From contig QGVD01000006.1 in NCBI GenBank assembly GCA_003242685.1, positions 20,175 through 84,174 on the forward strand: 64,000 bases of DNA, read 5' to 3'. The notes below the pieces were generated by a model. That model worked only from the letters and a program-made list of their open reading frames with translations, did no database searches and had not been told where the DNA came from. Numbering within the stretch: position 1 is the stretch's first letter; each line of letters begins with the position of its first letter. The position numbers and the translations under genes were made by a program. Of this stretch, positions 1 to 64,000 are shown piece after piece. The stretch is from Pseudomonadota bacterium (GTDB lineage Bacteria > Pseudomonadota > Gammaproteobacteria > Steroidobacterales > Steroidobacteraceae).

Positions 1-80
1 CTCTGCGCGGGCTGCTGAGCACCCGCCGGAGCGGCTGCGAGCGCGATCGCGGCCAGCATTCCGAAAACGAAGCTGCGCAT
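1..80 (-). CDS. flgI: FlgI P-ring protein, N-terminus only (cut by window edge)
   Basis: Only the first 26 codons are visible. The start at 80 opens a typical Sec signal peptide: a basic residue, a hydrophobic Val-Phe-Gly-Met-Leu-Ala-Ala stretch, and an Ala-Gly-Ala cleavage region followed by Gln-Gln-Pro. FlgI is the periplasmic P-ring subunit. The identification rests on position, directly after flgH with 19 bp between them, as in the usual flgH-flgI order, and on the signal peptide. The P-ring domain itself lies outside the window. Confidence 0.75.
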   Translation of the reverse strand, partial: MRSFVFGMLAAIALAAAPAGAQQPAQ

Positions 81-99
81 GCTCAGGCTCCCTCCCCTC

Positions 100-780
100 C
101 TAGAGAGGCATCCACGGCGAGTTGAAGAATCGCGCCAGCCACCCCGCCCGGTTCGCATCGTGCAGCGACCCGCGACCCGAGTACACGATGCGCGCGTTGG
201 CGACGCGCTGCGAAGAGACGCGGTTGTCCGTGTCGATGTCCTCCGGACGCACATAACCGACCAGTCGGATGATCTCCTCGCCCTGGTTGAGATAAAGGCT
301 CTTCTCACCGCTCACGCGCAGTAACCCGTTCGGCAGCACCTCCTGCACGATCACCGTGATGGCGCCCTGCAGGGCGTTCTGCTGCGTGCTCGTCGCGTTG
401 CCGGAGAACTGGCGCTGCGCGCCTGCGCTGAAATCCGAGTCGACGGTCCGCCCGCCGACGACGGCCGGTGCGAGCTCGATGCTGCTCTGCTTGCCGAACT
501 TCGTATCCGCGCGCTTCGTGGCCTGCGTGGTCTCCTGGAGGATCACGGTGAGCACGTCGCCGGCGCGGAAAGCCCGGCTGTCCGAGACCAGAGTCCAGGG
601 CCGCTCGGGCGCAAAAAGGCCGCCCGAGCTGCCGCCGTGCGCGGTGACGATCGGTGGCAGGGGCGGTGCCTCCGATGCCGGCTGCTGCTTCGGCAGCACG
701 CTGCATCCGGCGAGATGCAGCAGCGCGAAGACGGCTGCCACTGCGGGCGCGGTGCGAAGGGCGGTCCAGCTCACCATCAC
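100..780 (-). CDS. flgH: FlgH, flagellar L-ring lipoprotein
   Basis: FlgH forms the outer-membrane L-ring bushing of the flagellar basal body. The 226-residue product has a lipoprotein signal ending Leu-Ala-Gly-Cys (Cys26 from this start; Met2 is an equally possible start). The family core follows, with 'FRAGDVLTVIL' around residues 71-81 and 'NGLLRVSGEK', 'LVGYVRPEDID' and 'ARIVYSGRGSL' in the C-terminal half. Length is normal. It lies 8 bp after flgG and 19 bp before flgI, inside the flgB-to-flgI operon. Nothing looks degraded. Confidence 0.95.
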   Translation of the reverse strand: MMVSWTALRTAPAVAAVFALLHLAGCSVLPKQQPASEAPPLPPIVTAHGGSSGGLFAPERPWTLVSDSRAFRAGDVLTVILQETTQATKRADTKFGKQSSIELAPAVVGGRTVDSDFSAGAQRQFSGNATSTQQNALQGAITVIVQEVLPNGLLRVSGEKSLYLNQGEEIIRLVGYVRPEDIDTDNRVSSQRVANARIVYSGRGSLHDANRAGWLARFFNSPWMPL

Positions 781-788
781 CGATCCGA

Positions 789-1577
789 TCAGCGGATGGC
801 CTGCGCCAGGTACTGCAGCATGCTGTCCGCAGCGGAGAGCACCTTGGTGTTCATCTCGTAGGTGCGCTGGGCGGCGATCATGTCCACCATCTCCTCGACG
901 ACCTGCACGTTCGAGCCCTCGAGCGCGCCCTGCTTGAGCTTGCCGAGGCCATCCTCGCCGGGCGTTCCTTCCGTCGGCGGCCCGCTCGCCTGCGTTTCCT
1001 GATACAGGTTGTCTCCGAGCGCGAGGAGACCTGCCGGATTGACGAAATTCGCGAGTGTGATCTGACCGATCTGCGCCGGTGTCGAATCGTTCGCCAGCGT
1101 CACCGAGACCACCCCGTTCTCGCCGATCGTGATGCTCGTGGCGTTGGCCGGGATCGTGATGTCAGGCACCAGCGGTAACCCCTGCGCGTTGACCAGGCGT
1201 CCCTCGGCGTTCACCTGGAGCTGTCCGGCGCGTGTGTAGGCGATCTCGCCGCTCGGCAGCTCGACCTGCAGGAATCCCTGCCCGACGATCGCCACGTCGA
1301 GCGACTGGCCGGTGGTCTGCAGGCTTCCGGTGGTGAATACCTTCTGCGTGCCGACCACGCGCGTGCCGTTGCCGAGCTGGACACCGGACGGCACGAGCGT
1401 CTGATCGCCGCTCTGCGCGCCGGGCTGCCGCTCGACCTGGTAGAACAGGTCCTCGAACACGACCCGGTCACGCTTGAAGCCGACGGTATTGACGTTGGCC
1501 AGATTGTTCGCGATGGCCTGCAGCTTCGCATCCTGCGCCTGCACGCCGGTCTTGCTGATCCACAGTGCGGGATTCAT
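789..1577 (-). CDS. flgG: FlgG, distal rod protein
   Basis: FlgG builds the distal rod joining basal body to hook. The 262-residue protein opens with the rod/hook helix and the 'NNLANVNTVGFK' motif (residues 24-35). It contains 'LDVAIVGQGFLQVELPSGE' in the middle and ends with the C-terminal helix 'LEGSNVQVVEEMVDMIAAQR' and following residues, which pairs with the N-terminal helix in the rod. Length and termini are typical. It sits 44 bp after flgF and 8 bp before flgH. Confidence 0.96.
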   Translation of the reverse strand: MNPALWISKTGVQAQDAKLQAIANNLANVNTVGFKRDRVVFEDLFYQVERQPGAQSGDQTLVPSGVQLGNGTRVVGTQKVFTTGSLQTTGQSLDVAIVGQGFLQVELPSGEIAYTRAGQLQVNAEGRLVNAQGLPLVPDITIPANATSITIGENGVVSVTLANDSTPAQIGQITLANFVNPAGLLALGDNLYQETQASGPPTEGTPGEDGLGKLKQGALEGSNVQVVEEMVDMIAAQRTYEMNTKVLSAADSMLQYLAQAIR

Positions 1578-1621
1578 TTCGACGTTGACTCCTGAAAATC
1601 GTTATGGCCGGCGGCGCGTGC

Positions 1622-2350
1622 CTACTCCCGGAGCAGCCGGTTGCCGGCTTCCGCCATGGAATCCGCGGCGCTGTAGAGCTTCATCTGCACCTCGAACTCC
1701 CGGGTCAGGTTCATGGTGGCGATCATCTCTTCGATGGCCGATACGTTGCTGCCTTCGAGGTGACCGCTGCGCACCTGCACGGTGTCGTCGGGCGGCAGCG
1801 CTTCGCCTGAACGCGCGACGATCAGGCCGTCCTCGTTTTTGGTCACTTCATCGGCAGCAGGGCGGACCAACTTGAGCCGGTCGACGGGCTGGAGCTCGGT
1901 CTCCCCCGGAGGCTGGATGGAGATCACACCGTCCGTGCCGATCTCCAGCCGGGTGAACGCCGGGAGCACGATCGGTCCGCCGTCGCCGAGCACCGGACGT
2001 CCGTTCAGCGTCAGTGTGCCGTCGGCGTCCACGCTGAACGCGCCGGAGCGCGTATAGGCTTCGCCGTCACGCCACTGCACGGTGAAGTACCCGGGCCCCA
2101 CGATCGCGACGTCGAGCTCCCTGCCCGTCTCGCGCAGGGGACCCTGCCGCGAGCTCACGACTCCCGCTTCCAGCCGGCTCATGTGCCGCGCGTCGTAGCC
2201 ATAGCCGCGGGTCACGGGCGTGCTGACGGCGAGCTCGAGATCGGCCCTGAACCCCGGCGTGTCGGCGTTGGCCAGGTTGTTGGCGTGCACCTGCTGAGCG
2301 CGCAGTGCGCGCTCGGCGCCGCTCATGACGGTGTAGATCAGCGCATCCAT
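1622..2350 (-). CDS. flgF: FlgF, proximal rod protein
   Basis: A 242-residue rod protein related to FlgG but shorter. The N-terminal helix carries 'HANNLANADTPGFR', the middle has 'LDVAIVGPGYFTVQW', and the C-terminus has 'LEGSNVSAIEEMIATMNL'. The opening 'MDALIYTVMSGAERAL' is typical of FlgF rather than FlgG. It acts in the periplasmic proximal rod. It starts 7 bp after flgE stops, consistent with translational coupling in the flgB-I operon. Confidence 0.95.
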   Translation of the reverse strand: MDALIYTVMSGAERALRAQQVHANNLANADTPGFRADLELAVSTPVTRGYGYDARHMSRLEAGVVSSRQGPLRETGRELDVAIVGPGYFTVQWRDGEAYTRSGAFSVDADGTLTLNGRPVLGDGGPIVLPAFTRLEIGTDGVISIQPPGETELQPVDRLKLVRPAADEVTKNEDGLIVARSGEALPPDDTVQVRSGHLEGSNVSAIEEMIATMNLTREFEVQMKLYSAADSMAEAGNRLLRE

Positions 2351-2357
2351 GATCGCC

Positions 2358-3770
2358 TCACACCGCCTGCATCAGCGTCTGCATCATTTCGTTCTGCGTG
2401 GCGATGACCTTGCTGTTGGCCTGATAGTTGCGCTGGGCGGACATCAGACCCACGAGCTGGGTGGTCAGATCGACGTTCGACTGTTCGAGCGACTGGGCCA
2501 CGAGAGTTCCGGCCACACTCTCGCCCGGCGCCGAGTACAGGGGCGTGCCGGAAGCGTTCGAGCTCTTCCACGCGGTATCGCTGATCGGCACGAGAGCGTC
2601 CTCGTTCGGGAACGTCGCGAGCGCAATCGTTCCGACCCGCTGCTTCAGCCCGTTGCTGTAGACGGCCATTACTCCGCCGTCCTCCTCGATCTGCACGCCG
2701 TTCAGCGCACCCGAGGCGTAACCGTCCGCGGAGTTGACATAGGTAGCGCTGCTGCCCGCGAACTGGGTCGTACCGGTGTAATTGACCCCGATGGCGAGAG
2801 GATTGGCGCCCGCCGGCGTTCCGAGATCGAGATTGACGAGCGGCACGGAGGCTTCCCAGTCGGCCGGCGACGGATAGGGTCTCGGCGCAACGGGCACACC
2901 ATTTACCGTGCGGATCTGGCCGTCGGGAGAGAACGTGATGACGGCAGAATTCGAGGGCGCGACCGCAGTTCCCGCGTACGTGACCTCCCAGAGCTCCGGC
3001 GTCGAGGTGGCCGGGTCCGCCGGGATGTAAGTGATCGTGATGCCCGGGACCGACGCCAGATAGCTCGGATCGCTTGCCGTGCGCACGGTCCACGGAGAGC
3101 CGTCGACCGAGACGCCGGTGTTCGGCAGGAGATCACCGTCGAACGCGTAGTAGACCGTCACTTCGTTCGCGCCGGACTTCACGAAGTACTGCGTGACGCT
3201 GTGCCTGGCGCCGAGCGAGTCGTAGACGACAGAGACGGCGGAGCTGTTGTACGTCAGCGGGTCGTCCTTGTTGAACGCCACGGTGCGCACGGCCCAGTCG
3301 GCGGAGAAGTTGCCGAGATACTGCAGCCGCTCGCTCGCCTGCGCGGGGATCTGGCCCATCGGCACGACGAGGTCGCCCATGGGACCCAGGCCGGCATCGT
3401 CCTCAGTTGCCGCGAAGCCCTGGATCCTGCGCCCGAACGTGTCGACGACGTAGCCGTCCCTGTCGACCGAGAAGATTCCGACGCGGGTGTAGACCTCCGC
3501 CCCCGAGGAGTCGCGAGCGACGAAGAACCCCCGCCCCTGAATTGCGGCGTCGAGGCTGCGGCCGGTGCTGATCACGTTGCCGCCGAGCTCGATGCTCTGC
3601 GTCAGGGAGGCGACCTCCGTTCCTGTCGGCTGGGTTCCCGCGTACACGGCCGCGAAGTTGGCGCGGCTCGACTTGAAACCGATCGTCGCGGAGTTCGCGA
3701 TGTTGTTGCTGATGGTGTTCAGCTCGGTATTGATCGCGTTGATTGCGGAGAGCGCGATGTTGAAGCTCAT
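2358..3770 (-). CDS. flgE: FlgE, flagellar hook protein
   Basis: FlgE is the subunit of the flexible hook, exported by the flagellar type III system. The 470-residue protein has the hook N-terminus 'NNIANSATIGFKSSRANF' near residue 25, the central hook domains, and a C-terminal helix with 'LMSAQRNYQANSKVI' shared by the rod/hook/HAP family. The central part is low in charge and rich in Ser, Thr and Asn. It begins 48 bp after flgD ends. Its final length would be set by FliK; two FliK-like genes are in this window. Confidence 0.96.
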   Translation of the reverse strand: MSFNIALSAINAINTELNTISNNIANSATIGFKSSRANFAAVYAGTQPTGTEVASLTQSIELGGNVISTGRSLDAAIQGRGFFVARDSSGAEVYTRVGIFSVDRDGYVVDTFGRRIQGFAATEDDAGLGPMGDLVVPMGQIPAQASERLQYLGNFSADWAVRTVAFNKDDPLTYNSSAVSVVYDSLGARHSVTQYFVKSGANEVTVYYAFDGDLLPNTGVSVDGSPWTVRTASDPSYLASVPGITITYIPADPATSTPELWEVTYAGTAVAPSNSAVITFSPDGQIRTVNGVPVAPRPYPSPADWEASVPLVNLDLGTPAGANPLAIGVNYTGTTQFAGSSATYVNSADGYASGALNGVQIEEDGGVMAVYSNGLKQRVGTIALATFPNEDALVPISDTAWKSSNASGTPLYSAPGESVAGTLVAQSLEQSNVDLTTQLVGLMSAQRNYQANSKVIATQNEMMQTLMQAV

Positions 3771-3818
3771 CGTGGTTTCCTCGAAATTACGGATCCGATA
3801 TCGCCGGCGTGCCGATCG

Positions 3819-4490
3819 TCAGCCAGCGGAAGCATTCGCGGGCGCGTCGAAGCCCGTGATCGCCGTGGACGGAATGCGGCCGAGATGGCTCACGTCGACC
3901 ACGACTCCTTCGGCCGACAGGCGCACGCTGCGCAGCGTGCCGAGCACCTCGACGCCCGGCTCCTCGCCGTTGTCCGTCACGACACGCACTGAATAGACGC
4001 CCGCGGGCAGACCGAGCGCCTGCCGGTCGATCGTGAAAGCCACGTCTCCCGCGGAACGCGCGCCGAGCGCCAGCCGGCGCTGCACGCCTGTCTCGCTTTC
4101 GAGCACGAGCGACACGTCGGCGCTCGCGTTCGCGAGCGTGAAGCGCCCCTGCACGGGCTCGTCCTCGAGGATGACCCGCTCCGTGCGGACCGCGACCTGC
4201 GATCCGACCCGGCCGCCGAGCGCCAGCACCTGCAGCCCTTCGAGCATCGCGGCGTTCGCGCTGTTCTGGCGGATGAGCGCCTCGAGCGACTCGACCTGGC
4301 TGAGCTGCGTGAGCTGACTGATGAACTCTCCGGGATCGGCGGGCTGCAGCGGATCCTGGTTGCGGATCTGCGCCACGAGCAGCGTCGTGAAGAGCTGCGA
4401 GATCTCGCCGTTGGAACCGATTGCGTTTTTCGCCGTGCCGGCCGTTGCGGCAGCCGTGGCCTGCGTAGCCGTGGTGATCATCATTCTCAA
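3819..4490 (-). CDS. flgD: FlgD, hook-cap / hook assembly scaffold
   Basis: FlgD caps the growing hook and is needed for FlgE polymerisation. The 223-residue protein carries the diagnostic N-terminal motif 'QDPLQPADPGEFISQLTQLS' (about residues 44-63) and a C-terminal Ig/Tudor-type beta domain with 'GVYSVRVVTDNGE'. A Thr/Ala-rich leader of about 30 residues precedes the cap motif, as expected for an exported substrate. Its ATG overlaps the flgC stop by 4 bp (ATGA), implying coupled translation. Confidence 0.94.
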   Translation of the reverse strand: MRMMITTATQATAAATAGTAKNAIGSNGEISQLFTTLLVAQIRNQDPLQPADPGEFISQLTQLSQVESLEALIRQNSANAAMLEGLQVLALGGRVGSQVAVRTERVILEDEPVQGRFTLANASADVSLVLESETGVQRRLALGARSAGDVAFTIDRQALGLPAGVYSVRVVTDNGEEPGVEVLGTLRSVRLSAEGVVVDVSHLGRIPSTAITGFDAPANASAG

Positions 4491-4912
4491 CCTTCTCCCA
4501 GCTTGAGCAGCGCCTGCTGCATCGTCTTCACCCGCTGGAGCACCTCGACGTTCGTCTCGAAAGCGCGCGCCGCCGACATCATGTCGGTCATCTCGGCCAC
4601 GGGATTGACGTTCGGGTAGAAGACGATGCCGTTCTCGTCGGCGAGCGGATTGTCCGGCTCGTACACCTGACGCACCGGTTCCGTGCTCTGCACGACGTCG
4701 AGCACCTGTACGCGTGCTCCGGGCAGCGTGCCGTCCGCAAACGCTGCACGCTCGTACACGGCGGCGAACACCGGCTTGCGCGCGCGATAGACCTCCGCCT
4801 CGCTCGACGCCGCAGTGCTGGCGTTCGCCAGATTGCTGGCGATGGTGTTGAGACGCACGCTCTGCGCGTTCATCGCCGATCCGGCGATCTGAGAGATGCT
4901 CTTGAACGACAT
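4487..4912 (-). CDS. flgC: FlgC, proximal rod protein
   Basis: FlgC is a proximal-rod subunit. I chose the ATG at 4912, giving 141 residues beginning 'MSFKSISQIAGSAMNAQSVR', because it matches the family length and start and has an AGGTGAGC Shine-Dalgarno stretch overlapping the flgB stop. An in-frame ATG at 4948 would lie inside flgB. The motif 'IASNLANASTAASSEAEVYR' and the C-terminal 'EMTDMMSAARAFETNVEVL' are typical. The stop overlaps the flgD start. Confidence 0.95.
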   Translation of the reverse strand: MSFKSISQIAGSAMNAQSVRLNTIASNLANASTAASSEAEVYRARKPVFAAVYERAAFADGTLPGARVQVLDVVQSTEPVRQVYEPDNPLADENGIVFYPNVNPVAEMTDMMSAARAFETNVEVLQRVKTMQQALLKLGEG

Positions 4913-4919
4913 GCTCACC

Positions 4920-5288
4920 TCAGCCTTCGATGACCTTGGCCAGTCCACGCAGCTTCATGCCGATGAACGTGAGGCTGGTCTGGAAATCCAGGGCGTTCTG
5001 CGAGAACTCCGCCTGCTCGACGCCGAGCTCGACGGTATTGCCGTCCTGCGACGGATGGTGCGGCACGCGATAGAGGAGCTCCGGCGCACCGTCGTCGAGG
5101 GCGAGCGCGGCGTCACCGGCACCGTCGGCCAGTGCGCGCTCGAGACTGGCGGCGAAGTCGATGTCCCGCGCCTGATATCCCGGCGTGTTCACGTTGGCGA
5201 GATTCGACGCCAGAATCTTCATCCGTTCCGCGCGCAGCCGGAGCGCATCGCCGTGCATTCCGAGTACCTTGTCGAAGTTGATGGCCAT
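4920..5288 (-). CDS. flgB: FlgB, proximal rod protein and first gene of the rod/hook operon
   Basis: FlgB is the membrane-proximal rod protein. The 122-residue product begins 'MAINFDKVLGMHGDALRLRA', matching the family start closely, and carries 'LASNLANVNTPGYQARDIDF'. The start codon is therefore secure. This makes the junction with flgA odd: the flgB ATG, read leftwards at 5288-5286, shares two bases with an ATG read rightwards at 5287. There is no intergenic space for a flgB promoter, so it must lie within the flgA coding region. Confidence 0.96.
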   Translation of the reverse strand: MAINFDKVLGMHGDALRLRAERMKILASNLANVNTPGYQARDIDFAASLERALADGAGDAALALDDGAPELLYRVPHHPSQDGNTVELGVEQAEFSQNALDFQTSLTFIGMKLRGLAKVIEG

Positions 5289-6096
5289 GGTTCAGTCGCT
5301 CCGTAGAAAACCTTCGTTCCGTTTCGCCCCGGTGCTGGCGGCCCTCGCGTCCGGCGCCGCGGTTGCCGCCGAGCCGTTCCGCGCAGAGCTCGAAGCCCGC
5401 GTCGAGGCAGCGGCACGCGCCCACCTGCAGGCCGAGGTCGAGCGCGCCGGCCTGCGCGAGCCGTCCGTGGAGGTCGAGGTGCTGCCGCGCGACCGCAACG
5501 GCGCGCCGCGCGGCTGCCCGCAGGAAGTCGAGATCACGGCGCTCGATACGCGCTTCGCCACCCGCATGCGCTTCGCGGCCGTCTGCCCCGGCGAACAGGG
5601 CTGGCGCAGCGAGTACGTGGTGCGCGGGTCCGTCACGGCGCTGGTCGTCGTCGCGACCACGGGCGTACGCGCCGGCGAGCCGCTCGTGGAAGAACAGCTC
5701 GCGCTCGAGCGGCGCGACGTGAGCGGAGTGGCAGGTGCAGTCTCGGACATGCGCCGCGTGGTGGGTCTGGCGAGCCGCCGCGCGCTGCGCGGCGGCCAGG
5801 TGGTCAGCGAACGCTGGCTGATCCAGCCCGTGCTGGTGGAGCGCGGCGATTCGGTAACGATCGTCGCCCGCAACGCAGGCATCGAGGTCAGGGTTCCGGG
5901 AGAAGCACTCGAGAGCGGCCGCAGAGGCGAGATCGTGCGCGTGCGCAACACGGCGACCGAGCAGGTCATCCGCGCCCGCGTGGTGGAGAAAGGCACAGTC
6001 GAACCGGCCGAGCTGCCCAAGACTCACTCCTCGCCCGCCTCGGGCAGTCCGATGGCGCGGACCTGCCGTGCGAGACGCTCGAGCTTTTCCGCGTAA
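5281..6096 (+). CDS. flgA: FlgA, P-ring assembly chaperone
   Basis: FlgA is the periplasmic chaperone for P-ring (FlgI) assembly. A signal peptide (Arg-Arg-Lys, then a hydrophobic core ending 'GAAVAAE') precedes an N-terminal FlgA domain and the C-terminal SAF/beta-clip domain ('TTGVRAGEPLVEEQLALERR', 'LASRRALRGGQVVSERWL', 'IVARNAGIEVRVPGEALESG'). The usual FlgA end is near 'ARVVEKGTVE'; about 28 further residues overlap the convergent muramidase gene by 73 bp. Start is 5281 or 5287. Both overlap the divergent flgB start, and no other start would keep the basic n-region. Confidence 0.93.
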   Translation: MAMVQSLRRKPSFRFAPVLAALASGAAVAAEPFRAELEARVEAAARAHLQAEVERAGLREPSVEVEVLPRDRNGAPRGCPQEVEITALDTRFATRMRFAAVCPGEQGWRSEYVVRGSVTALVVVATTGVRAGEPLVEEQLALERRDVSGVAGAVSDMRRVVGLASRRALRGGQVVSERWLIQPVLVERGDSVTIVARNAGIEVRVPGEALESGRRGEIVRVRNTATEQVIRARVVEKGTVEPAELPKTHSSPASGSPMARTCRARRSSFSA

Positions 6097-6797
6097 TCCG
6101 GATCGGTCGCGTAGCCGCCGCGCGCCAGCGCACGCGCGAACGCGACGGCGTCCTCACCGACGCCTGGAAGCTCCCGATAGCGATTGCTCTCGCCGAGCAG
6201 TCGCGCGTAGTCGGCAAAGGCCGCCATGGCGTCGGGGTAGCTGCGGAAGATCTGCGGCCTGCGCACGGGGAGACCCTCCTCGTACTCCGTGGTCATCGCC
6301 CGCACGACTTCACCGCGCCAGCCGCTTCCGGCCTTGATGCCGAAGAAATTGAACGAATCGCGATCGCCGAACCCCATCGGTCTGTGCGCACCCCACCCCG
6401 ATTCGAGCGCGGCGTGCGCGATCACCAGCTCGGGCGACACGCCGAGCCGCGCAGCGGCCTCACGGGCAAAGGGCGCGATCGAGGCAACGAAAGCGCGCTG
6501 CGCTTCGGGAGTCGTCCGGGAGACGCGTCCCGCCTCCGGTGGTGAGGCCGCGCCGATAGTGTTCCTCGCACCCTCGTTCCACAGCATGCGGGCACGTCGC
6601 ACCGCGCCTTCCGCGCTCAGCGCCATCCCGGACGAGCGATCCGAGCCCGTCGCGATGAACTGCTCGATCTCGCGGCGCAGCTCCCGGAACAGATTCGTGA
6701 ATCCACCCGCGGATGCGCCGGACGTGGCAGCGGGCAGCCGTGCGCCGCGCTCGACGGCGGGGAAGGACGCCGGTGCGAAACTCTCAGCGCGGAGCAT
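6024..6797 (-). CDS. FlgJ-type flagellar muramidase lacking the rod-cap domain
   Basis: The 257-residue protein has a glucosaminidase/muramidase domain from about residue 98 to 245, with the expected catalytic Glu132 in 'AHAALESGWGAH', and downstream 'FFGIKAGSGW', 'FRSYPDAMAAFADY' and 'YATDPDYAEKL'. In two-domain FlgJ this domain follows an N-terminal rod-capping domain. Here the first 95 residues are low-complexity and do not resemble that domain, and I see no signal peptide. It probably cuts peptidoglycan for rod or hook passage. It is the last gene of the fliD-to-flgN operon, overlapping flgN by 14 bp. A rod-cap FlgJ may lie beyond flgI, outside the window. Confidence 0.85.
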   Translation of the reverse strand: MLRAESFAPASFPAVERGARLPAATSGASAGGFTNLFRELRREIEQFIATGSDRSSGMALSAEGAVRRARMLWNEGARNTIGAASPPEAGRVSRTTPEAQRAFVASIAPFAREAAARLGVSPELVIAHAALESGWGAHRPMGFGDRDSFNFFGIKAGSGWRGEVVRAMTTEYEEGLPVRRPQIFRSYPDAMAAFADYARLLGESNRYRELPGVGEDAVAFARALARGGYATDPDYAEKLERLARQVRAIGLPEAGEE

Positions 6798-7212
6798 AGG
6801 TGTGAGGCTCCCCGCCGAGGACGCGTTGCATGATCTCGTACTGCGACATCACGAGCCGGCAGTTGCGCACGTTCAGCTCCTTGCACTCGCGCACGAGACT
6901 CTCGAGCTTTGCGCGGCACGCCTCGAAAGCACCGCGGGCGGCAACCGGAAGACGCGCGGCGACTTCGCGGACACCGGCCTGCGCCTTCTCACGTCCCAGC
7001 AGCCGGCGCACGAGCTCGACACGCTCACGCCGCCGTTCCTCGAGGACTGCCGTGAGCTCGAGGATCCGCTCGCCGATCCCGGCGAGCTCCTCGCTGCGGT
7101 GATGCAGCGCCGCCTCGAACTGCTCCTCGAGCAGATCGCGCAGACGGGTGTAGTCCGCGAGATCCGCCTGCATGCGCGCGAAGAGCCGTTCGAGCGCGTG
7201 ACGGTCCTTCAC
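6784..7212 (-). CDS. flgN: FlgN-like export chaperone for hook-associated proteins
   Basis: A 142-residue helical, charged protein directly after flgM, as in the usual flgM-flgN pair. FlgN is the cytoplasmic chaperone for the hook-filament junction proteins FlgK and FlgL. The Leu/Glu/Arg heptad pattern at residues 10-75 and the C-terminal 'NVRNCRLVMSQYEIMQRVL' fit the FlgN fold, including the Asn-rich turn before the last helix. It overlaps flgM by 4 bp and the muramidase gene by 14 bp. Family membership rests on context plus this pattern. Confidence 0.85.
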   Translation of the reverse strand: MKDRHALERLFARMQADLADYTRLRDLLEEQFEAALHHRSEELAGIGERILELTAVLEERRRERVELVRRLLGREKAQAGVREVAARLPVAARGAFEACRAKLESLVRECKELNVRNCRLVMSQYEIMQRVLGGEPHTYAPR

Positions 7213-7484
7213 CGACGCACCCCGTGGTAGCGCGCGATGAGCGCGGCCAGCTTCGCCGAATCGAACGGCAGCTCGCCGCGTGCGAGGGCATCGCGCAGCT
7301 CGGCGACCCTCGCGTGATCGATCTCCGGCTGCTCGCGCAGCGCCTCGAGCGCAGGCTTGAGCACCGTCGATTGCAGAGTCGCTGCGGCGGCCGGCGCGCT
7401 CGGTCCGCTCGAAGGTTGCACCGACCCCGCAGGGGTAACCGAACGGACTTCCGAAGGTCCGGCCATTCCAGGCACGATCTTCAT
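7209..7484 (-). CDS. flgM: FlgM, anti-sigma-28 factor
   Basis: FlgM holds FliA inactive until it is exported through the finished hook-basal body. I chose the ATG at 7484 ('MKIVPG'), giving 91 residues; a longer frame to 7511 has an unlike N-terminus. The first half is disordered Ser/Pro/Ala, and the C-terminal half has the sigma-binding helices with 'IDHARVAELRDALARGELPF' and then 'AALIARY'. It lies in the same operon as its target fliA, 37 bp after motB. Confidence 0.9.
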   Translation of the reverse strand: MKIVPGMAGPSEVRSVTPAGSVQPSSGPSAPAAAATLQSTVLKPALEALREQPEIDHARVAELRDALARGELPFDSAKLAALIARYHGVRR

Positions 7485-7521
7485 ATCCACACCTCGTGAT
7501 CTCGTACGCATGGCTGCCGCC

Positions 7522-8445
7522 TCACAGGCCGCTGCCCTGCAGCGAATCGCGCAGCATCGTGAGCTCCGCGCGGCTCGGCACGCTGCTCCCTGCGCCTTCG
7601 ATCAGCGGCCGCGTCGCTTCAGGCATGCCGAACATCGCGCTGATCTCCTTCGCCTGCGCGCGCGTGAGAACGAGCAGCTCGATGCGCCGGTTCTCGTGCG
7701 CCGTTGTGTCGGCGGAGTTGAGCGGAGCGACATCGGCAAGGCCGACGACCTGCAGCACGCTGCTCTCGGGCATGCCGCCGATCAGCAGATGACGCCGGGC
7801 CGCGAGCGCGCGGGCGCTCGACAGTGCCCAGTTCGACATGGCGTCCGGCCCGCGATCGACGTACTGCACCGAATCGGTATGTCCGACGATCACGAGCTGG
7901 TTCTCGACGCGGCTGAACAGCGGTCCGAGGCTCTCCAGGAGTCTGCGGAAGGGCTCCGTCGGAACGGCACTGCCGCGGCGGAACATGCCGACCTTCTCCG
8001 TGTCGTGGAGCATCACCCGCAGACCGTACGGCGTGACCACCCAGCGCAGGTTCGCCGAGAGTCCCTCCTGCTCGCTCATGCGCGAGAGGATCTCGCCGAG
8101 CTCGGTGAGATCCGCCCGGGACTCGTACAGGCGACGCGACATGCGCAGCTCGCCCCCGCCCGTGAGCGGCTCGCGGGCGATCAGGCTGCCGCGCGGTCCG
8201 CCGATCGACTCGCTCATGCGGCCGCGTCCTTCGTCGATCAGGCTCCCGCCCGCCGTACGGAGCAGATCCTGCAGATGCTGCTGCTGTCGCACGGCCATCA
8301 GCCACATCACCAGGAACAGGCACAGCAGCGCCAGGGAGAAATCGGCGAACGCCACCTTCCACGCGCCGCCGTGCACCTCCTCCTTGCGGCTGCGACGCGG
8401 CCGCTTGATGACCGCCTGGCTCGTGCTGTCGGCTTTGCCAAGCAC
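7522..8445 (-). CDS. motB: MotB/LafU-type stator protein
   Basis: MotB anchors the stator to peptidoglycan and supplies the ion-channel helix. In this 307-residue protein the helix follows 'HGGAWKVAFADFSLALLCLF', with the ion-binding Asp at residue 35. The C-terminal OmpA-like domain has 'LVIVGHTDSVQYVDRG' and 'ALSSARALAARRHLL'. I cannot tell proton from sodium coupling. It is 16 bp after motA, and the sigma/motor order fliA-motA-motB matches lafS-lafT-lafU of lateral flagella. Confidence 0.94.
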   Translation of the reverse strand: MLGKADSTSQAVIKRPRRSRKEEVHGGAWKVAFADFSLALLCLFLVMWLMAVRQQQHLQDLLRTAGGSLIDEGRGRMSESIGGPRGSLIAREPLTGGGELRMSRRLYESRADLTELGEILSRMSEQEGLSANLRWVVTPYGLRVMLHDTEKVGMFRRGSAVPTEPFRRLLESLGPLFSRVENQLVIVGHTDSVQYVDRGPDAMSNWALSSARALAARRHLLIGGMPESSVLQVVGLADVAPLNSADTTAHENRRIELLVLTRAQAKEISAMFGMPEATRPLIEGAGSSVPSRAELTMLRDSLQGSGL

Positions 8446-8461
8446 CTGCTTCTCCCGATGC

Positions 8462-9376
8462 TCAGGCGGCCAGCCTGTCGGTGGCGCGGCGCCGGGGAAT
8501 CGAGGCCGGATCGCGCCCTTCCTTCAGGGCGTTGATCCAGGTCTCGAGCCGCGCGAAGCTCGGCTTGGCGGAGAGCTGCACGAGTCGTCGGCCGGCGTCG
8601 ATCGCAAGCAGAGGCGGCTTGCCCGCGGAGTGCGTCACGAGCACCACCTTCACCGCCTCGAGGGCCTGCATCTCCTCGTCCACGAGCTGGCGCATGCGGT
8701 TGCTGATCGGGTCCAGCACGCCGTAGCAGAAGAGCACTCCGAGGAACGTGCCCACCATGGCAGTCGCGACCAGCGCGGCGATCTCGGCCGCATCCGCTCC
8801 CTCGGAGAGCGTGCGCATCGCGATGACGATGCCGAGCACCGCCGCGAGAATGCCGAAGCCCGGCATCGCCTCACCGATGCGCGCGAGCGACTTCGACGGA
8901 CGCAGCAGCTCCTCGTGGATCGCCTCGATCTCCTGCTCGAGCACGCCCTCGAGCTCGTGAGCGCTGATCTTGCCCATCGCCATCAGACGGAAGTTGTCGA
9001 CGATGAAGTGCAGCAGCTTCGGCTCGTTGAGGATCAGCGGATAGCGCTTGAAGACCGGGCTCTCGTGCGGCGCTTCGACGTGCGCGTCGAGCGCCTTCAG
9101 CCCCCCGGACGCGGTCTGCAGGAGCTCGTACATCAGCAGCAGGAGCTGGCGCTGGAACTCCTCGTCCCTGCGCTCACGGCGCATCACGGCGCGAAGCTGC
9201 AGCCGCATCTCGCGCAGCACGTGACGGGGATTCCCCAGCACGATCGCACCGATGCCCGCGCCCACGATGATCATGAGCTCGACCGGCTGCCAGATGACCT
9301 CGAAACGGCCGCCGTGGAGCGCGAAGCCTCCGAACACGCAGATGAGCACGGTGGCGATGCCGATGATGGACTGCAT
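8462..9376 (-). CDS. motA: MotA/LafT-type stator protein
   Basis: MotA is the four-helix stator subunit that pushes on FliG. The start is the ATG at 9376 ('MQSIIGIATVLICVFGGFAL'), giving 304 residues; the longer open frame to 9685 runs into fliA and is not used. TM1 and TM2 lie in residues 1-50, then a large cytoplasmic loop, then TM3 with the functional proline in 'MPGFGILAAVLGIVIAM' and TM4 with 'GTFLGVLFCYGVLDPI'. It is 32 bp after fliA. Confidence 0.94.
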   Translation of the reverse strand: MQSIIGIATVLICVFGGFALHGGRFEVIWQPVELMIIVGAGIGAIVLGNPRHVLREMRLQLRAVMRRERRDEEFQRQLLLLMYELLQTASGGLKALDAHVEAPHESPVFKRYPLILNEPKLLHFIVDNFRLMAMGKISAHELEGVLEQEIEAIHEELLRPSKSLARIGEAMPGFGILAAVLGIVIAMRTLSEGADAAEIAALVATAMVGTFLGVLFCYGVLDPISNRMRQLVDEEMQALEAVKVVLVTHSAGKPPLLAIDAGRRLVQLSAKPSFARLETWINALKEGRDPASIPRRRATDRLAA

Positions 9377-9408
9377 GACTCGTCTCTCCGGTTCCTCTCG
9401 CGCTCCGC

Positions 9409-10125
9409 CTACTGCAGGAGCCTCCGCAGCTTGCCGAGCGCGGCCTTGTTGATCTGGCACACGCGCGCCTCGCTCAGATCCAGCACCGCGGCGATCTCCT
9501 TCAGGCTCAGGTCGAACTCGTAATAGAGCTGCACGACACGGCGCTCGCGCTCGCTGAGCTGCTCGAGCGCCTGCGCGATGCTGCGCTCGACGACGAGCCG
9601 GGCCTCGGGAGACCCGCCGTCGGCGGACTCGGGCGACTCGCATTCCTGCAGCAGCTCGTCCAGGCTGGCGAACTGCTCCGCGCACTCGGCCAGCTCGTAC
9701 TCGCGGTACGTTTCCGCATCGATTCCGAGCATCTGCTGCACCTCCGCCTGAGTCGGCTCCCGCCCGAGGGTGCGCACGAGCTCGCGCACCGCGTCCCGGA
9801 TGCGATGGCTCTCCCGGCGCAGTGCCCGCGGGCGCCAGTCCTGACGCCGCAGCTCGTCGAGAATGGCGCCGCGCACCCGGGCGGCCGCATAGCCGGGGAA
9901 ACGCTCGTCGGGTGTGCCGTAGCGGCGCAGGGCGTCGAGCAGCCCGAGAAGCCCGATCTGATACATGTCCTCCCGGTCGAGCGCGGCACCCACGAGCGAG
10001 CCGAGCTGATTCACCACGCGCTTGACGAGCGGCGCATGGGCAAGCAGCAATCGCTGCTCTTCCGTCGCGTCGTACTCGGAGTACGGCGCGTAATCCGCCG
10101 TTGCGTGTGCTGCGCGCATCGTCAC
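9409..10125 (-). CDS. fliA: FliA, flagellar sigma-28 factor
   Basis: A sigma-70-family factor of the flagellar class, 238 residues. Region 2 has 'LDREDMYQIGLLGLLDALRR' and 'ARVRGAILDELRRQDW', region 3 has 'LGREPTQAEVQQMLGI', and region 4 has 'LSERERRVVQLYYEFDLSLK' followed by the HTH 'LDLSEARVCQINKAALGKLR'. It directs RNA polymerase to late flagellar promoters (TAAA-N15-GCCGATAA type). The gene overlaps the fliL stop by 4 bp. It is cotranscribed with its own inhibitor flgM, three genes downstream. Confidence 0.95.
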   Translation of the reverse strand: MTMRAAHATADYAPYSEYDATEEQRLLLAHAPLVKRVVNQLGSLVGAALDREDMYQIGLLGLLDALRRYGTPDERFPGYAAARVRGAILDELRRQDWRPRALRRESHRIRDAVRELVRTLGREPTQAEVQQMLGIDAETYREYELAECAEQFASLDELLQECESPESADGGSPEARLVVERSIAQALEQLSERERRVVQLYYEFDLSLKEIAAVLDLSEARVCQINKAALGKLRRLLQ

Positions 10126-10577
10126 TCGATGATGAGCTTGGAGATCATGGCCTCGGTGAAGGGCTTGCCGGCCCGATCGCTCGCGTAGGCCTGTGTGAAG
10201 GCCGCATTGATCACGCCTGCCAGCTCTTCGAGCGTCATCTGCCGGACGCGCTCGAGCGTGTAGTTCGAGAGCGCGCTCACCACAACGCTGCGCAGCAGTG
10301 GAAGCTGCTCCCGCGTGACCCTCTCCGTCTCCTGCGGCGTCTTGAAGACGAGATCCACCGCCAGGAAGTGCGAGACCGGCTCGCCCTCCGCTCCGCGCAG
10401 CATCACGATGATCTTGTCCAGACTGACGTAGCGGTATGCACGCACGTCGGCTTCAGCGGGCGTGCGGTGCCCGTCCGGAAGACGCGCGTGCACGAGGTAC
10501 CAGGTCGCGGCGCTCCCCGCCGCTGCACAGGCGATGCCGGCAACGATCGCCGTCCTGAGCGATATCGCTCCGCTCAT
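10122..10577 (-). CDS. fliL: FliL/LafF-like basal-body protein
   Basis: FliL is a single-pass inner-membrane protein that surrounds and stabilises the stators. The 151-residue product has one N-terminal TM helix (residues 9-28) and a periplasmic domain with 'RYVSLDKIIVMLRG', 'HFLAVDLVFKT' and 'LPLLRSVVVSALSNYTLERV', matching FliL. It lies 6 bp after fliK and overlaps fliA. Position between fliK and fliA corresponds to lafF in lateral systems. Confidence 0.88.
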   Translation of the reverse strand: MSGAISLRTAIVAGIACAAAGSAATWYLVHARLPDGHRTPAEADVRAYRYVSLDKIIVMLRGAEGEPVSHFLAVDLVFKTPQETERVTREQLPLLRSVVVSALSNYTLERVRQMTLEELAGVINAAFTQAYASDRAGKPFTEAMISKLIIE

Positions 10578-10583
10578 TCTTCG

Positions 10584-11786
10584 TCACTCCTCGTCTGGCA
10601 GAAGCGAGAAGTACTCGCTTCGCTCACCGTCGTGCGCCACGTCGAGGGCACGCCCCGGCTCGTCGGACCACGCTGCCGTCTGGCGCTGGCGCTGCCGGCC
10701 TTCGCCCTCGCGTGACGCGTCGTACACGAACACAGAAACCTCGCCGCTCTGTCGCTGCGCCAGTTCCTGTCGCAGGGAATCGCCGATCGCGTGGAGCTGC
10801 CGTGCCACCTCGGCATGGCTGGCGCGCAGGTGCACCTGAAGACTTCCCGATTCGTGGCGGATGTCGATGTCGATGGTGCCCATGTGCGGCGGATCGAGAC
10901 GGATGGTCGCCTGCTCGGCACGCCGCGTGACGTGCACATGCAGCCGCTCGCCGAGCGCACGGATGAGCCTCCGTTCGGCGGCGCCGTGTGTCGCCGCCTC
11001 CGAAGGCATGGATCCCGCGAGGTCTTTCGCTCCATCCGGATTCGCGACGGAAAGCGATCCCGTCATTCGTCCCTGCACCGCGAGCGCGGTTTGCAGGCCT
11101 GCCGCCGAGCCATCCCGGATGCGCGTTGCCGATTCCGCCGCGGTGCCGAAGGCGTCGGTCGACGGCACAGTGGCGACGGACGTCGACACGTCGGAGCGCT
11201 CCGCCGCAGCGACGCGCGCCGGCGCGACCGCCGGATGCGATCCGACCTCGGCACGAAGCCCGCGCAAGTCGATGTTCCCCGCGGCTCGTCCGGTTGCAGC
11301 GGGCATCACCGACGGCGCGCCTCGCCGAGCTGTCGCGTGCGTCATCGAAACGACCGTGGCGCGATGCATCGGCTGCGCGACCTCACCCGTCATCGGCGGC
11401 CGCACTACGGGCGGAAGATCGCCGCCCGGAAGCTCACTGCCCTGCGCGAACGAGTGAGAAGGCGTCGACTCGTGCGCCGGATCCGGTTCGTGCCGCGGCG
11501 TGGACGTGTGAAGGGGCTCCGGCTCGTACGGCGGTACGGTCACGTGAGGCAGTCCGGATTCGTGCCGCGCCACGTCGACAAGCGGCGCCGACTCGTGCGT
11601 CAGCGCAGCCTCATGCGGCGACTCGAGGTCCCGCGCGGGTTGCGCGTTCTGTGCCAGGAGCTGCCGACGCAGGGCATCTGCGAAGCGTTCCGAAGCCGCA
11701 CAGCGGCTCGCGACCGGAACGTCCGCCTGAGCCGAGAGGGAGTCGGGCGGCGGCACGCGAACGGAAATCTCCAGTACTCCAGTCAT
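10584..11786 (-). CDS. fliK: FliK/LafE-type hook-length control protein
   Basis: FliK measures the hook and switches the export gate from rod/hook to filament substrates. From the ATG at 11786 the product is 400 residues; the longer frame overlaps the upstream gene. The N-terminal 280 residues are disordered, with repeated His-Glu/Pro-rich segments near residues 60-115, as expected for a ruler. The C-terminal Flg_hook domain carries 'ATIRLDPPHMGTIDIDIRHE', the substrate-specificity core. A second FliK-like gene is at 26110-27024. Confidence 0.87.
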   Translation of the reverse strand: MTGVLEISVRVPPPDSLSAQADVPVASRCAASERFADALRRQLLAQNAQPARDLESPHEAALTHESAPLVDVARHESGLPHVTVPPYEPEPLHTSTPRHEPDPAHESTPSHSFAQGSELPGGDLPPVVRPPMTGEVAQPMHRATVVSMTHATARRGAPSVMPAATGRAAGNIDLRGLRAEVGSHPAVAPARVAAAERSDVSTSVATVPSTDAFGTAAESATRIRDGSAAGLQTALAVQGRMTGSLSVANPDGAKDLAGSMPSEAATHGAAERRLIRALGERLHVHVTRRAEQATIRLDPPHMGTIDIDIRHESGSLQVHLRASHAEVARQLHAIGDSLRQELAQRQSGEVSVFVYDASREGEGRQRQRQTAAWSDEPGRALDVAHDGERSEYFSLLPDEE

Positions 11787-11797
11787 CGATCCTCGTC

Positions 11798-12094
11798 TCA
11801 CCCTTCGCTGCTCATCGCGTAGGCCAGACAGCCGTCGCGTCTGTCGCGCGCTTCGGCAAGCGCCCTGCCGATGCGCGCGAGCTCGCGCGCGCACTCTTCG
11901 CGCGCCTGCTCGTGCGCCCGTCGCGCGCGTTCGAGTGCCGCACGCTCGGCGGCGCTCGGCGAACCGCGGACGGACAGGCTCGACATCAACGTCGCCAGCT
12001 CACGGTCGGCACGATCCACCGCCCGCCAGTCGCGCGCGGAGGCGGCCCGCTCGAGCCTGCGCGCCAGAGCGATCAGCGCCTTCGATCTATCCAT
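11798..12094 (-). CDS. FliT/LafD-like small chaperone (probable)
   Basis: A 98-residue, very Arg/Ala-rich helical protein between fliS and fliK. It overlaps fliS by 8 bp and ends 11 bp before fliK. The slot is that of fliT (lafD), the FliD chaperone and regulator, and the predicted all-helical structure fits, but the sequence is too short and biased for a firm family call. The predicted helix 'SKALIALARRLERAA' is followed by long coiled-coil-prone segments. Confidence 0.6.
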   Translation of the reverse strand: MDRSKALIALARRLERAASARDWRAVDRADRELATLMSSLSVRGSPSAAERAALERARRAHEQAREECARELARIGRALAEARDRRDGCLAYAMSSEG

Positions 12095-12473
12095 GACGCT
12101 CCTGCAGCGCCTGCCACGCGTTGCGCAGCGTGGTCATCAGGCCGACGACTTCGTCGACCATCGTCGGGTCGAGCTTGATGCCCGCCTGGCAGAGGCGGTG
12201 TGCGCAGTACTCGTAGAGCCGGGCGAGATTGCCGACGAGCTCACTGCCCGACTCGGTGTCGAGAGCGCTCGACAACCCGTTCAGCATGTCGATGCAGCGA
12301 TCCAGACTGCGCGCCTTCGCCTCGTAACGCCGGGCCACGATGTGCGCGCGGGCCCGCGCGAGCTCCTCGAGCAGGCCGTCAGTGAGTATCAGCACGAGCT
12401 GCACCGGCGAGGCCTGCGCGGTGCGCGCCTGCACGTCGACGGTGTGATAGCTGCGGTACGCTTCGTAGCTCAA
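12087..12473 (-). CDS. fliS: FliS/LafC, flagellin export chaperone
   Basis: FliS binds the flagellin C-terminus and keeps it unfolded in the cytoplasm. The 128-residue protein opens 'MSYEAYRSYHTVDVQARTAQ' and continues 'ASPVQLVLILTDGLLEELAR', both typical of FliS; the remainder, with 'CIDMLNGLSSALDTESG', is the four-helix core. It starts 37 bp after fliD and overlaps the FliT-like gene. Confidence 0.93.
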   Translation of the reverse strand: MSYEAYRSYHTVDVQARTAQASPVQLVLILTDGLLEELARARAHIVARRYEAKARSLDRCIDMLNGLSSALDTESGSELVGNLARLYEYCAHRLCQAGIKLDPTMVDEVVGLMTTLRNAWQALQERHG

Positions 12474-12510
12474 TCTCGCCTCTCTTGACCGATGACTGTT
12501 ACGGGAGACC

Positions 12511-13869
12511 TCAGCCGCTCAGCACCTGACCGAAGAGACCCGAGGTCTCGCTCATCCGGGACTGGAGCGCCTGCAGCTCGGTGAACTGCGCCAGATAGCG
12601 CCGGTAATAGCTGTCGAACTGCGCGTCGATCCGCGCCTGGCGCTCCGCCAGATTCTTCTGAATGCTCTGCACGCTCGCCTTGCGGGCGGCGATGAGACCT
12701 GAACCGCTCTTGAGCCACGCGTCGAGGTACTCGTCGAGCGCTCCGAGCACGCCGCTGCGGCTGGCGGTGCGCGCACTCCCGAACACGGTCTGCAGCGCGT
12801 CCGGATCGGACTCGAGGCGCGCCTCGAGACGGTCGCGATCGAGCGTGAGCCTGCCCGTGCGGTCGGCCTTGATGCCGAGGTCGACCAGGCTGAGTCCGCC
12901 GAACTCCTGCCTGATGATCTGATTGAGGCGGCTGCGCAGCGTGCGGACACCTGCATCCGTTGCCAGTGCCGCCGATGGCGTTCCCTCTTCCGCGTTGCCG
13001 ACGCGCGTGAGCTCGTCGAGCACGCCCATCAGGGTATTGAACGCGTCCACGAACTTCTGGACGTTCGCCGCCGTGCCGGCCGCATCGGATGCAACGGTGA
13101 GCGTGAGCGGCGGCTCGTCGGCCGTCATCGCGCGCGTGAACGTCACGCTCACTCCTTCGATGCCCGTGAAGGTGTTGGATGCCTGCTGCACCCGGATCCC
13201 GCCCTGGCCGCCGAGCCAGATGACGGCATCCTGCGCGGCGACGAGCTCGCGTCCGCCTTCGAATGCGCTCCGCAGCGCTCCGGACGGCAGCCCGCTCACG
13301 TCCAGACTGATCTCGCTCGCGGCACCGGTATCGCGCGCCGACAGCAGCAGGTGACTCTGCCCGCCGACCGTGACGATCGACGCGACGATCCGACCTGCGT
13401 TGTCCTCGGCCAGGTTGATGGCGCGGGCGATCTCGGCCTGCGAGAGTGAGCCGTCACCGTCCGCATCGGCGGCGAGCAGATTGACGTTGATCGCGGTGCC
13501 GTCGGCGAGCTGCACGACGAGCGGCCCGCCCGACGCGACGGGGACGGAGGGCAGATCCTCGAACACGATCTGATGGGCCGTGGCGAGCTGCTCGACGTAG
13601 AACGAGTAGGTGCCCGCTTTCGCCGCCGAGCCCGTCGTCGAGGTGGCGACATCGGACGCACTGAATGTCGTCGAGAAGCGCCGCAGACCCTCGCTGCCCG
13701 AAAGTCCGGAGAGCGCCGTCTCGAAGCTGCCGAGTGCCGACTTGAGCCTGTCGAGCGCACGCGATGTGCTCTCGGCCTGCTGCGTCCGCAGCTCGACCTG
13801 CTTGCGCGCGGCTTCCACCTGCGCGGTTGCGACCTGGTAGGCGAGCATGACGGGATCGATCTCAGCCAT
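12511..13869 (-). CDS. fliD: FliD/LafB, filament cap protein
   Basis: FliD is the filament cap that inserts flagellin at the tip. The 452-residue protein has the HAP2 N-terminal region ('LDRLKSALGSFETALSGLSG'), a central domain with 'VSVTFTRAMTADEPPLTLTV', and a C-terminal HAP2 region ('FVDAFNTLMGVLDELTR', 'LADLGIKADRTGRLTLD'-like, 'QIDAQFDSYYRRYLAQF'-like helices). It is the first gene of a tight 11-gene run down to the muramidase. The 110-bp gap before it (13870-13979) must hold any promoter of that operon; I found no clear one. Confidence 0.93.
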   Translation of the reverse strand: MAEIDPVMLAYQVATAQVEAARKQVELRTQQAESTSRALDRLKSALGSFETALSGLSGSEGLRRFSTTFSASDVATSTTGSAAKAGTYSFYVEQLATAHQIVFEDLPSVPVASGGPLVVQLADGTAINVNLLAADADGDGSLSQAEIARAINLAEDNAGRIVASIVTVGGQSHLLLSARDTGAASEISLDVSGLPSGALRSAFEGGRELVAAQDAVIWLGGQGGIRVQQASNTFTGIEGVSVTFTRAMTADEPPLTLTVASDAAGTAANVQKFVDAFNTLMGVLDELTRVGNAEEGTPSAALATDAGVRTLRSRLNQIIRQEFGGLSLVDLGIKADRTGRLTLDRDRLEARLESDPDALQTVFGSARTASRSGVLGALDEYLDAWLKSGSGLIAARKASVQSIQKNLAERQARIDAQFDSYYRRYLAQFTELQALQSRMSETSGLFGQVLSG

Positions 13870-13979
13870 GGCGAGCCCCTCGTTTATGTCGAATGACGGT
13901 CATCTCCGATCGCACGGAATCCTTCCCGGTACAAAGCGACCGTTTTCTCGCCAGACTGAAATGAAGCCCGACCATCGAT

Positions 13980-14435
13980 TCACCCGCGTCCACGGATCCA
14001 GATCTGGGAGGCCATCTCGTCCTGCGCCTTGCGCTCACGGGTTTGCCGGGCACGACGCATCCGCTCGGCGCGCCGTTCGAGGGCGAGGCGCAGCGCCTCG
14101 CGACGGCGGATGGCATTGCCGAGCGCACGTCGTGCGACGGCCAGATCTGCCTCGTGCAGCGTCAGATCCAGACGATGGAGGTCGGCGAGCCGCATCACGT
14201 TCTGCCTGTAGTCGCCGCGGTTGCGGGAAACCGCCGGCGAGACCAGCCCGTCGGACCCAGCGACCCGCGCGCTCGGTCCGGTGCTCGCGGAGAGCTCCTG
14301 CAGTCGCGCGAGATTCGCGCGATACCGCGCGCTCACGCGCTCCCGCGCGGCGACGTCGGCGCCGAGACGCTCCACTTCGCGTTCGCGAAGGTCGAGGAGG
14401 CGATCGAGGCCCGAGGGCGAACGCGCCCGCTTCAT
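13980..14435 (-). CDS. fliJ: FliJ, export apparatus stalk/chaperone
   Basis: FliJ is the coiled-coil stalk inserted into the FliI hexamer, coupling ATPase and export gate. The 151-residue product is almost entirely Arg/Ala/Glu/Leu-rich helix with one break near residues 50-65, as in FliJ. It overlaps the fliI stop by 4 bp. The extreme basic bias of the C-terminal half ('RRAERMRRARQTRERKA') is unusual but compatible with the family. It is the last gene of the fliE-to-fliJ operon. Confidence 0.85.
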   Translation of the reverse strand: MKRARSPSGLDRLLDLREREVERLGADVAARERVSARYRANLARLQELSASTGPSARVAGSDGLVSPAVSRNRGDYRQNVMRLADLHRLDLTLHEADLAVARRALGNAIRRREALRLALERRAERMRRARQTRERKAQDEMASQIWIRGRG

Positions 14436-15742
14436 GCCATCAGCTCCTCGAGCCGCGCGACGGTCTCCGCAAGCGGTGCGGCCTCGCGCGTGCCCTGGTG
14501 GAGAAACGCCTCGATGCGCGGATAGAGCTCGACCGCGCGGTCGGTTTCGGGATCGGACCCCTGCACATAGGCACCGAGCGGCAGCAGCTCTCTCACCTGT
14601 TCATAGCGCGCGACGAGTGCAGTCAGTCGGCGCGCGGCCCGCTGATGCTCCGGCGTCGTCACCAGCGCCATGCAGCGGCTGATCGATTTCAGGATGTCGA
14701 TCGCGGGGTAGTGCCCCCGCTCGGCGAGCTCGCGCGTCAGCACGATGTGACCGTCGAGAATCGCGCGGGCGGTGTCGACCACCGGATCCTGCTGGTCGTC
14801 GCCTTCGGCGAGCACCGTGTAGATCGCACTCATGCTGCCGCGCTCGTTCTCGCCGTTTCCGGCGGTCTCGATGAGCTGCGGCATCAGCGTGAACACCGAC
14901 GGCGGGTAGCCGCGCGTGGCGGGCGGCTCACCGAGCGCGAGCGCAACCTCCCGCCGCGCCATCGCATACCGGGTGAGCGAGTCGACCAGCAGCAGCACGT
15001 CGAGACCCTGATCGCGGAAGTACACCGCGATCGAGTGGCAGAGCTCCGTGGCGCGCAGTCGCATGAGGGGCGACTCGTCCGCCGGGGCGACCACGACCAC
15101 CGCCCGCTTCAATCCCTCCTCGCCCAGCGAGAGATCGACGAACTCCCGCACTTCGCGGCCGCGCTCACCGATCAGACCGACGACGATGACATCGGCCCGC
15201 GTGTTGCGCGTGATCAGGCCGAGCAGCACGCTCTTGCCGACGCCGCTGCCCGCCATCAGCCCGACGCGCTGACCCTTGCCGAGCGTGAGCACGCCGTTGA
15301 TCGCGCGTACGCCGACGTCGAGCGGCTCGCGCACCGGCTTCTTGCGCAGGGGATTGACACGCGGCGGCTGCGGCTCGAGCACGTGTTCCCCGTCCAGCCT
15401 GCCGCGACCGTCAACCGGCTCGCCGAGACCGTTCACGATGCGCCCGAGCCAGGACGGTCCGATGCGCAGCTCCTCGTGCTCGAGCTGAGGCAGCACGCGC
15501 GCACCGGTGGCGAGCCCTTCGGGACTCTTGAAGGGCATGAGATAGGAGACGTCTTCTCTGAACCCGACGACCTGCGCGTCGAGCCAGGCACCCGAAGCGG
15601 TCTCGATCCGGCAGCGCTGCCCGGTGTGAAGCGCGCAGCCGATGCTCTCGAGCAGAACACCGGACGCGCCGACGAGACGCCCGGTGGGCGTCGCCACCGG
15701 CACCGAACCGAGCTCGAGTCTGCGCAGGACGTCGCTGATCAC
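14432..15742 (-). CDS. fliI: FliI, flagellar export ATPase
   Basis: FliI is the cytoplasmic hexameric ATPase of flagellar export. I chose a GTG start at 15742, giving 436 residues: it overlaps the fliH stop (GTGA) and gives the family length, while the ATG at 15862 lies within fliH. The P-loop is 'GLMAGSGVGKSVLLGLI', Walker B is 'LLLVDSLTRYAMARR', and the type III ATPase signature region 'LIETAGNGENERGSMSAIYT' is intact. Confidence 0.95.
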   Translation of the reverse strand: MISDVLRRLELGSVPVATPTGRLVGASGVLLESIGCALHTGQRCRIETASGAWLDAQVVGFREDVSYLMPFKSPEGLATGARVLPQLEHEELRIGPSWLGRIVNGLGEPVDGRGRLDGEHVLEPQPPRVNPLRKKPVREPLDVGVRAINGVLTLGKGQRVGLMAGSGVGKSVLLGLITRNTRADVIVVGLIGERGREVREFVDLSLGEEGLKRAVVVVAPADESPLMRLRATELCHSIAVYFRDQGLDVLLLVDSLTRYAMARREVALALGEPPATRGYPPSVFTLMPQLIETAGNGENERGSMSAIYTVLAEGDDQQDPVVDTARAILDGHIVLTRELAERGHYPAIDILKSISRCMALVTTPEHQRAARRLTALVARYEQVRELLPLGAYVQGSDPETDRAVELYPRIEAFLHQGTREAAPLAETVARLEELMA

Positions 15743-16425
15743 CGCGCGGCCTCCTGGTCCGGAGTCGGCGGCTGGAGCTGCACCGCGATCTGCTCCATGC
15801 AAGCCGCGAGACGCTGACGACATCCGGCGTCGGCCTCGTGGCTCCCCGCCCTGATACGGCACTCCCCGGACTCGAGCCGCGGATCCACGACGAGCTTCCA
15901 GTGCTTCGCGCGCACCGGGTCGAGATCGCGGATGCGCTCGTAGTCGTCCGATGCGAGAAACACCTCGATGCCGGAATCCGACGCGTGCGGCATGGATGCC
16001 AGCGTCTCATCGATCAGCGCGACGAGCTGCGCCGGCTGCAGCGTCAGCTCGCGCCGGATTACCTGGCGCGCCACCTTCGCGACGAGATCCACGACTTCTC
16101 TGCGCAACGCCGCCTGGTAGTCCTCCTGCAGCTTGCGCAGGCTCTCGAGCATGGCGTCGACGGGCGAGGCGATACCTTCGAATCGTGCCCGCGCTTCGCG
16201 CAGGCCCTCCTCCAGTCCCTGACGCCGGCCTTCCGCATGGCCCTCGGCACGGCCGGCCTCGAAACCGCTCGCGTGTCCTTCGCGGTAGCCTCGTTCCATG
16301 CCGATCCGGTAATCGGCTGCGGACGGAGCGGACCCGCGCGCCGGCACGCCGGACTGCCCCGTGCTTCCCGCGAGCTCGGCGACCCGCGGAAAGCGGTGCG
16401 GCCGCCATCGCAGCTTCGCCGTCAT
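15739..16425 (-). CDS. fliH: FliH, FliI regulator
   Basis: FliH binds and restrains FliI and docks it to the C-ring through FliN. The 228-residue protein has a central run of Gly-xxx-Gly type repeats ('GYREGHASGFEAGRAEGHAE', continuing with GRRQGLEEG), a hallmark of FliH/YscL proteins. A C-terminal domain with 'VVDLVAKVARQVIRRELTLQ' follows. It overlaps fliI (4 bp) and fliG (4 bp). Confidence 0.93.
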   Translation of the reverse strand: MTAKLRWRPHRFPRVAELAGSTGQSGVPARGSAPSAADYRIGMERGYREGHASGFEAGRAEGHAEGRRQGLEEGLREARARFEGIASPVDAMLESLRKLQEDYQAALRREVVDLVAKVARQVIRRELTLQPAQLVALIDETLASMPHASDSGIEVFLASDDYERIRDLDPVRAKHWKLVVDPRLESGECRIRAGSHEADAGCRQRLAACMEQIAVQLQPPTPDQEAAR

Positions 16426-17426
16426 TCGACCACCGCCTCCGCGAAGAGCTGCAGATCGATCTCACCCGCATCGGCGAGCCGCTTCACCACGTCCATGATC
16501 TCGCGCCGCGCCTGCTCGATCCGGCTGCGCGGCAGCGGCCCCGTGCGCCGCATGAGCTCCTCCAGACTGTCGATCTGTCGGCGGGGCATCGGGCGCAGAA
16601 TCGCCTCGCGCAGCGCGGGCTCCGCACCCTTGAGCGCGACCGCCCACTGCTCGAGCGGCACCGCATCGACGATGCGCTGGAGCGTCGGTTCGGTCTGACG
16701 CGACAACAGGTAGAAGTCGTACATGCTGCGTTCGATCTGCTCCGCCGTCGACGTGTCCAGATCGCGCAGACGCTCGACCAGGCGCGCGCCCGTATCGGGG
16801 AGCCGGTTGAGAATCTCGGCCACCTGGCGCGCCCCGGACACGCTGGTGCCCTGCAGGTCGAGGTTCTGGAGGAAACGGTCCACGAGCTCCTCGAGCTCGG
16901 AGAGCAGCTCGCGGTCCACCTCGGTGAGCTTCGCCATGTGAAGCAGCACCGCCTCGCGGTTCTCGGCGGGCAGCGCGGCGATGACCTCGCTCGCAAGCCC
17001 CGGCGGCAGGAACGCGAGGAACACGCTCTGCATGCGCACGTGCTCCTGGCTGATGCATTCCGCGAGCCACCTGGGTGAAGCCCACTGCAGCCGCGCGAGC
17101 TTCGGGCGGATCGCGTCACCGTAGATGCTGTTCAGAACGCTGCGGGCGATGTCGGAACCGAACGCGATATCGAGCGAACGCTGCAGGAACGAGCGCGATG
17201 CGCCGTGCACGCCGCTCTGCTCGCGGTAGTCGTCGAAGAACCGCTGCAGGGAGTTCCTGACCGCATCGACCTTGATGCCGCTCAGGCGCGACATCACGCC
17301 GGTCACCTCCAGCAGCTCCTCGCGCGACAGGCAGCGCAGGACGGCCGCCGCCGGCTCCTCTCCCATGCTGAGCAGCACGATGGCGGCCTGCTCCAGCCGG
17401 TTGGACTGACTGGTCGGTTGCGTCAT
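16422..17426 (-). CDS. fliG: FliG, motor switch protein
   Basis: FliG is the C-ring protein on which the stator exerts torque. From the ATG at 17426, overlapping the fliF stop as TAATG, it is 334 residues. The N-terminal domain has 'AAIVLLSMGEEPAAAVLRCL' and the middle has 'GARQVAEILNRLPDTGARLV'. The C-terminal torque helix aligns with E. coli: 'VALKGAEPALREAILRPM', then Glu-Glu where E. coli has Asp288-Asp289, and Arg in 'RRTGPLPRSR'. The charge pattern is therefore kept. Confidence 0.94.
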   Translation of the reverse strand: MTQPTSQSNRLEQAAIVLLSMGEEPAAAVLRCLSREELLEVTGVMSRLSGIKVDAVRNSLQRFFDDYREQSGVHGASRSFLQRSLDIAFGSDIARSVLNSIYGDAIRPKLARLQWASPRWLAECISQEHVRMQSVFLAFLPPGLASEVIAALPAENREAVLLHMAKLTEVDRELLSELEELVDRFLQNLDLQGTSVSGARQVAEILNRLPDTGARLVERLRDLDTSTAEQIERSMYDFYLLSRQTEPTLQRIVDAVPLEQWAVALKGAEPALREAILRPMPRRQIDSLEELMRRTGPLPRSRIEQARREIMDVVKRLADAGEIDLQLFAEAVVE

Positions 17427-19093
17427 TACTTCTGAACCCACTGTCTCACCACTTCAGCCACGCGCTCGGGCTCCTTCGCCGCGAGCGCCTTCAGGTGATC
17501 GACCATTACGTCGACGGGTGAACCCGGCGGCGGCAGGTCGTAGTCCTCGAGAAGCTGACCGACCGGTGCCGCGCCCTGCGGGGCGGCGACGCTCGCGACG
17601 CGCGGCGAATTGCCCGGCAGGCTCTGCGTCCCGGGGGCGGCGAGAGCGGGCTCATGCGCACGGAGCAGCTCGCCGGACACTTCGACCCGCTTCTGCGCGA
17701 GCCGCAACAGCGGACGAACGATCAGCCAGTAGATCAGCAGGGCGGCCAGCGCGTAGAACACCCAGCGGCCGACCACGAGCAGGTTTTCGGGTTGCTTCCA
17801 CCAGATCGGCACGACCGGCGTCGGCGCCTCGGGGAACGGAAGCGAGGACACGACGAGGCTGTCACCGCGCTCGGTATCGATGCCGAGCCCGCTGCGCAGA
17901 ATGCGCTCGATGTCGGCGAGCTGCTCCGCAGTCCACGTTCCACCGCCGCCCGGTGCGGCTTTGTCGTTGAGCACAACGGCGACGCCGAGGCGATGCAGCT
18001 TTCCGCGGCTGCGTTCGATCTGCGTGATGGTGCGGTCGTAGGCGTACTGACGCGTGGTGGCGTTGCGCTGCGTACCGGTGATCTCGGTCCCGGTCCCGTC
18101 CTCCGCTTCGGAAGACTCGGTCGTTCTCGCGATCGCGATCGGCCGGTTGCTGAGCGAACCCGGCACACCGAGCGCGAGCGGATCGCGGTCGATCTCGGCG
18201 CGCGTCGCTTCGCTCGTCAGCCGGGGCGTATCACCGTACTGCTCCCGCGTCTCGCGAATGCGATCGTTGTCCACCTCGGCGGTGACACTGACCCTGAAGT
18301 TACCCACGCCCACGACCGGCGTGAGCAGATCGTGCACGTTGCGGCGCGTCTCTTCCTGGTATCGCCGCGCGAGGTCGCTCACATGACTGGCTTCGACGCC
18401 GTCCGTGGTGTCGATGCGCGCCGAGAGCAGACGTCCGGCCTGATCGACCAGCGTGACGCGCGACGGGTCGAGGCTCGCCACGCTGCCGGAGACCAGCTTT
18501 ACGATCGCCGCGATGTGCTCCGGCTCGAGCTCGCGACCCGGCCTGAGCCGCAGCACGACCGACGCGGAGCTCTTGTTCCCGTCGTCGATCACGAACGATG
18601 TCGACCTCTCGAGCGACAGGTGCACGCGCGCCGACTCCACCGCATCGAGCGTCATGATGCTGCGGGCGAGCTCGCCCTCGAGGCCGCGACGGAACCGCAC
18701 GTCCTGCACGAACTGGCTCACGCCGAACGGATCGTTGCGGTCCATGAGCTCGAGCCCCGCGGGCAGCTTGGCCACCACGCCGCGGGATGCGAGCAGCATG
18801 CGGACCTCGCCGAGCCGCTCCTCCGGCACGAGCACCTGTCCGCTCTCGGGATGAATCCGATAAGCGATGCCGGCGCCGTCGAGCACGCTCATCATGGCCG
18901 CGGAATCCACGTCCTCGCGGGCGCCGAAGACCGGCTTGTACGAGGCCTGGTCGCGCCACATGTACAGCATCACGAGCGCGGTGATGCAGACCGCGAGGAA
19001 CACCAGGGGCGCGAGGCTTCGCAACAGCTCAGGCCGCAGGAGCCGAGCGCCGCCGCGCCGCAGGCGCGCAGCGAAGGGTTTCAGCGAATCCAT
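17426..19093 (-). CDS. fliF: FliF, MS-ring protein
   Basis: FliF forms the MS-ring in the inner membrane, the base for C-ring and export gate. The 555-residue protein has a TM helix near residues 28-48, the ring-building motifs with 'RFRRGLEGELARSIMTLDAV' and 'ESARVHLSLE', a second TM near residue 455 ('WVFYALAALLIYWLIVRPLL'), and a C-terminal FliG-binding tail ending 'PERVAEVVRQWVQK'. It starts 22 bp after fliE. Confidence 0.96.
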   Translation of the reverse strand: MDSLKPFAARLRRGGARLLRPELLRSLAPLVFLAVCITALVMLYMWRDQASYKPVFGAREDVDSAAMMSVLDGAGIAYRIHPESGQVLVPEERLGEVRMLLASRGVVAKLPAGLELMDRNDPFGVSQFVQDVRFRRGLEGELARSIMTLDAVESARVHLSLERSTSFVIDDGNKSSASVVLRLRPGRELEPEHIAAIVKLVSGSVASLDPSRVTLVDQAGRLLSARIDTTDGVEASHVSDLARRYQEETRRNVHDLLTPVVGVGNFRVSVTAEVDNDRIRETREQYGDTPRLTSEATRAEIDRDPLALGVPGSLSNRPIAIARTTESSEAEDGTGTEITGTQRNATTRQYAYDRTITQIERSRGKLHRLGVAVVLNDKAAPGGGGTWTAEQLADIERILRSGLGIDTERGDSLVVSSLPFPEAPTPVVPIWWKQPENLLVVGRWVFYALAALLIYWLIVRPLLRLAQKRVEVSGELLRAHEPALAAPGTQSLPGNSPRVASVAAPQGAAPVGQLLEDYDLPPPGSPVDVMVDHLKALAAKEPERVAEVVRQWVQK

Positions 19094-19115
19094 CTACGAT
19101 GGTTTCCGCCGGGCC

Positions 19116-19448
19116 TTACAGCGGGAGCTTCAGGAGATCGTCGAGCGCGCCGACGACCTTGTTACGCACCTGCATCAGCATCGCGAACGACAGACTCGCC
19201 TCCTGGCTCGCGAGCATGGCACCCACCAGGTCGTCGCTGCGGCCGCTGTCGACGTCCGCCATCTTCTGTGCAGCGATCTGGTCTTTCTCGTTGACGCCGT
19301 AGATGGCCTGCTTGAAGGCCTCTCCGAAGCTGACGGCGCCATCGTCATCCGTGATCGGCGATCCGGCCGCTGCGCGCGTCGTGGAAAGTGAGAGTGTCTG
19401 TGCGTCCGCCTCGATCCTGGCGAGAACACTGCCGATGGAAGAGTTCAT
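19116..19448 (-). CDS. fliE: FliE, MS-ring/rod junction protein
   Basis: FliE links the MS-ring to the proximal rod and is one of the first export substrates. I chose the ATG at 19448 ('MNSSIGSVLARIEADAQTLS'), giving 110 residues, the family length; the open frame upstream to 19673 lies in the fliE-fliM spacer. The C-terminus 'ASLSFAMLMQVRNKVVGALD' is the conserved FliE helix. A sigma-28-like promoter ends 43 nt upstream. Confidence 0.93.
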   Translation of the reverse strand: MNSSIGSVLARIEADAQTLSLSTTRAAAGSPITDDDGAVSFGEAFKQAIYGVNEKDQIAAQKMADVDSGRSDDLVGAMLASQEASLSFAMLMQVRNKVVGALDDLLKLPL

Positions 19449-19491
19449 AACCTGAGTCACACCTGTCCTCGCAAAGTACAGGTCGCCTCCG

Positions 19492-19518
19492 TTTTCGGCG
19501 TCGCAGCGGATAAGTTGA
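19492..19518 (-). promoter_or_regulatory. sigma-28-like promoter for fliE-F-G-H-I-J
   Basis: On the minus strand TCAA (19518-19515), 15 nt, then GCCGAAAA (19499-19492), against the TAAA-N15-GCCGATAA consensus: 3 of 4 and 7 of 8 positions agree. The -10 element ends 43 nt before the fliE start. The call is by eye. A sigma-28 promoter here would be unusual, since fliE operons are normally class II. Confidence 0.45.
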
Positions 19519-19680
19519 GGTCGCAGCGTCATATCGTGACTCGCCTCACACCGACCGATCTGCGCGCCACCGCGCTGCGCGATTGTGTGATGCAGATCCT
19601 TCCCGCCTGGCGCACAGACACACGTCGCACACGCGTGCGCGTCCCGGGCTCGACGAGCTCCGGCATGTTGCATAACGCGC

Positions 19681-19707
19681 TAAAGATTTGCCCCGCGGTC
19701 ACGATAC
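19681..19707 (+). promoter_or_regulatory. sigma-28-like promoter for fliM-N-P-Q-R-flhB-flhA
   Basis: On the plus strand TAAA (19681-19684), exactly 15 nt, then CACGATAC (19700-19707), sharing the CGATA core with GCCGATAA. The -10 element ends 39 nt before the fliM start. Together with the minus-strand match it makes a near-symmetrical divergent pair in a 298-bp spacer that has no gene. A TTGACA at 19716-19721 is too close to the start to serve with a good -10. Confidence 0.4.
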
Positions 19708-19746
19708 AGCTCGCGTTGACATCGATTGCGGCGCTCTGCATTGACA

Positions 19747-20658
19747 ATGTCGAAGTCTGAACGTCCGGCGTACCGGACTCATCAGATCCTGGATCCACGA
19801 ACGCTCGGCCGTCCCGTGCATCTGCTGGGTCGGTTCACCGATCAGTTGCGGCTCGATCTCGGCGAGGAGCTGCAGGCACGGTTCAACCGTCGCTATCGCG
19901 CGGCGTTCAGGATTCGCGAGGTGGTTCCCGATGCGGAACCGCCTGCGACTCGCTGGCTGGCGTACGACACGCGAGCCGGCCGTATGGACTTCGCCATCAC
20001 GCGGAAGCTCCTTCTCTGCTTTCTCGACTACCGCCTCGGGGTCGCGCCGGAAGGAACGCACTCGCCGGCGAGTGACGGACCTCTAAACGATGCCGAGCAC
20101 CCGGCGGGTTCCGACCGGCGCGAGACCGCAACCGAGGAGAGAATGGCAACTGCGCTCGGCAGACATTTCGCAGGCCGCGTGGCCGAGCGAATTGAAGCGC
20201 TGCACGGCGCCGGCGACGCGGGCGCTTCCGGCGAGCGGCCGGTGCAGCTCGTTTCGTCGGGCAGCGTGCCTGCAGCCGACGGTGCCTGGACGCTGCGCAT
20301 CGGGATCTTCGAGGAAGCGCGCGGGATCGACGGCATGCTCTGGATCCGGCTGGACGAGCGCGCCTTCGATCACCTGCTCGACGGCCTCGCTCCCGCCCGG
20401 GCGAGCACTCCCCTGCAGAAGTTCCTCGGCGTGTCGGCCGGCGAGCCCTTCGCCTCGCGCCTGCGGATCCAGCTCGGTGTCCGGCTGGTGGAACAGGAGG
20501 TCACCGTCGGAAACGTGATCGATCTGCGCCCCGGCGATGTCCTGCCGATACGCATGGGCCCTGCGGACGTGCTCGTCGGCGATTCCCGACTGTTTACCGC
20601 CAGAGTCGCCGAACACAAGGGCCGGCTCTGCCTGACCTCATTCGAAGATGCGGAGTGA
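19747..20658 (+). CDS. fliM: Divergent FliM-type C-ring switch protein (LfiM-like)
   Basis: Position before fliN and a C-terminal SpoA domain ('LGVRLVEQEVTVGNVIDLRP', 'GDVLPIRMGPADVLVGDSRL') mark this 303-residue protein as FliM-like. It starts at 19747 ('MSKSERPAYRTHQILDP'). The usual N-terminal EIDALL-type CheY-binding peptide is absent, and in the middle domain I see no GGXG FliG-contact loop: the equivalent stretch reads 'LLLCFLDYRLG', then a Ser/Asp/Pro-rich insert. Such reduced FliM proteins occur in lateral flagella and in type III injectisome SctQ proteins; the flagellar neighbours decide for FliM. Confidence 0.82.
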   Translation: MSKSERPAYRTHQILDPRTLGRPVHLLGRFTDQLRLDLGEELQARFNRRYRAAFRIREVVPDAEPPATRWLAYDTRAGRMDFAITRKLLLCFLDYRLGVAPEGTHSPASDGPLNDAEHPAGSDRRETATEERMATALGRHFAGRVAERIEALHGAGDAGASGERPVQLVSSGSVPAADGAWTLRIGIFEEARGIDGMLWIRLDERAFDHLLDGLAPARASTPLQKFLGVSAGEPFASRLRIQLGVRLVEQEVTVGNVIDLRPGDVLPIRMGPADVLVGDSRLFTARVAEHKGRLCLTSFEDAE

Positions 20659-20661
20659 CAG

Positions 20662-21048
20662 ATGAGCGATCCAGAGACTGGTTCTGCGGATTCCCTGCTG
20701 GCCGAGTTCCGGGAAGCACTAGACGAGGATTCCGCCGGCAAACCGACGGATGACGCGGCGAAGGCTGGCACGTCCGCGCGTGCCGCGCGCCGTGACTTCA
20801 CGCAGATGATGCGCCGGATTCCCGTGACTCTGACGCTCGAGGTCGGCTCGGCCCGGATCACGCTGCAGGAGCTCGCCCGGCTCGAACCCAACAGCGTCGT
20901 CGAGCTCGACGCTCTCGCGGGAGATCCGCTGGTCATAAAGGTGAACGGCACGCCGATCGGACGCGCCGAGGTCGTGGTCTCCGGCGAGAACTACGGGCTG
21001 CGCGTCCTCGACCTCATCGAGCTCGATCTCGACTCGCTCGCGACATGA
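20662..21048 (+). CDS. fliN: FliN, C-ring switch protein
   Basis: FliN forms the base of the C-ring and docks FliH. The 128-residue protein has a disordered N-terminal 45 residues and a standard SpoA domain: 'RIPVTLTLEVGSARITLQEL', 'SVVELDALAGDPLVIKVNGT' and 'IGRAEVVVSGENYGLRV'. It begins 3 bp after fliM and overlaps fliP by 4 bp. No fliO lies between fliN and fliP. Confidence 0.95.
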   Translation: MSDPETGSADSLLAEFREALDEDSAGKPTDDAAKAGTSARAARRDFTQMMRRIPVTLTLEVGSARITLQELARLEPNSVVELDALAGDPLVIKVNGTPIGRAEVVVSGENYGLRVLDLIELDLDSLAT

Positions 21049-21818
21049 GAGCACCGCTCCCCGCGCGTGGCGCCGCATGCGGCATCGTCATCGCGCTGGG
21101 CACATTCTTCGCCATCCTCGTGCCGGCCGTGAGCCCTGCGGCCGAGATCGGAATCGTCGGCACGACCGGCGGCGGCGGCACGACGGAGCTCACCGTCAAG
21201 ACGCAGCTCTTCGTCATCCTGACGCTGCTCGGGCTGCTGCCCGTGCTGACGCTCATGATGACGAGCTTCCTGCGCTTCGTGATCGTGCTCTCTCTCCTGC
21301 GCCAGGCGCTCGGCCTGCAGCAGGGCCTGCCCAACCGCGTCGTCACGGGAGTCGCGCTCATCCTGACGCTGCTCGTGATGCGCCCGATCGGCGTGGAGAT
21401 CTGGACCGAGGCCCTCGTGCCGTACGAGCGCGAAGAGATCGGCCTGCAGGACGCACTGGTCATCGCCGAAGCGAAGATCTCGCGCTTCATGCTCGCTCAG
21501 ACGCACAAGGGGGCCCTCGCCCAGATCTCGCGTCTCGCCGGCGAGGGTGAGGTCGCCGATCCCGCGGATCACAACTTCGCGGTCAAGGCGTCGGCGTTCG
21601 TGCTGAGCGAGCTCAAGACCGCCTTTCAGATCGGCTGCATGCTGTTCGTGCCGTTCCTCGTCATCGACCTGGTGGTTTCGTCGGTGCTGATGGCCATGGG
21701 CATGATGATGCTCTCGCCTCTCGTGATCTCGCTGCCCCTCAAGCTCCTGCTCTTCGTGCTGGTGGACGGCTGGACGCTCACCGTCGGCACGCTGGTGAGC
21801 AGCATACAGGCCTACTGA
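21045..21818 (+). CDS. fliP: FliP, export gate protein
   Basis: FliP is the core of the FliPQR export gate. The 257-residue protein starts with a signal-peptide-like segment (residues 10-34), then TM helices including 'QLFVILTLLGLLPVLTLMMT', 'FLRFVIVLSLLRQALGLQQG', 'FVLSELKTAFQIGCMLFVPF' and 'ISLPLKLLLFVLVDGWTL'. These segments are highly conserved in FliP. It follows fliN with a 4-bp overlap and precedes fliQ by 17 bp. Confidence 0.97.
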   Translation: MRAPLPARGAACGIVIALGTFFAILVPAVSPAAEIGIVGTTGGGGTTELTVKTQLFVILTLLGLLPVLTLMMTSFLRFVIVLSLLRQALGLQQGLPNRVVTGVALILTLLVMRPIGVEIWTEALVPYEREEIGLQDALVIAEAKISRFMLAQTHKGALAQISRLAGEGEVADPADHNFAVKASAFVLSELKTAFQIGCMLFVPFLVIDLVVSSVLMAMGMMMLSPLVISLPLKLLLFVLVDGWTLTVGTLVSSIQAY

Positions 21819-21835
21819 AGAGGAACCCGCTGCGA

Positions 21836-22108
21836 ATGGTAACCCCCGACGTCGCCGCCGACGTGATCAGCCGCAGCCTGCGGCTCGTGATGCTGATCGT
21901 GAGCGTGCTGCTCGTACCGGGCATGCTCGTCGGCCTGCTGATCGGCCTGCTGCAGGCCGCCACGCAGATCAACGAGCAGACCCTGAGCTTTCTCCCGCGT
22001 CTGCTCGTGACCCTGCTGGTGATCGCACTGACCGGACACTGGCTCACGCGCACCCTCATGGACTTCTGCGTGGAGGCGTTCAGGGGCGCGGCCACGCTCA
22101 CCGGATAG
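21836..22108 (+). CDS. fliQ: FliQ, export gate protein
   Basis: A 90-residue protein with two TM helices and the family pattern: 'MLIVSVLLVPGMLVGLLIGL', then 'LQAATQINEQTLSFLPRLLV', then 'TGHWLTRTLMDF'. FliQ wraps the FliP-FliR core of the export gate. Length and order are standard. It lies 17 bp after fliP and 19 bp before fliR. Confidence 0.95.
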   Translation: MVTPDVAADVISRSLRLVMLIVSVLLVPGMLVGLLIGLLQAATQINEQTLSFLPRLLVTLLVIALTGHWLTRTLMDFCVEAFRGAATLTG

Positions 22109-22127
22109 ATCCGCACCGCCTTCCGCC

Positions 22128-22895
22128 ATGGACGCCGTTCTGCTCGATCTGCCGGGGCTGCTCATGAAAGTGTGGTGGCCGTTCTGCCGCGCCCTCGGCC
22201 TGCTGAGTGCCGCGCCGTTCGTCGGCGAGGCCATGGTGCCGATCTCCGCGCGCGTGCTCCTCGCCCTCGTGCTCGCTCTCGTGATGCTGCCCTTCGCGAC
22301 GCCCGCCACCGAGATCGAGCCGCTGTCTCTGCACGCCGCTCTGGTCACCGCCGAGCAGGCGCTGATCGGGTTCGGCATCGGTATGGCGTTTCACCTCGTC
22401 ACCTCCGCCCTGATGGTGCTCGGCTACGTCCTGTCGTCGCAGATGGGCCTCGCCATGGCCCTGATGAACGATCCGGTGAACGGCACGTCTTCGGATGTGG
22501 TGTCCGTGCTGCTGTACATACTGGGCGCACTGGTGTTCTTCGCGATCGACGGTCACATCGTGCTCGCGCAGATACTCGGCGCGAGCTTCCGCAACTGGCC
22601 GGTGGGCGGCGGACTCGGATTCGGAACCTTCGAGGCGATCGCGTATGCCGTCGGCTGGGCGCTCGCCGCGGCCGTGCTGCTGGCCCTGCCCGTCGTCTTC
22701 TCGGCGCTCGTGGTGCAGCTCGGCTTCGGCTTCCTGAATCGCATCGCTCCGGCGCTCAATCTCTACTCACTCGGCTTCTCGGCCATCATCGTCTTCGGGA
22801 TCTTCGTGCTCGGATGGCTGGTGCGCCACGTGCCGGAGCACTACGTGAACATGACCGGGCGGGTGCTCGAGCTGCTGCGTCCGGTCACGCGGTGA
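22128..22895 (+). CDS. fliR: FliR, export gate protein
   Basis: A 255-residue integral membrane protein with six or more hydrophobic segments. Family signatures include 'FCRALGLLSAAPFVGEAMVP', 'EQALIGFGIGMAFHLVTSAL', 'LSSQMGLAMALMNDPVNGTS' and 'QLGFGFLNRIAPALNLYSLG'. FliR closes the FliP5Q4R1 gate and contacts FlhB. It ends 7 bp before the flhB start. Confidence 0.95.
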   Translation: MDAVLLDLPGLLMKVWWPFCRALGLLSAAPFVGEAMVPISARVLLALVLALVMLPFATPATEIEPLSLHAALVTAEQALIGFGIGMAFHLVTSALMVLGYVLSSQMGLAMALMNDPVNGTSSDVVSVLLYILGALVFFAIDGHIVLAQILGASFRNWPVGGGLGFGTFEAIAYAVGWALAAAVLLALPVVFSALVVQLGFGFLNRIAPALNLYSLGFSAIIVFGIFVLGWLVRHVPEHYVNMTGRVLELLRPVTR

Positions 22896-22902
22896 GGTGC
22901 CC

Positions 22903-24045
22903 ATGGCCGAACCGTCCGAGGACAGCGGAGAGAAGCGCGAGAAACCGTCCGCGCACAAGCTGCGCAAGGCGCGCGAGAAGGGTCAGGTCGCGCGCTCCCG
23001 CGACTGGGCGACGGCGGTCGGCATTCTCGTGTGCCTGCAGCTCATCGTGCTCCTCGTCCCGGGCTATCTGCAGGACTTCCGCCGGCTGTTCGCCCAGGCG
23101 TTCGCGCCGCTCTTCGGCGAAGGCACGCTCGAGAACGTCTGGTCCGGCCTCTTCCCGGCGACCCTGCTGCTCTTCGCCAAGATCACACTGCCGCTCTTCG
23201 CCGTCCCGCTGATCGTGGCGATCGCTTCCCTGTTCCCGGGCGGGTGGGTCCTGACGGCCTCGCCGCTCGCGCCCCGATTCGAACGGGTGAATCCTCTCGG
23301 GTACTTCAAGCGCCTGTTCCAGCCGAAGCACGTCGCGGACACGGTGATGGCCGTGCTCAAGGCCCTCACGCTGATCGCCGTGCTCTATCACGTGGTGCGC
23401 GCCGGGCTCGGGGATTTTCTGCGGCTGCAATCCCTGCCGCTCGAGAGCGCGATCGCCCGCGGTGCCCGTCTGATGTTCGAGGGAGCGATGACGCTCACCG
23501 TCGTGTTCATCGTATTCGCCCTGATCGACCTCCCCGTGCAGCGTCTCGTGTTCCTGCGCAGCCAGCGCATGAGCAAGCGCGAGGTCAGAGAAGAGCTCAA
23601 GTCGACCGAGGGTCGCCCGGAAGTACGCCAGCGCATCCGCCAGCTCCAGACGCAGCTCGCGCGCCGCGCTCTGCGCAGGACCGTCCCGACGGCCGACGTG
23701 GTCATCGTCAACCCGGAGCACTACGCGGTCGCGCTCAAGTACGACGAGCGGCGCGCCGAGGCGCCGTTCGTCGTGGCCAAGGGCGTCGACGAGATGGCGC
23801 TCCATATCCGCGAGATCGCTCTCCAGCACGGCGTGGAGGTCGTCTCACTGCCGCCGCTCGCGAGAGCCATCTACAACACGAGTCAGGTGAACCAGCAGAT
23901 TCCCGCGGCCCTGTACCGGGCCGTCGCACTGGTGCTCGCCTATGTGCTGCAGATCCAGGCGTTCCGCGCGGGCAGACGCGCGCAGCGCCCGGAGCTTCCG
24001 GCGGATCTCGCCATCCCTGAACACCTCACGACGAGTCCTGCATGA
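22903..24045 (+). CDS. flhB: FlhB, export substrate-specificity switch protein
   Basis: FlhB sets which substrates the export gate accepts and switches after autocleavage. I prefer the ATG at 22903 with a GAGGTG ribosome site over the GTG at 22897. The N-terminus 'KREKPSAHKLRKAREKGQVA' is typical, four TM segments follow, and the autocleavage tetrapeptide is Asn-Pro-Glu-His at residues 270-273 (canonical form NPTH; the catalytic Asn and Pro are present). The tail is of normal length. It overlaps flhA by 4 bp. Confidence 0.96.
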   Translation: MAEPSEDSGEKREKPSAHKLRKAREKGQVARSRDWATAVGILVCLQLIVLLVPGYLQDFRRLFAQAFAPLFGEGTLENVWSGLFPATLLLFAKITLPLFAVPLIVAIASLFPGGWVLTASPLAPRFERVNPLGYFKRLFQPKHVADTVMAVLKALTLIAVLYHVVRAGLGDFLRLQSLPLESAIARGARLMFEGAMTLTVVFIVFALIDLPVQRLVFLRSQRMSKREVREELKSTEGRPEVRQRIRQLQTQLARRALRRTVPTADVVIVNPEHYAVALKYDERRAEAPFVVAKGVDEMALHIREIALQHGVEVVSLPPLARAIYNTSQVNQQIPAALYRAVALVLAYVLQIQAFRAGRRAQRPELPADLAIPEHLTTSPA

Positions 24046-26129
24046 GCCCATTGAGACGTCTGTTCGATACGCTGCTGCGGAACCGCGCGGTCGCGCCGGT
24101 CTTCCTGCTCATCATCCTCGCGATGATGATCCTGCCGCTGCCGCCGCTCGCGCTGGACGTCCTCTTCACGTTCAACATCGTCCTGGCGCTGATCGTGGTG
24201 CTGGTGTGCGTGACGGTGCGCAGGCCGCTCGACTTCTCCGTCTTCCCGACGGTGATCCTCGCCGCCACGCTGATGCGGCTCACGCTCAACGTCGCCTCCA
24301 CGCGCGTCGTGCTGCTGCACGGTCACGAGGGCACGGACGCGGCGGGCGAGGTCATCGAAGCCTTCGGTCACGTGGTGATCGGCGGCAACTTCGTGGTCGG
24401 CCTCGTGGTGTTCGTCATCCTGATGATCATCAACTTCATGGTGGTCACCAAGGGTGCCGAGCGCATATCGGAGGTCTCCGCCCGCTTCACCCTCGACGCC
24501 CTGCCCGGCAAGCAGATGGCGATCGACGCGGACCTCAACGCGGGACTCATCAACCAAGAGCAGGCGCAGCGGCGGCGCCGCGAGGTGGCGGCGGAGGCGG
24601 ACTTCTACGGCGCCATGGACGGTGCGAGCAAGTTCGTCCGCGGCGACGCGATCGCCGGCATACTGATTCTTCTCATCAACCTCATCGGCGGCGTCTCGGT
24701 CGGCATGTTCATGCACGACCTGGCGTTCGGCGAGGCCTTCCGGCAGTTCGCGCTGCTCACCATCGGCGACGGGCTCGTCGCGCAGATCCCGGCGCTGCTG
24801 CTCGCGGCCGCCGCCGCGATCATCGTCACCCGGGTGAGCGACTCCTCGGGCGACTTCGAGCGGCAGGTCGGCGCACAGCTCCTCGCCACGCCCGGAGTCC
24901 TCTATGGAGCCGCCGGCACGATGGTGGTGCTCGGCGCGATTCCCGGGATGCCGTGGCTCACCTTCCTCACCTTCGCCGCAGTGCTCGCGTTCGCCGCCTG
25001 GCGCATGAGCCGGAATCCGCCCGTCTCGGCGAGCGATGCCGCGGCCGCAGAGGCCGCCGTGCTGGCCGAGCAGGTCCCCGAGCTCGACTGGCGCAGCCTC
25101 CCCTTCGTCGAGCCGCTCGCGGTCGCGGTGGGCTACAAGCTCGTCGGGCTCATCGACCCCGCGCAGGGCGCGCCGCTCGTGAAGCGTGTGAAGGGCGTGC
25201 GCCAGAATCTGAGCGAGGCGATGGGTTTCCTGCTCCCGCCGATCGCGGTGCGGGACGACCTTTCGCTCCGGCCTGCGCAGTACGCCATCCTTCTCCAGGG
25301 CACCGTGATCGCTCAGGCGGAGGTCTATCCCGAAAGAGTGATGGCGCTCCCCTCGACCGAAGTCTACGGCGAGGTCGATGGCATTCCCGCCATGGACCCT
25401 GCGTACGGCATGCCCGTCGTCTGGATCGCGCCCGAGGATCGCGCCAACGCGCTCGGGCTCGGATATCAGGTCGTCGATCCCTCGAGCGTGATCGCCACGC
25501 ATCTGTCGAAGGTCGTGCGCGATCACCTGCCGGAGCTGTTGCGCCACGAGGACGTGCCGGCGCTGCTCGAGCGTCTGAGCGCTCTCGCACCCAAGCTCTC
25601 CGCCGCGCTGGACAAGGCGTTCACACACACGCAGCTCCTCAAGGTGTTTCGCCATCTCCTGGCGGACAACGTTCCGCTCAAGGACATCGTGCCGATCGCC
25701 ACCACGCTGCTCGAGAACGCCGAGACGACCAAGGATCCGATTCTTCTCGCCGCCGAGGTGCGCTGCACGCTGCGCCGGCAGATCGTCGCCTCGTTGATCG
25801 GTGAGTCCGCGGAAATGAAAGCCTTCAGCCTCGGAAGCGAGCTCGAGAGCCTGCTGCTCGGTGCGCTCAATCAGGCGAGTCAGAGCGGCAAGATCGCGCT
25901 CGACAACTTCCCGCTCGATCCGAACGTGCTCTCTCAGCTGCAGCAGCACATGCCGGTCGTGCGCGAGCAGATGAAGCAGCAGGGCGCGCCGCCGGTGCTG
26001 CTCGTGATGCCGCAGATCCGTCCGCTGCTCGCGCGCTACGCGCGCCTGTTCGCACCCGGGCTCACGGTGCTGTCGTACAACGAGATTCCCGAGCAGCGCG
26101 AAGTCAGCATCATCGGCTCGCTGGGCTGA
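24042..26129 (+). CDS. flhA: FlhA, export gate ring protein
   Basis: A 695-residue protein with about eight N-terminal TM helices and a large cytoplasmic domain that forms the export-gate ring and docks chaperone-substrate complexes. Signatures: 'RPLDFSVFPTVILAATLMRL' in the membrane part, the FHIPEP motif region 'SARFTLDALPGKQMAIDADL' (residues about 145-164) and 'VLLVMPQIRPLLARYARLF' near the end. It is the last gene of the plus-strand operon. No flhF, flhG or regulator follows it, and its end overlaps the convergent FliK-like gene by 20 bp. Confidence 0.97.
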   Translation: MSPLRRLFDTLLRNRAVAPVFLLIILAMMILPLPPLALDVLFTFNIVLALIVVLVCVTVRRPLDFSVFPTVILAATLMRLTLNVASTRVVLLHGHEGTDAAGEVIEAFGHVVIGGNFVVGLVVFVILMIINFMVVTKGAERISEVSARFTLDALPGKQMAIDADLNAGLINQEQAQRRRREVAAEADFYGAMDGASKFVRGDAIAGILILLINLIGGVSVGMFMHDLAFGEAFRQFALLTIGDGLVAQIPALLLAAAAAIIVTRVSDSSGDFERQVGAQLLATPGVLYGAAGTMVVLGAIPGMPWLTFLTFAAVLAFAAWRMSRNPPVSASDAAAAEAAVLAEQVPELDWRSLPFVEPLAVAVGYKLVGLIDPAQGAPLVKRVKGVRQNLSEAMGFLLPPIAVRDDLSLRPAQYAILLQGTVIAQAEVYPERVMALPSTEVYGEVDGIPAMDPAYGMPVVWIAPEDRANALGLGYQVVDPSSVIATHLSKVVRDHLPELLRHEDVPALLERLSALAPKLSAALDKAFTHTQLLKVFRHLLADNVPLKDIVPIATTLLENAETTKDPILLAAEVRCTLRRQIVASLIGESAEMKAFSLGSELESLLLGALNQASQSGKIALDNFPLDPNVLSQLQQHMPVVREQMKQQGAPPVLLVMPQIRPLLARYARLFAPGLTVLSYNEIPEQREVSIIGSLG

Positions 26130-27024
26130 CGCCGCGCCGTCTGCACGCCGTCTGCAGGGCGATCACCGCCTCTGCCGCCACCCGGTAGAGATCCGCTCCG
26201 GGAGGGTCGGTGGAGAAAGGCGACGACTGCGGCACGGCCGGAATCTCGCGAATGCGGGCGGCAGCGGCTCTGCCCTGCAGGACGCGGGCACGCACGAGTC
26301 GCACTCCGGTGCGCGCGACGGCCGCCGCGATGGCCGGCAGCGAGTCGCGCACGAGCAGCGCAGCGGCCCGCTCCTCGCAGGCCGCCATGAGCTCCGCTCC
26401 GTCCGGCGCCACGTGGAGCTCGAGAACGATCGGACCGAACGTGGGAGACGAAAGCTCGACCTGCAGTCCCATGCGCCGGCGCCGCGTGCGAGCGGCGCGC
26501 GGCTCACGCTCCGGCGCCACTACCAGGCGCAGGAGCAGCGGCATCGGTCCCCATGCCGGTACCGGAAGAAACCAGCTTTCCCCGGGAGACGACGAGTGCA
26601 CAACGACCGTCTCGCGCATCATCGCCGCGAGTGCCGCGGCATCGGGAACGCGCCAGGTGATCTGACGCATCACGGCCGGATCGAGCCGCATGGCCGGCTG
26701 CCGGTTCAGGGCGTTGAAGTCCGGTTCGCTTCGCGCCGGCGGCAGCGCTTCGCCTTCCACCTCGAGCTCGAGCACCGGTTCGTTGGCGACCACCCGTACC
26801 AGAACGGTATCGCCGGCCCGGAGCTGACGGCCGAGCTTTCCGAGCCCCGCCAGGCGCAGCGACAGCCCTCCCGGTGTCGTCGCGATCAGGTCTTCGCCGG
26901 CCGTCTCCTCACACGTGAGGAGGAGCGACTCACCGGGCGCCGGCAGGAACTGCCCTTCCCGGGTGCCCGGCTGCACGGGTCGCGCTCTGACGACGCCGGC
27001 TATGCGATCGACGCTCACGACCAT
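26110..27024 (-). CDS. Second FliK-like (Flg_hook domain) protein
   Basis: A 304-residue protein that I read as FliK-like. Its second half has the Flg_hook pattern: 'QVELSSPTFGPIVLELHVAP', then 'AACEERAAALLVRDSLPAIA', then 'VARTGVRLVRARV', the usual strand-strand-helix-strand arrangement in which FliK proteins contact FlhB. The N-terminal 100 residues form a beta-rich region ('LRAGDTVLVRVVANEPVLEL'), not a Pro-rich ruler. It lies between convergent flhA and the flagellin gene. It could control a second specificity step or be a divergent duplicate; the call rests on pattern only. Confidence 0.6.
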   Translation of the reverse strand: MVVSVDRIAGVVRARPVQPGTREGQFLPAPGESLLLTCEETAGEDLIATTPGGLSLRLAGLGKLGRQLRAGDTVLVRVVANEPVLELEVEGEALPPARSEPDFNALNRQPAMRLDPAVMRQITWRVPDAAALAAMMRETVVVHSSSPGESWFLPVPAWGPMPLLLRLVVAPEREPRAARTRRRRMGLQVELSSPTFGPIVLELHVAPDGAELMAACEERAAALLVRDSLPAIAAAVARTGVRLVRARVLQGRAAAARIREIPAVPQSSPFSTDPPGADLYRVAAEAVIALQTACRRRGVSPASR

Positions 27025-27039
27025 CCCCTGAGGTGCGAT

Positions 27040-27066
27040 GAGCCGGCCGCAGGAGACGGCCGGCTC
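27040..27066 (-). terminator. Hairpin downstream of the flagellin gene (distal)
   Basis: GAGCCGGCCG (27040-27049) and CGGCCGGCTC (27057-27066) form a perfect 10-bp stem with a 7-nt loop, in the spacer between fliC and the FliK-like gene. No T-run follows on the minus strand, so it could act as an mRNA-stabilising 3' hairpin or a weak terminator. Confidence 0.55.
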
Positions 27067-27084
27067 TTCGCGGCGTGCTCATGC

Positions 27085-27112
27085 CGCCGGGCGCATGGTC
27101 CGACACCCGGCG
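27085..27112 (-). terminator. Hairpin downstream of the flagellin gene (proximal)
   Basis: CGCCGGGCG (27085-27093) pairs with CACCCGGCG (27104-27112): 9 pairs including one G-U wobble in the minus-strand transcript, 10-nt loop. It begins 18 nt after the fliC stop and is followed by the hairpin at 27040-27066. Tandem hairpins fit the 3' end of a highly expressed mRNA. Confidence 0.5.
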
Positions 27113-27129
27113 ACATGCTCTCGGGCGCC

Positions 27130-28008
27130 TTAGTGCATCAGCGCGACCACGAGCTGCGACAGGCTGCTGCTCTGCTTCAGAGCCGCCGTGCCGGCCTGCA
27201 TCAGCAGCTGCTTGGCCGTCGAGTTCGCGGTCTCCTGGGCGTAGTCCACGTCCATGATGCGGCCGCGCGAGGCGGTCGTGTTCGTGATCATGTTGCCCAG
27301 GTTGTTGTACACGTGCTCGAGGCGGTTCGAGGCCGCACCGAGCTGCGCACGGATCGCGCCCACCGCGGCGATGGCGTTGTTGATGGTATCGATGATGGCG
27401 TTCGTACCGCCCGTGAGCTCGGTGCCAGTAACACCCGTGTTGGTGTACGTGCCGGCAACCTGATCCAGCGCGGTCGTCAGGGCGGTCAGGCTCGCCGACG
27501 TGTTGACGGCCATCGTTTCCGTCGTGCTCGCGCCGATCTGGAACGTGATGGCGGCGGACAGCAGACCGCCCGAGCCGTCAGTCGTAGTGCCGTCGCTGAA
27601 CAGCCGCTGACCGCCGAACGCGGAGCTGCGGATGATGTTGTTGAGTTCGATGCCGAGCGCGTCGTACTCGGCCTGCAGGGCCGCCCGGTCGGCCGCCGTG
27701 GACGACGCGTTGAACGCCTCGGTCGCAAGGTCCTTCATGCGCAGGAGCACGTTGGTGAGCTCCTGGAAGGCCCCTTCCGCCGTCTGCATCATCGAGATGC
27801 CGTTCTGCGTGTTCTTCTGCGCCACCGTCATGCCGCGCGTCTGCGCCAGCAGTCGAGTGGCGATCTGCAGACCCGCCGCATCGTCCATCGCCGAGTTGAC
27901 GCGGTAGCCCGTACCGAGACGGGTCAGCGACGTGCTGAGCGCCTTCTGCGTGGCAGCCAGTGCATTCTGCGAGGACAGTGCCGCAGCGTTCGTATGAAGA
28001 CTGAGCAT
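27130..28008 (-). CDS. fliC: Lateral-type (LafA-like) flagellin
   Basis: Flagellin, the filament subunit. The start at 28008 ('MLSLHTNAAALSSQNALAA') follows an AGGAGT ribosome site; 292 residues. The N-terminal D0/D1 part has 'AMDDAAGLQIATRLLAQTRG' and 'NGISMMQTAEGAFQELTNVL'; the C-terminal D1/D0 part has 'RAQLGAASNRLEHVYNNLGN' and 'RIMDVDYAQETANSTAKQLL'. 'DDAAGLQIA.RL.AQTRGM' and the short length are closer to lateral LafA flagellins than to polar ones. The central variable domain is short (about 110 residues). The FliS-binding C-terminus is present. Confidence 0.94.
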   Translation of the reverse strand: MLSLHTNAAALSSQNALAATQKALSTSLTRLGTGYRVNSAMDDAAGLQIATRLLAQTRGMTVAQKNTQNGISMMQTAEGAFQELTNVLLRMKDLATEAFNASSTAADRAALQAEYDALGIELNNIIRSSAFGGQRLFSDGTTTDGSGGLLSAAITFQIGASTTETMAVNTSASLTALTTALDQVAGTYTNTGVTGTELTGGTNAIIDTINNAIAAVGAIRAQLGAASNRLEHVYNNLGNMITNTTASRGRIMDVDYAQETANSTAKQLLMQAGTAALKQSSSLSQLVVALMH

Positions 28009-28033
28009 GTATGACACTCCTGATTGTTGACCG

Positions 28034-28067
28034 CGAGAGCGACACCGTCGGTGATCGCTCGCTCTCG
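28034..28067 (-). promoter_or_regulatory. Leader hairpin of the flagellin mRNA
   Basis: CGAGAGCGA (28034-28042) and TCGCTCTCG (28059-28067) make a perfect 9-bp stem, with an inner CACC/GGTG stem at 28043-28053. It lies 25 nt before the flagellin start in the 5' untranslated region. Its role (mRNA stability or translation control) is inferred. I saw no clear sigma-28 promoter between here and 28296. Confidence 0.45.
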
Positions 28068-28296
28068 ATCCCACTGTGCGACCGTGAGGAGACCGAACTT
28101 AAGTGCGGCAGCCTCGCCTGCTCGCGCCCCCGTGCAGCACCGGGTATGCATTCTGTCAAGTCCTGTCCGATTCCGATCGGCGATGCCTCCCGCCGATCCC
28201 CGGCGTAGACGGTGCGGGAACGGACGTTGCGGGCAGCGGAACCCGCGACAGCGCATCGCGCGACCCCTTCAACGGCTGCCGTTACGGAGAGCTTCC

Positions 28297-29040
28297 ATGA
28301 GAGATCGCAGGACTTCCTGTCCGGGCCGTCGTCACTTGATGAAGACCGTGGGTGCCGCAGTCGTGCTGAGCGCCCTGCCTTTCGGCGAGCGCGCTGCCGC
28401 CGCAGAAAGCGGCAAGGGGCGAATCGGCATGATCGGCTCGGGCCGCGTCGGCAGCGCGCTCGGCCGCGTGTGGGCGCAGGCCGGACACGAAGTGATGTTC
28501 TCCTCCCGCAATCTGGAGGACGACAGGAAGCTGGCTGCGGAGGTCGGAGCGAACGCCCGTGCAGGCACACCGGGCGAGGCAGCCGCATTCGGCGAGGTTC
28601 TCGTGTTCGCGGTGCCCTACGGCGCGTTGCCCGAGCTCGGCAAGGCGCTCGCGGGCTCGATCGAGGGCAAGGTCGTCATCGACGCGTGCAATCCCTTCCC
28701 GCAGCGTGACGGCGACATCGCGGTCGAGGCACGCGAGAAGGGCGCCGGTCTGAAGTCGGCGGAGCTCCTCCCCGGCGCGCGCATCGTACGTGCGTTCAAC
28801 GCAGTGGGCGCCGCGCGGATGGCCGAGGCACACCGGGAACCCGGGCGCATCGGCATGCCGATCGCGGGGGACGACAAGGAAGCGATCGAGATCGCGTCGC
28901 GCCTCATCCGCGAGATCGGTTACGAGCCCGTTCTGATCGGCGGGCTCGAGATGGGCAAGTACCTGATGCCGGGCACTCCCCTCGCAGGCGAGCACTCTCC
29001 CGAGGAGATCCGCCGGATCGCGGCGACACTGAACCCCTGA
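28297..29040 (+). CDS. Tat-exported F420/NADP-oxidoreductase-like Rossmann protein
   Basis: The ATG at 28297 (ribosome site GGAGA) gives 247 residues. Residues 11-36 look like a Tat signal: Arg-Arg-His-Leu-Met-Lys, a hydrophobic stretch and 'ERAAAAES'. The mature part starts with a Rossmann nucleotide site 'IGMIGSGRVGSALGRVWAQA' (GSGRVG at residues 47-52) and continues 'VMFSSRNLEDDRKLAAEVGA', 'VLVFAVPYGALPELGKALAG' and 'KVVIDACNPFPQRDGD', typical of NADPH-dependent F420 reductase-like proteins. These are normally cytoplasmic, so export is notable. Substrate unknown. Monocistronic, with a hairpin after it. Confidence 0.8.
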   Translation: MRDRRTSCPGRRHLMKTVGAAVVLSALPFGERAAAAESGKGRIGMIGSGRVGSALGRVWAQAGHEVMFSSRNLEDDRKLAAEVGANARAGTPGEAAAFGEVLVFAVPYGALPELGKALAGSIEGKVVIDACNPFPQRDGDIAVEAREKGAGLKSAELLPGARIVRAFNAVGAARMAEAHREPGRIGMPIAGDDKEAIEIASRLIREIGYEPVLIGGLEMGKYLMPGTPLAGEHSPEEIRRIAATLNP

Positions 29041-29044
29041 CGCG

Positions 29045-29085
29045 GTCTTCCGGAAGACGCGGACGGCGCCCCGGGGGCACCGTCC
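29045..29085. terminator. Hairpins between convergent genes
   Basis: Two adjacent structures fill the spacer between convergent stops at 29040 and 29095. The first is the perfect palindrome GTCTTCCGGAAGAC (29045-29058). The second is a stem GGACGG (29061-29066) with CCGTCC (29080-29085), with inner GCCC/GGGC pairing. Neither has a T-run. Probably a bidirectional transcription end. Confidence 0.5.
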
Positions 29086-29094
29086 GATGCACGC

Positions 29095-30018
29095 TCAGCT
29101 CGGCTTCTCGCCCTTCACCGTGGTGCGATAGAGCTCGCGGCGATAGCCGTGATAGTCGTTGTACGCCTGGTGGACGCAGAGCCGGTTGTCCCACATGGCA
29201 AGCGTTCCCGGATACCACCTCAGCCGGCACGTGAACGCCGACTGCGTGACGTAATCCGCAAGGAACTTCAGGATCGGCGCCGATTCCTCCTCCGTCATGC
29301 CTTCGATGCCGATCGCATAGGCGGAATCCACGAACAGCGCCTTCTCGCCCGTGACGGGATGCGTGCGCACCAGGGGATGGAAACTGCCCCGGATCTTGCG
29401 CTGCAGATCCTCCGGCAGTTTCTCCGCGTAACGCGTGGCCGCGAGCCGCCCGATCGGGCTGTCGCTCACCTGCACCGCTTCCTGCGCGGCGCGCAGCACG
29501 TCGCGCATCGAGAAGTGCACCTTCAGGTTCTGGATCATCGCCTTGTACGTATCGCTCAGCGTGGCGTAGGCCAGCGCGGAGTTCGCCCAGATGGTGTCGC
29601 CACCGAACGGCGGCACTTCGACGGCGTACAGGATCGTGATCGCCGGCGGCTCCGGCAGGAACGGCGAGTCCGTGTGCCAGCCCTCGCCGAACACCATCTT
29701 CGAAGGGTCGTCCGCCTCCTTGATGAGCGGCTGCACGTTGCGGTGACCCGGCACGCCCTGCGTATACGCGTCTTCCGCGAAGGGACCGAAACGCAGGCTG
29801 AACGCCTCGTGATCCCCATGCGTGATGCGCTGGTCACGCAGGAAGATCATCTTGTGCCTGAAGAGGGCGTGACGCAGCTCGGCGAACTGCTCGTCGGTGA
29901 TCCGGGTGACGTCAACGCCGAGGACCTCGGCGCCCATCGCCGCGGCGATGGGCTGAACCTCGATGTGACGGTACTTCGCGGCGTGATTGTCGAACTTGCC
30001 GGTGGGATGCAGTCGCAT
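29095..30018 (-). CDS. TauD/TfdA-family 2-oxoglutarate-dependent dioxygenase
   Basis: A 307-residue non-haem Fe(II)/2-oxoglutarate dioxygenase. The iron-binding triad is visible: His115 and Asp117 in 'GEGWHTDSPF' and His283 in 'DNRLCVHQAYND'; Arg294 or Arg298 in 'RRELYRTTV' would bind 2-oxoglutarate. The family includes taurine dioxygenase, alkylsulfatase AtsK and 2,4-D dioxygenase; the substrate cannot be read from sequence. The sulfatase gene two genes upstream makes an organosulfur substrate plausible (inference). It follows the small membrane-protein gene after 102 bp. Confidence 0.9.
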   Translation of the reverse strand: MRLHPTGKFDNHAAKYRHIEVQPIAAAMGAEVLGVDVTRITDEQFAELRHALFRHKMIFLRDQRITHGDHEAFSLRFGPFAEDAYTQGVPGHRNVQPLIKEADDPSKMVFGEGWHTDSPFLPEPPAITILYAVEVPPFGGDTIWANSALAYATLSDTYKAMIQNLKVHFSMRDVLRAAQEAVQVSDSPIGRLAATRYAEKLPEDLQRKIRGSFHPLVRTHPVTGEKALFVDSAYAIGIEGMTEEESAPILKFLADYVTQSAFTCRLRWYPGTLAMWDNRLCVHQAYNDYHGYRRELYRTTVKGEKPS

Positions 30019-30120
30019 GGCTACCGCTTTGCCTCGAGCGTCCGGTCGACGGGCCGACGGCCATGATAAGCGACGCCCACCGCAGCAGGCACCGGGATTT
30101 TCCGAGAGCCGCCCGAGGGC

Positions 30121-30792
30121 TCACATGCCCCAGAGAACCCCTCCCGGTGCCGGGCACCGCTCGACCTCTTCCGGCTCGTCCACTTCGCTGTCGAGCAGCC
30201 AGCACTGGTCGAGCACCGAGCAGTAGCAGGCTCTGAACCGCACTTTGTGCCGTGCCTTTTCGAACCGCTCCCACAGCACCGGATCGTTGCCCTCCTTCGG
30301 CAGATACACGATGCGGAGCCATTCCTCACGGCTCATCACGCGGTGCCGCAGCCCCGTGATGATGTTCTTCGTCTCGCCCTCGTACCCGCAGCACAGGCGC
30401 AGCAGCTCGCGGAGACCGCGCACGGGCGTGCCGTCGTAGGACAGCTCGGCCCAACGGATGCGCGCGGGACCGATGCCGCGGTTGAGGAGATCCAGGGTAA
30501 CCGCCTCCTCGCCTTCCGGTGTGATGTCGCCCGTGCCGAAGATCAGCGACGGCCAGACACTCGCCGCCAGTATCCGCTCCTGAGTCCGGTTCGCATTGAC
30601 GGCGACCACCAGCGACAGTGCGGAGATGAACAGCACGCCCGCGCCGATCACGAACTCCATGCGGCGACGGGAGAACCAGCTGCGCCGCACGGGCGCCGGT
30701 GCAGCGTTCGAACGTCTTTCGCCGTCCGCCGTCGCGGGCGGCATGCGCACAGTACCGGGTGATGTATCGCTCGTCGGTCTTTCGTCGCTCAT
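30121..30792 (-). CDS. Single-pass membrane protein of unknown function
   Basis: I do not recognise a family. The 223-residue protein has a disordered, basic N-terminus, one TM helix ('EFVIGAGVLFISALSLVVAV', about residues 46-65) and a roughly 155-residue domain that is probably periplasmic. That domain contains five cysteines, including a Cys-Cys pair in 'LLRLCCGYEG' and a Cys-x-Cys in 'RACYCSVLDQC', suggesting disulfides. 'TLDLLNRGIGPARIRWAELS' looks like a beta-sandwich strand pattern. It sits between sulfatase and dioxygenase on the same strand. Confidence 0.7.
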   Translation of the reverse strand: MSDERPTSDTSPGTVRMPPATADGERRSNAAPAPVRRSWFSRRRMEFVIGAGVLFISALSLVVAVNANRTQERILAASVWPSLIFGTGDITPEGEEAVTLDLLNRGIGPARIRWAELSYDGTPVRGLRELLRLCCGYEGETKNIITGLRHRVMSREEWLRIVYLPKEGNDPVLWERFEKARHKVRFRACYCSVLDQCWLLDSEVDEPEEVERCPAPGGVLWGM

Positions 30793-30806
30793 GACCGGAC
30801 AATCCT

Positions 30807-30853
30807 ACCGCAACACAGGAGCGCCGCCCGCACCGCTCCAGTGCCGTTGCGGT
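30807..30853 (-). terminator. Compound hairpin immediately after the sulfatase gene
   Basis: Outer stem ACCGCAAC (30807-30814) with GTTGCGGT (30846-30853), perfect 8 bp; inner stem GGAGCG (30818-30823) with CGCTCC (30834-30839). It begins 2 nt after the sulfatase stop and separates it from the membrane-protein gene. No T-run. Probable transcription end or processing hairpin. Confidence 0.5.
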
Positions 30854-30855
30854 GT

Positions 30856-32241
30856 TCAGTACCGGTCGACGAGCGTGCGCAACGTCTTGTTGTTCCAGCT
30901 CGCGCTTTCCGCGGGGTAAGGGAGCATGGTGGCGTTCCAGCGCTCCCAGTCCGCCTTGAGCGTTGCGAAGAGCTCCGGGTGATGCGATTTCAGATCGCCC
31001 CTCTCCTGCGGATCCGCCACGATGTCGAAGAGGTACTCTCTGCCGCTGATACGCAGGTACTTCCACTTGCCTCGCCGCATCGCCGCCTGGTCGTTCGCCT
31101 TGTACCGCCAGTAGAGATCCCGCTCGAACGTGCGTGATTCGAGCAGCGTCGGCAGAAGGCTCATGCCGTCCGTCGGCGGCCATTGCTCGCGCGGCACACC
31201 GGCGGCCTCGAGGAAGGTCGGCATCCAGTCCATGGTGATCGCGGGCTGATCGGTCACCGTGCCGCGCGGAACACGTCCCGGCCAGCGCACGAGGAGCGGC
31301 GTGCGGATACCGCCCTCGAGCACCTCGGACTTCATCCCGTTGAACGGCCAGTTCTTCGCGAAACGCTCGCCGCCGTTGTCGGACGTGAAGACGACGATGG
31401 TGTCGTCCGCACGTCCGCTCGCCCGAAGCGCCGCGAGCACGTGACCCACGTTCTGGTCGAGCGACTCGATCATCGCGCGATACGTGGCGATGGTGCCGCC
31501 ATCGAAGTGCATCGCGTTCGCGATCCTGCGTGCGAGCGCCTCGTCGCCCGGACCCTCCCACGGCCAGTGCGGCGCGGTGAAATGCAGGCTCAGCAGGAAC
31601 GGGCGCGGATCGCTGCTCATGCGCATGATCTCCTGCGCCGCGCGGTCGCCGAGCAGATCGGTCAGATAACCGACCGCCTCCACCGGGACGTCTCCGTCCC
31701 ACAGATCGCGGATCGATTCCGTCGCCGCTTCACCCGTGGAGGTGCGGCGGATGTCGTGCGTGAAGTAATCGACGCCGCCGCCGCGGATACCCCAGAAGCG
31801 GTCGTAGCCGTGACGCAGCGGGCTGTGCCGGTCCTGCATCCCGAGATGCCACTTGCCGACGAGCGAAGTCTGGTACCCCGCCCTCTTGAGTTGCAGCGGC
31901 AAGGTCTCGACGCCCGGTTCGAGTCCAACGGCCTGTGTGCCCACGGGCTCCTCGAGCCCCACGCGCAGCCGGTACTGGTAACGTCCCGTGATGAGCGCGA
32001 CGCGGGTCGGCGAGCAGACGGGGCTGTTCGAGTATCCGTGATCGAACTTCATGCCGTCGCGCGCGAGCGCGTCGAGATGCGGGGTCGACACGTCGTCGCG
32101 TCCATAGCAGCCGATGTCGGCCCACCCCATGTCGTCGGCCATGATGAACAGAAAACTGGGACGCCTCTCGGCGCTGCGAACGACCACGGGCGCCATCAGA
32201 CAGGCGGCAGCGCCCTTCAGGAGACTGCGACGATCGACCAT
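30856..32241 (-). CDS. Tat-exported type I sulfatase (arylsulfatase family)
   Basis: A 461-residue sulfatase. The N-terminus has a Tat-type signal (Asp-Arg-Arg-Ser-Leu-Leu-Lys). The metal-binding pair is Asp36-Asp37 in 'IMADDMGW'. The active-site Cys76 sits in Cys-Ser-Pro-Thr-Arg followed by 'VALITGR', the CxPxR signature needing conversion to formylglycine by a maturase, which is not in the window. 'VVFTSDNGGERFAKNWPFNG' carries further metal ligands. It would cleave sulfate esters in the periplasm. It is divergent from a LysR regulator, its likely controller (inference). Confidence 0.92.
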   Translation of the reverse strand: MVDRRSLLKGAAACLMAPVVVRSAERRPSFLFIMADDMGWADIGCYGRDDVSTPHLDALARDGMKFDHGYSNSPVCSPTRVALITGRYQYRLRVGLEEPVGTQAVGLEPGVETLPLQLKRAGYQTSLVGKWHLGMQDRHSPLRHGYDRFWGIRGGGVDYFTHDIRRTSTGEAATESIRDLWDGDVPVEAVGYLTDLLGDRAAQEIMRMSSDPRPFLLSLHFTAPHWPWEGPGDEALARRIANAMHFDGGTIATYRAMIESLDQNVGHVLAALRASGRADDTIVVFTSDNGGERFAKNWPFNGMKSEVLEGGIRTPLLVRWPGRVPRGTVTDQPAITMDWMPTFLEAAGVPREQWPPTDGMSLLPTLLESRTFERDLYWRYKANDQAAMRRGKWKYLRISGREYLFDIVADPQERGDLKSHHPELFATLKADWERWNATMLPYPAESASWNNKTLRTLVDRY

Positions 32242-32276
32242 TCACTTCCCCCCGATGTCCTCGGCGTACGACAATG

Positions 32277-32298
32277 TTCCCGTCCGCACGCTCGGGAA
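32277..32298. promoter_or_regulatory. Candidate operator between sulfatase and lysR
   Basis: TTCCCG (32277-32282) and CGGGAA (32293-32298) form a perfect inverted repeat with a 10-nt spacer in the 125-bp divergent region. LysR regulators typically bind T-N11-A dyads in this place, and TTCCCG...CGGGAA contains such spacings. The sequence CAATAAT just beyond could be part of a -10. Not proven. Confidence 0.35.
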
Positions 32299-32366
32299 AG
32301 CAATAATCGCGGGCCGGCTCAGGTCATCAGCCGCGAATGATGGGTGCGTCTTACGCGAAAGCTGCC

Positions 32367-33251
32367 ATGTACTCCTTCACCTTCCGTCAGATCGAAGTGT
32401 TCCTCGCGATCTGCCGCGCAGGGAACTTCAGCGCGGCTGCCGGGCAGCTCGATGTCTCGCAGCCCGCCATCAGCAACGTGATCCGCTCGCTCGAGTCGCA
32501 GCTCGGTGTGGAGCTCTTCGAGCGCCGCAGAGGTGCGTCCTGTGTGCTCACGCGCGAGGGCATCGCCTTCAGGGACTGCGCGCAGCAGTTCCTCTCCCAG
32601 TGCGAAGCCATCGGCCGCGGCGCACGGCGCGGCCGCCTCCGCCCGAGGCCGCTGCGCGTGTTCGTCGGCGGGCATCTGCTCGAGGACTTCGTGCGTCCGC
32701 TGCTTCCCGAGCTCCACGAGGAGCATCCCCAGCTGCAGCTCAACTTCCTTCCCGAGCGCAGCCGCGACCAGCTCCTGCAGGAAATCCAGGCGGGAAAGAT
32801 CGACGTCGCCGTGATCACGGCGCCGGCGGACGAGCGCCCGCCCGGGTCGCTCCACCTCGGCACCGTGCCTGCGGGCGTCTACGGTGCACGCAACTTCCGC
32901 GGACCGCTGACGGCGGAGGAGGTCTCGGCGCTGCCCTTCCTCCTGCCTCCCGCCGGCACGAAGCTCACCGGCTCCATGCTGCGCGCGCTCGAGAAGCAGG
33001 GTGTCGTTCCTTCGCGCATCGTGGATTTCTGCCAGTACCACGACGTGCGCATCCGGCTGGCCTGCCGCGGCAAGGGCGTCACGTTCTCCGTGCAGAGCGT
33101 CATCGAAAAGCACGATCCGCGCGGCCAGCTCCGCATGGTGTTCGCGACCGAGCCCTGGGAGCGGCGGCTGTACATCAATCCGCACGTGGAACCTGCGAGC
33201 GCCACCGCGATCGCAAGCTTCATGACCCGTGCGCTCTCGACCGATCGCTGA
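32367..33251 (+). CDS. LysR-family transcriptional regulator
   Basis: From the ATG at 32367 ('MYSFTFRQIEVFLAI'), 294 residues; an upstream ATG at 32337 adds ten unlike residues. The winged HTH is at the N-terminus ('AAGQLDVSQPAISNVIRSLE', then 'LGVELFERRRG'), and the effector-binding domain follows ('PLRVFVGGHLLEDFVRPLLP', 'IQAGKIDVAVITAP'). It is divergent from the sulfatase and 135 bp before the TBDR, so it may control both. The effector cannot be deduced. Confidence 0.93.
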   Translation: MYSFTFRQIEVFLAICRAGNFSAAAGQLDVSQPAISNVIRSLESQLGVELFERRRGASCVLTREGIAFRDCAQQFLSQCEAIGRGARRGRLRPRPLRVFVGGHLLEDFVRPLLPELHEEHPQLQLNFLPERSRDQLLQEIQAGKIDVAVITAPADERPPGSLHLGTVPAGVYGARNFRGPLTAEEVSALPFLLPPAGTKLTGSMLRALEKQGVVPSRIVDFCQYHDVRIRLACRGKGVTFSVQSVIEKHDPRGQLRMVFATEPWERRLYINPHVEPASATAIASFMTRALSTDR

Positions 33252-33260
33252 GCGCTCCGC

Positions 33261-33284
33261 ACCCATCACGAATGTCTGATGGGT
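33261..33284. repeat. Perfect inverted repeat after lysR, upstream of the TBDR
   Basis: ACCCATCA (33261-33268) and TGATGGGT (33277-33284), 8 bp with an 8-nt spacer, 9 nt after the lysR stop and about 100 nt before the receptor start. No T-run follows. It could be the end of the lysR transcript or an operator for the receptor gene. Confidence 0.45.
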
Positions 33285-33346
33285 AGGGATAGCCCGCAAC
33301 CCTAATGCTTGTCGCAGGGATGCCTCTTTACGATCCCCCGCATTCA

Positions 33347-33360
33347 GTCACTTCGGTGAC
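33347..33360 (+). promoter_or_regulatory. UUCG-tetraloop hairpin in the TBDR leader
   Basis: GTCAC-TTCG-GTGAC (33347-33360): a 5-bp stem closed by C-G around UUCG, an exceptionally stable RNA tetraloop. It lies 26 nt before the receptor ATG, just outside a GGGGGG ribosome-site stretch. It may tune stability or translation of the receptor mRNA (inference). Confidence 0.4.
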
Positions 33361-33386
33361 AACCTACACGAAGCAGGGGGGAATCG

Positions 33387-36300
33387 ATGGCTCCGTTCCG
33401 CTACCGGGCCGCCGTGCCGTGCCCGCACATCATCTCGCGCTCCGCGAGATCACGGGTCTCGTTCGCCGTCGCTCTGGCGCTGTCCGGAGCGTCGTTCGCT
33501 CAGGCTCCGGATCAGGAGGAACCGGCGCTCAGCGAGATCGTCGTCACCGGCTCGCGCATCCAGCTCACGTCGGGCATGGAGACGCCGACGCCGGTCGCAG
33601 CGCTGAGCGTCGACGAGATCACCAGCATGGCGCCCGGCGCACTGACCGAAGCGATGGTCCAGCTTCCGCAGTTCTACGCGAGCGCCACGGCGGCGACGTT
33701 CAACGGAGCCAACAACAACTTCTTCAGCTCACCGGGCGGCGGCAGCCTGAATCTCCGCGGCATCGGCTCGAAGCGCACGCTGACGCTTCTCGACGGCCGC
33801 CGCGTCGTGTCCGCGAGCATCTACGGCGGTCCCGACATCAACTCCTTTCCAGAGGCGATGCTGAAGTCCATCGAGGCGGTGACGGGCGGCGCGAGCGCCG
33901 CGTACGGCACCGACGCCGTGTCGGGCGTCATCAACTACATCCTCGATACGGAGTTCGAGGGGTTCCGTGCTCACGGTCAGACCGGACAGACGCAGCGCGG
34001 CGACGGCGACACCACGGAGTACTCGTTCGCGCTCGGCCCGCGTCTCGGAGAGCGTGCACACGTGCTGCTCTCCGCCGAGTACTTCCAGCAGGACAGCATC
34101 GAGACGTTCGAAGGGCGCGACTGGTACCAGGGATGGGGCATGCTGCAGGTCGGCTCGGGATCGAGCCCGTCCGATCCGCGGCTCGTTCCGGCGCGTGACG
34201 TCGTCTCTACCGCGGCCTCGTACGACGGCGTGATCATCAGCTGGAACGACGCGAACGGACAGCCGGTGAACGTCCCGGGCTTCGGTCCTTCCATCTTCAA
34301 CAGCGATGGAACGCTCACGCCCTTCACTTTCGGCAGCCTGGTCTCTCAGGCGAGCCGCGCGCATTCACGCACGGGCGGCGGCAGCGGTACGGACAACAAC
34401 TCGGACCGGCCGAACCTGCTCGCCGGCGCAAAGCGCACCAACGCCTTCGGCTACTTCGACTACGACGTCACCGACAATCTGAACCTCTACGTCCAGGGGC
34501 TGTTCAGCGATCAGGAGCTCTGGGCGCCGAACTTCGGCGGCATCTTCTGCCCTGCTTCGGTCGGCTGTCAGGGCAACCAGGGCATCACGATCTTCGCCGA
34601 CAACGCGTTCCTGCCCGCCGACCTGCGTCAGCGCATGGTGGAGAACGGCATCGCCTCGTTCACCATGGGGCGCATCGGGCACAGCTCCGATCTCGCCAGC
34701 GAGTCGTACGTCCGCCAGAGCACACGCATGCGCTCGGCGACGGTCGGCTTCAAGGCGAACGTCGCCTCCGACGGGTTCTTCAACGGCTGGCGCATCGACG
34801 GCTACTACCAGTACGGCGAAACCGATATCGACGCCGCGCAGGAAGGTGGCATCCGCATCGACCGCATCTGGCTCGCGCTCGATGCCGTCGTCGATCCGGC
34901 AACCGGCAACATCGTCTGCAACGCCGCTCTGGCGCCGAACAGCGCGTATCGCGACTGCAAGCCGCTCAATCTCTTCGGCCGCGGCCGCGCCTCGAAGGAA
35001 GCGATCGACTGGGTGACGGGCTTCGATCCCGGCATCGCGGTGACGACCACGCCGTATCTGCCGGGCTATCCTCCCGAGACCTACAGCTACATCGGCGACG
35101 AGCACAAGCACCGGCTGATCGCGATCGAGCAGGAAGTCGTGGAGATCTCCGCGAGCGGCAGGATCGCGGAGGGCTGGGCCGGGCCCATCTCGGCGGCCAT
35201 CGGCGCGCACTATCGCAAGGAGAGCCTCGATCAGAAGGTTCAGGCCTCACAGGGCAATCCATCCGCCGATCCTCTCGATTTCAACGTGGTGCCCGGTAAC
35301 GATCCCGAGCTCAGAATCCGTGGCGTGCCGGGCGGAGCCCGGAACAACTCCGTGGAGATCCAGTTCTCCAAGGTGCCGTTCGCGCGCGGCGAGTACGACA
35401 TCAAGGAGATCTTCACCGAGACCCTGGTGCCGCTATGGAGCGGCTCGCGCTGGCTCGAGCAGCTCAACTTCAACGGCGCGCTGCGCTGGGCCGATTACGC
35501 GGGAAGCGGCACGATCTGGACCTACAAGGCCGGTCTCGATGCCACGTTCACCGATTCGTTCCGGCTGCGCGGCACCTACTCGCGCGACGTGCGCGCCGCG
35601 AACCTCGGCGAGCGTTTCGACCGCACGGGCGGCGCCGGCTCGGTACGCGATCCGCGCAAACTCGCGGATGCGCCGAACGTGCCCGTGACACTCGTCCAGG
35701 GGGGCAATCCCCAAGTCGACCCCGAAGAGGCCGACACGTACACCGTCGGATTCGTATACCGGCCGCAGTGGCTGCCCGGCTTCGACCTCTCCGTCGACTG
35801 GCTGAGCGTCGACGTCTCGGGCTCCATCGAGCAGTTCACCGCCCAGCAGATCGTCGATGCCTGCTACATCCAGGGCGATCAGGATCAGTGCGCCAACATC
35901 CTTCTGGACGCCAACGGCGAGTTCAATCTCATCAATCAGACGTTCCAGAACGTGTCGAAGGCCAGGATCAGCGGCATCGACTTCGAGATCGGCTACTCGC
36001 GGCCGGTGAACATCCTCGGCGGCGGTGAACGGCTCGGCGTGCGAGTGTTCGCGAGCTACCTGCAGGAGAACTCCACGACCAACTCCGCGGGCATCAAGAC
36101 CGACCGCGCCGGACAGGTAAACGTCTTCGCGCTGCCGGAGTGGAAGGCGACGGCCAGCATCAGCTACAGCCGCGGACCGTTCCGCAGCTTCCTGCAGCTC
36201 CGCTACATCGGTGAAGGCGTGTACGACACGCAGAACGGCATCGGCACCAACAACTGGATCGTGGCCGACAACGACATCGGGTCGATCACCTACGTCGACG

Positions 36301-36494
36301 CCAGGATCTCCTGGGACATGAGCTTCGGTAACGGCACGCTCGAGCTCTTCGGCAACGTCACCAATCTCTTCGACCGCGATCCGCCGATCATTCCCTCGTA
36401 CAGCCCCGCCGTCGCGGCACCCGCGCAGTACAACGCGGGACTGTACGACGTCATCGGCAGGCGCTTCGTCGTAGGCGCGAACCTGCGATTCTGA
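33387..36494 (+). CDS. TonB-dependent outer-membrane receptor
   Basis: A 1035-residue receptor. Signal peptide to about residue 40 ('FAVALALSGASFAQAPDQ'), a TonB-box-like 'LSEIVVTGSRI' near residue 50, the plug domain with 'LNLRGIGSKRTLTLLDGRRV' and 'VTGGASAAYGTDAVSGVINY', a 22-strand barrel, and a C-terminal 'RRFVVGANLRF' ending in Phe. No N-terminal FecA-type signalling domain. It imports a bulky nutrient at the cost of the proton motive force through TonB. Substrate unknown; the neighbourhood (sulfatase, dioxygenase, LysR) suggests a sulfated or sulfonated compound (inference). Confidence 0.95.
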   Translation: MAPFRYRAAVPCPHIISRSARSRVSFAVALALSGASFAQAPDQEEPALSEIVVTGSRIQLTSGMETPTPVAALSVDEITSMAPGALTEAMVQLPQFYASATAATFNGANNNFFSSPGGGSLNLRGIGSKRTLTLLDGRRVVSASIYGGPDINSFPEAMLKSIEAVTGGASAAYGTDAVSGVINYILDTEFEGFRAHGQTGQTQRGDGDTTEYSFALGPRLGERAHVLLSAEYFQQDSIETFEGRDWYQGWGMLQVGSGSSPSDPRLVPARDVVSTAASYDGVIISWNDANGQPVNVPGFGPSIFNSDGTLTPFTFGSLVSQASRAHSRTGGGSGTDNNSDRPNLLAGAKRTNAFGYFDYDVTDNLNLYVQGLFSDQELWAPNFGGIFCPASVGCQGNQGITIFADNAFLPADLRQRMVENGIASFTMGRIGHSSDLASESYVRQSTRMRSATVGFKANVASDGFFNGWRIDGYYQYGETDIDAAQEGGIRIDRIWLALDAVVDPATGNIVCNAALAPNSAYRDCKPLNLFGRGRASKEAIDWVTGFDPGIAVTTTPYLPGYPPETYSYIGDEHKHRLIAIEQEVVEISASGRIAEGWAGPISAAIGAHYRKESLDQKVQASQGNPSADPLDFNVVPGNDPELRIRGVPGGARNNSVEIQFSKVPFARGEYDIKEIFTETLVPLWSGSRWLEQLNFNGALRWADYAGSGTIWTYKAGLDATFTDSFRLRGTYSRDVRAANLGERFDRTGGAGSVRDPRKLADAPNVPVTLVQGGNPQVDPEEADTYTVGFVYRPQWLPGFDLSVDWLSVDVSGSIEQFTAQQIVDACYIQGDQDQCANILLDANGEFNLINQTFQNVSKARISGIDFEIGYSRPVNILGGGERLGVRVFASYLQENSTTNSAGIKTDRAGQVNVFALPEWKATASISYSRGPFRSFLQLRYIGEGVYDTQNGIGTNNWIVADNDIGSITYVDARISWDMSFGNGTLELFGNVTNLFDRDPPIIPSYSPAVAAPAQYNAGLYDVIGRRFVVGANLRF

Positions 36495-36508
36495 GGGGGG
36501 AAGCGGAA

Positions 36509-36544
36509 CCCGGCGCGGTCGCTCACCTCCGGCACCGCGCCGGG
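36509..36544 (+). terminator. Hairpin after the TBDR gene
   Basis: CCCGGCGCGGT (36509-36519) with ACCGCGCCGGG (36534-36544), perfect 11-bp stem, 14-nt loop, beginning 14 nt after the receptor stop. No T-run directly follows; a second hairpin with a T-rich tail lies 23 nt further on. Confidence 0.55.
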
Positions 36545-36567
36545 GCATCCGCTCCTCGCACGTCTCT

Positions 36568-36631
36568 CTCGCGCCGCGCGGCGGCGGCACTCCTCTCCCG
36601 GCCGCCCGCCTGCGGCGCGAGTCTTTTCTTT
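36568..36631 (+). terminator. Rho-independent terminator, second of a tandem pair
   Basis: CTCGCGCCGC (36568-36577) and GCGGCGCGAG (36612-36621) form a perfect 10-bp outer stem with inner GGCGGC/GCCGCC pairing, followed directly by TCTTTTCTTT (36622-36631). This is the clearest intrinsic terminator in the window. The rest of the 296-bp spacer 36495-36790 holds no gene. Confidence 0.7.
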
Positions 36632-36790
36632 CGAGCGGCACGAAAGAAGCGGCGGCGTGTGATCGAGGCGCAGTCGTCGTCGCACCGGGTGCGCCCGGAC
36701 CGCGTCTGCGCCGGGTATGCGGTCGCCGGTCGAGGCGGTAGACTCCCGTCGGCTTTCCGCCTCCTTCGTGAACCGGCATGGGGAATTGAG

Positions 36791-37405
36791 ATGAATCGAT
36801 TCGAACGCGCCATCTACGAATGCATGAGGCCCACCGCCGAGCTCCTCGAGCGGACGACGAATCCGCTGCACCGGGCGATCCTCCTCAACTTCTGGCGGCA
36901 CGTGCACCTCGAGGGGGCCGGTGAGTTCGAGGCGATCGTGGCGCCCGACATGATGGTCGATCATCCCGTCTATCGCGTGACCTGGGGCGCCAACCCCACC
37001 GTCATCGAGGGCAAGGAAGGCGTGCTCGCGTTCTACCGCAGCGTCGGCGATGCGGTGCTGTGGCACTCCGACGATCGCCTCGCGGTCGCGGACTGGGGAA
37101 TCTGCGACGAGATCACCTTCCATCAGCTCGCGAAGGGCGCGGACCTCCGCGCGCTCGGCTACGATGTCGAGCATCCCGATCGCATCTACCACGTCTACAG
37201 CCGCCAGGCGTTCATCTGGCCGTACGACGAGAAGGCGCGCCTGGCCGGCGAGCACCTCTACGAAGACAAGACGAGCCTTCGCATCGAGGAGGTGGATCCT
37301 TCGGAAGCCATCACGCCTGCACGGGTGCGCGAGATCCACCGCGAGCTCCTCGCGAAGCTCGAAGCCGAGCGCGGACCGAATTTCTGGGTGCTCGGCAGGG
37401 CCTGA
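36791..37405 (+). CDS. NTF2-like/SnoaL-type protein
   Basis: The ATG at 36791, after a ribosome site GGGAATTGAG, gives 204 residues. The alpha+beta pattern of the NTF2-like/SnoaL fold is visible ('HRAILLNFWRHVHLEGAGEF', 'ADWGICDEITFHQLAKGADL', 'HVYSRQAFIWPYDEKARLAG'). Such proteins are polyketide cyclases, dehydratases or steroid isomerases, or non-enzymatic; the reaction cannot be told. The SDR gene 98 bp downstream on the same strand suggests a shared catabolic step. Confidence 0.75.
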   Translation: MNRFERAIYECMRPTAELLERTTNPLHRAILLNFWRHVHLEGAGEFEAIVAPDMMVDHPVYRVTWGANPTVIEGKEGVLAFYRSVGDAVLWHSDDRLAVADWGICDEITFHQLAKGADLRALGYDVEHPDRIYHVYSRQAFIWPYDEKARLAGEHLYEDKTSLRIEEVDPSEAITPARVREIHRELLAKLEAERGPNFWVLGRA

Positions 37406-37503
37406 TCGATCGGGCCGCGCCTTCGCGGTCGCGTGGCCCCGCTGCCGCATGCCCGACGGCGGGTGCCGCGACGATCCCATCGCAGGAACGAGAGTGAGCG
37501 GCG

Positions 37504-38382
37504 ATGAAGAACCTGAGCGGCAGGGTCGCATTCATTACGGGAGGGGCAAGCGGCATAGGGCTCGGCATCGCCGGCGCCCTCGTCGATGCGGGCATGAAGG
37601 TCGTGCTCGCCGATCTGCGCCAGGACCATATCGACGAGGCGCTCGCCGGTTTCGAGCGGCAGGGGCGCCGGCAGAGCGTGCATGCGATCCGACTCGACGT
37701 GACCGACCGGGCCGCAATGGCAGCCGCCGCCGATGAAACCGAGCGCGTGTTCGGCAAGGTGCACGTGCTCGTGAACAACGCCGGCGTCGGCATCCAGGGA
37801 CCCTTCAGGGGAATCACGTACGAGGACTGGGATTTCGGCCTTGCGGTCAATCTCGGCGGTGTCGTGAACGGTCTGCAGACCTTCCTGCCCCGCATCCGCT
37901 CGCACGGCGAAGGGGGACACATCGTCAACACCGCCTCGCTCGCCGCGCTGGTTCCGATGCCTGCGCAGTTCGTCGTCTACGTCGCTGCGAAGTCCGCGGT
38001 GATCGCGATCTCGGAGACCATCCGCGGTGAGCTCGCGCAGGAAGGCATCGGCGTCTCCGTGCTCTGCCCGGGCCCCGTCCGGACGAACATCCACGAGGTC
38101 GCGAAGAACCGTCCCGGGAAGTTCGGCGTCGGCGAGGCATTCCGGCAGGCCGAGCAGTCGGGCGCGACGCAGGTGCCCTTCCCGAGCATGATGGAGCCGT
38201 CGGAGGTCGGAAAGCTCGTCCTCAGAGCGATTCAGAACGACGAGCTGTACGTCATCACTCACGGTGAATGGCGTCCGATGGTGGAAGCGCGTCTCGCCGC
38301 GATTCTCGCGGCGATGCCGACGAAGCTCGACCCGGCGCTGGTCGCGATGCTGCAGGGACGGCAGGCAGAGGGAGGCAAGTGA
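37504..38382 (+). CDS. Short-chain dehydrogenase/reductase
   Basis: A 292-residue classical SDR. Cofactor loop 'TGGASGIGLGI' at residues 12-22, structural 'VLVNNAGVGI', and the catalytic pair Tyr159-x-x-x-Lys163 in 'FVVYVAAKSAV'; Ser at about residue 146 in 'NTASLAAL'. The acidic residue at the end of strand 2 ('VLADLRQDH') suggests NAD(H). The unusual C-terminal 'AIQNDELYVITHGEWRPMVE' also occurs in the SDR at 63277 and in the remnant just downstream, so this is a local subfamily. Substrate unknown. Confidence 0.93.
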   Translation: MKNLSGRVAFITGGASGIGLGIAGALVDAGMKVVLADLRQDHIDEALAGFERQGRRQSVHAIRLDVTDRAAMAAAADETERVFGKVHVLVNNAGVGIQGPFRGITYEDWDFGLAVNLGGVVNGLQTFLPRIRSHGEGGHIVNTASLAALVPMPAQFVVYVAAKSAVIAISETIRGELAQEGIGVSVLCPGPVRTNIHEVAKNRPGKFGVGEAFRQAEQSGATQVPFPSMMEPSEVGKLVLRAIQNDELYVITHGEWRPMVEARLAAILAAMPTKLDPALVAMLQGRQAEGGK

Positions 38383-38383
38383 G

Positions 38384-38673
38384 ATGAGGATCTTCGCGGG
38401 TCGCGTCGCGTTCGTGACGGGGCGGCGCGAGCGGGATCGGCTTCGGGCTCGTGCGGAACTTCCTCGAGCTCGGCAGGATGGTGGTCGAGGGCATTCGCAA
38501 CAACGCGCCGTACATCCTCACTCACGCGGAGTTCCGCAACGAGGTGCGCGAGCTCTGGGAGATGATGGACGCCGCGTTCCCTCGCGATCAGGTCGTCCCG
38601 CCCGAGCGCGCGGCGTTCGAGGAAAACCGGCGCGATGGTGAGGCAGCTGCGCTCACTGCCGGTCAAGGACTGA
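38384..38673 (+). pseudogene. Decayed SDR paralogue (central deletion plus frameshifts)
   Basis: It starts one base after the stop of the intact SDR gene. It reads 'MRIFAGRVAFVTG', then loses frame where an extra G in a GGGG run interrupts the expected TGGASGIG loop. In the next frame it continues 'SGIGFGLVRNFLELG', then jumps straight to an SDR C-terminus ('VEGIRNNAPYILTHAEFRNE'), with no NNAG, Ser, Tyr or Lys. A second shift near 38636 is needed to reach '...MVRQLRSLPVKD' and the stop at 38671. At least 200 codons are missing from the middle. Confidence 0.75.
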
Positions 38674-38680
38674 TCGCGAC

Positions 38681-39481
38681 TCAGGATTCCGCCGGCGCCG
38701 TCGCGATGGATACCAGGAGCTCGAACAGCGCATCGGGCGCCGTGATGTGCGGGGAGTGGCTGGCGTCGATCTCCCGCACGTCCCACCCTTCGCGTCGTGC
38801 GCGCTCCGCGAAGGGCCTGAAGGTATCCTCGGGCGTCGTGCGCTTGCAGTAGATGTAGGCCCGCGGCACGCGAGGCTCGCCGTTGCGAAGTCGCAGCGGT
38901 GTCTCGAACGTCCGGATGGGCTGCGGAATGCGCAGCGGGGCGATCCACGCGAGATCTTCCGGCGACGTATCCGGAGGCGAGGGATTCGGCGGAACGCGCC
39001 AGCCGTCTACGGTCTTCGCCGCGGCGCGCATGCGATCGGCGGAACCGGGAGGCAGGAGATCGACCAGCGCCTGGCCGTCCCTCGGAACGAAGGCATCCAG
39101 GTAAATGAGCTTCGAGACGAGCTCCGGCACGCGGTCCACGACGCCGGTGGCAACCATGCCGCCGTAGCTGTGTCCGATCAGCACGAGATCGCGCAGCCCC
39201 TCGTACTTGATGACACCCAGCACGTCCTGGATGTGCGTTTCGAGATCGATGTCCGGGCTCGCAAGGTGCTCACGCTCGCCGATGCCCGTGTAGGTCGGAG
39301 TGATGAGCCGATGCCCGGCCGCCGCCATCAGCGGGCGCATCTTCCTCCAGGACCATCCCCCGGACCACGCGCCGTGCGCCACCAGAAACGTGATCGGACG
39401 CGACGCTGTCGCCGCGCGGGTCTCGATGCCGGCGACGGCGAGTCCGGCAGCGCTCAGTTTCAGGAACTTCCGGCGTTCCAC
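38681..39481 (-). CDS. Tat-exported alpha/beta hydrolase
   Basis: I chose the GTG at 39481, which has a GAGGGGGA ribosome site and places the Tat motif at the start ('ERRKFLKLSAAG'); the ATG at 39529 adds 16 unlike residues. Product 266 residues. The nucleophile is Ser105 in 'VLIGHSYGG', the oxyanion region 'VAHGAWSGGWSW' is at residues 35-46, and the catalytic His is in 'DASHSPHI' near the end. Related proteins are esterases of the salicylate-esterase type. Secreted, substrate unknown. It ends 7 bp from the SDR remnant. Confidence 0.9.
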   Translation of the reverse strand: MERRKFLKLSAAGLAVAGIETRAATASRPITFLVAHGAWSGGWSWRKMRPLMAAAGHRLITPTYTGIGEREHLASPDIDLETHIQDVLGVIKYEGLRDLVLIGHSYGGMVATGVVDRVPELVSKLIYLDAFVPRDGQALVDLLPPGSADRMRAAAKTVDGWRVPPNPSPPDTSPEDLAWIAPLRIPQPIRTFETPLRLRNGEPRVPRAYIYCKRTTPEDTFRPFAERARREGWDVREIDASHSPHITAPDALFELLVSIATAPAES

Positions 39482-39628
39482 GATCGTTCCCCCTCTTTTT
39501 CTCGCATGGTAGCCCATCCGTACGGCCATGGTGCCGCGGCATGCGCCGGCACGCGAACTTCTCTAGAATCGCCCTGATCCTGTCCGGGCCGCCCGCCCGC
39601 TCCACTTGCGTCACAAGGTAGCTTTCGC

Positions 39629-40897
39629 ATGCGCATACGGACGACGCCCACTCTTCTTTCTTACGCGCTCTCTCTCACCGTTCTCGCCGCCTGCTCGAGC
39701 GAGCAGACGCCGAGCGGAGCACCTCCCGCAGCCAACGCCGCACCGGCCACGCAGAATGCACCGCTCGAGACCCGCCCGCCGAACGGTGTCGACTTCAAGC
39801 CGGCGTTCGAGGGCCAGACGCGCGCGCCAGGCCTTTCGAGCAACATCGAGCTCGACGTTCAGGTCGTCGCCGAAGGGCTCGAGAGCCCCTGGGCATTCGA
39901 GTTCCTGCCCGATGGCCGGATGCTCGTGACGGAGCGTCCCGGAAGGCTCCGCATCGTCGGCACCGACGGCAAGCTGTCCGAGCCGGTCAAGGGTCTGCCG
40001 AACGTGCTGTTCGAGGGCCAGGGTGGCCTCCTCGACGTGGCGCTCGATCCGCAGTTCGAGACCAACCGCACGATCTACTGGTCGTACGCCGAACCCCGCA
40101 AGGACGGCAACGGTACGACGCTGGCCAAGGGCGTGCTGAAGGAAGACGCGAACGGTGCGAGCGTCGAGAACGTGCAGATCATCTTCCGGCAGATGCCCTC
40201 GGCGAACTCCACCTTCCACTTCGGCTCGCGCATCGTGTTCGCGCCGGACGGCACGCTGTTCCTCACGCTCGGTGAGCGTGCGTTCCCTCCGTATCAGATG
40301 GAATCGCAGAACATCGACAGCCATCTCGGCAAGGTCGTGCGCATCAATCCCGACGGCAGCGTGCCGAAGGACAATCCGTTCGTCGGTCGCCAGGACGCGA
40401 AACCGGAAATCTGGTCCTATGGTCATCGCAACATCCAGGCGGCGGCGCTCGACCTTCAGGGCCGGCTGTGGACGATCGAGCACGGTCCGCGCGGCGGCGA
40501 CGAGCTGAACCGCCCCGAGCCCGGCAAGAACTACGGCTGGCCGATCATCACCTACGGCATCGACTATCCGGGGGACAAGATCGGGGAAGGCATCACGGCG
40601 AAGGAAGGCATGGAGCAGCCCGTGTACTACTGGGATCCGGTCATCGCGCCTTCCGGCATGATCTTCTACGACGGCGAGATGTTCCCCGAGTGGAAGGGCG
40701 ACCTCTTCGTCGGCGGCCTCGGCAGCATGAAGCTCGTGCGTCTGAAGCTCGAGAACGACCGTGTGGTCGGCGAGGAGTGGCTGCTGCAGGACCGCGGCTC
40801 GCGCATCCGGGACGTGAAACAGGGTCCCGACGGCGCGATCTACGTGCTCGCAGAAGGCCCGAAGCCGGCGATCATGAGGATCGCTCGACGGAGCTGA
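39629..40897 (+). CDS. PQQ-type sugar (aldose) dehydrogenase lipoprotein
   Basis: A 422-residue protein of the soluble glucose/sorbosone dehydrogenase family (Asd/YliI type). A lipoprotein signal ends Leu-Ala-Ala-Cys at about residue 22. The beta-propeller carries '[20 protein letters not shown]', '[20 protein letters not shown]', '[20 protein letters not shown]' and '[20 protein letters not shown]', then '[20 protein letters not shown]'. These contain the His/Arg positions typical of PQQ contact. It would oxidise sugars in the periplasm with PQQ, whose synthesis genes are not here. Confidence 0.88.
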
Positions 40898-40949
40898 ACG
40901 CCGAACGGAGTTTCGGACCGCGACGCCGATCGCAGCGTGAGGGATCACG

Positions 40950-41828
40950 ATGCAGACGCGCGTCGAGAACCGGACTCGATCACGCAGACGGAGAACGGCC
41001 CGCGGTGGCGTGCTCGCGCTCGCCGCGGGCCTTCTTGCCTTCTGCGTCGCCGCTCACGCTCAGCGCGAATTCCGCGTGTACGAGAGCTTCGAAGGCTACG
41101 ACTCCGCCGACGAGCTGCCGCCCGACTGGAACGTGCCCGGTGAGCTCGTCATCGGCCGTCTGATGTATCCCTCCTCGCGCTTCGGCTTCTTCGGCCGCGG
41201 CGACTGGAGAAAAGGCGGAACGAGCTGGGCCGTCGACTATCCACGCGGTGAGCGCACGCTCGCGCGGATCCTCCGGCGCCTCACGCGCATCGACGTGCGC
41301 TCCGTCGAGCAGCCGGTGAACCTCGACGACGGAGACGACGTGACCCACTGGCCTTTCCTCATCGTGGGTCTCGCCGGTTACTGGGAGCTCACGGACTCGC
41401 AGGTGGCGCGCCTCCGGGAGTATCTGCTCTCCGGCGGCTTCCTGTTCTGCGACAGCTTCTTCGGCTCCGACTCCTGGTACGGCTTCGAGCAGGGCATCCG
41501 GCGCGTCTTTCCGGACCGCCCGATCGTCGACCTGCCGCCCGATCATCCCGTGTTCAACATCGTCTACGACCTGCGCGAGATGCCGACGACGCAGATCCCG
41601 AACATGAACTCTCTCATGGCGGGCGGCGGCGGATGGCTCGGCGACGGGACCGTGCCGCGCTGGCGCGGGATCATGGACGACAACGGCCGGCTGATGGTCC
41701 TCATCGCCTTCAACAACGACGTGGCCGACTCCTGGCAGTGGGCCGACGACCCGCGCTATCCCGCGGAAAGCGCCAATCTGGGCCTGCGCATGGGCGTCAA
41801 CATCATCGTCTACGCAATGACGCACTGA
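40950..41828 (+). CDS. DUF4159 exported protein
   Basis: A 292-residue protein with an N-terminal signal peptide (Arg-rich n-region, 'GVLALAAGLLAFCVAAHAQR'). The mature part fits DUF4159: 'MYPSSRFGFFGRGDWRKGGT', 'DYPRGERTLARILRRLTRID' and 'FLIVGLAGYWELTDSQVARL', then 'LREYLLSGGFLFCDSFFG', a GATase1-like/ThuA-like fold. No catalytic Cys-His pair is obvious. It starts 52 bp after the sugar dehydrogenase, on the same strand. Function unknown. Confidence 0.8.
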   Translation: MQTRVENRTRSRRRRTARGGVLALAAGLLAFCVAAHAQREFRVYESFEGYDSADELPPDWNVPGELVIGRLMYPSSRFGFFGRGDWRKGGTSWAVDYPRGERTLARILRRLTRIDVRSVEQPVNLDDGDDVTHWPFLIVGLAGYWELTDSQVARLREYLLSGGFLFCDSFFGSDSWYGFEQGIRRVFPDRPIVDLPPDHPVFNIVYDLREMPTTQIPNMNSLMAGGGGWLGDGTVPRWRGIMDDNGRLMVLIAFNNDVADSWQWADDPRYPAESANLGLRMGVNIIVYAMTH

Positions 41829-41829
41829 A

Positions 41830-41850
41830 CGCGGCGTACACCACGCCGCG
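41830..41850. terminator. Hairpin between convergent DUF4159 and DUF481 genes
   Basis: CGCGGCGT (41830-41837), 5-nt loop, ACGCCGCG (41843-41850): perfect 8-bp stem starting 1 nt after the DUF4159 stop. No T-run. It probably ends transcription from the left, perhaps from both sides. Confidence 0.5.
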
Positions 41851-41911
41851 AGCTTCGCACTCCGCTCACGGAAAGTGGACCTTGCGATCGCGGAAAGCGG
41901 TGGAGCGCGAG

Positions 41912-43018
41912 TCAGAACGTGCTTCCGACCGTCAGGGAGAGCCCGAAGTCGCTGTTCTCGAAGTCGGCGGGCGGATCACTGTCGTAGCTCTCGAACAGAT
42001 TGAGGCTGAAGTAGAAGCTCCTGAAGAAACTCCGGCGGAGGCTCGCGGTGAGGTCGATGCGGGTACGCGAGCGCTCGAGGCTGAAGAAGGTCGTCGCCTC
42101 CGTCAGGAGCTCGGTCTTGCCGCCCACCTCGAACCAGTCCCACTCTACGGCTGCCAGGGCTTCCGCGTAGTCGTCGCTGCCCGGAATGCCGCGGTAGTCC
42201 TCGAGCGCGTAGTCGAGTCCCCCGTAGACGGACAGCACCGTGCGATTCGACTGCACGAGCGCTCGTCCGACACCGGCGGCGAGCAGGAATCGTGACTCGA
42301 GCTCGAGCTCCAGGTCCTCCTCGGCTGCGATTTCACCCAGCACGAACCATCGGTCGTGAAGAAAGCGGCGCGTACCGAGCTCGAGGTGGTTGCGCCGCTG
42401 CTCGGTTTCCCCGTCGCGCCGACGCACGAGAGAGCTCACGTGCATATGCGTGAGGAAATCGTGGCTGCGGTGGCTCACCTCGCCGTTCAGGGTCAGATCG
42501 ATCTCGTCCCCGGCAGAGAGGAAATCGAAACCCGCATCGATGAAACCCGAGGTGCGCTCGAGAAACGTCGCGGCGACGGGAGTGATGCGGACGATCCGCC
42601 CGCGCTCGAGTGTCCGCGGACCCGCGGCGGTGACGAGCTGCACAGTCCCCGGAGCACCCGCGACGATGGAGCCGGCGAGGCGTTCGCCGGACGCGAGCTC
42701 CACATCGAAGCGCTGCTCACTCTGAAGGGTCTCGACGTTCTTCCAGTCGATGTCCACGGTGCCGGCGCCATCGATGGTGAACGTCAGCTCGCCGCGGTCG
42801 AGAGCCCTGACCGTACCCGTCATGCGATTGCCGCTGGAAAGGAGCACGAACTCTTCGCCCTCTTCCGCTTCCGTTGCGAAGGGCGCGACGAGGAGCGCGA
42901 TCAGGAGCAGGCAGCGGGGCCGGGAATGCGCGTGATCGGGTCTCTGCTTTCCGCAGGCGGTTCCGGCTCCGTACGCAGAGAACGCTGCGGCCACGGCTCT
43001 CCTTACAGGCTCGACCAT
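41912..43018 (-). CDS. DUF481-type outer-membrane beta-barrel protein
   Basis: From the ATG at 43018 it is 368 residues; the true start is uncertain because the hydrophobic signal ('CLLLIALLVAPFATEAEEGE') begins about 34 residues in. After the signal comes a small SH3-like beta domain ('VLLSSGNRMTGTVRALDRGE', 'VELASGERLAGSIVAG'), then a DUF481 barrel of alternating strands ('RFLHDRWFVLGEIAAEEDLE', 'YGGLDYALEDYRGIPGSDDY') ending 'FGLSLTVGSTF', with terminal Phe as for outer-membrane proteins. Function unknown; related to E. coli YdiY. Confidence 0.82.
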   Translation of the reverse strand: MVEPVRRAVAAAFSAYGAGTACGKQRPDHAHSRPRCLLLIALLVAPFATEAEEGEEFVLLSSGNRMTGTVRALDRGELTFTIDGAGTVDIDWKNVETLQSEQRFDVELASGERLAGSIVAGAPGTVQLVTAAGPRTLERGRIVRITPVAATFLERTSGFIDAGFDFLSAGDEIDLTLNGEVSHRSHDFLTHMHVSSLVRRRDGETEQRRNHLELGTRRFLHDRWFVLGEIAAEEDLELELESRFLLAAGVGRALVQSNRTVLSVYGGLDYALEDYRGIPGSDDYAEALAAVEWDWFEVGGKTELLTEATTFFSLERSRTRIDLTASLRRSFFRSFYFSLNLFESYDSDPPADFENSDFGLSLTVGSTF

Positions 43019-43237
43019 TCCGTACGGGCGGCAGCACACTGACTGCACTCCGGCTCGCTCCATGCTGGTGCCGGAGCACGGTTTACAGCAATTGGCCGTT
43101 GGTCCAACTCGCACGCTTCGTCCACCCTGGCGCTTCATTCCCGGTCCCTGCCGCGAGCCGGGACCCGCAGGGCATCGGAATGCGCATCCATGACCACGGG
43201 TCATCAGGCCGCGTCCGCATCCGACGGAGACGCCATC

Positions 43238-43816
43238 ATGAAAGCGATCGAGACCATCCTCCTTGCCGCCGTGACGTCAGCGCTCGTGAGCGCCTGCGAT
43301 CACATTCCGACACGGGTCGGCCAGAGCACGACGGTGCAGTTCGGCGTCGTCCAGCGCGCCGAGCAGGTGACCCTGGATTCGAACGCAATGCAGGGCGCGC
43401 TGGTCGGAGGGATGCTGGGCGCCGTCGCGGGACGGGGCGACTCCACCATCGGCAATGCCGCGCTGGGCGCGAAGGTCGGAACGATCGGCGCGGCGGCCGC
43501 AGAAGGCAATCGCAGCGGCATGGCCTACACGGTCGCGATGGCCGACGGATCCAGCACGCGCATCGTGACGGACCAGCGCGAGATCAAGCAGGGTGATTGC
43601 GTCGCCATCGAGCGGACGGGTAACGCCGCCAACATTCGCCGTGCAGCGTCCAGCTACTGCGATCCGGCGAACGCCCGGGCCGTCGAAGCCGTGACCCCCA
43701 CGATCCGCACGGCAGCCGTCGAGTGCCAGCGCGCGAAGGAGGAGCTCGCAGGCGCGACGACCGAAGCCGAGGTGGATCTCGCCGCGCGCAAGATCTCCCT
43801 GCTCTGCGACGCTTAA
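43238..43816 (+). CDS. Glycine-zipper lipoprotein (SlyB-like)
   Basis: From the ATG at 43238 with a GGAGA ribosome site, 192 residues. A lipoprotein signal ends Leu-Val-Ser-Ala-Cys (Cys20). The glycine-zipper segment 'GALVGGMLGAVAGRGDSTIG' continues into further Gly/Ala repeats (residues about 56-95), as in outer-membrane lipoproteins of the SlyB/Rickettsia 17-kDa type. The rest has 'IVTDQREIKQGDCVAIERTG' and three more cysteines. Its stop overlaps the convergent MFS gene stop by 4 bp. Role: probably envelope integrity. Confidence 0.8.
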   Translation: MKAIETILLAAVTSALVSACDHIPTRVGQSTTVQFGVVQRAEQVTLDSNAMQGALVGGMLGAVAGRGDSTIGNAALGAKVGTIGAAAAEGNRSGMAYTVAMADGSSTRIVTDQREIKQGDCVAIERTGNAANIRRAASSYCDPANARAVEAVTPTIRTAAVECQRAKEELAGATTEAEVDLAARKISLLCDA

Positions 43817-45444
43817 GGGTCCAAACGCGCCCTTCCGGGCTCTGTTGCGGCGTGAGAGAGCTGCCAGGCCGGCAGCAGCGCCAGCACCGCGAGCGCCGCG
43901 AGCGCGAAGAAGCAGGCACGAAGCGCGTCCAGCCTCGCCTCCGTGTTGATGCGCACCGCCTCCGCCACCTGCTCGGCCGAAGGGTTCGCGCGCGCGAGCA
44001 CGGCACGCAGCCGGTCGTTGCTGACGAACGAAGGGCTTTCGAGGTCGACGTGCGCCTTGAGCGACTCGGGGACGAGCGGGTTCTCCACGACCTCACGCTG
44101 CACGCCGCTCGCCAGCACACCGACGATCAGCGCGCTGGACAGCGCGGTACCGATGGCCACGGCCAGGTACTCGGCAGACCCGCAGAGCGGGCTCACTTCG
44201 GTTTCCGCCCGGTGCGCCACGCACGTGACGAGCAGCTTGAAGAGCAGTGTCCCCAGCGCTCCCTCACCGAAGCCCACGGCAGCCATCCCGAGCATCACCA
44301 GAAGGTCGTTCCAGTCGTTGCGGATGGTCGCGCCCGTCAGAACCGCCCCGATTGCGACGCACAGAAACGCCCCTGCCGCAATCCGGCGCGGCGCCGCGAT
44401 CGCGCCGACGCGCACGACGAGCGCTGCCGCCGCGAAACCCGCGACCGCAAAGGGTGCGAGCGCGAGCGCCGTATACAGCACGGAACGCCCCTGCACGACC
44501 TCGATGTAGAGGGGAATCACGAATGTGATCGCCGCGCCGATCGCTGCGACGAGGAACATCGACAGCAGCGCCGCCCGCTCACGCGGGGACGCGAACGCTT
44601 CGGGCGGGACGAGGGGCGTGCCTCCCCTCTCCCCCACATGGTGCGACCAGACGATGAACGTTCTGACGAGCAGCGCGCCGCCCGCGATCGCAAGCGGTGC
44701 TGGAGAAATCTGGAACAGGTCGAAAGGCGCGCGCTCGCTCGCACGCCACGCACCCCAGTCGTACAGGTTGTTGCAGCCGGTACCGATGAGATAGACGGCC
44801 ATCGCCGCGAGCAGCACGCCGATCACGTCGATGCTCACGCGCTGCCGGCCGCGGCCTGCGACGACTTTCTCGCTGAGCGCGTACACGCCGAGCGCCAGCA
44901 GAATGAAGACCCCGTAGGCGTAGCGCCAGCCGGGCCACGTCGCGAGCAGCCCGGCGAGCAGAATGCCCGGCACGATGCTCATCGCCTGAGCCGCCGCCAG
45001 CCAGCCCATGGCCGTCGCCCGCTGGTTGCCCCTGTAGTTGTCGGTGACCAGAATCACCAGCGCCGGAGCCAGCGCTCCCGTCGCCGCACCCGCGACGATC
45101 TGCGCGACGATCATGGAATGCACGTTCCTGCTGAGTGCCATTGCCGTCATGGAAGCTGCGAACACCAGCACCCCGACCCTGAACATGCGGCGCACGCCGA
45201 AGAGCTCGTCGAGCTTCGCACCGGTGGTGATGAGCGCAGCGACCGAAAGTGCGTACGCGACGATCGCGGACTTGACCCATGAGGACGCAGCCGAAAGGCT
45301 CTCTGCGATGTCTTCGATCGATACCTTCAGCATCGTGACGTTGAGGACCAGCAGGAGCTGTGCGAGCAGGATCGCGACGATCGGTATCCACGAAGCACGC
45401 CGTTCGGTATCCGCCGCGGCTCCGGATACGGTATCGGTCGCCAT
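43813..45444 (-). CDS. MFS transporter, DHA2 (14-helix) type, copy 1
   Basis: A 543-residue membrane protein with about 14 TM segments. Motif-C-like 'GWLAAAQAMSIVPGILLAGL' lies in TM5, and the conserved 'KLDELFGVRRMFRVGVLVFA' is the loop 2-3 motif A equivalent. The C-terminal 'EAVRINTEARLDALRACFFA' is shared with the next gene. DHA2 proteins export drugs or toxic compounds by proton antiport. The gene is 24 bp after its paralogue, so the two are probably cotranscribed. No membrane-fusion partner is adjacent. Confidence 0.88.
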   Translation of the reverse strand: MATDTVSGAAADTERRASWIPIVAILLAQLLLVLNVTMLKVSIEDIAESLSAASSWVKSAIVAYALSVAALITTGAKLDELFGVRRMFRVGVLVFAASMTAMALSRNVHSMIVAQIVAGAATGALAPALVILVTDNYRGNQRATAMGWLAAAQAMSIVPGILLAGLLATWPGWRYAYGVFILLALGVYALSEKVVAGRGRQRVSIDVIGVLLAAMAVYLIGTGCNNLYDWGAWRASERAPFDLFQISPAPLAIAGGALLVRTFIVWSHHVGERGGTPLVPPEAFASPRERAALLSMFLVAAIGAAITFVIPLYIEVVQGRSVLYTALALAPFAVAGFAAAALVVRVGAIAAPRRIAAGAFLCVAIGAVLTGATIRNDWNDLLVMLGMAAVGFGEGALGTLLFKLLVTCVAHRAETEVSPLCGSAEYLAVAIGTALSSALIVGVLASGVQREVVENPLVPESLKAHVDLESPSFVSNDRLRAVLARANPSAEQVAEAVRINTEARLDALRACFFALAALAVLALLPAWQLSHAATEPGRARLDP

Positions 45445-45468
45445 CTTCGGAACGCGGCGGGCAGTGGT

Positions 45469-47109
45469 TCACGCCACGGGCGTGCTCGTCGAACGCGGCA
45501 CTCCGGATACCTCCTGCTCCGTTCGCGCATTCGCCGCGCGCACGCTCGTCGGCAACCGGCCTGCAGGGAAATAGGCGAGCAGCGCAAGCCCCGCGAGCGC
45601 GAAGAAAGTGACCTTCAGCGCCAGCAGGCGCGCCTCCGTGTTGATGCGGACGGCTTCGTCCACCTGCCCGGGAGTCGCCCGGGACCTTTCGAGGAAGGCG
45701 TGAAGCTGGTCGTTCCCGACGAAGGAAATGCTGTCGAGGCCGAGCTCCGCCTTGAGCGTGTCCGGAATCCGGGTGTCGTGCACGAGCTCGCGGTGAACGC
45801 TCGTGCTCAGCACGCCGACCACGAGGGTGCTCGCCAGAGCCGTGCCGACGCCCGCCGCGAGATTGTTGGCGGCGCCGCGCAGCGACCCGACGTCTCCGGC
45901 GAGCTCACGGGGAGAGGCCGAGACGAGCACGTTGAAGAGCAGCGTGATCAGCGCGCCCTCGCCGAGCCCGGCGACGAACATGCTCGCGATCACGACGCCG
46001 TCTCCCCAGTCGTTGCGTATGACTGCTCCCAGCGACGCGAGTGACACGGCCATGAGCATGAACGCGACGCGCGCGATCCGGGCGGGGCTCAGGCGATCCT
46101 GCAGCCGGACGATGAGCACCGCTGCCGCGAAGCTCGCCAGCGAGAACGGCACGATCGCGATCGCGGTGGCGAAGCTGCTCCGCTCCTGCACGATCTGAAT
46201 GTAGAGCGGTATCAGGAAGGTGATCGCGGAACCCAGCGCGCCGATCGCGAACATCGAGAACAGCGCCGCGCGCTCCTTCGGAGTATCGAGCACATCGAGG
46301 GCGACGAGCGTCGCGGCACCCGCGTTACGGCGCCGGCGGGTCCACGTGAGGAATGCCTCGAGGAGGAAAACTCCGATCACGACCATCATCGGCGCCGGAG
46401 ACATGTCGAGCACGCTGAACGGCGCTTTCGGGGTCGCGAGCAGCAGTCCCCAGTCGGTGAGATTGCTGCAGCCGACGCTGATCAGAACGATTCCGGCGGC
46501 GGCGAGCGCCGCACCCACTCCGTCGATGGGAATGGCGGCTCGGCCTCCCACCGGCCTCAGCCGGCCGCTCAACCAGAAAATGCCGACGGCGAGCAGCGCG
46601 AGCAGCGTGAACGTGAACCGCCATCCGACCCACGTGGCCAGTGCACCGGCGATGAGAAAGGCGAGAACGAGGCCCATCGCCTGCGCGCCACCGAGCCATC
46701 CCAGCGCCTGCGCCTTCTGCCGACCCTGGTAGTTGCCGGCGATCAGTACGACGAGCGTCGGCACCAGCACCGCGGCGGATGCTCCGGCGAGGAGCTGCGC
46801 GCCGATCATGATCGGCGCGCCGGGACTGAGGGCCATGACACCCATCGCTATGCCGAAGGACAGCACGGTCGCCCGGAACACGCGCTCGCCGCCGAAGCGT
46901 GCGCTGATTCTCGCCCCGACCATGATGAAGGCCGCGACCACCAGAGAATAGGCAACGATCGCGGTCCCGACGGTCGTCGCGGGAGTGCCGAAGCTGCTCA
47001 CGATGCCATCGATCGACACCTGGAGCGTGGAGACGTTGAACACCATCAGGATCTGCGCCATCCCGATGACGATCATCGGTACCCACGACGAACGGACGTC
47101 GGTTTCCAT
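45469..47109 (-). CDS. MFS transporter, DHA2 (14-helix) type, copy 2
   Basis: From the ATG at 47109 (ribosome site GGAG; a longer frame to 47202 is unlike its paralogue), 546 residues and about 14 TM segments. It aligns along its length with copy 1: 'SWVPMIVIGMAQILMVFNVS', 'GWLGGAQAMGLVLAFLIAGA', 'SIGCSNLTDWG'-like and 'EAVRINTEARLLALKVTFFA'. It is the first gene of the pair, divergent from the AbgT transporter gene. Substrate unknown; tandem duplication is the simplest origin. Confidence 0.88.
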   Translation of the reverse strand: METDVRSSWVPMIVIGMAQILMVFNVSTLQVSIDGIVSSFGTPATTVGTAIVAYSLVVAAFIMVGARISARFGGERVFRATVLSFGIAMGVMALSPGAPIMIGAQLLAGASAAVLVPTLVVLIAGNYQGRQKAQALGWLGGAQAMGLVLAFLIAGALATWVGWRFTFTLLALLAVGIFWLSGRLRPVGGRAAIPIDGVGAALAAAGIVLISVGCSNLTDWGLLLATPKAPFSVLDMSPAPMMVVIGVFLLEAFLTWTRRRRNAGAATLVALDVLDTPKERAALFSMFAIGALGSAITFLIPLYIQIVQERSSFATAIAIVPFSLASFAAAVLIVRLQDRLSPARIARVAFMLMAVSLASLGAVIRNDWGDGVVIASMFVAGLGEGALITLLFNVLVSASPRELAGDVGSLRGAANNLAAGVGTALASTLVVGVLSTSVHRELVHDTRIPDTLKAELGLDSISFVGNDQLHAFLERSRATPGQVDEAVRINTEARLLALKVTFFALAGLALLAYFPAGRLPTSVRAANARTEQEVSGVPRSTSTPVA

Positions 47110-47140
47110 GCTCTGCTCCGTGCGGCGCGCGGATACGCGA

Positions 47141-47213
47141 TGCAGTGACCACGCGGCAGCCGGCAGTGAGACGCAGTCTTCACCGTGAAGGCCTGCTTGC
47201 ACGAGTCACTGCA
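47141..47213. repeat. Spaced inverted repeat in the MFS/AbgT divergent region
   Basis: TGCAGTGAC (47141-47149) and GTCACTGCA (47205-47213), perfect 9-bp arms 55 nt apart, in the 292-bp spacer 47110-47401 that holds no gene. Two operator half-sites for one regulator, acting on either or both divergent genes, is possible. No regulator gene is adjacent. Confidence 0.35.
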
Positions 47214-47401
47214 GCCGCATCAGGCCGAGATGTTGCTCCCGTTGTCGGGGCCGTAGCGATGGACGAAGGTCCAATGGATTCCTGCGCCGGGGAGTCTCAT
47301 GTTCCCGGGCGTTGCCGGTGGACTCCGGGACCGCCCGTCCGCGCGCGTCGAAGCGAGGCCGGCGGCGGAACGATGGACAGCTGCCCGACGAGAGCTCGAC
47401 C

Positions 47402-49000
47402 ATGCCGCGACGAACGATTCCTCTCGCTCCGCCGGGTCCCGTGCGCGCCGGAGAAACCACCTCCAGGCCGGTGCGCCGCAAGCCCGCGAAGCCGTTCATG
47501 GAACGGATGCTCGACGGAGTGGAACGCGTCGGCAACAAGGTCCCTCATCCGGTCGTCATCTTCGTTCTGCTGATCGGGCTCGTCATCATCCTCTCGCACG
47601 TGTTCTACATGCTGGGTGCGAGCGTCACGTATCAGGCGGTCGATCCGCAGACCGGCGAGATCGGAGAGGTGACGACGCGGGCGCAGAGCCTCCTGACCAG
47701 CGACGGCATCCGCTTCATGTTCACGGGCGTCGTCCAGAACTTCATGAGCTTCAACGCCGTCGGCGTGATCATCGTCGCCATGCTGGGCGTCGGTGTCGCC
47801 GAGGAAGCCGGCCTCATCAAGGCACTGATCCACAAGCTGGTGAACGTCGCGCCGCGCGCCGCGATCACCTACATCCTGGTGTTCATCGGCATCATCTCGA
47901 GCATCGCCGCGGATGCAGGCTACCTCGTTCTGATTCCGCTCGCGGCCGCTGCGTTCCTGAGTCTCGGCCGGCATCCGCTCGCCGGGCTTGCCGCATCCTT
48001 CGCGGGCGTGGCCGCGGTCTTCAGCGTCAACATTCTGATCAAGCCGCTCGATGGCATTCTCACGGGGATCACGAACGACGCCATCCACATCCTCGATCCG
48101 TCCCGTTCCATCGATCTGACGGCGAACTTCTGGTTCTCGGTCGCTTCCGTCCTGTTGCTGACCTTCGCCGTCGCGTTCGTCACGGAGAAGCTGGTCGAGC
48201 CGCGCCTCGGCGCATACACGGGTGAGCGTCCGCCCGCGGTCGAAGGCGGGATGAGCCCGGAGGAATCGCGCGGGCTGAGATTCGCCGGATACGGCGTGCT
48301 CGCAACGCTTGCCGTCTTCGCGCTCCTGACGCTGCCGCACGGCGCACCGCTGCGCAATCCCGAGACCGGTGCGATCGTGGGCGATTCGCCGTTCATGGAA
48401 GGCCTGATCGTCGTGATCACGATCCTTTTTCTCGCGGCGGGATGGCTCTACGGGATCGGTGCCCGGACGATCCGCAGCACCGTCGACGTCGTTTCGGCGA
48501 TGGAGAAGGCGGTCCGGGGACTCGCCGGTCTCATCTTCCTGCTGTTCGTGATCAGCCAGTTCCTGGCCTTCTTCACGTACAGCAACATGGCGACGCTCGC
48601 GGCGGTCAATCTCGGCGATGCGCTGGAGACAGCGGGCCTCGGAGGGCTCACGCTGCTGCTCGGCTTCCTCGGCGCCATCGTGATTCTCGACCTCATCATG
48701 ACCGGAGCGATCCCGAAGTGGGCCATCTTCGCCCCGGTGTTCGTGCCGCTGCTCATGCGGCTCAACGTCGAGCCCGAAGCCGTGCTGGCGGCCTATCGCG
48801 TGGGCGACGGCCCGATGAACGCGATCACACCGCTCAACGCCTACTTCGCTCTGATCGTGGCCTTCGCGCAGAAGTACGACCCGAAGGCCGGCGTCGGTAC
48901 GGTGATCGCGCTGATGCTGCCGTACGTCCTGATCGTGCTCGTCCTGTGGGTGGTGCTGTTCACGGTGTGGCACCTGCTGGGCCTGCCGTGGGGCTTCTGA
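47402..49000 (+). CDS. AbgT-family transporter
   Basis: From the ATG at 47402 ('MPRRTIPLAPPGPVRAGETT'), 532 residues and about 11 TM segments. The family regions are visible: 'MLDGVERVGNKVPHPVVIFV', 'ITYILVFIGIISSIAADAGY', 'FNAVGVIIVAMLGVGVAEEA' and 'AIPKWAIFAPVFVPLLMRLN', followed by 'YRVGDGPMNAITPLNAYFAL'. AbgT proteins import p-aminobenzoyl-glutamate or export sulfonamides; which applies cannot be told. The aminopeptidase gene 44 bp downstream is its probable operon partner. Confidence 0.93.
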   Translation: MPRRTIPLAPPGPVRAGETTSRPVRRKPAKPFMERMLDGVERVGNKVPHPVVIFVLLIGLVIILSHVFYMLGASVTYQAVDPQTGEIGEVTTRAQSLLTSDGIRFMFTGVVQNFMSFNAVGVIIVAMLGVGVAEEAGLIKALIHKLVNVAPRAAITYILVFIGIISSIAADAGYLVLIPLAAAAFLSLGRHPLAGLAASFAGVAAVFSVNILIKPLDGILTGITNDAIHILDPSRSIDLTANFWFSVASVLLLTFAVAFVTEKLVEPRLGAYTGERPPAVEGGMSPEESRGLRFAGYGVLATLAVFALLTLPHGAPLRNPETGAIVGDSPFMEGLIVVITILFLAAGWLYGIGARTIRSTVDVVSAMEKAVRGLAGLIFLLFVISQFLAFFTYSNMATLAAVNLGDALETAGLGGLTLLLGFLGAIVILDLIMTGAIPKWAIFAPVFVPLLMRLNVEPEAVLAAYRVGDGPMNAITPLNAYFALIVAFAQKYDPKAGVGTVIALMLPYVLIVLVLWVVLFTVWHLLGLPWGF

Positions 49001-49044
49001 GAACGGCACGCGTTCACGCGGGGAATCGACATGGAGGTTCGAAA

Positions 49045-50619
49045 ATGACGGACGCAACTGCTGCCCGCCCGACGGGGGTCGAAACCGAGCTTCGGCAGAC
49101 ACATCCGCTGCCGAAGTTCTCCCTGAGCGACGCTTCTCCGGCCACGCTGCGGACGCCGCTTCTCGTTGCCGGCGTTTACTCGGACGGCACACTGACCGCT
49201 GCCGCTCAGACACTGGATGCCGCATCCAGAGGTCGCCTGTCCGCGGTGCTGAAGCGAGGCGACCTCGAGCCCGGAGTCGGCTCCACGCTCCTCCTCTACG
49301 ACGTTCCCGGCGCTTCCGCCCAGCGCGTGCTGCTCGTCAATCTCGGCGCACCTCGTGACTTCCACGAGCATTCGTTCTTCAAGGCGCTCTACGGCGCCGG
49401 AAAGGCGCTCGGGAGGATCAGAGCGGACGAAGGGTCAATCGCCCTCGTCGACGTCGAGGTCTCAGGGCGGCCGCTCGCGTGGCGGATCATGCATGCGGCG
49501 CGGATCCTCGCGGATGCAGGCTATCGGTTCGATGCGCCGAAGCAGGCAAAGGACGATGGGACGCAGCGGAGTCGAGGAGCACGCAGCCTCACCCTGCTCC
49601 TGTCTTCCAAGGCCACTCCCGGGCTCGAGACAGCCATGCGCCGCGGCGCGGCCGTTGCCGCCGGCATGGCGCTCACCCGGGATCTCGGCAATCTGCCCGG
49701 CAACGTCTGCAATCCCGAGTACCTGGCGGAAACCGCGCGCGCTCTCGGCCGCACTTACGGATTCGAGGTCGAAATCCTCGAGCGCGAGGACATGGCGAAG
49801 CTCGGAATGTTCTCCGCGCTGTCGGTCGGGCGCGCCTCGGATCATCCCTGCAAGTTCATCGTCGTGAAGCACGAGGGAGGCGGCGGCCGGGCGCCCATCG
49901 TGCTCATCGGCAAGGGCGTCACTTTCGATACGGGCGGCGTCTCGCTCAAGCCGGGCGATGACCTCGACATGATGAAGTACGACATGTGCGGGGCCGCCGG
50001 CGTGCTGGGAGCCATGGACATCGTGGGTCGCCTCGAGCTGCCGCTCGACGTCGTCGGCATCGTCGGTGCGGTAGAGAACATGCCCGGCGGCAATGCGACC
50101 CGACCCGGCGACGTCGTCCGCTCGATGTCGGGCCAGACCATCGAGATCCTGAACACCGACGCCGAGGGGCGCCTGGTGCTGTGCGATGCCCTCACCTACG
50201 CCGAACGCTTCGAACCGGAATGTGTCATCGACATCGCGACGCTGACCGGTGCCTGTGTCATCGCGCTCGGCACGCAGACCAGCGGGCTCTATGCGAACGA
50301 CGAATCGCTCGGCGAGGAGCTTTTCCAGTGCGGCATGGATACGGGCGACCGGGCATGGCGCATGCCGCTCTGGGACGAGTACCAGGAGCAGCTCCGGAGC
50401 AACTTCGCGGACATGAGCAATCTCGGAGGGCGGCCTGCCGGGTCGGTGACGGCCGCATGCTTCCTGGCACGGTTCGCCGGGAATTACCCGTGGGCGCATC
50501 TCGACATCGCCGGCACGGCTTCCGTGGGCGGCGATGCGAAGGGCGCAACGGGACGACCGGTGCCTCTCATCTCGGAGTTTCTCCTGCGGCGCGCGGACCG
50601 ATCGCCAGCCCGGTCATGA
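49045..50619 (+). CDS. pepA: Leucyl aminopeptidase (M17, PepA family)
   Basis: From the ATG at 49045 with a GGAGG ribosome site, 524 residues. M17 metallopeptidases cut N-terminal residues from peptides as hexamers with two metal ions. The metal/catalytic motifs are present: 'IGKGVTFDTGGVSLKPGDDL' (Lys and Asp ligands), 'ENMPGGNATRPGDVV' and the family signature Asn370-Thr-Asp-Ala-Glu-Gly-Arg-Leu377. The N-terminal macro-like domain is present. Its place behind an AbgT transporter suggests a role in processing an imported glutamate conjugate or dipeptide (inference). Confidence 0.95.
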   Translation: MTDATAARPTGVETELRQTHPLPKFSLSDASPATLRTPLLVAGVYSDGTLTAAAQTLDAASRGRLSAVLKRGDLEPGVGSTLLLYDVPGASAQRVLLVNLGAPRDFHEHSFFKALYGAGKALGRIRADEGSIALVDVEVSGRPLAWRIMHAARILADAGYRFDAPKQAKDDGTQRSRGARSLTLLLSSKATPGLETAMRRGAAVAAGMALTRDLGNLPGNVCNPEYLAETARALGRTYGFEVEILEREDMAKLGMFSALSVGRASDHPCKFIVVKHEGGGGRAPIVLIGKGVTFDTGGVSLKPGDDLDMMKYDMCGAAGVLGAMDIVGRLELPLDVVGIVGAVENMPGGNATRPGDVVRSMSGQTIEILNTDAEGRLVLCDALTYAERFEPECVIDIATLTGACVIALGTQTSGLYANDESLGEELFQCGMDTGDRAWRMPLWDEYQEQLRSNFADMSNLGGRPAGSVTAACFLARFAGNYPWAHLDIAGTASVGGDAKGATGRPVPLISEFLLRRADRSPARS

Positions 50620-50683
50620 GCGGCAGGAGCCACCGCGAGCCACGACCGGCAGCGGTCAGGACGTTCCGAGCGGCGCTCATCCG

Positions 50684-51721
50684 GTGAGCTCAGCCGTCGA
50701 GCATGAACGCGGGATCCCGGGATTCAGGCTCCGGCGGCTGCTGCACGCCGCGCGCAGGGCGCTCGGCTTCGTCCTGAAGCTCGGGCTCATCGGCTGGGCG
50801 GCGCTTGCGATCCATTACTCGAATCTTCCCTGGGGCTGGCTCCGCACCACCCTGGCGGTCGCCTTCACTGCGTTCGCAATCTGGGCGCTGTGGTTCGCGA
50901 ATGCGAAAGGAGCGCGAGCCGCGTTCGCCGTCGTCTTCCTCCTCGTGCTCGCCTGGTGGATCGCCATCCCGCCCTCCCACGACCGCCTCTGGCGCGAGGA
51001 CGTCGCCGTGATGCCCCGCGCGTTCATCGAAGGAGACCGAGTGCGCATCACGGGAGTGCGGGATTTCGATTATCGAAGCGCCACCGATTTCATGCCCCGC
51101 TACGAAACGCGCGAAGTCTTCCTGTCCGACCTCTCCGGCGTGGACTTCTACATTTCGTACTGGATGCCGGGCCCCGTCGGTCACACGTTCGTGAGCTTCG
51201 TCTTCGACAACGCGCCGCCGCTCAGCGTCTCCATCGAGATCCGACCGGAGAGCCACGAGGGCTATGCGCCGATCGCCTCGATGTTCAAGCAGTTCGAGCT
51301 CATCTACGTCGTCGGCAGCGAGCGCGACGTCGTCGGCGTCCGGACGAACTTCCGGGACGAGGACGTCTATCTCTTCCGCATCGACGCGTCGCGCGAGTTC
51401 GCCAGGGAGCTCTTCCGCGTCTATCTCGAGCGGATCAACGAGCTCGCCGACCGCCCCGAGTTCTATCACCTGCTCAGCAACAGCTGCACCGTGAACATCG
51501 TCAGGTACGCGCGAAGCGCCGCCGGCAGCGATGCGCGGCCGGACATCCGGCACTATCTCAACGGGCTCTTCGACAGCTTCCTGTACGACATCGGCCTCAT
51601 CGACACGACACTGCCGTTCGGCGAGCTGCGGAGGCGCTCGTGGATCAACGAGAAGGCGCAGGCGGCGCAGGATGCGCCGGATTTCTCCGAGCGCATCCGC
51701 TACTCCCTGCCGCCCGGCTGA
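50684..51721 (+). CDS. DUF4105 membrane protein
   Basis: I chose the GTG at 50684; no in-frame ATG lies near. Product 345 residues. Three TM helices (residues about 27-110: 'LGFVLKLGLIGWAALAIHYS', 'LRTTLAVAFTAFAIWALWFA' and 'FAVVFLLVLAWWIAI') precede the DUF4105 (Lnb-type) domain. That domain has 'PVGHTFVSFVFDNAPPLSVS', 'SIEIRPESHEGYAPI' and 'YHLLSNSCTVNIVRYARS', whose His and Asn-Ser-Cys-Thr are conserved in the family and suggest a papain-like site. Function not established. It is convergent with the CHRD gene, 15 bp apart. Confidence 0.8.
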   Translation: MSSAVEHERGIPGFRLRRLLHAARRALGFVLKLGLIGWAALAIHYSNLPWGWLRTTLAVAFTAFAIWALWFANAKGARAAFAVVFLLVLAWWIAIPPSHDRLWREDVAVMPRAFIEGDRVRITGVRDFDYRSATDFMPRYETREVFLSDLSGVDFYISYWMPGPVGHTFVSFVFDNAPPLSVSIEIRPESHEGYAPIASMFKQFELIYVVGSERDVVGVRTNFRDEDVYLFRIDASREFARELFRVYLERINELADRPEFYHLLSNSCTVNIVRYARSAAGSDARPDIRHYLNGLFDSFLYDIGLIDTTLPFGELRRRSWINEKAQAAQDAPDFSERIRYSLPPG

Positions 51722-51736
51722 AGGTCGTTCTCGCGA

Positions 51737-52150
51737 TCAGGGCTTGAGCTGCCCCCGGATCTCACCGGGTTTGTGCGCGGCGCTGTGAACGTTCACGTAG
51801 AGGTTCCCCTCCTTGAACGCCGCGTGCTGCTCTTCGGTCAGCTTCGCGCCTGCCGGCACCGCCCACGTTCTGCCGTCGGCGCCCTTCTCGAGGGTGATCA
51901 CCGGCGGTCCGCTCTTTCCGGGAGGACCGAGATGGATGTGAGCCATCGTGCCCTCGACGCCCGAGGTCGTGATCTTCCCGCTCACCGTACCGTCGTCGTT
52001 GACCGTGATCGTGCCGCTGCCCGTCGCCGACGTCTCGACCGGTGGAACCTCCTGATCGCCGGAAAGCGATACCTGCACGTCCACCGCCTGCGCCGTTCCG
52101 AGACCGAGAGCGATTGCCGCGGCCAGGGATCTCTTCAGAAGCGTGTCCAT
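51737..52150 (-). CDS. Exported CHRD-domain protein
   Basis: From the ATG at 52150, 137 residues. The signal peptide is 'LLKRSLAAAIALGLGTAQAV' (about residues 4-23). The CHRD pattern follows: 'VSLSGDQEVPPVETSATGSG' and 'ITVNDDGTVSGKITTSGVEG', then 'MAHIHLGPPGKSGPPVITLE' and the closing 'LYVNVHSAAHKPGEIRGQL'. CHRD domains are beta-rich periplasmic or secreted folds of unknown biochemical role in bacteria. The gene is 80 bp after the RND pump. Confidence 0.9.
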   Translation of the reverse strand: MDTLLKRSLAAAIALGLGTAQAVDVQVSLSGDQEVPPVETSATGSGTITVNDDGTVSGKITTSGVEGTMAHIHLGPPGKSGPPVITLEKGADGRTWAVPAGAKLTEEQHAAFKEGNLYVNVHSAAHKPGEIRGQLKP

Positions 52151-52230
52151 CGCATGGCCTTTCCTTGAGTCTCGACGGAAACCGAGTCGCACTCGCCGAT
52201 GGTACGCCTGCCGGCACGGGCCGAAGAAGC

Positions 52231-55200
52231 CTAGGACCTCGCCGGATCCGGCGCCGCGGGAGCACCTGCAGGCGCGAGCTCGGGCATTCCGCCTGCCGGC
52301 GGCTTGCGGCCGCCGAAGAGCGCCCGGATGCGGCGGTAGACCCAGCGGACGAAGATGAGCGTCAGGATCGCCTCGATGAACGTCAGCACGAACGCGAGCG
52401 CGGGATTCATCCTGGCGGCGCGCGCACGCAGCTTCGCAGCCGCACGCTCGCGCGCGATCTCGATGCTGTCGTAGAACGACGGAATCACGAGCAGCGTGAG
52501 GAGCGTCGACGTCACGATGCCGCCGATGATCGCAACCGCCATCGGGCGATAGAACTCGCCGCCTTCGCCGAGGGCGATGGCCACCGGCATCATGCCGGCA
52601 ATGAGCGCGAAGCTCGTCATCATGATCGGGCGCAGGCGCACCCGGCCCGCGTGCATCAGCGCCTCCTCGCGGTCGATGCCTTTCGCCTCTTCCTTGCGCG
52701 CGCAGTCGAGCAGCAGGATGGCGTTCTTCGCGACGAGGCCCATGAGCATGATGACGCCGATCAGGCTCATGAGATTGAGCGTACCGCCGGTGATGAGCAG
52801 CGCGAGCACCACACCGATCAGCGACAGCGGAAGGGAGAGCATGATCGCGATGGGCGCGGTGAACGAGCCGAACTGCATCACGAGCACGAGATACATCACC
52901 GCGACGCCGAGGATCAGTGCGGTGAACATCTCGGCGAAGATCTCCTGCTGATCGCGCGAGGCGCCGCCGAGCGAGAGGCCATAGCCCTCGGGGAAGTCGA
53001 TCGAGCGCGCGAGCGCCATCGCATCCGCCGTAACCTCTCCCGGCGAGCGGCCCTGGACGTTGGCGGACACGGTAACCACGCGCTTGCCGTCGAGGTGCTG
53101 GATCCGCGCCGGACCCTTGTCGAGCGTGATGGTCGCGATCTGCTCGAGAGGCACGAGCATGTTGCTGCCGCCCACCGCCACCGGCAGATGCTCGATGTTC
53201 GAGGCGTCGACGCGATCGGCTGGATGCAGCCGCACGGCCACGTCGCGCGTCTCGCCGAGCGGATCGATCCAGTCGCCCACCTCGACGCCCGCGAACGCCA
53301 CGCGCAGCGCCTGCGCGGCGTCGTCCACGGAAATGCCGAGCCGGTTGGCGAGCCCGCGATTGAGCTCGATTCTGAGCTCGTCCTTCGGGTCCTGCTCGGA
53401 GAGTCCCACGTCGACCGCCCCGGGGATCTGCTTCATCTTCTCCATGAAGTCGTTGGTGATCTCCATCAGACGGCGCGAGTCCGGTCCGTAGAACTGGATC
53501 TGCACGGGTTTCTGGGCGCCGTTGTTGATGTCGTCGAGCACGACGTACTCGGCACCGACGAGCCGCGCGAGATGCGTCCGCAGCTCGGCCGCGATCTCCT
53601 CCGCGCTGCGCCTGCGCTCCGTGCTGCTGCCGATGTCGACGTACACGCGCCCTCCGCCGGGCTGGATCTGGCTGTTGGTGGCCTCGGTCTCGGGCAGGAG
53701 CCGCGCGAGCTCGGCGGCTTTCTCCACCTTGAGGCGCGCGTACTCGAGGCTCGCGCTCGAAGGTGTGCGCACGTCGACGGCGATCATGCCGATGTCGGTC
53801 TTCGGCAGGAAGCTGGAGCCGCCCACGGTCGCCTGCAGCACGATCGCGAGCACCAGGCAGACGACCGAGATCGCGGCCATCCACTTGCGATGATGGAGCG
53901 CCCACTCGATGACGCGGCCGTAACGGTCCGCCTGGCGGTCGAACCAGTCGTTGAACCGCGCGACCCAGCGGCTGAACGCCGTGCGCTGCCGATGCGCATA
54001 CCCGGGCGGATCGCCCCAGTAGGCCGAGAGCATCGGATCGATGGTGAAGGAGATGAAGAGGCTCACCAGTACCGACGCCGCGACCGTGACGGCGAACGGC
54101 CGGAACCACTCGCCCGCGACGCCGCCCATGAACGCCACGGGCACGAAGACCGAGATGATCGAGAAGGTCGTCGCCGTGACGGCGAGACCGATCTCGGCCG
54201 TGCCATTGCGCGCCGCCGTGATGCGATCCTCGCCGCGCTCCATGTGCCGGACGATGTTCTCGCGCACGACGATCGCGTCGTCGATCAGCACGCCGATGGC
54301 GAGCGACAGGCCCAGCAGGGTCATGAAGTTGAGCGTGAACCCGCAGGCCCACACGGCGATGAACGCCGCGACGGCCGACGTGGGCAGCGACAGCGCCGTG
54401 ATCAGCGTCGAGCGCCACGAGTTGAGGAACAGGTACACGACGAAGACCGTGAGACCGGCGCCGAAGACGAGCGCCTCGACCACGTTCCGGAGATTGGCCT
54501 CGGCGTCCTCGCCGCCGTCCTGCGTGATCTCCAGCTTCGTGCCCTCGGGCAGCGTCGAGTTGATCTCCTCGACGAGCCTGCGGACTTCCTTCGCGACCGT
54601 GATCGTGCTCGCCTCGCGCGAGCGCGTGATCGAGATGCCGACGTTCGGCCGCGAGTTGCGCAGCGAATAGCCGCTGATCTCCGCGAAGCCGTCCTCCACG
54701 GTAGCCACCTGACCGAGGCGGACGATCTCCTCACCGTTGCGCTTGATGACGACGTCCTCGAACTCGCGCGGCGATTCGATGCGACCGACCAGGCGGATGC
54801 TCTGCTCTTCGAGATCGCTCTTGATGTTGCCTACCGGGGCCGTCGTGTTCTGCCGGCGCAGCGCGTTGACGACCTCCGCGACGGATACGTTGTACTCGCG
54901 CAGCTTCTGAGAATGCAGCAGAACGGAGAGCTCGCGGCGCAGTGCGCCGTTGACGTTGACCACGGCCACGCCGTCGATGCCGCGGAAGCGGTCGGCGATC
55001 ACGTCCTCCGCAAGGCGCGAGATCTCCGCGTGAGAGAGCGTCTGCGAGGACAGCGCGAGCTGCATGATGGGCTGGGCCGACGGATCGAAGCGGTAGAGCA
55101 CCGGCTCGCGCATCTCGAGGGGGAGCTTGTGCCGCACCGACGCGATCGCGTTCCGGATCTCGTCGGCCGCCTCCACCATGTTCTTCTTGAAGTCGAAGAT

Positions 55201-55479
55201 GATGATGATCCGCGCCAGGCTCTCCTGGGCGGTCGAGCGGATCTCGTAGACTCCCGGGATGCTCTGCAGGGCCTTCTCGACGCGGTTGATGATCTCCCGC
55301 TCGACGGTCTCCGGAGATGCGCCGGGATACGGCACGTTCACGACGATGACCGGCTGCTCGACGTCGGGAATCTGATTGACGCGCAGGTTCTTGAACGCCA
55401 GGAGCCCGAGCGCCATCAGCACGACGATGAACGCCACCGTCGGCACCGGCCGACTGATGCTGAAGTTGGAGAGAAGCAT
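52231..55479 (-). CDS. RND efflux pump inner-membrane transporter (HAE1 type)
   Basis: A 1082-residue transporter of the AcrB/MexB superfamily. 'FIVVLMALGLLAFKNLRVNQ' is TM1, 'DVEQPVIVVNVPYPGASPET' starts the porter domain, and the proton-relay Asp pair is in 'LAIGVLIDDAIVVRENIVRH' (TM4). 'GLVAKNAILLLDCARKEEAK' lies in the second half. The linkage 'VYEIRSTAQESLARIIIIFD' is closer to AcrB-like HAE1 than to metal pumps. It starts 3 bp after the adaptor gene. No outer-membrane TolC-type channel is adjacent, so it presumably uses one encoded elsewhere. Confidence 0.95.
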   Translation of the reverse strand: MLLSNFSISRPVPTVAFIVVLMALGLLAFKNLRVNQIPDVEQPVIVVNVPYPGASPETVEREIINRVEKALQSIPGVYEIRSTAQESLARIIIIFDFKKNMVEAADEIRNAIASVRHKLPLEMREPVLYRFDPSAQPIMQLALSSQTLSHAEISRLAEDVIADRFRGIDGVAVVNVNGALRRELSVLLHSQKLREYNVSVAEVVNALRRQNTTAPVGNIKSDLEEQSIRLVGRIESPREFEDVVIKRNGEEIVRLGQVATVEDGFAEISGYSLRNSRPNVGISITRSREASTITVAKEVRRLVEEINSTLPEGTKLEITQDGGEDAEANLRNVVEALVFGAGLTVFVVYLFLNSWRSTLITALSLPTSAVAAFIAVWACGFTLNFMTLLGLSLAIGVLIDDAIVVRENIVRHMERGEDRITAARNGTAEIGLAVTATTFSIISVFVPVAFMGGVAGEWFRPFAVTVAASVLVSLFISFTIDPMLSAYWGDPPGYAHRQRTAFSRWVARFNDWFDRQADRYGRVIEWALHHRKWMAAISVVCLVLAIVLQATVGGSSFLPKTDIGMIAVDVRTPSSASLEYARLKVEKAAELARLLPETEATNSQIQPGGGRVYVDIGSSTERRRSAEEIAAELRTHLARLVGAEYVVLDDINNGAQKPVQIQFYGPDSRRLMEITNDFMEKMKQIPGAVDVGLSEQDPKDELRIELNRGLANRLGISVDDAAQALRVAFAGVEVGDWIDPLGETRDVAVRLHPADRVDASNIEHLPVAVGGSNMLVPLEQIATITLDKGPARIQHLDGKRVVTVSANVQGRSPGEVTADAMALARSIDFPEGYGLSLGGASRDQQEIFAEMFTALILGVAVMYLVLVMQFGSFTAPIAIMLSLPLSLIGVVLALLITGGTLNLMSLIGVIMLMGLVAKNAILLLDCARKEEAKGIDREEALMHAGRVRLRPIMMTSFALIAGMMPVAIALGEGGEFYRPMAVAIIGGIVTSTLLTLLVIPSFYDSIEIARERAAAKLRARAARMNPALAFVLTFIEAILTLIFVRWVYRRIRALFGGRKPPAGGMPELAPAGAPAAPDPARS

Positions 55480-55482
55480 GGC

Positions 55483-56685
55483 CTAGCGTCCGACGGAGGT
55501 CGTGGGCGGCGGGCGATCCGCGAGGACCGGTGAAGGTCCGGCGGATTCCGTCATCTCGACCGGCTGGCCGTCGTGCAGCACGGACGACGGATAGCGCAGC
55601 AGCGCATCACCCTCCTGCAGCCCGCTCAGCACGACGTACTCACCGGTGCGAGCGTCACGCTCGCCGAGGTTCACCTGGACCTTCTCGAGCCTGTTGTCCC
55701 TGAGGCGCCACGCGAACGTCCGCTCGCCTTCACGCACTACGGAAGCCGCGGGAATGGTCACGGCCGCACTGCGGCGCGTCTCGATGCGTCCTTCCGCGTA
55801 AAGGCCGGCAACGTTCGGCTGCTGCGCCGGATCCACGAAGTTGACCAGCACTTCGACCTGGCGCGTGGTGGCGTTGGCAGCCGGATTGACGCGGGCGACG
55901 ACGCCGACGAACTCGCGCTCCGCGAAGCCATGGACGCGGAAGAACACCCGCTGACCCACTTCGACCTCGCCGATGCTGTCGGCCGACACGAGGCCCTCGA
56001 AACGCAGGCTCCGCGGGTCGATGACCTTGAGAAGCTCCTTGCCGGTCTGCGCAGTGTCACCTGCGGAGACCTTGCGGTCGCTGACGATGCCGTCGAACGG
56101 CGCGCGGACTTCCGTGCGCTGCAGCTGCTGGCGGGCCGAAACGACGCGCGTCCGGGCCGCTTCGCGCTCGCTCTGCGCCGCATTGCGCCGGATCTCGGCG
56201 TCTTCGAGCTCCTGAGCCGAGACCATGCCTTCCGCGCGCAGCTTGGTCATGCGCTGGAACTGGCGCTCCGCCTGCTCGTAGGCCTGTATGGCCGCACGCT
56301 CGGACGCTTCCGCAGCGGTGAGCGTCTCGCGGATCGCGGTATCGTCGAGCCGCACGAGCAGGTCGCCGCGCTTGACGGGATCGCCGTTCTCCTTGAGCAC
56401 GGCGAGCACGACTGCCGACACTTCGGCCCGCAGATCGGCGCGGCGCTCGGGCTGAACGGATCCCGTGATCGAAGGACCCGTCGCCAGTGCGTTGTTGCGC
56501 AGCGTGAGGACGTCCTCCGGTGCAATGAGCAGCGGACGATCCGCGACGGAGGCACCCGTGGATTCAGTGTCCCCGTTCGGCTCGCTGCTCTCGGAAAGAT
56601 TTCCACAGCCGGCAATACCGGCGAACACGGCCAGCACGATGACCACCGGACCGCCGCGGCGGACGCTTCGAGTTCTTGACTTCAC
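55483..56685 (-). CDS. RND periplasmic adaptor (membrane-fusion) lipoprotein
   Basis: A 400-residue membrane-fusion protein. Lipoprotein signal ending Ile-Ala-Gly-Cys (about residue 27). The lipoyl/hairpin region has 'VLKENGDPVKRGDLLVRLDD', an alpha-hairpin rich in Ala/Glu/Gln ('ASERAAIQAYEQAERQFQRM'), then 'VRAPFDGIVSDRKVSAGDTA' and the beta-barrel with 'GQRVFFRVHGFAEREFVGVV'. It bridges the RND pump to the outer-membrane channel. It is the first gene of the pair with the transporter. Confidence 0.93.
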   Translation of the reverse strand: MKSRTRSVRRGGPVVIVLAVFAGIAGCGNLSESSEPNGDTESTGASVADRPLLIAPEDVLTLRNNALATGPSITGSVQPERRADLRAEVSAVVLAVLKENGDPVKRGDLLVRLDDTAIRETLTAAEASERAAIQAYEQAERQFQRMTKLRAEGMVSAQELEDAEIRRNAAQSEREAARTRVVSARQQLQRTEVRAPFDGIVSDRKVSAGDTAQTGKELLKVIDPRSLRFEGLVSADSIGEVEVGQRVFFRVHGFAEREFVGVVARVNPAANATTRQVEVLVNFVDPAQQPNVAGLYAEGRIETRRSAAVTIPAASVVREGERTFAWRLRDNRLEKVQVNLGERDARTGEYVVLSGLQEGDALLRYPSSVLHDGQPVEMTESAGPSPVLADRPPPTTSVGR

Positions 56686-57036
56686 CCCATCTCCCTTCGA
56701 CGCTCGACCTCTAGATGCGTCAGCGGCGATCGGGGTCGCACGGCTTCCGCGTGCGCATCACCGCCGTGCCGGCTTAGATGTTCGGTCGCGGCGTTCGGTT
56801 CGAAGCGTATCGGCAAGTCCACGCCGACACATCTCTCTTTCTGCAGAGACGGTGACGCGGATCGCACTGCACCCGGAACCTGGAACCGATCTACGAAAGG
56901 GTGCAAGCCCATGGCGCGCCGGGGGATTTTCCCAATCGAGACGCGGCGGTGTGCGTCGCTCGCACCCGGATGGACGCTTCTCGAGACATGGAGAAGCGCT
57001 GAATCCGGCCCATCGGCCGCGGCGATGGGTGCACCG
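56686..57036. other. 351-bp spacer without a gene
   Basis: Between the adaptor start and the META-domain stop, both on the minus strand. No convincing ORF. The pump promoter should lie here; I found no clear -35/-10 pair and no strong dyad for a local TetR-type repressor. Confidence 0.5.
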
Positions 57037-57459
57037 TCACACCGCCTTGAGCTCTGCAACGAGCGCACCTTCCGAATCGAAGAGCCGGAGACGGTCGCCC
57101 TCGATGCGCCAGTGCGTCACCTCCTCCAGCGCCTCGAGGAATTCCCTTTCGAGGTCCATGCCGTCGGCACAGGCCATCAGAGTGCGGGCGATGCGCGAGA
57201 AGCTCAGCCGGTCTCCCTCGCGCGTGTAGCCGCCCGAAAGATGATTACAGCCTCCCGACCCGACGACGCGCGCATCCTTCGACTGCAGGACGAGATAGGG
57301 TGAGCCTCTTCCCGCCGGGATCGCGACCGGCTCGCCGCGCAATCCGACGAGCGCCCAGTGGGTATCTTCCAGATCGACCGCCGGCGCCGGTCGAGGAGTG
57401 AGCGCCGCGAGCGCGCTCAAGAGAGCCGCACGTGCCCAAACGGTGTTTCTCGAGCTCAT
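57037..57459 (-). CDS. Exported META-domain (HslJ-like) protein
   Basis: From the ATG at 57459 (GAGGGTG ribosome site), 140 residues. Signal peptide with 'ARAALLSALAALTPRPAPAV'. The META domain follows: 'DTHWALVGLRGEPVAIPAGR', 'VVGSGGCNHLSGGYTREGDR', 'LSFSRIARTLMACADGMDLE' and 'FLEALEEVTHWRIEGDRLRL'. The conserved Cys in 'SGGCNHLSGGY' and a second Cys in 'LMACADG' are typical. HslJ-type proteins are linked to stress and antibiotic resistance; the role is unknown. Divergent from the response regulator. Confidence 0.88.
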   Translation of the reverse strand: MSSRNTVWARAALLSALAALTPRPAPAVDLEDTHWALVGLRGEPVAIPAGRGSPYLVLQSKDARVVGSGGCNHLSGGYTREGDRLSFSRIARTLMACADGMDLEREFLEALEEVTHWRIEGDRLRLFDSEGALVAELKAV

Positions 57460-57696
57460 CCCCACACCCTCCTCCACGCGCGCGTCGTCCGCCTGACGCA
57501 CACGCGCCATGCGTCGGGCGGCCGTTGCACACGAGACTCGACTCTTCGACAGGAACGCGGCGACCTCGTTCGCATCGTACGCGGCACCGGACGTGCTGAC
57601 GGAAAGGTCGACGCGCGAAGACTTGCGGGCACTGCCGCGCGCCGTGGCGAGGTTGCTCTGAAACCTTCAAAGACGAGTCCAAGGCACTGACTCTGC

Positions 57697-57725
57697 TTGA
57701 CATATTCTCGAGGAAGGTGCTAGGG
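57697..57725 (+). promoter_or_regulatory. Candidate promoter for the response-regulator gene
   Basis: A perfect TTGACA (57697-57702) followed after 17-18 nt by CTAGGG/TAGGGG with an extended-minus-10 TG before it. The -10 match is poor, so this would be weak or activator-dependent. It lies about 40 nt before the chosen start in the 304-bp spacer 57460-57763, which holds no gene. Confidence 0.3.
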
Positions 57726-57763
57726 GAATGGCAGCAGGGAAGCGACCCCACGCGGAGGTGGCC

Positions 57764-58462
57764 ATGGATGGACCGCCGGCAACTATCTATGTCGTGGACG
57801 ACGATGCCGACGTGCGCGCCACCCTGGCGGGTCTGCTGCGCTCCGTCGGATATGAGCCGCGTACGTTCGCTTCGGGTACCGAGTTCCTCGCCGCGCACGA
57901 GCCGGAGCTTTCCGGCTGCATCATCCTCGATCTGTCCGTTCCCGGGTGCAGCGGTCTCGACATCCTGACGCGACTGACGGAATCCGGCTGCCACAGACCG
58001 ATCATCTTCCTGACGGCCAACGGAAGCATCCGCGCGAGCGTCCGCGCGATCAAGGCGGGCGCGGTGAACTTCCTGACCAAACCCGTCGAGGAAGAGGAGC
58101 TCTTTACTGCAGTCGAGGAAGCTCTGCTCATCGATGCAATGCGGCGGGAGCAGGAATCGTGCGCGCTCGCCCTCGCTCTGCGCCTCAAGCGCCTCACGCC
58201 GCGGGAGCGCGAGGTGCTCGAGCTCGTGATCGCCGGGAGACTCAACAAACAGATCGCGGCCGACCTCGGGATCGCCGAAAAGACGATCAAGGTCCATCGC
58301 GCGCGCGTCATGCACAAGATGGGCGCGAGGTCTCTCGCCGAGCTCGTGCGCCTCGCGGCCCTGGCCGGAATCTCATCGGAGCTGCCGGGACACTTCGACC
58401 TTCCGGACTTCCGCTTGCCGATCCGCACGTCCAGCCGGCCTTTCCCGCCGCACGGGGGATGA
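57764..58462 (+). CDS. FixJ/NarL-type response regulator
   Basis: I chose the ATG at 57764, with a GGAGGTG ribosome site 6 nt before it; another at 57728 adds 12 residues. Product 232 residues. Receiver: acidic pair Asp12-Asp13 in 'IYVVDDDADVR', phospho-acceptor Asp56 in 'IILDLSVPG', Thr in 'FLTANG' and Lys in 'FLTKPV'. LuxR-type HTH: 'LTPREREVLELVIAGRLNKQ', then 'IAADLGIAEKTIKVHRARVM'. No histidine kinase gene is adjacent (orphan). A tail of about 30 residues after the HTH is unusual. Confidence 0.93.
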   Translation: MDGPPATIYVVDDDADVRATLAGLLRSVGYEPRTFASGTEFLAAHEPELSGCIILDLSVPGCSGLDILTRLTESGCHRPIIFLTANGSIRASVRAIKAGAVNFLTKPVEEEELFTAVEEALLIDAMRREQESCALALALRLKRLTPREREVLELVIAGRLNKQIAADLGIAEKTIKVHRARVMHKMGARSLAELVRLAALAGISSELPGHFDLPDFRLPIRTSSRPFPPHGG

Positions 58463-58556
58463 CGGCACACTGCTTGTTTGAATCCTCCGGCACATGGCGG
58501 ATCATAGGCGGACCGCATCTTCCGCCACGTCTTTCACCGCCGAGGGGGCCGTTTCC

Positions 58557-59201
58557 GTGAAAGCCGCACTGCCCGTTCTGTTGCTCGGTCTCCATGTTCC
58601 TCTCGTCCAGGCAGCGGACGCTGCCGGAGCCGTGCTCGACCGTGTCGCCGAATGCGCCTCGGTCGCCGATCGCGACGCGCGCCTCGCCTGCTTCGACCGC
58701 GAAGTCGGTTCCTGGCTCGCCTCACGGCGTGCGGCCGAACCCGCGCCACGCGCCGCGGCTGCCCGAGCGCCCAGGCCAGATGCACCACCGGCCGCTGCAT
58801 CGAGCACGGCGGTAACTGCAGCTCGAGAGGCGGCGGCGAACGAAGCGAAGACGGCCCTGAACCCGTCCGCAACCGCGCGAGCCGCGTCTGTCCAGCCCGC
58901 GAAGCGAGCACCCGACGCAGCGAATTTCGGCGCGGAGCAGCTGAGGACGCAGAACCGCAGATCGGACGATGAGGAAGCCACCATGCAGGCGCGCATCGCC
59001 GGTTTCCGGGATGCGGGGGGCGGCGTCTACGTCATCCTGCTCGACAACGACCAGGCGTGGCGCCACGAGGACGCGCATCGCGCCAGCTTCCTGCGCGTCG
59101 GCGATCCGGTCGTCATCCGCAGGGGGAGCCTCGGCTCCTACTGGCTGCACCGCGAATCCGACGGAACGCGCAACGGGATCCGCGTAACCCGCATCCGGTA
59201 A
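58557..59201 (+). CDS. Exported protein with a type VI VasI-like N-terminus
   Basis: I chose the GTG at 58557 with a GAGGGGG ribosome site, which places the signal peptide ('ALPVLLLGLHVPLVQAAD') at the start; 214 residues. Next comes 'RVAECASVADRDARLACFDR', a short two-cysteine motif found in VasI/TssV-like and other exported proteins. A long Ala/Pro/Arg linker (residues about 55-125) leads to a C-terminal beta domain ('GFRDAGGGVYVILLDNDQAW', 'FLRVGDPVVIRRGSLGSYWL'). No type VI genes are near, so a secretion role is not supported. Confidence 0.72.
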   Translation: MKAALPVLLLGLHVPLVQAADAAGAVLDRVAECASVADRDARLACFDREVGSWLASRRAAEPAPRAAAARAPRPDAPPAAASSTAVTAAREAAANEAKTALNPSATARAASVQPAKRAPDAANFGAEQLRTQNRRSDDEEATMQARIAGFRDAGGGVYVILLDNDQAWRHEDAHRASFLRVGDPVVIRRGSLGSYWLHRESDGTRNGIRVTRIR

Positions 59202-59222
59202 GAACGCCGCGCGGAAAAGTGA

Positions 59223-59248
59223 GGCCGCGCAGCGGAAGCTGCGCGGCC
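59223..59248 (-). terminator. Bidirectional terminator hairpin
   Basis: GGCCGCGCAGC (59223-59233), GGAA loop, GCTGCGCGGCC (59238-59248): a perfect 11-bp stem with a GNRA-type loop, in the spacer between convergent genes (59202-59272). On the minus strand it is followed by TCACTTTTCC, a short T-tract, so it best terminates the receptor gene. Confidence 0.65.
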
Positions 59249-59272
59249 CCGAGATCATCGCGTGAGTCGTGC

Positions 59273-62200
59273 CTAGAAGCTCGCCTTCACGCCGATGAAG
59301 TAGCGCCGACCCAGGATGTCGTAGAAGCCCGGGTCGGTCGTGCCCCTGCCCGAGGTGGGCAGAGCGTACGCCGTCGGATTCCGGCAACCCGGCGCATCAC
59401 CGCAGACCGATGCCAGTCTTGCCGCATTCTCCTCGGCCGACAGGCTGGGATCATACGGATAACCGGCGGTCGCTCCCGTGATGACCGGCTGTTTGTCGAA
59501 CAGGTTGTCGATACCCGCACGAATCGAGACGCGATCGGTGACGTTCCAGAACACCGACAGGTCGAAGACGTCGTACGAGTCCGCCTTCAGATTCGTGATG
59601 GGCGTGTAGGTGAGGATCGTTCCCGGCGCTCCCGCGGCCACGGCAGCGTTGTTCCTCTTGATCGCGTCCTCCACGGCCTTCTGCGACGCCCAGATCGACG
59701 GCAGATGACGCCAACGCAGGCTCACGTTGAACGTCGGCAGGGTGTAGCTGATGGACGTGAACAGACGGTACTCGTACGAGCCGGGGTTGAAGCCCTGCAG
59801 CGTCGGGCCCAGCGAACCCTTCCAGTCGACGACCGGATCGAAACTGGCGGGCGACGTCTTGGTCTTGTAGTAGTCGAGGTAGTTGCCCTGCACGTTGACG
59901 TTGAGCCCGCCGGGAATGCGCTCCAGACCCAGGTCGGAGAACTGCGCGTACCAGTTGATCGCGAAGTCGATACCCGCCGTCTTGACCCAGGCCTGGTTGT
60001 CGTAGGACACGAGCTGGTTGAGCGCCGTACCGTTCGCCTGGTTGCGCGGCACGTTCTGGCAGGCCGGTGAGTTGGCCTGGGCCCGTGCCTCCTCCGGCGT
60101 GCTCACGACAACCGCCCCGTAGCACAGCCACCGCGCGTAGTCGATCGAGTACGGGAGGATCGCATCCTCGATCTCGATCTGGTACCAGTCGATCGTCGCC
60201 GTCAGCCCGCGGAAGAACACGTTGTCGAACGGGGACTGGATCACCAGGCCCGCCGTCCACGTATCGCCGGTTTCAGGCTTCAGGTTCGGGTTACCGATCT
60301 GGTTCACCCAGGCGAAGCCGCCTCCGGCAGTCGGAGGAGGCTGCGTCAACGGGTCATTCGGAGAGCCGTAGTAAATACGCGCCGCATCCGGCCCCATCTG
60401 CTCGCGGCAGATCAGGTAGGTGCTCATCGCGCCCTCCGGCGTCTGTCCGCTGGCGAGCTGGCTCGGCGCACCGCCCGGGAAGTAGTTCGGATAGGCACCG
60501 CCCGCACCGAACGGCGAGTTCGACAGCACGCTGCACGGATCCGCGAACGTGCCGCCCGCGGTGAAGATCTGCTGCAGGTTCAGGAACAGCTCACCGAGGT
60601 TCGGCGCGCGGATCGCGCGGTTGAAGCCGCCGCGCAGCCGGAAGGACGGCGTGAACTGGACGTTACCCGTGATCTTGAAGGTGTCCGTGCTGTTCTCCGC
60701 CGCGGTGATGAAAGAGGGACGCCCGTCGAGGTTGATGGCGTGGCCGTCCATCTCGGAATGACGTCCGCCGATCTCGAGCTCCAGGCGATCCACGAGCTTG
60801 TCCTTCAGGATCGGAATGAGCAGCTCGGCGAACACGTCCTTGTGGGTCGTCTCCGCATCCAGATAGCCGGTCGGATAGACGCCGATCACCTGGTCGTTGA
60901 ACTCTGACGTCGACTGCAGGATGTCGGGGTTGAACTGAGCCGAGTTGCGCCGCGTCTGGTAACCGATGGCGCCGCGCACCTCGCCTGCGGGCAGCTCGAA
61001 CAGACCGCCCTGGAAGTTCACCTCGAAGATGTCCTGCTGATTCTCCGTGCGGGTCTGCAGGCGCGCGGACACACCGTAGACGCAATCCTCGCTTGCCGGC
61101 GTGTCGCCGTGGAAGATCGTGTCATAGAAGCCGCTGGTGCAGTGCACCGGCACCGAGCCGAAGCCGGGGTTTGCGCTCGGCAGGTTGTGTGTCAGATTGC
61201 TCTGCAGGTTGGCACCCCGGCCATAGTCGGGAGCCAAGACCATGCCGCGCCAGCGCGCGAGCGAGTTGTTACCCGACGCGACGTTGTAGGTGGAGGACTG
61301 ACCTCTCGAGTAGTACAGCTCGCCCGTCCAGTCCTTGAGCGGCAGATCGAACTTGAACCCCGCCTCGATCTGCCAGGCGCTGGTAACGTTGTCGGTCTCG
61401 CGCCGGCCGAAGCTGTTGAGCGGATAGGTCTCGAGCACCCAATCGCCCGCCGGATTGGGCCGGCTGTTGAGCAGCATGGCGAACTCGAGCGGCACCGGAT
61501 GCTTTGCTCCCTGCGCACCCGTCGGAATGAAGTTCGGGTTCGCGTATATGCCGAGATCGCCGGTTCGCGCGGCTTCGAGCACCGCGGCCACCAGCTCGTC
61601 ATTCGTGAAGTCCAGCGTTGGAAGGACCGGGCTATCCGTATTCGGGTCGTAGGGCACCGACACTTCCCAGCCGAAGCTCGCGTTCGTGCCGGCGAGGAAC
61701 GTACGCGTTTCGCTCTCCGCGAAGCGGGCGCTCGAGAAGAACTGGATCGAATCGGTGATGTCGTACGTGCCCGAGGCCATGAGGGAGTAGCGAGTCTGTG
61801 GTGAGCTCGTGTAACCCTCGGTCTCGTTGTACTTGATCTGCTGGATCAGCTGCGGCCCATCGGGGCAGACCGTTGGATTCGGAGCGGTGCAACGCGTGGT
61901 GTCGTACGCGTCGACCAGCGAGAAGCGCGCGTGGTCGAGCGGCAGACCGAAGTCCCATGCGTTGGCTCCGTTCGGCACCCAGATGCTGCCGTCCGGATTG
62001 AATCTCAACCCCTGGAACGTTCCGGTGCTTCCGAAGGGATAGACGTCCGTTCCCTGCGGTCGGCCGGCCTGAATCGCGCGCAGCGTTCCGATGTTGGGCG
62101 GATTGAACAGCGTGTTGTAGCCGTTCAGTCCGAAAACGAAGCCGAGGAAGTTGCCGGCAACCGTCGGGTCCTGCCAGGCGTCGGTGTAGAAGTCCCGCTC

Positions 62201-62920
62201 CTTGTCGTAGGCGGCCTTGCGGTCGTAGTACTCGGCGGCGAATACGACGTTGCCGCGATTGTCCGCGGAGCGCGTGCCGAAGATGGCCGAGGCACGCAGC
62301 TCCTCGCCGTCGCCGACCTCGGTGGCGCCGCGCTGAATGTCGAACTCCATGCCCTCGAAGTCACGACGCAGCATGAAGTTCGTGACGCCGCTGATGGCGT
62401 CCGCACCGTACACCGCCGACGCACCGCCCGAGATGATCTCCACGCGCCGGATCATCGACGACGGGATGGTGTTGATGTCGACAACCATCAGCGCGTTGGT
62501 CGGCATCGCACGGCGGCCGTCGACGAGCACCAGACCGCGGTTCGGACCGAAGCCGCGCAGCGAGACGGTCGAGACGCCCACCGAGTTCACCGCCGAGATC
62601 TGTACGTCCTGGTTGGTCGTGACCGGCGATGCGGCAGGGTTGTAGTTCGGCAGCTGGTTCAGGTACGACTCGATGTTCAGACCGGAGCGCTGCTCGATTG
62701 CGGCACTGTCGATGGTGACCAGCGGGCTGTTCGCGACCACGTCGCGTCGGACGATGCGCGTGCCGGTGACGGTGACTTCGGTGAGCTCTTCGTCCGCCCC
62801 CGAGTCCTGAGCGATCGCGATCTGGGGAAGCGAGAGCGGTACCCCCGTGATGATCGCCGCGACGGCAAGGCGCACCAGATTCGGTGGGCTCGCCGCCCCT
62901 TTCTTCGTATCGATCTTCAT
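59273..62920 (-). CDS. Large TonB-dependent outer-membrane receptor
   Basis: From the ATG at 62920, 8 nt after GGAGG, 1215 residues. Signal peptide ending near 'LPQIAIAQDSGADEE'; TonB-box-like 'ELTEVTVTGTRIVRRDVVAN'; plug with 'STVSLRGFGPNRGLVLVDGR' and 'VEIISGGASAVYGADAISGV'; long barrel with a C-terminal 'GRRYFIGVKASF' ending in Phe. It is longer than most receptors because of large extracellular loops (many Asn, Pro and Gly, e.g. residues 240-330). Substrate unknown. No transcriptional regulator is next to it. The SDR gene upstream is on the same strand. Confidence 0.94.
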   Translation of the reverse strand: MKIDTKKGAASPPNLVRLAVAAIITGVPLSLPQIAIAQDSGADEELTEVTVTGTRIVRRDVVANSPLVTIDSAAIEQRSGLNIESYLNQLPNYNPAASPVTTNQDVQISAVNSVGVSTVSLRGFGPNRGLVLVDGRRAMPTNALMVVDINTIPSSMIRRVEIISGGASAVYGADAISGVTNFMLRRDFEGMEFDIQRGATEVGDGEELRASAIFGTRSADNRGNVVFAAEYYDRKAAYDKERDFYTDAWQDPTVAGNFLGFVFGLNGYNTLFNPPNIGTLRAIQAGRPQGTDVYPFGSTGTFQGLRFNPDGSIWVPNGANAWDFGLPLDHARFSLVDAYDTTRCTAPNPTVCPDGPQLIQQIKYNETEGYTSSPQTRYSLMASGTYDITDSIQFFSSARFAESETRTFLAGTNASFGWEVSVPYDPNTDSPVLPTLDFTNDELVAAVLEAARTGDLGIYANPNFIPTGAQGAKHPVPLEFAMLLNSRPNPAGDWVLETYPLNSFGRRETDNVTSAWQIEAGFKFDLPLKDWTGELYYSRGQSSTYNVASGNNSLARWRGMVLAPDYGRGANLQSNLTHNLPSANPGFGSVPVHCTSGFYDTIFHGDTPASEDCVYGVSARLQTRTENQQDIFEVNFQGGLFELPAGEVRGAIGYQTRRNSAQFNPDILQSTSEFNDQVIGVYPTGYLDAETTHKDVFAELLIPILKDKLVDRLELEIGGRHSEMDGHAINLDGRPSFITAAENSTDTFKITGNVQFTPSFRLRGGFNRAIRAPNLGELFLNLQQIFTAGGTFADPCSVLSNSPFGAGGAYPNYFPGGAPSQLASGQTPEGAMSTYLICREQMGPDAARIYYGSPNDPLTQPPPTAGGGFAWVNQIGNPNLKPETGDTWTAGLVIQSPFDNVFFRGLTATIDWYQIEIEDAILPYSIDYARWLCYGAVVVSTPEEARAQANSPACQNVPRNQANGTALNQLVSYDNQAWVKTAGIDFAINWYAQFSDLGLERIPGGLNVNVQGNYLDYYKTKTSPASFDPVVDWKGSLGPTLQGFNPGSYEYRLFTSISYTLPTFNVSLRWRHLPSIWASQKAVEDAIKRNNAAVAAGAPGTILTYTPITNLKADSYDVFDLSVFWNVTDRVSIRAGIDNLFDKQPVITGATAGYPYDPSLSAEENAARLASVCGDAPGCRNPTAYALPTSGRGTTDPGFYDILGRRYFIGVKASF

Positions 62921-63276
62921 CCAGAGACCTCCAGCGTTATTGACGTCATTACGCCAAGAGGTAACCGGAGAGTACGGCTGCCCCATCGCCTCCCGCGATG
63001 TTGCATTCAGGCAACGTGCACCCCCCTGTTACCTTGTTCTTCTGTTCTTCTTCTTGTTCGTGCACTGTCGCGCGGATCACCGCGCTCAGCCTTGGCGCTG
63101 CAGACTAGCACCGTGTTTCTCGGCCGTCACCGAACTGTTTTATCCAGTTTGGAAATTCACTTTGCACCCTCAGGAAAACATGCCGAGATGTCGCATGAGC
63201 ACCACGCATCGGAAGCTCATGCAGCGCACGGCGAGCAGCGTCCTTCCCCTGCTGCCACTCGCCGCATGTCTTCGGC
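62921..63276. other. 356-bp leader region of the large TBDR gene
   Basis: No gene. Holds a perfect TGACGTCA palindrome at 62941-62948, about 20 nt before the receptor start, an inverted repeat GTTGC-N6-GCAAC at 63000-63015, and a pyrimidine-rich stretch near 63038-63058. Any of these could be an operator; none is proven. Confidence 0.4.
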
Positions 63277-64000
63277 TCAGGAGATCAGACCGCGCTTCTG
63301 TGCGCGCTTGCGGTCGCGTTCGGTGGGATAGATGACGTTCGTGAGCACCACGCGCTCGTAAGCGACACGCTCCGGCGGCGCCGGAGGCGCCTCGGGAACG
63401 GAAGCCATGATGGCTTCGTGGCGCTCTTCGATGCCTGAGGCGTACTCGGGATGCGAAATGATGTAGAGGTCGTTGTTCTGAATGCCGCGCAGAACGTATT
63501 CGCCGGCTTCGAGAGGATCCATGCCTGGACCCGGCCGGCTCGCAAGCTCCGCGAGCCGCGCGCGCTGCTCGGGAGTGAGCTGCTGCTGTTGCTGCTGAGA
63601 GCCCGGGTTCCTGAGCTCGGGCGGACGATTGCGCTCGGTGTCGCGGATGTTCGAGTTCACGCCGCCCGGCACGTACACCGACACACCGATCGGCAGCCCT
63701 TCGGCGAACATCTCCGTGCGCAGCGCCTCCATCATGCCGACGACGGCGAACTTCGACGTCGTGTAAACGCCCGTCGTCGATCCCGCGAACATGCCGCTCA
63801 TGGACGAAACGGTGACGACGTGCCCGCCCTCGCCGTGCCTGATGATGCGCGGCAGGATCGTGTGAATGCCGTTGAACACGCCGTTGAGATTGACGCCGAT
63901 GCCCCAGTCCCAGTCGTTGTAGGTCGCGCGGAAGATGGGTGCGCGAATGCCGACGCCGCGGTGTTTACCAGCACGGGAAATTTTCCCAAAACCCTTCCCC
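63277..64000 (-). CDS. SDR-family protein, N-terminus cut by window edge, frameshift near 63957
   Basis: The C-terminal 200 residues are an intact SDR: 'FNGIHTILPRIIRHGEGGHV', Ser in 'VTVSSMSGMF', catalytic Tyr-x-x-x-Lys in 'TGVYTTSKFAVVG', then a Gln-rich loop (six Gln after Gly-Ser) and 'LRGIQNNDLYIISHPEYASG', the same C-terminal theme as the SDR at 37504. Upstream, 'FPVLVNTA' (the NNAG region) is in another frame: one base appears lost in the GCCGGC expected at about 63957. Could be a true mutation or a sequence error. The cofactor loop is outside the window. Confidence 0.8.
   Translation of the reverse strand, partial: GKGFGKISRAGKHRGVGIRAPIFRATYNDWDWGIGVNLNGVFNGIHTILPRIIRHGEGGHVVTVSSMSGMFAGSTTGVYTTSKFAVVGMMEALRTEMFAEGLPIGVSVYVPGGVNSNIRDTERNRPPELRNPGSQQQQQQLTPEQRARLAELASRPGPGMDPLEAGEYVLRGIQNNDLYIISHPEYASGIEERHEAIMASVPEAPPAPPERVAYERVVLTNVIYPTERDRKRAQKRGLIS

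Follow-up and report, generated by a model that had tools for sequence, protein, structure and literature searches.

A complete second, lateral-type flagellar locus without LafK in a gammaproteobacterial family, probably gained horizontally from a betaproteobacterial branch

Introduction

The lateral genes of Vibrio parahaemolyticus lie in two regions. Its lateral fliM operon was reported to be LafK-independent, which was read as an extra regulatory level (available part of PMC3930126). Enterobacterales Flag-2 systems (E. coli 042 type) comprise 39 conserved proteins, with LafK listed in cluster 1 between lfiM and lfiE (accessible part of PMC6993521). The lateral system of Plesiomonas shigelloides has its own sigma-28 and, as far as the available text of PMC11242183 describes it, no LafK; the polar sigma-54 regulator FlaK is the proposed controller, and deletion of flaK reduces lateral gene expression. 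Betaproteobacterial lateral flagella are found in Chromobacterium, Massilia, Rugamonas, Roseateles, Pseudorhodoferax, Ralstonia and Pandoraea, and we count with them the lafA group of Burkholderia dolosa (PMC5773237, in its available part), a species outside our trees.

Here we describe a gammaproteobacterial locus which very probably codes for a second, lateral-type flagellum in complete form, beside a che/FlhF-linked (polar-type) system, with genes of the betaproteobacterial lateral branch, no LafK and a probable horizontal origin. Securely, it adds a new lineage to a known kind of system, one for which we found no description of lateral flagella in the open-access literature.

Results and Discussion

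Extent and gene content of the locus

A block of about 31.8 kb with 38 genes represents a whole lateral-type (Flag-2) flagellum, covering positions 1-28008 of the window (the entire stretch of 64,000 nucleotides analysed) plus flgI-J-K-L beyond its left edge (Table 1). The genes flhA-flhB-fliR-Q-P-N-M (19726-26129, plus strand) are divergent from fliE-F-G-H-I-J (13980 to about 19457, minus strand), in the cluster order of Enterobacterales Flag-2 (flhAB-fliRQPNM / fliEFGHIJ). On the minus strand, fliD-S-T-K-L-fliA-motA-motB-flgM-flgN stand in series (6784-13869), and flgA (plus, about 5287-6096) is divergent from flgB-C-D-E-F-G-H (100-5288, minus). As this order recurs in seven further genomes of the host family, spanning three genera, it is not a chance reading.

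A sequence-only reading had proposed a complete lateral-type locus, and all gene blocks that it named were recovered by Pfam and NCBIfam matches and by their order in the seven other genomes. Its limits of 1-28008 were too narrow, since flgI, the rod-cap flgJ, flgK and flgL reach position 16376 of contig C9, about 3.8 kb past the window edge. It rightly placed flgM-flgN near flgA and rightly called the flagellin LafA-like; to be added to it is a separate muramidase gene after flgN, present in 3 of 8 family loci. In a difference from Enterobacterales Flag-2, the LafA, LafU and PRK12427 (FliA) models score best here yet remain below their cut-offs. The fliT-like ORF has a counterpart at the same position in 7/7 other family loci (39-53% identity).

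In agreement with that reading, Pfam searches of predicted ORFs, a few of which were without any match, detected no fliO, flhF, flhG, fleQ or che genes in the locus or the rest of the window, and neither were these found in the 20 kb to its left, where translations were read by eye. A 2025 preprint (PMC12248157, available part) names Steroidobacterales among the orders with some FliO-less genomes.

Table 1. Features of the lateral-type flagellar locus (window coordinates unless stated otherwise)
Feature	Position	Strand	Evidence
flgI, flgJ (rod cap only), flgK, flgL	contig C9 16376-20230, left of window		PF02119, PF10135, PF22638, PF00669; flgL named by reading and position
flgH (L-ring)	100..780	-	Pfam PF02107 4e-55
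flgG (distal rod)	789..1577	-	PF22692, PF06429
flgF (proximal rod)	1622..2350	-	PF06429, PF22692, PF00460
flgE (hook)	2358..3770	-	PF07559 2e-21
flgD (hook cap)	3819..4490	-	PF03963
flgC (rod)	4487..4948	-	PF06429, PF00460
flgB (rod)	4920..5288	-	PF00460
flgA (P-ring chaperone), start inferred within ORF 5185-6096	5287..6096	+	PF13144 4e-28
FlgJ-type muramidase, own gene (glucosaminidase domain)	6024..6797	-	TIGR02541 172 bits < cut-off 193; PF01832 5e-28
flgN	6784..7212	-	PF05130 2.5e-11
flgM (anti-sigma-28)	7209..7511	-	TIGR03824 42.2 bits > cut-off 40.75; PF04316
motB / LafU	7522..8445	-	best NCBIfam NF005273 LafU 179 bits < cut-off 383; PF13677
motA / LafT (MotA1-type stator), start inferred within ORF 8462-9685	8462..9376	-	TIGR03818 349 bits > cut-off 304
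fliA / LafS, lateral sigma-28	9409..10125	-	best NF009091 (PRK12427) 254 bits < 339; TIGR02479 228 > 190
fliL	10122..10577	-	PF03748
fliK (hook length)	10584..11894	-	PF02120 8e-15
fliT-like chaperone, named by position	11798..12094	-	no Pfam or NCBIfam match
fliS	12087..12473	-	PF02561 7e-32
fliD (filament cap)	12511..13869	-	PF07195 1e-42
late-promoter-like element 5' of fliD: TTTCAG-N15-GTCGCT	13935..13961	-	motif scan
fliJ	13980..14435	-	PF02050
fliI (export ATPase, lateral type)	14432..15862	-	NF005535 (PRK07196) 749 bits > cut-off 715
fliH	15739..16425	-	PF02108
fliG	16422..17441	-	PF01706, PF14842
fliF (MS ring)	17426..19093	-	PF01514
fliE, start inferred within ORF 19116-19673	19116..19457	-	PF02049
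sigma-28-like element 5' of fliM: TAAAGATT-N11-CACGATAC	19681..19707	+	aligned in 8/8 family loci, weak in G346
fliM, without N-terminal CheY-binding motif	19726..20658	+	PF01052, C-terminal only; TIGR01397 22 bits vs cut-off 220
fliN	20662..21048	+	PF01052
fliP, no fliO ahead	21045..21818	+	PF00813
fliQ	21836..22108	+	PF01313
fliR	22128..22895	+	PF01311
flhB	22897..24045	+	PF01312
flhA (lateral clade)	24042..26129	+	PF00771; trees
divergent second FliK-like protein	26110..27024	-	PF02120 0.0014, below curated cut-off
fliC / LafA-like flagellin, start inferred within ORF 27130-28074	27130..28008	-	PF00669; best NCBIfam NF038071 LafA 303 bits < cut-off 365
late-promoter-like element 5' of fliC: CTTAAG-N15-GTCGCA	28077..28103	-	motif scan

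A second flagellar system and the lateral motor

Elsewhere in the host genome, contig C111 carries CheB, CheD, MotD, FlhF and FliM above NCBIfam cut-offs, a second FlhA, and CheW, CheZ and one MCP as best matches below their cut-offs. Since this che/FlhF-linked system lies on another contig, the block constitutes the second flagellar set; the sequence-only reading, which had suggested searching the genome for such a locus, had left this choice undecided. If the host family is that of Steroidobacter, its four described species, given polar flagella or none by PMC5979037 (in its available part), count against a lateral system. The host polar FliI scores 559 bits with the PRK07196 model (lateral FliI 749, cut-off 715). 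The host draft genome yielded no polar flagellin and no match to an FlhC or FleQ master regulator, a gene that the draft may lack. A lateral system in the relative G011, suggested by scores of 61-64% for the N-terminal fragment of its FlhA, was set aside because its fliN-P-Q-R-flhB reach 34-49% identity.

The CheY-binding motif of FliM is absent from all eight family lateral loci and present in the host polar FliM; E. coli Flag-2 FliM likewise has none. Because of this, and of the lack of che genes in the locus, the lateral motor is predicted to be non-chemotactic and should not respond to CheY. The flagellum is probably proton-driven and likely serves locomotion on or near surfaces. Flag-2 has been postulated to be either a locomotory organ or a secretion system (PMC6993521, accessible part), and a FliM short of its N-terminal motif would fit a non-rotating structure that acts as secretion device or adhesin. 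We consider this highly improbable here, as genes for MotA, MotB, FliG, rod, hook, cap and flagellin are all there and under purifying selection in two relatives (36 genes, G347 vs G349: median dN/dS 0.05, maximum 0.18).

Phylogeny and origin of the block

Like that of Enterobacterales Flag-2, FliI exceeds the cut-off of PRK07196, a model which we take to represent lateral-type FliI. FlhA is 59% identical to an E. coli copy and 62% to that of V. campbellii; the Vibrio lateral (laf) system has the same core genes. The FlhA tree was drawn from 113 loci, leaving out, by choice, 18 redundant Pseudomonas-like rows and the fragment L034 and, for its length, L068. In this tree, the lateral clade comprises 24 of 93 rows and the betaproteobacterial branch including the host family 11 rows (SH-aLRT 100 for both). 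In a nine-gene tree the eight family rows group together (SH-aLRT 100) within a 16-row branch shared with eight betaproteobacteria (100); all branch supports are SH-aLRT values from quick searches. AU tests, whose groups were chosen with the tree already known and which used a simpler model and gave a warning of uneven residue composition, rejected a clade of those eight betaproteobacteria without the family (p 1.7e-5) and a grouping of the family with polar sets (p 2.6e-6). This supports the lateral type assigned from the sequence alone, for which an FlhA phylogeny had been proposed as a check. The two outcomes named there as refuting it did not occur: FlhA lies apart from the polar sets, and reading of the translations to the left of the window showed no che, flhF or flhG genes. 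The impression that the host is remote from the best-known lateral lineages was right for the host but not for its genes, which nest among betaproteobacterial lateral systems.

In contrast to the hosts of the betaproteobacterial systems, the host is a gammaproteobacterium by RpoB, in a comparison in which the Rhodoferax and Rhodanobacter genomes had no RpoB match. The nesting of the family in the betaproteobacterial branch and this RpoB grouping make it most likely that the block of about 32 kb was gained horizontally by an ancestor of the host family from that branch. It would then be another case of a flagellar block of this size seemingly moved between lineages, with its order kept across three genera.

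Ancient vertical inheritance would require a lateral system in the beta/gamma ancestor that was kept here and lost elsewhere. PMC8042155, in its available part, puts forward a duplication within gammaproteobacteria as the source of polar and lateral systems, and the G+C content of the block (68.0%) resembles that of the other window DNA (66.4%), which gives no hint that it arrived recently. Nevertheless, we regard this scenario as improbable, given the nesting within betaproteobacteria in the nine-gene tree and AU test and the occurrence of lateral-type FliI in just 8 genomes, all of one family, out of a sample of 396 from the host order. A class-wide survey at E 1e-200 found it in the window's own genome alone among 143, a small sample that says little. 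A binning error, with the contig stemming from a betaproteobacterium, receives almost no credence. The genome is a 160-contig draft, and the closest named relatives, among the matches listed, are betaproteobacterial lateral systems (closer ones may exist, as 80 of at least 597 candidates of the named-genome scan were kept), but the contig measures 84 kb, contamination is 0.47%, and seven other family genomes also have the block, which in five cases lies on a contig of between 0.25 and 1.26 Mb.

Absence of LafK and control of the lateral genes

Among the loci of Vibrio, Grimontia, Pseudomonas, Stutzerimonas, enterics and Endozoicomonas, all 14 in which fliE was matched have LafK beside it. It is absent from 8/8 family loci and from 6/6 judgeable betaproteobacterial loci (those of the eight with both fliE and fliM in view). 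The window has no lafK between fliE and fliM, an absence overlooked in the sequence-only reading; the laf/lfi/lfg arrangement claimed there thus holds for the cluster order but not for LafK, nor are the closest relatives those of Vibrio or enterics. By its inventory, the block further differs from the Vibrio system in apparently having no MotY and in forming a single locus, and from Enterobacterales Flag-2 in apparently having neither LafW nor LafZ, for which no ORF is left over. The family loci showed none of the histidine kinase and response regulator genes that the Chromobacterium, Pseudorhodoferax and Ralstonia loci carry.

Upstream of fliM, the sigma-28-like element scores 12/16 in the window, and in 7/8 family loci only 0-1 of 300 resamples (first-order Markov sequences, not exact shuffles) score as high, whereas G346 fails (137/300). 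Polar flagellin genes of four relatives score 12-13/16 (0-2/200 resamples). The element was not seen in seven betaproteobacterial lateral loci (best L046, 7/100). No promoter element was shared by the fliE regions of the eight loci, nor was one by their flgB regions. Sigma-28-like scores of 11-12/16 were obtained upstream of flgB in 6/8 loci (1-7/300), within the flgA coding sequence, with low scores in the window (9) and G004 (8), and upstream of fliE in the window (12; 1/300) and G003 (11; 10/300) but not in the other six.

The E. coli sigma-28 consensus found no support before lateral fliC, with 17 to 300 of 300 resamples equal in seven copies, and a second motif was therefore sought. A late-promoter motif, TTTAAG-N15-GTCGCC, distinct from the fliM element, was found at fliC and fliD, upstream of fliD in 8/8 family loci. 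As it was built from these same loci, four betaproteobacterial flagellins provide the independent comparison (1, 8, 19 and 68 of 300 resamples as good); betaproteobacterial loci thus have the motif in part, and it was absent upstream of four Vibrio-type flagellins. The C-terminal recognition helix differs between lateral and polar FliA. Probably, lateral fliC and fliD are transcribed by the locus's own FliA from this promoter.

The putative fliM-N-P-Q-R-flhB-flhA operon, by contrast, would start at a sigma-28-like site that is conserved and resembles those ahead of polar flagellin genes, and polar FliA may switch the lateral system on through it, a tentative proposition to which we give clearly less than even weight. 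In the full form of this reading, the loss of LafK would be offset at the fliM operon by a canonical promoter for sigma-28: completion of the polar hook, with release of polar FlgM and free polar FliA, would trigger the second flagellum, whose own sigma-28 would then fire its filament genes. Two distinct sigma-28 regulons would thereby be joined in one cascade, with the lateral flagellum beneath the polar one. We hold this cascade to be possible but doubtful; such promoter rewiring is testable and its support mixed, the control, host polar flgM, scoring just 10 (24/300). In view of this weak control and the high scores at flgB and fliE, about as probable as the cascade is ordinary regulation by a polar sigma-54 activator of the FlrA/FlrC type, which would replace LafK and switch on the early lateral genes in the way suggested for FlaK of Plesiomonas.

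This sigma-54 alternative, likewise possible though doubtful, draws on the P. shigelloides precedent, whereas here a sigma-28-like site precedes fliM, and on 11 LafK-matching places in the genome, the best of which (49%) lies directly upstream of an ORF read as polar fliF. On the other hand, no outstanding sigma-54 site precedes fliM, fliE or flgB (23 family upstream regions, best 32/200 resamples), while host polar flgB and flgA do have clear sites (1/200 and 0/200); host polar flhA and motA show none (65/200 and 78/200), in a scan so insensitive that it found little even in known LafK loci (best 8/200). It is somewhat unlikely that lateral FliA itself reads the fliM element, or that another regulator binds it, with no part for the polar system. 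The fliA gene lies in the same block, and a matrix from the fliM sites picks the fliM site as top match in 8/8 loci, which is circular; against this, the expected lateral FliA targets fliC and fliD bear a different element, and fliM-like elements are found at polar flagellins. A lineage that lacks LafK and has a single conserved element ahead of fliM gives a route to what starts a lateral system.

The FliK-like ORF between flhA and fliC

The ORF at 26110-27024 was missing from the gene list of the sequence-only reading. PF02120 is matched by 5/6 aligned homologues with E values of at most 1 (5e-6 for the best, 0.0014 for the window copy). With this weak Pfam support, a negative profile comparison with FliK and weak fold matches (predicted structure with pLDDT 56.7; all PDB matches at E >0.02, the PscP SS domain at rank 7 and the FliK C-domain at rank 22), it was not accepted as a true FliK and is kept as FliK-like. 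Massilia and Rugamonas loci have a FliK-like ORF at the same place.

Gene content and layout of the locus

The block of flagellar genes extends from position 16376 of contig C9 to window position 28008 (~31.8 kb) and comprises 38 flagellar genes, nearly all named by Pfam and NCBIfam models, with nothing else recognised; its parts list is complete. The window corresponds to positions 20175-84174 of C9. The host draft assembly contains 3.81 Mb in 160 contigs and is 96.6% complete with 0.47% contamination. The sequence-only reading had described the gene block correctly, but missed flgI, flgJ, flgK and flgL past the left edge and two extra genes encoding a muramidase and a FliK-like protein. Its statement that fliO, flhF, flhG, fleQ and che genes are absent also held: none was detected by Pfam among the predicted ORFs of the block and the remaining window, or by reading translations over 20 kb leftward.

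Layout of the lateral flagellar locus and related features (window positions unless a contig or locus is named)
Feature	Position	Strand	Basis or remark
fliC	rightmost block gene	-	Pfam/NCBIfam
FliK-like ORF	26110-27024, between flhA and fliC	-	divergent second FliK-like gene
flhA, flhB, fliR, Q, P, N, M	right to left, left of FliK-like ORF	+	
fliE, F, G, H, I, J, D, S, T, K, L, fliA, motA, motB, flgM, flgN, muramidase	right to left	-	
fliT		-	named by position only
Muramidase	6024-6797	-	
flgA	between muramidase and flgB	+	
flgB to flgL	leftmost stretch of block	-	
flgI, rod-cap flgJ, flgK, flgL	beyond window's left edge, on C9	-	
LuxR-type response regulator	57728-58462		30 kb right of block
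Kinase/regulator pairs, betaproteobacterial lateral loci	L048:12320-14885; L072:3460-5539; L049:1239-4309		
Tandem lateral flagellin genes, G346 and G347	L185:6365-8353; L189:6224-8284		two genes each

The FlgJ muramidase domain forms a separate gene near flgN, found in three of the eight loci of the host's family, and flgJ beside flgK encodes the rod cap only. The FliK-like gene occurs at the same place in the Massilia and Rugamonas lateral loci and is missing in the family genome G004; the contig of another relative, G394, ends inside flhA before this position comes into view. The region right of the block (28024-63879) encodes an F420-type reductase, a TauD dioxygenase, a sulfatase, a LysR regulator, two TonB receptors, MFS and AbgT transporters, an AcrB-type pump with its HlyD partner and a LuxR-type response regulator. 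No tRNA was found in the window.

A che-linked flagellar system coexists in the host

The host genome carries two FlhA copies, the second on the 40 kb contig C111, where CheB, CheD, MotD, FlhF and FliM scored above NCBIfam cut-offs. Best matches under the respective cut-offs were obtained for CheW, CheZ, an MCP and, at the place of FlhG, a MinD-like protein; the remaining genes were named by reading translations. This second FlhA with its che and FlhF genes makes the window's set a secondary system, and of the two options initially considered, the only flagella or a second set beside polar flagella, the latter is borne out. Two other family genomes contain a second FlhA (G012:C17 and G021:C31), 47-48% identical to the window's.

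Lateral type and probable betaproteobacterial ancestry

The lateral (Flag-2) type proposed from the sequence alone was affirmed by both FliI and FlhA. The window FliI scored 749 bits against the curated cut-off of 715 for PRK07196, and the host polar FliI 559. Flagellin, MotB and FliA matched LafA, LafU and PRK12427 best, each under its cut-off; PRK07196 and PRK12427 we take to be lateral types. In an FlhA tree of 93 rows (20 of 113 loci were left out) the window copy fell, with SH-aLRT 100, into a clade of 24 rows that also contains the lateral sets of Vibrio, Pseudomonas, enterics and betaproteobacteria, with Endozoicomonas and one Oceanospirillales MAG placed between lateral and polar sets. 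Among the matches listed (80 named loci kept), the nearest FlhA proteins were those of a Rhodoferax MAG (77%), Rugamonas (72), Massilia (71) and Pseudorhodoferax (71), followed by Roseateles (70), Chromobacterium (70) and Ralstonia (67). In one E. coli record deposited as plasmid pHNAH212872-2 (L039), the Flag-2 block is flanked by genes known from the chromosome, among them fadE and lpcA.

A nine-gene tree (35 rows) united the eight family loci in one group (100) within a betaproteobacterial branch (16 rows, 100). Constraining the eight betaproteobacteria together without the family was rejected (p 1.7e-5), as was uniting the seven Burkholderiales (p 0.0014), both groups having been chosen after the tree was known, and the larger tree having been computed under a simpler model. 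In the RpoB tree, with sequences from 26 of 28 genomes, the host and other members of its order joined the gammaproteobacteria and stood apart from the six betaproteobacteria included. The locus is securely a known kind of system, of betaproteobacterial type, in a new host lineage; an earlier description of such a system was not found in the open-access literature. According to PMC8042155, Liu and Ochman 2007 noted that a betaproteobacterium had received a lateral system by transfer.

Loss of the CheY-binding motif and of LafK

The CheY-binding motif of FliM has been lost from all eight family copies; E. coli Flag-2 FliM lacks it likewise, and the host polar FliM retains it. We infer a flagellum for use on surfaces that is driven by protons and not steered by chemotaxis, in keeping with PMC8042155, which reports an indistinct C-ring and no chemotaxis for lateral motors.

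LafK, the usual lateral regulator, has also been lost. With E. coli Flag-2 LafK as tblastn query in 86 loci, 23 of which had a fliE match, LafK adjoined fliE in all 14 such loci from Vibrio, Grimontia, Pseudomonas, Stutzerimonas, enterics or Endozoicomonas, and no match was obtained in six betaproteobacterial and three family loci with a fliE match, a count that leaves out two further betaproteobacterial loci that could not be judged. Nor was it detected in any of the seven relatives' stretches, of which five lay outside the 86-locus set. The LafK-like matches in L116 and L121, which do not belong to the lateral clade, presumably represent a polar regulator. Such loss is not unheard of, as the Plesiomonas lateral system is likewise without LafK according to PMC11242183.

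In Chromobacterium, Pseudorhodoferax and Ralstonia, genes for a histidine kinase and a response regulator lie within or beside the lateral loci and may substitute for LafK there; the pairs of the first two are mutually related, and the N-terminal part of the regulator reads as HTH-like. The family loci yielded no pair of this kind, though the window does have the LuxR-type response regulator 30 kb further right, and no FlhC or FleQ domain was detected in the host genome.

Candidate promoter elements

Alignment of the fliE-fliM gap from the eight loci revealed one clear block, TAAAGATTT-N11/12-CGATAA/C, upstream of fliM. Scored against the E. coli sigma-28 consensus (maximum 16) and compared with resampled sequences, this element reached 12-13 in seven of the eight loci (0-1 of 300 as good), whereas G346 scored 10 (137 of 300); polar flagellins of four relatives reached 12-13 (0-2 of 200). 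Apart from one Pseudomonas (L053, 2 of 100), LafK loci showed no such fliM site. With less confidence, we suggest that polar FliA would start the export operon at fliM and lateral FliA the filament genes. Against this neat picture count the scores of 11-12 upstream of flgB, inside flgA, in six of the eight loci (1-7 of 300), those of 12 for fliE of the window (1 of 300) and 11 for fliE of G003 (10 of 300), and the score of only 10 for host polar flgM (24 of 300). The control region without LafK is conserved in eight genomes and is relevant to how a lateral system is switched on: according to PMC3930126, the V. parahaemolyticus fliM operon does not depend on LafK.

The stricter pattern TAAA-N15/16-SCGATA, which the window fliM site (CACGATA) does not match, occurred three times in the host genome versus once for the reversed control, including one site before polar flgM and one before an ORF reading like a PAS chemoreceptor. 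A second element, TTTAAG-N15-GTCGCC, was common to lateral fliC (all seven copies of the gene, from five genomes; 0-3 of 300) and preceded fliD in all eight loci (0-9 of 300). As it was derived from these same loci, four betaproteobacterial flagellins served as independent check (1, 8, 19 and 68 of 300); it was absent from four Vibrio-type flagellins (219-248 of 300). The two FliA proteins differ in the segment taken to be the region 4.2 recognition helix (SEARVCQINK in the window lateral, TESRVCQLHG in the host polar protein). Sigma-54 sites lie upstream of host polar flgB and flgA, and none was found at the 23 lateral operon starts scanned; the same scan misses them in LafK loci too.

Distribution and maintenance in the family

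FliI above the cut-off was detected in eight of 396 genomes sampled from the order, all within three genera of the host's family: the host, one genome of another genus and six of the 12 of genus g4. Gene order is identical across the eight loci as far as in view, with the lateral flagellin of G003 on a separate contig. Between the close members G347 and G349, dN/dS over 36 genes was 0.00-0.18 (median 0.05), which indicates that the lateral system is maintained there. In G346 and G347, the lateral flagellin genes are present as a tandem pair.
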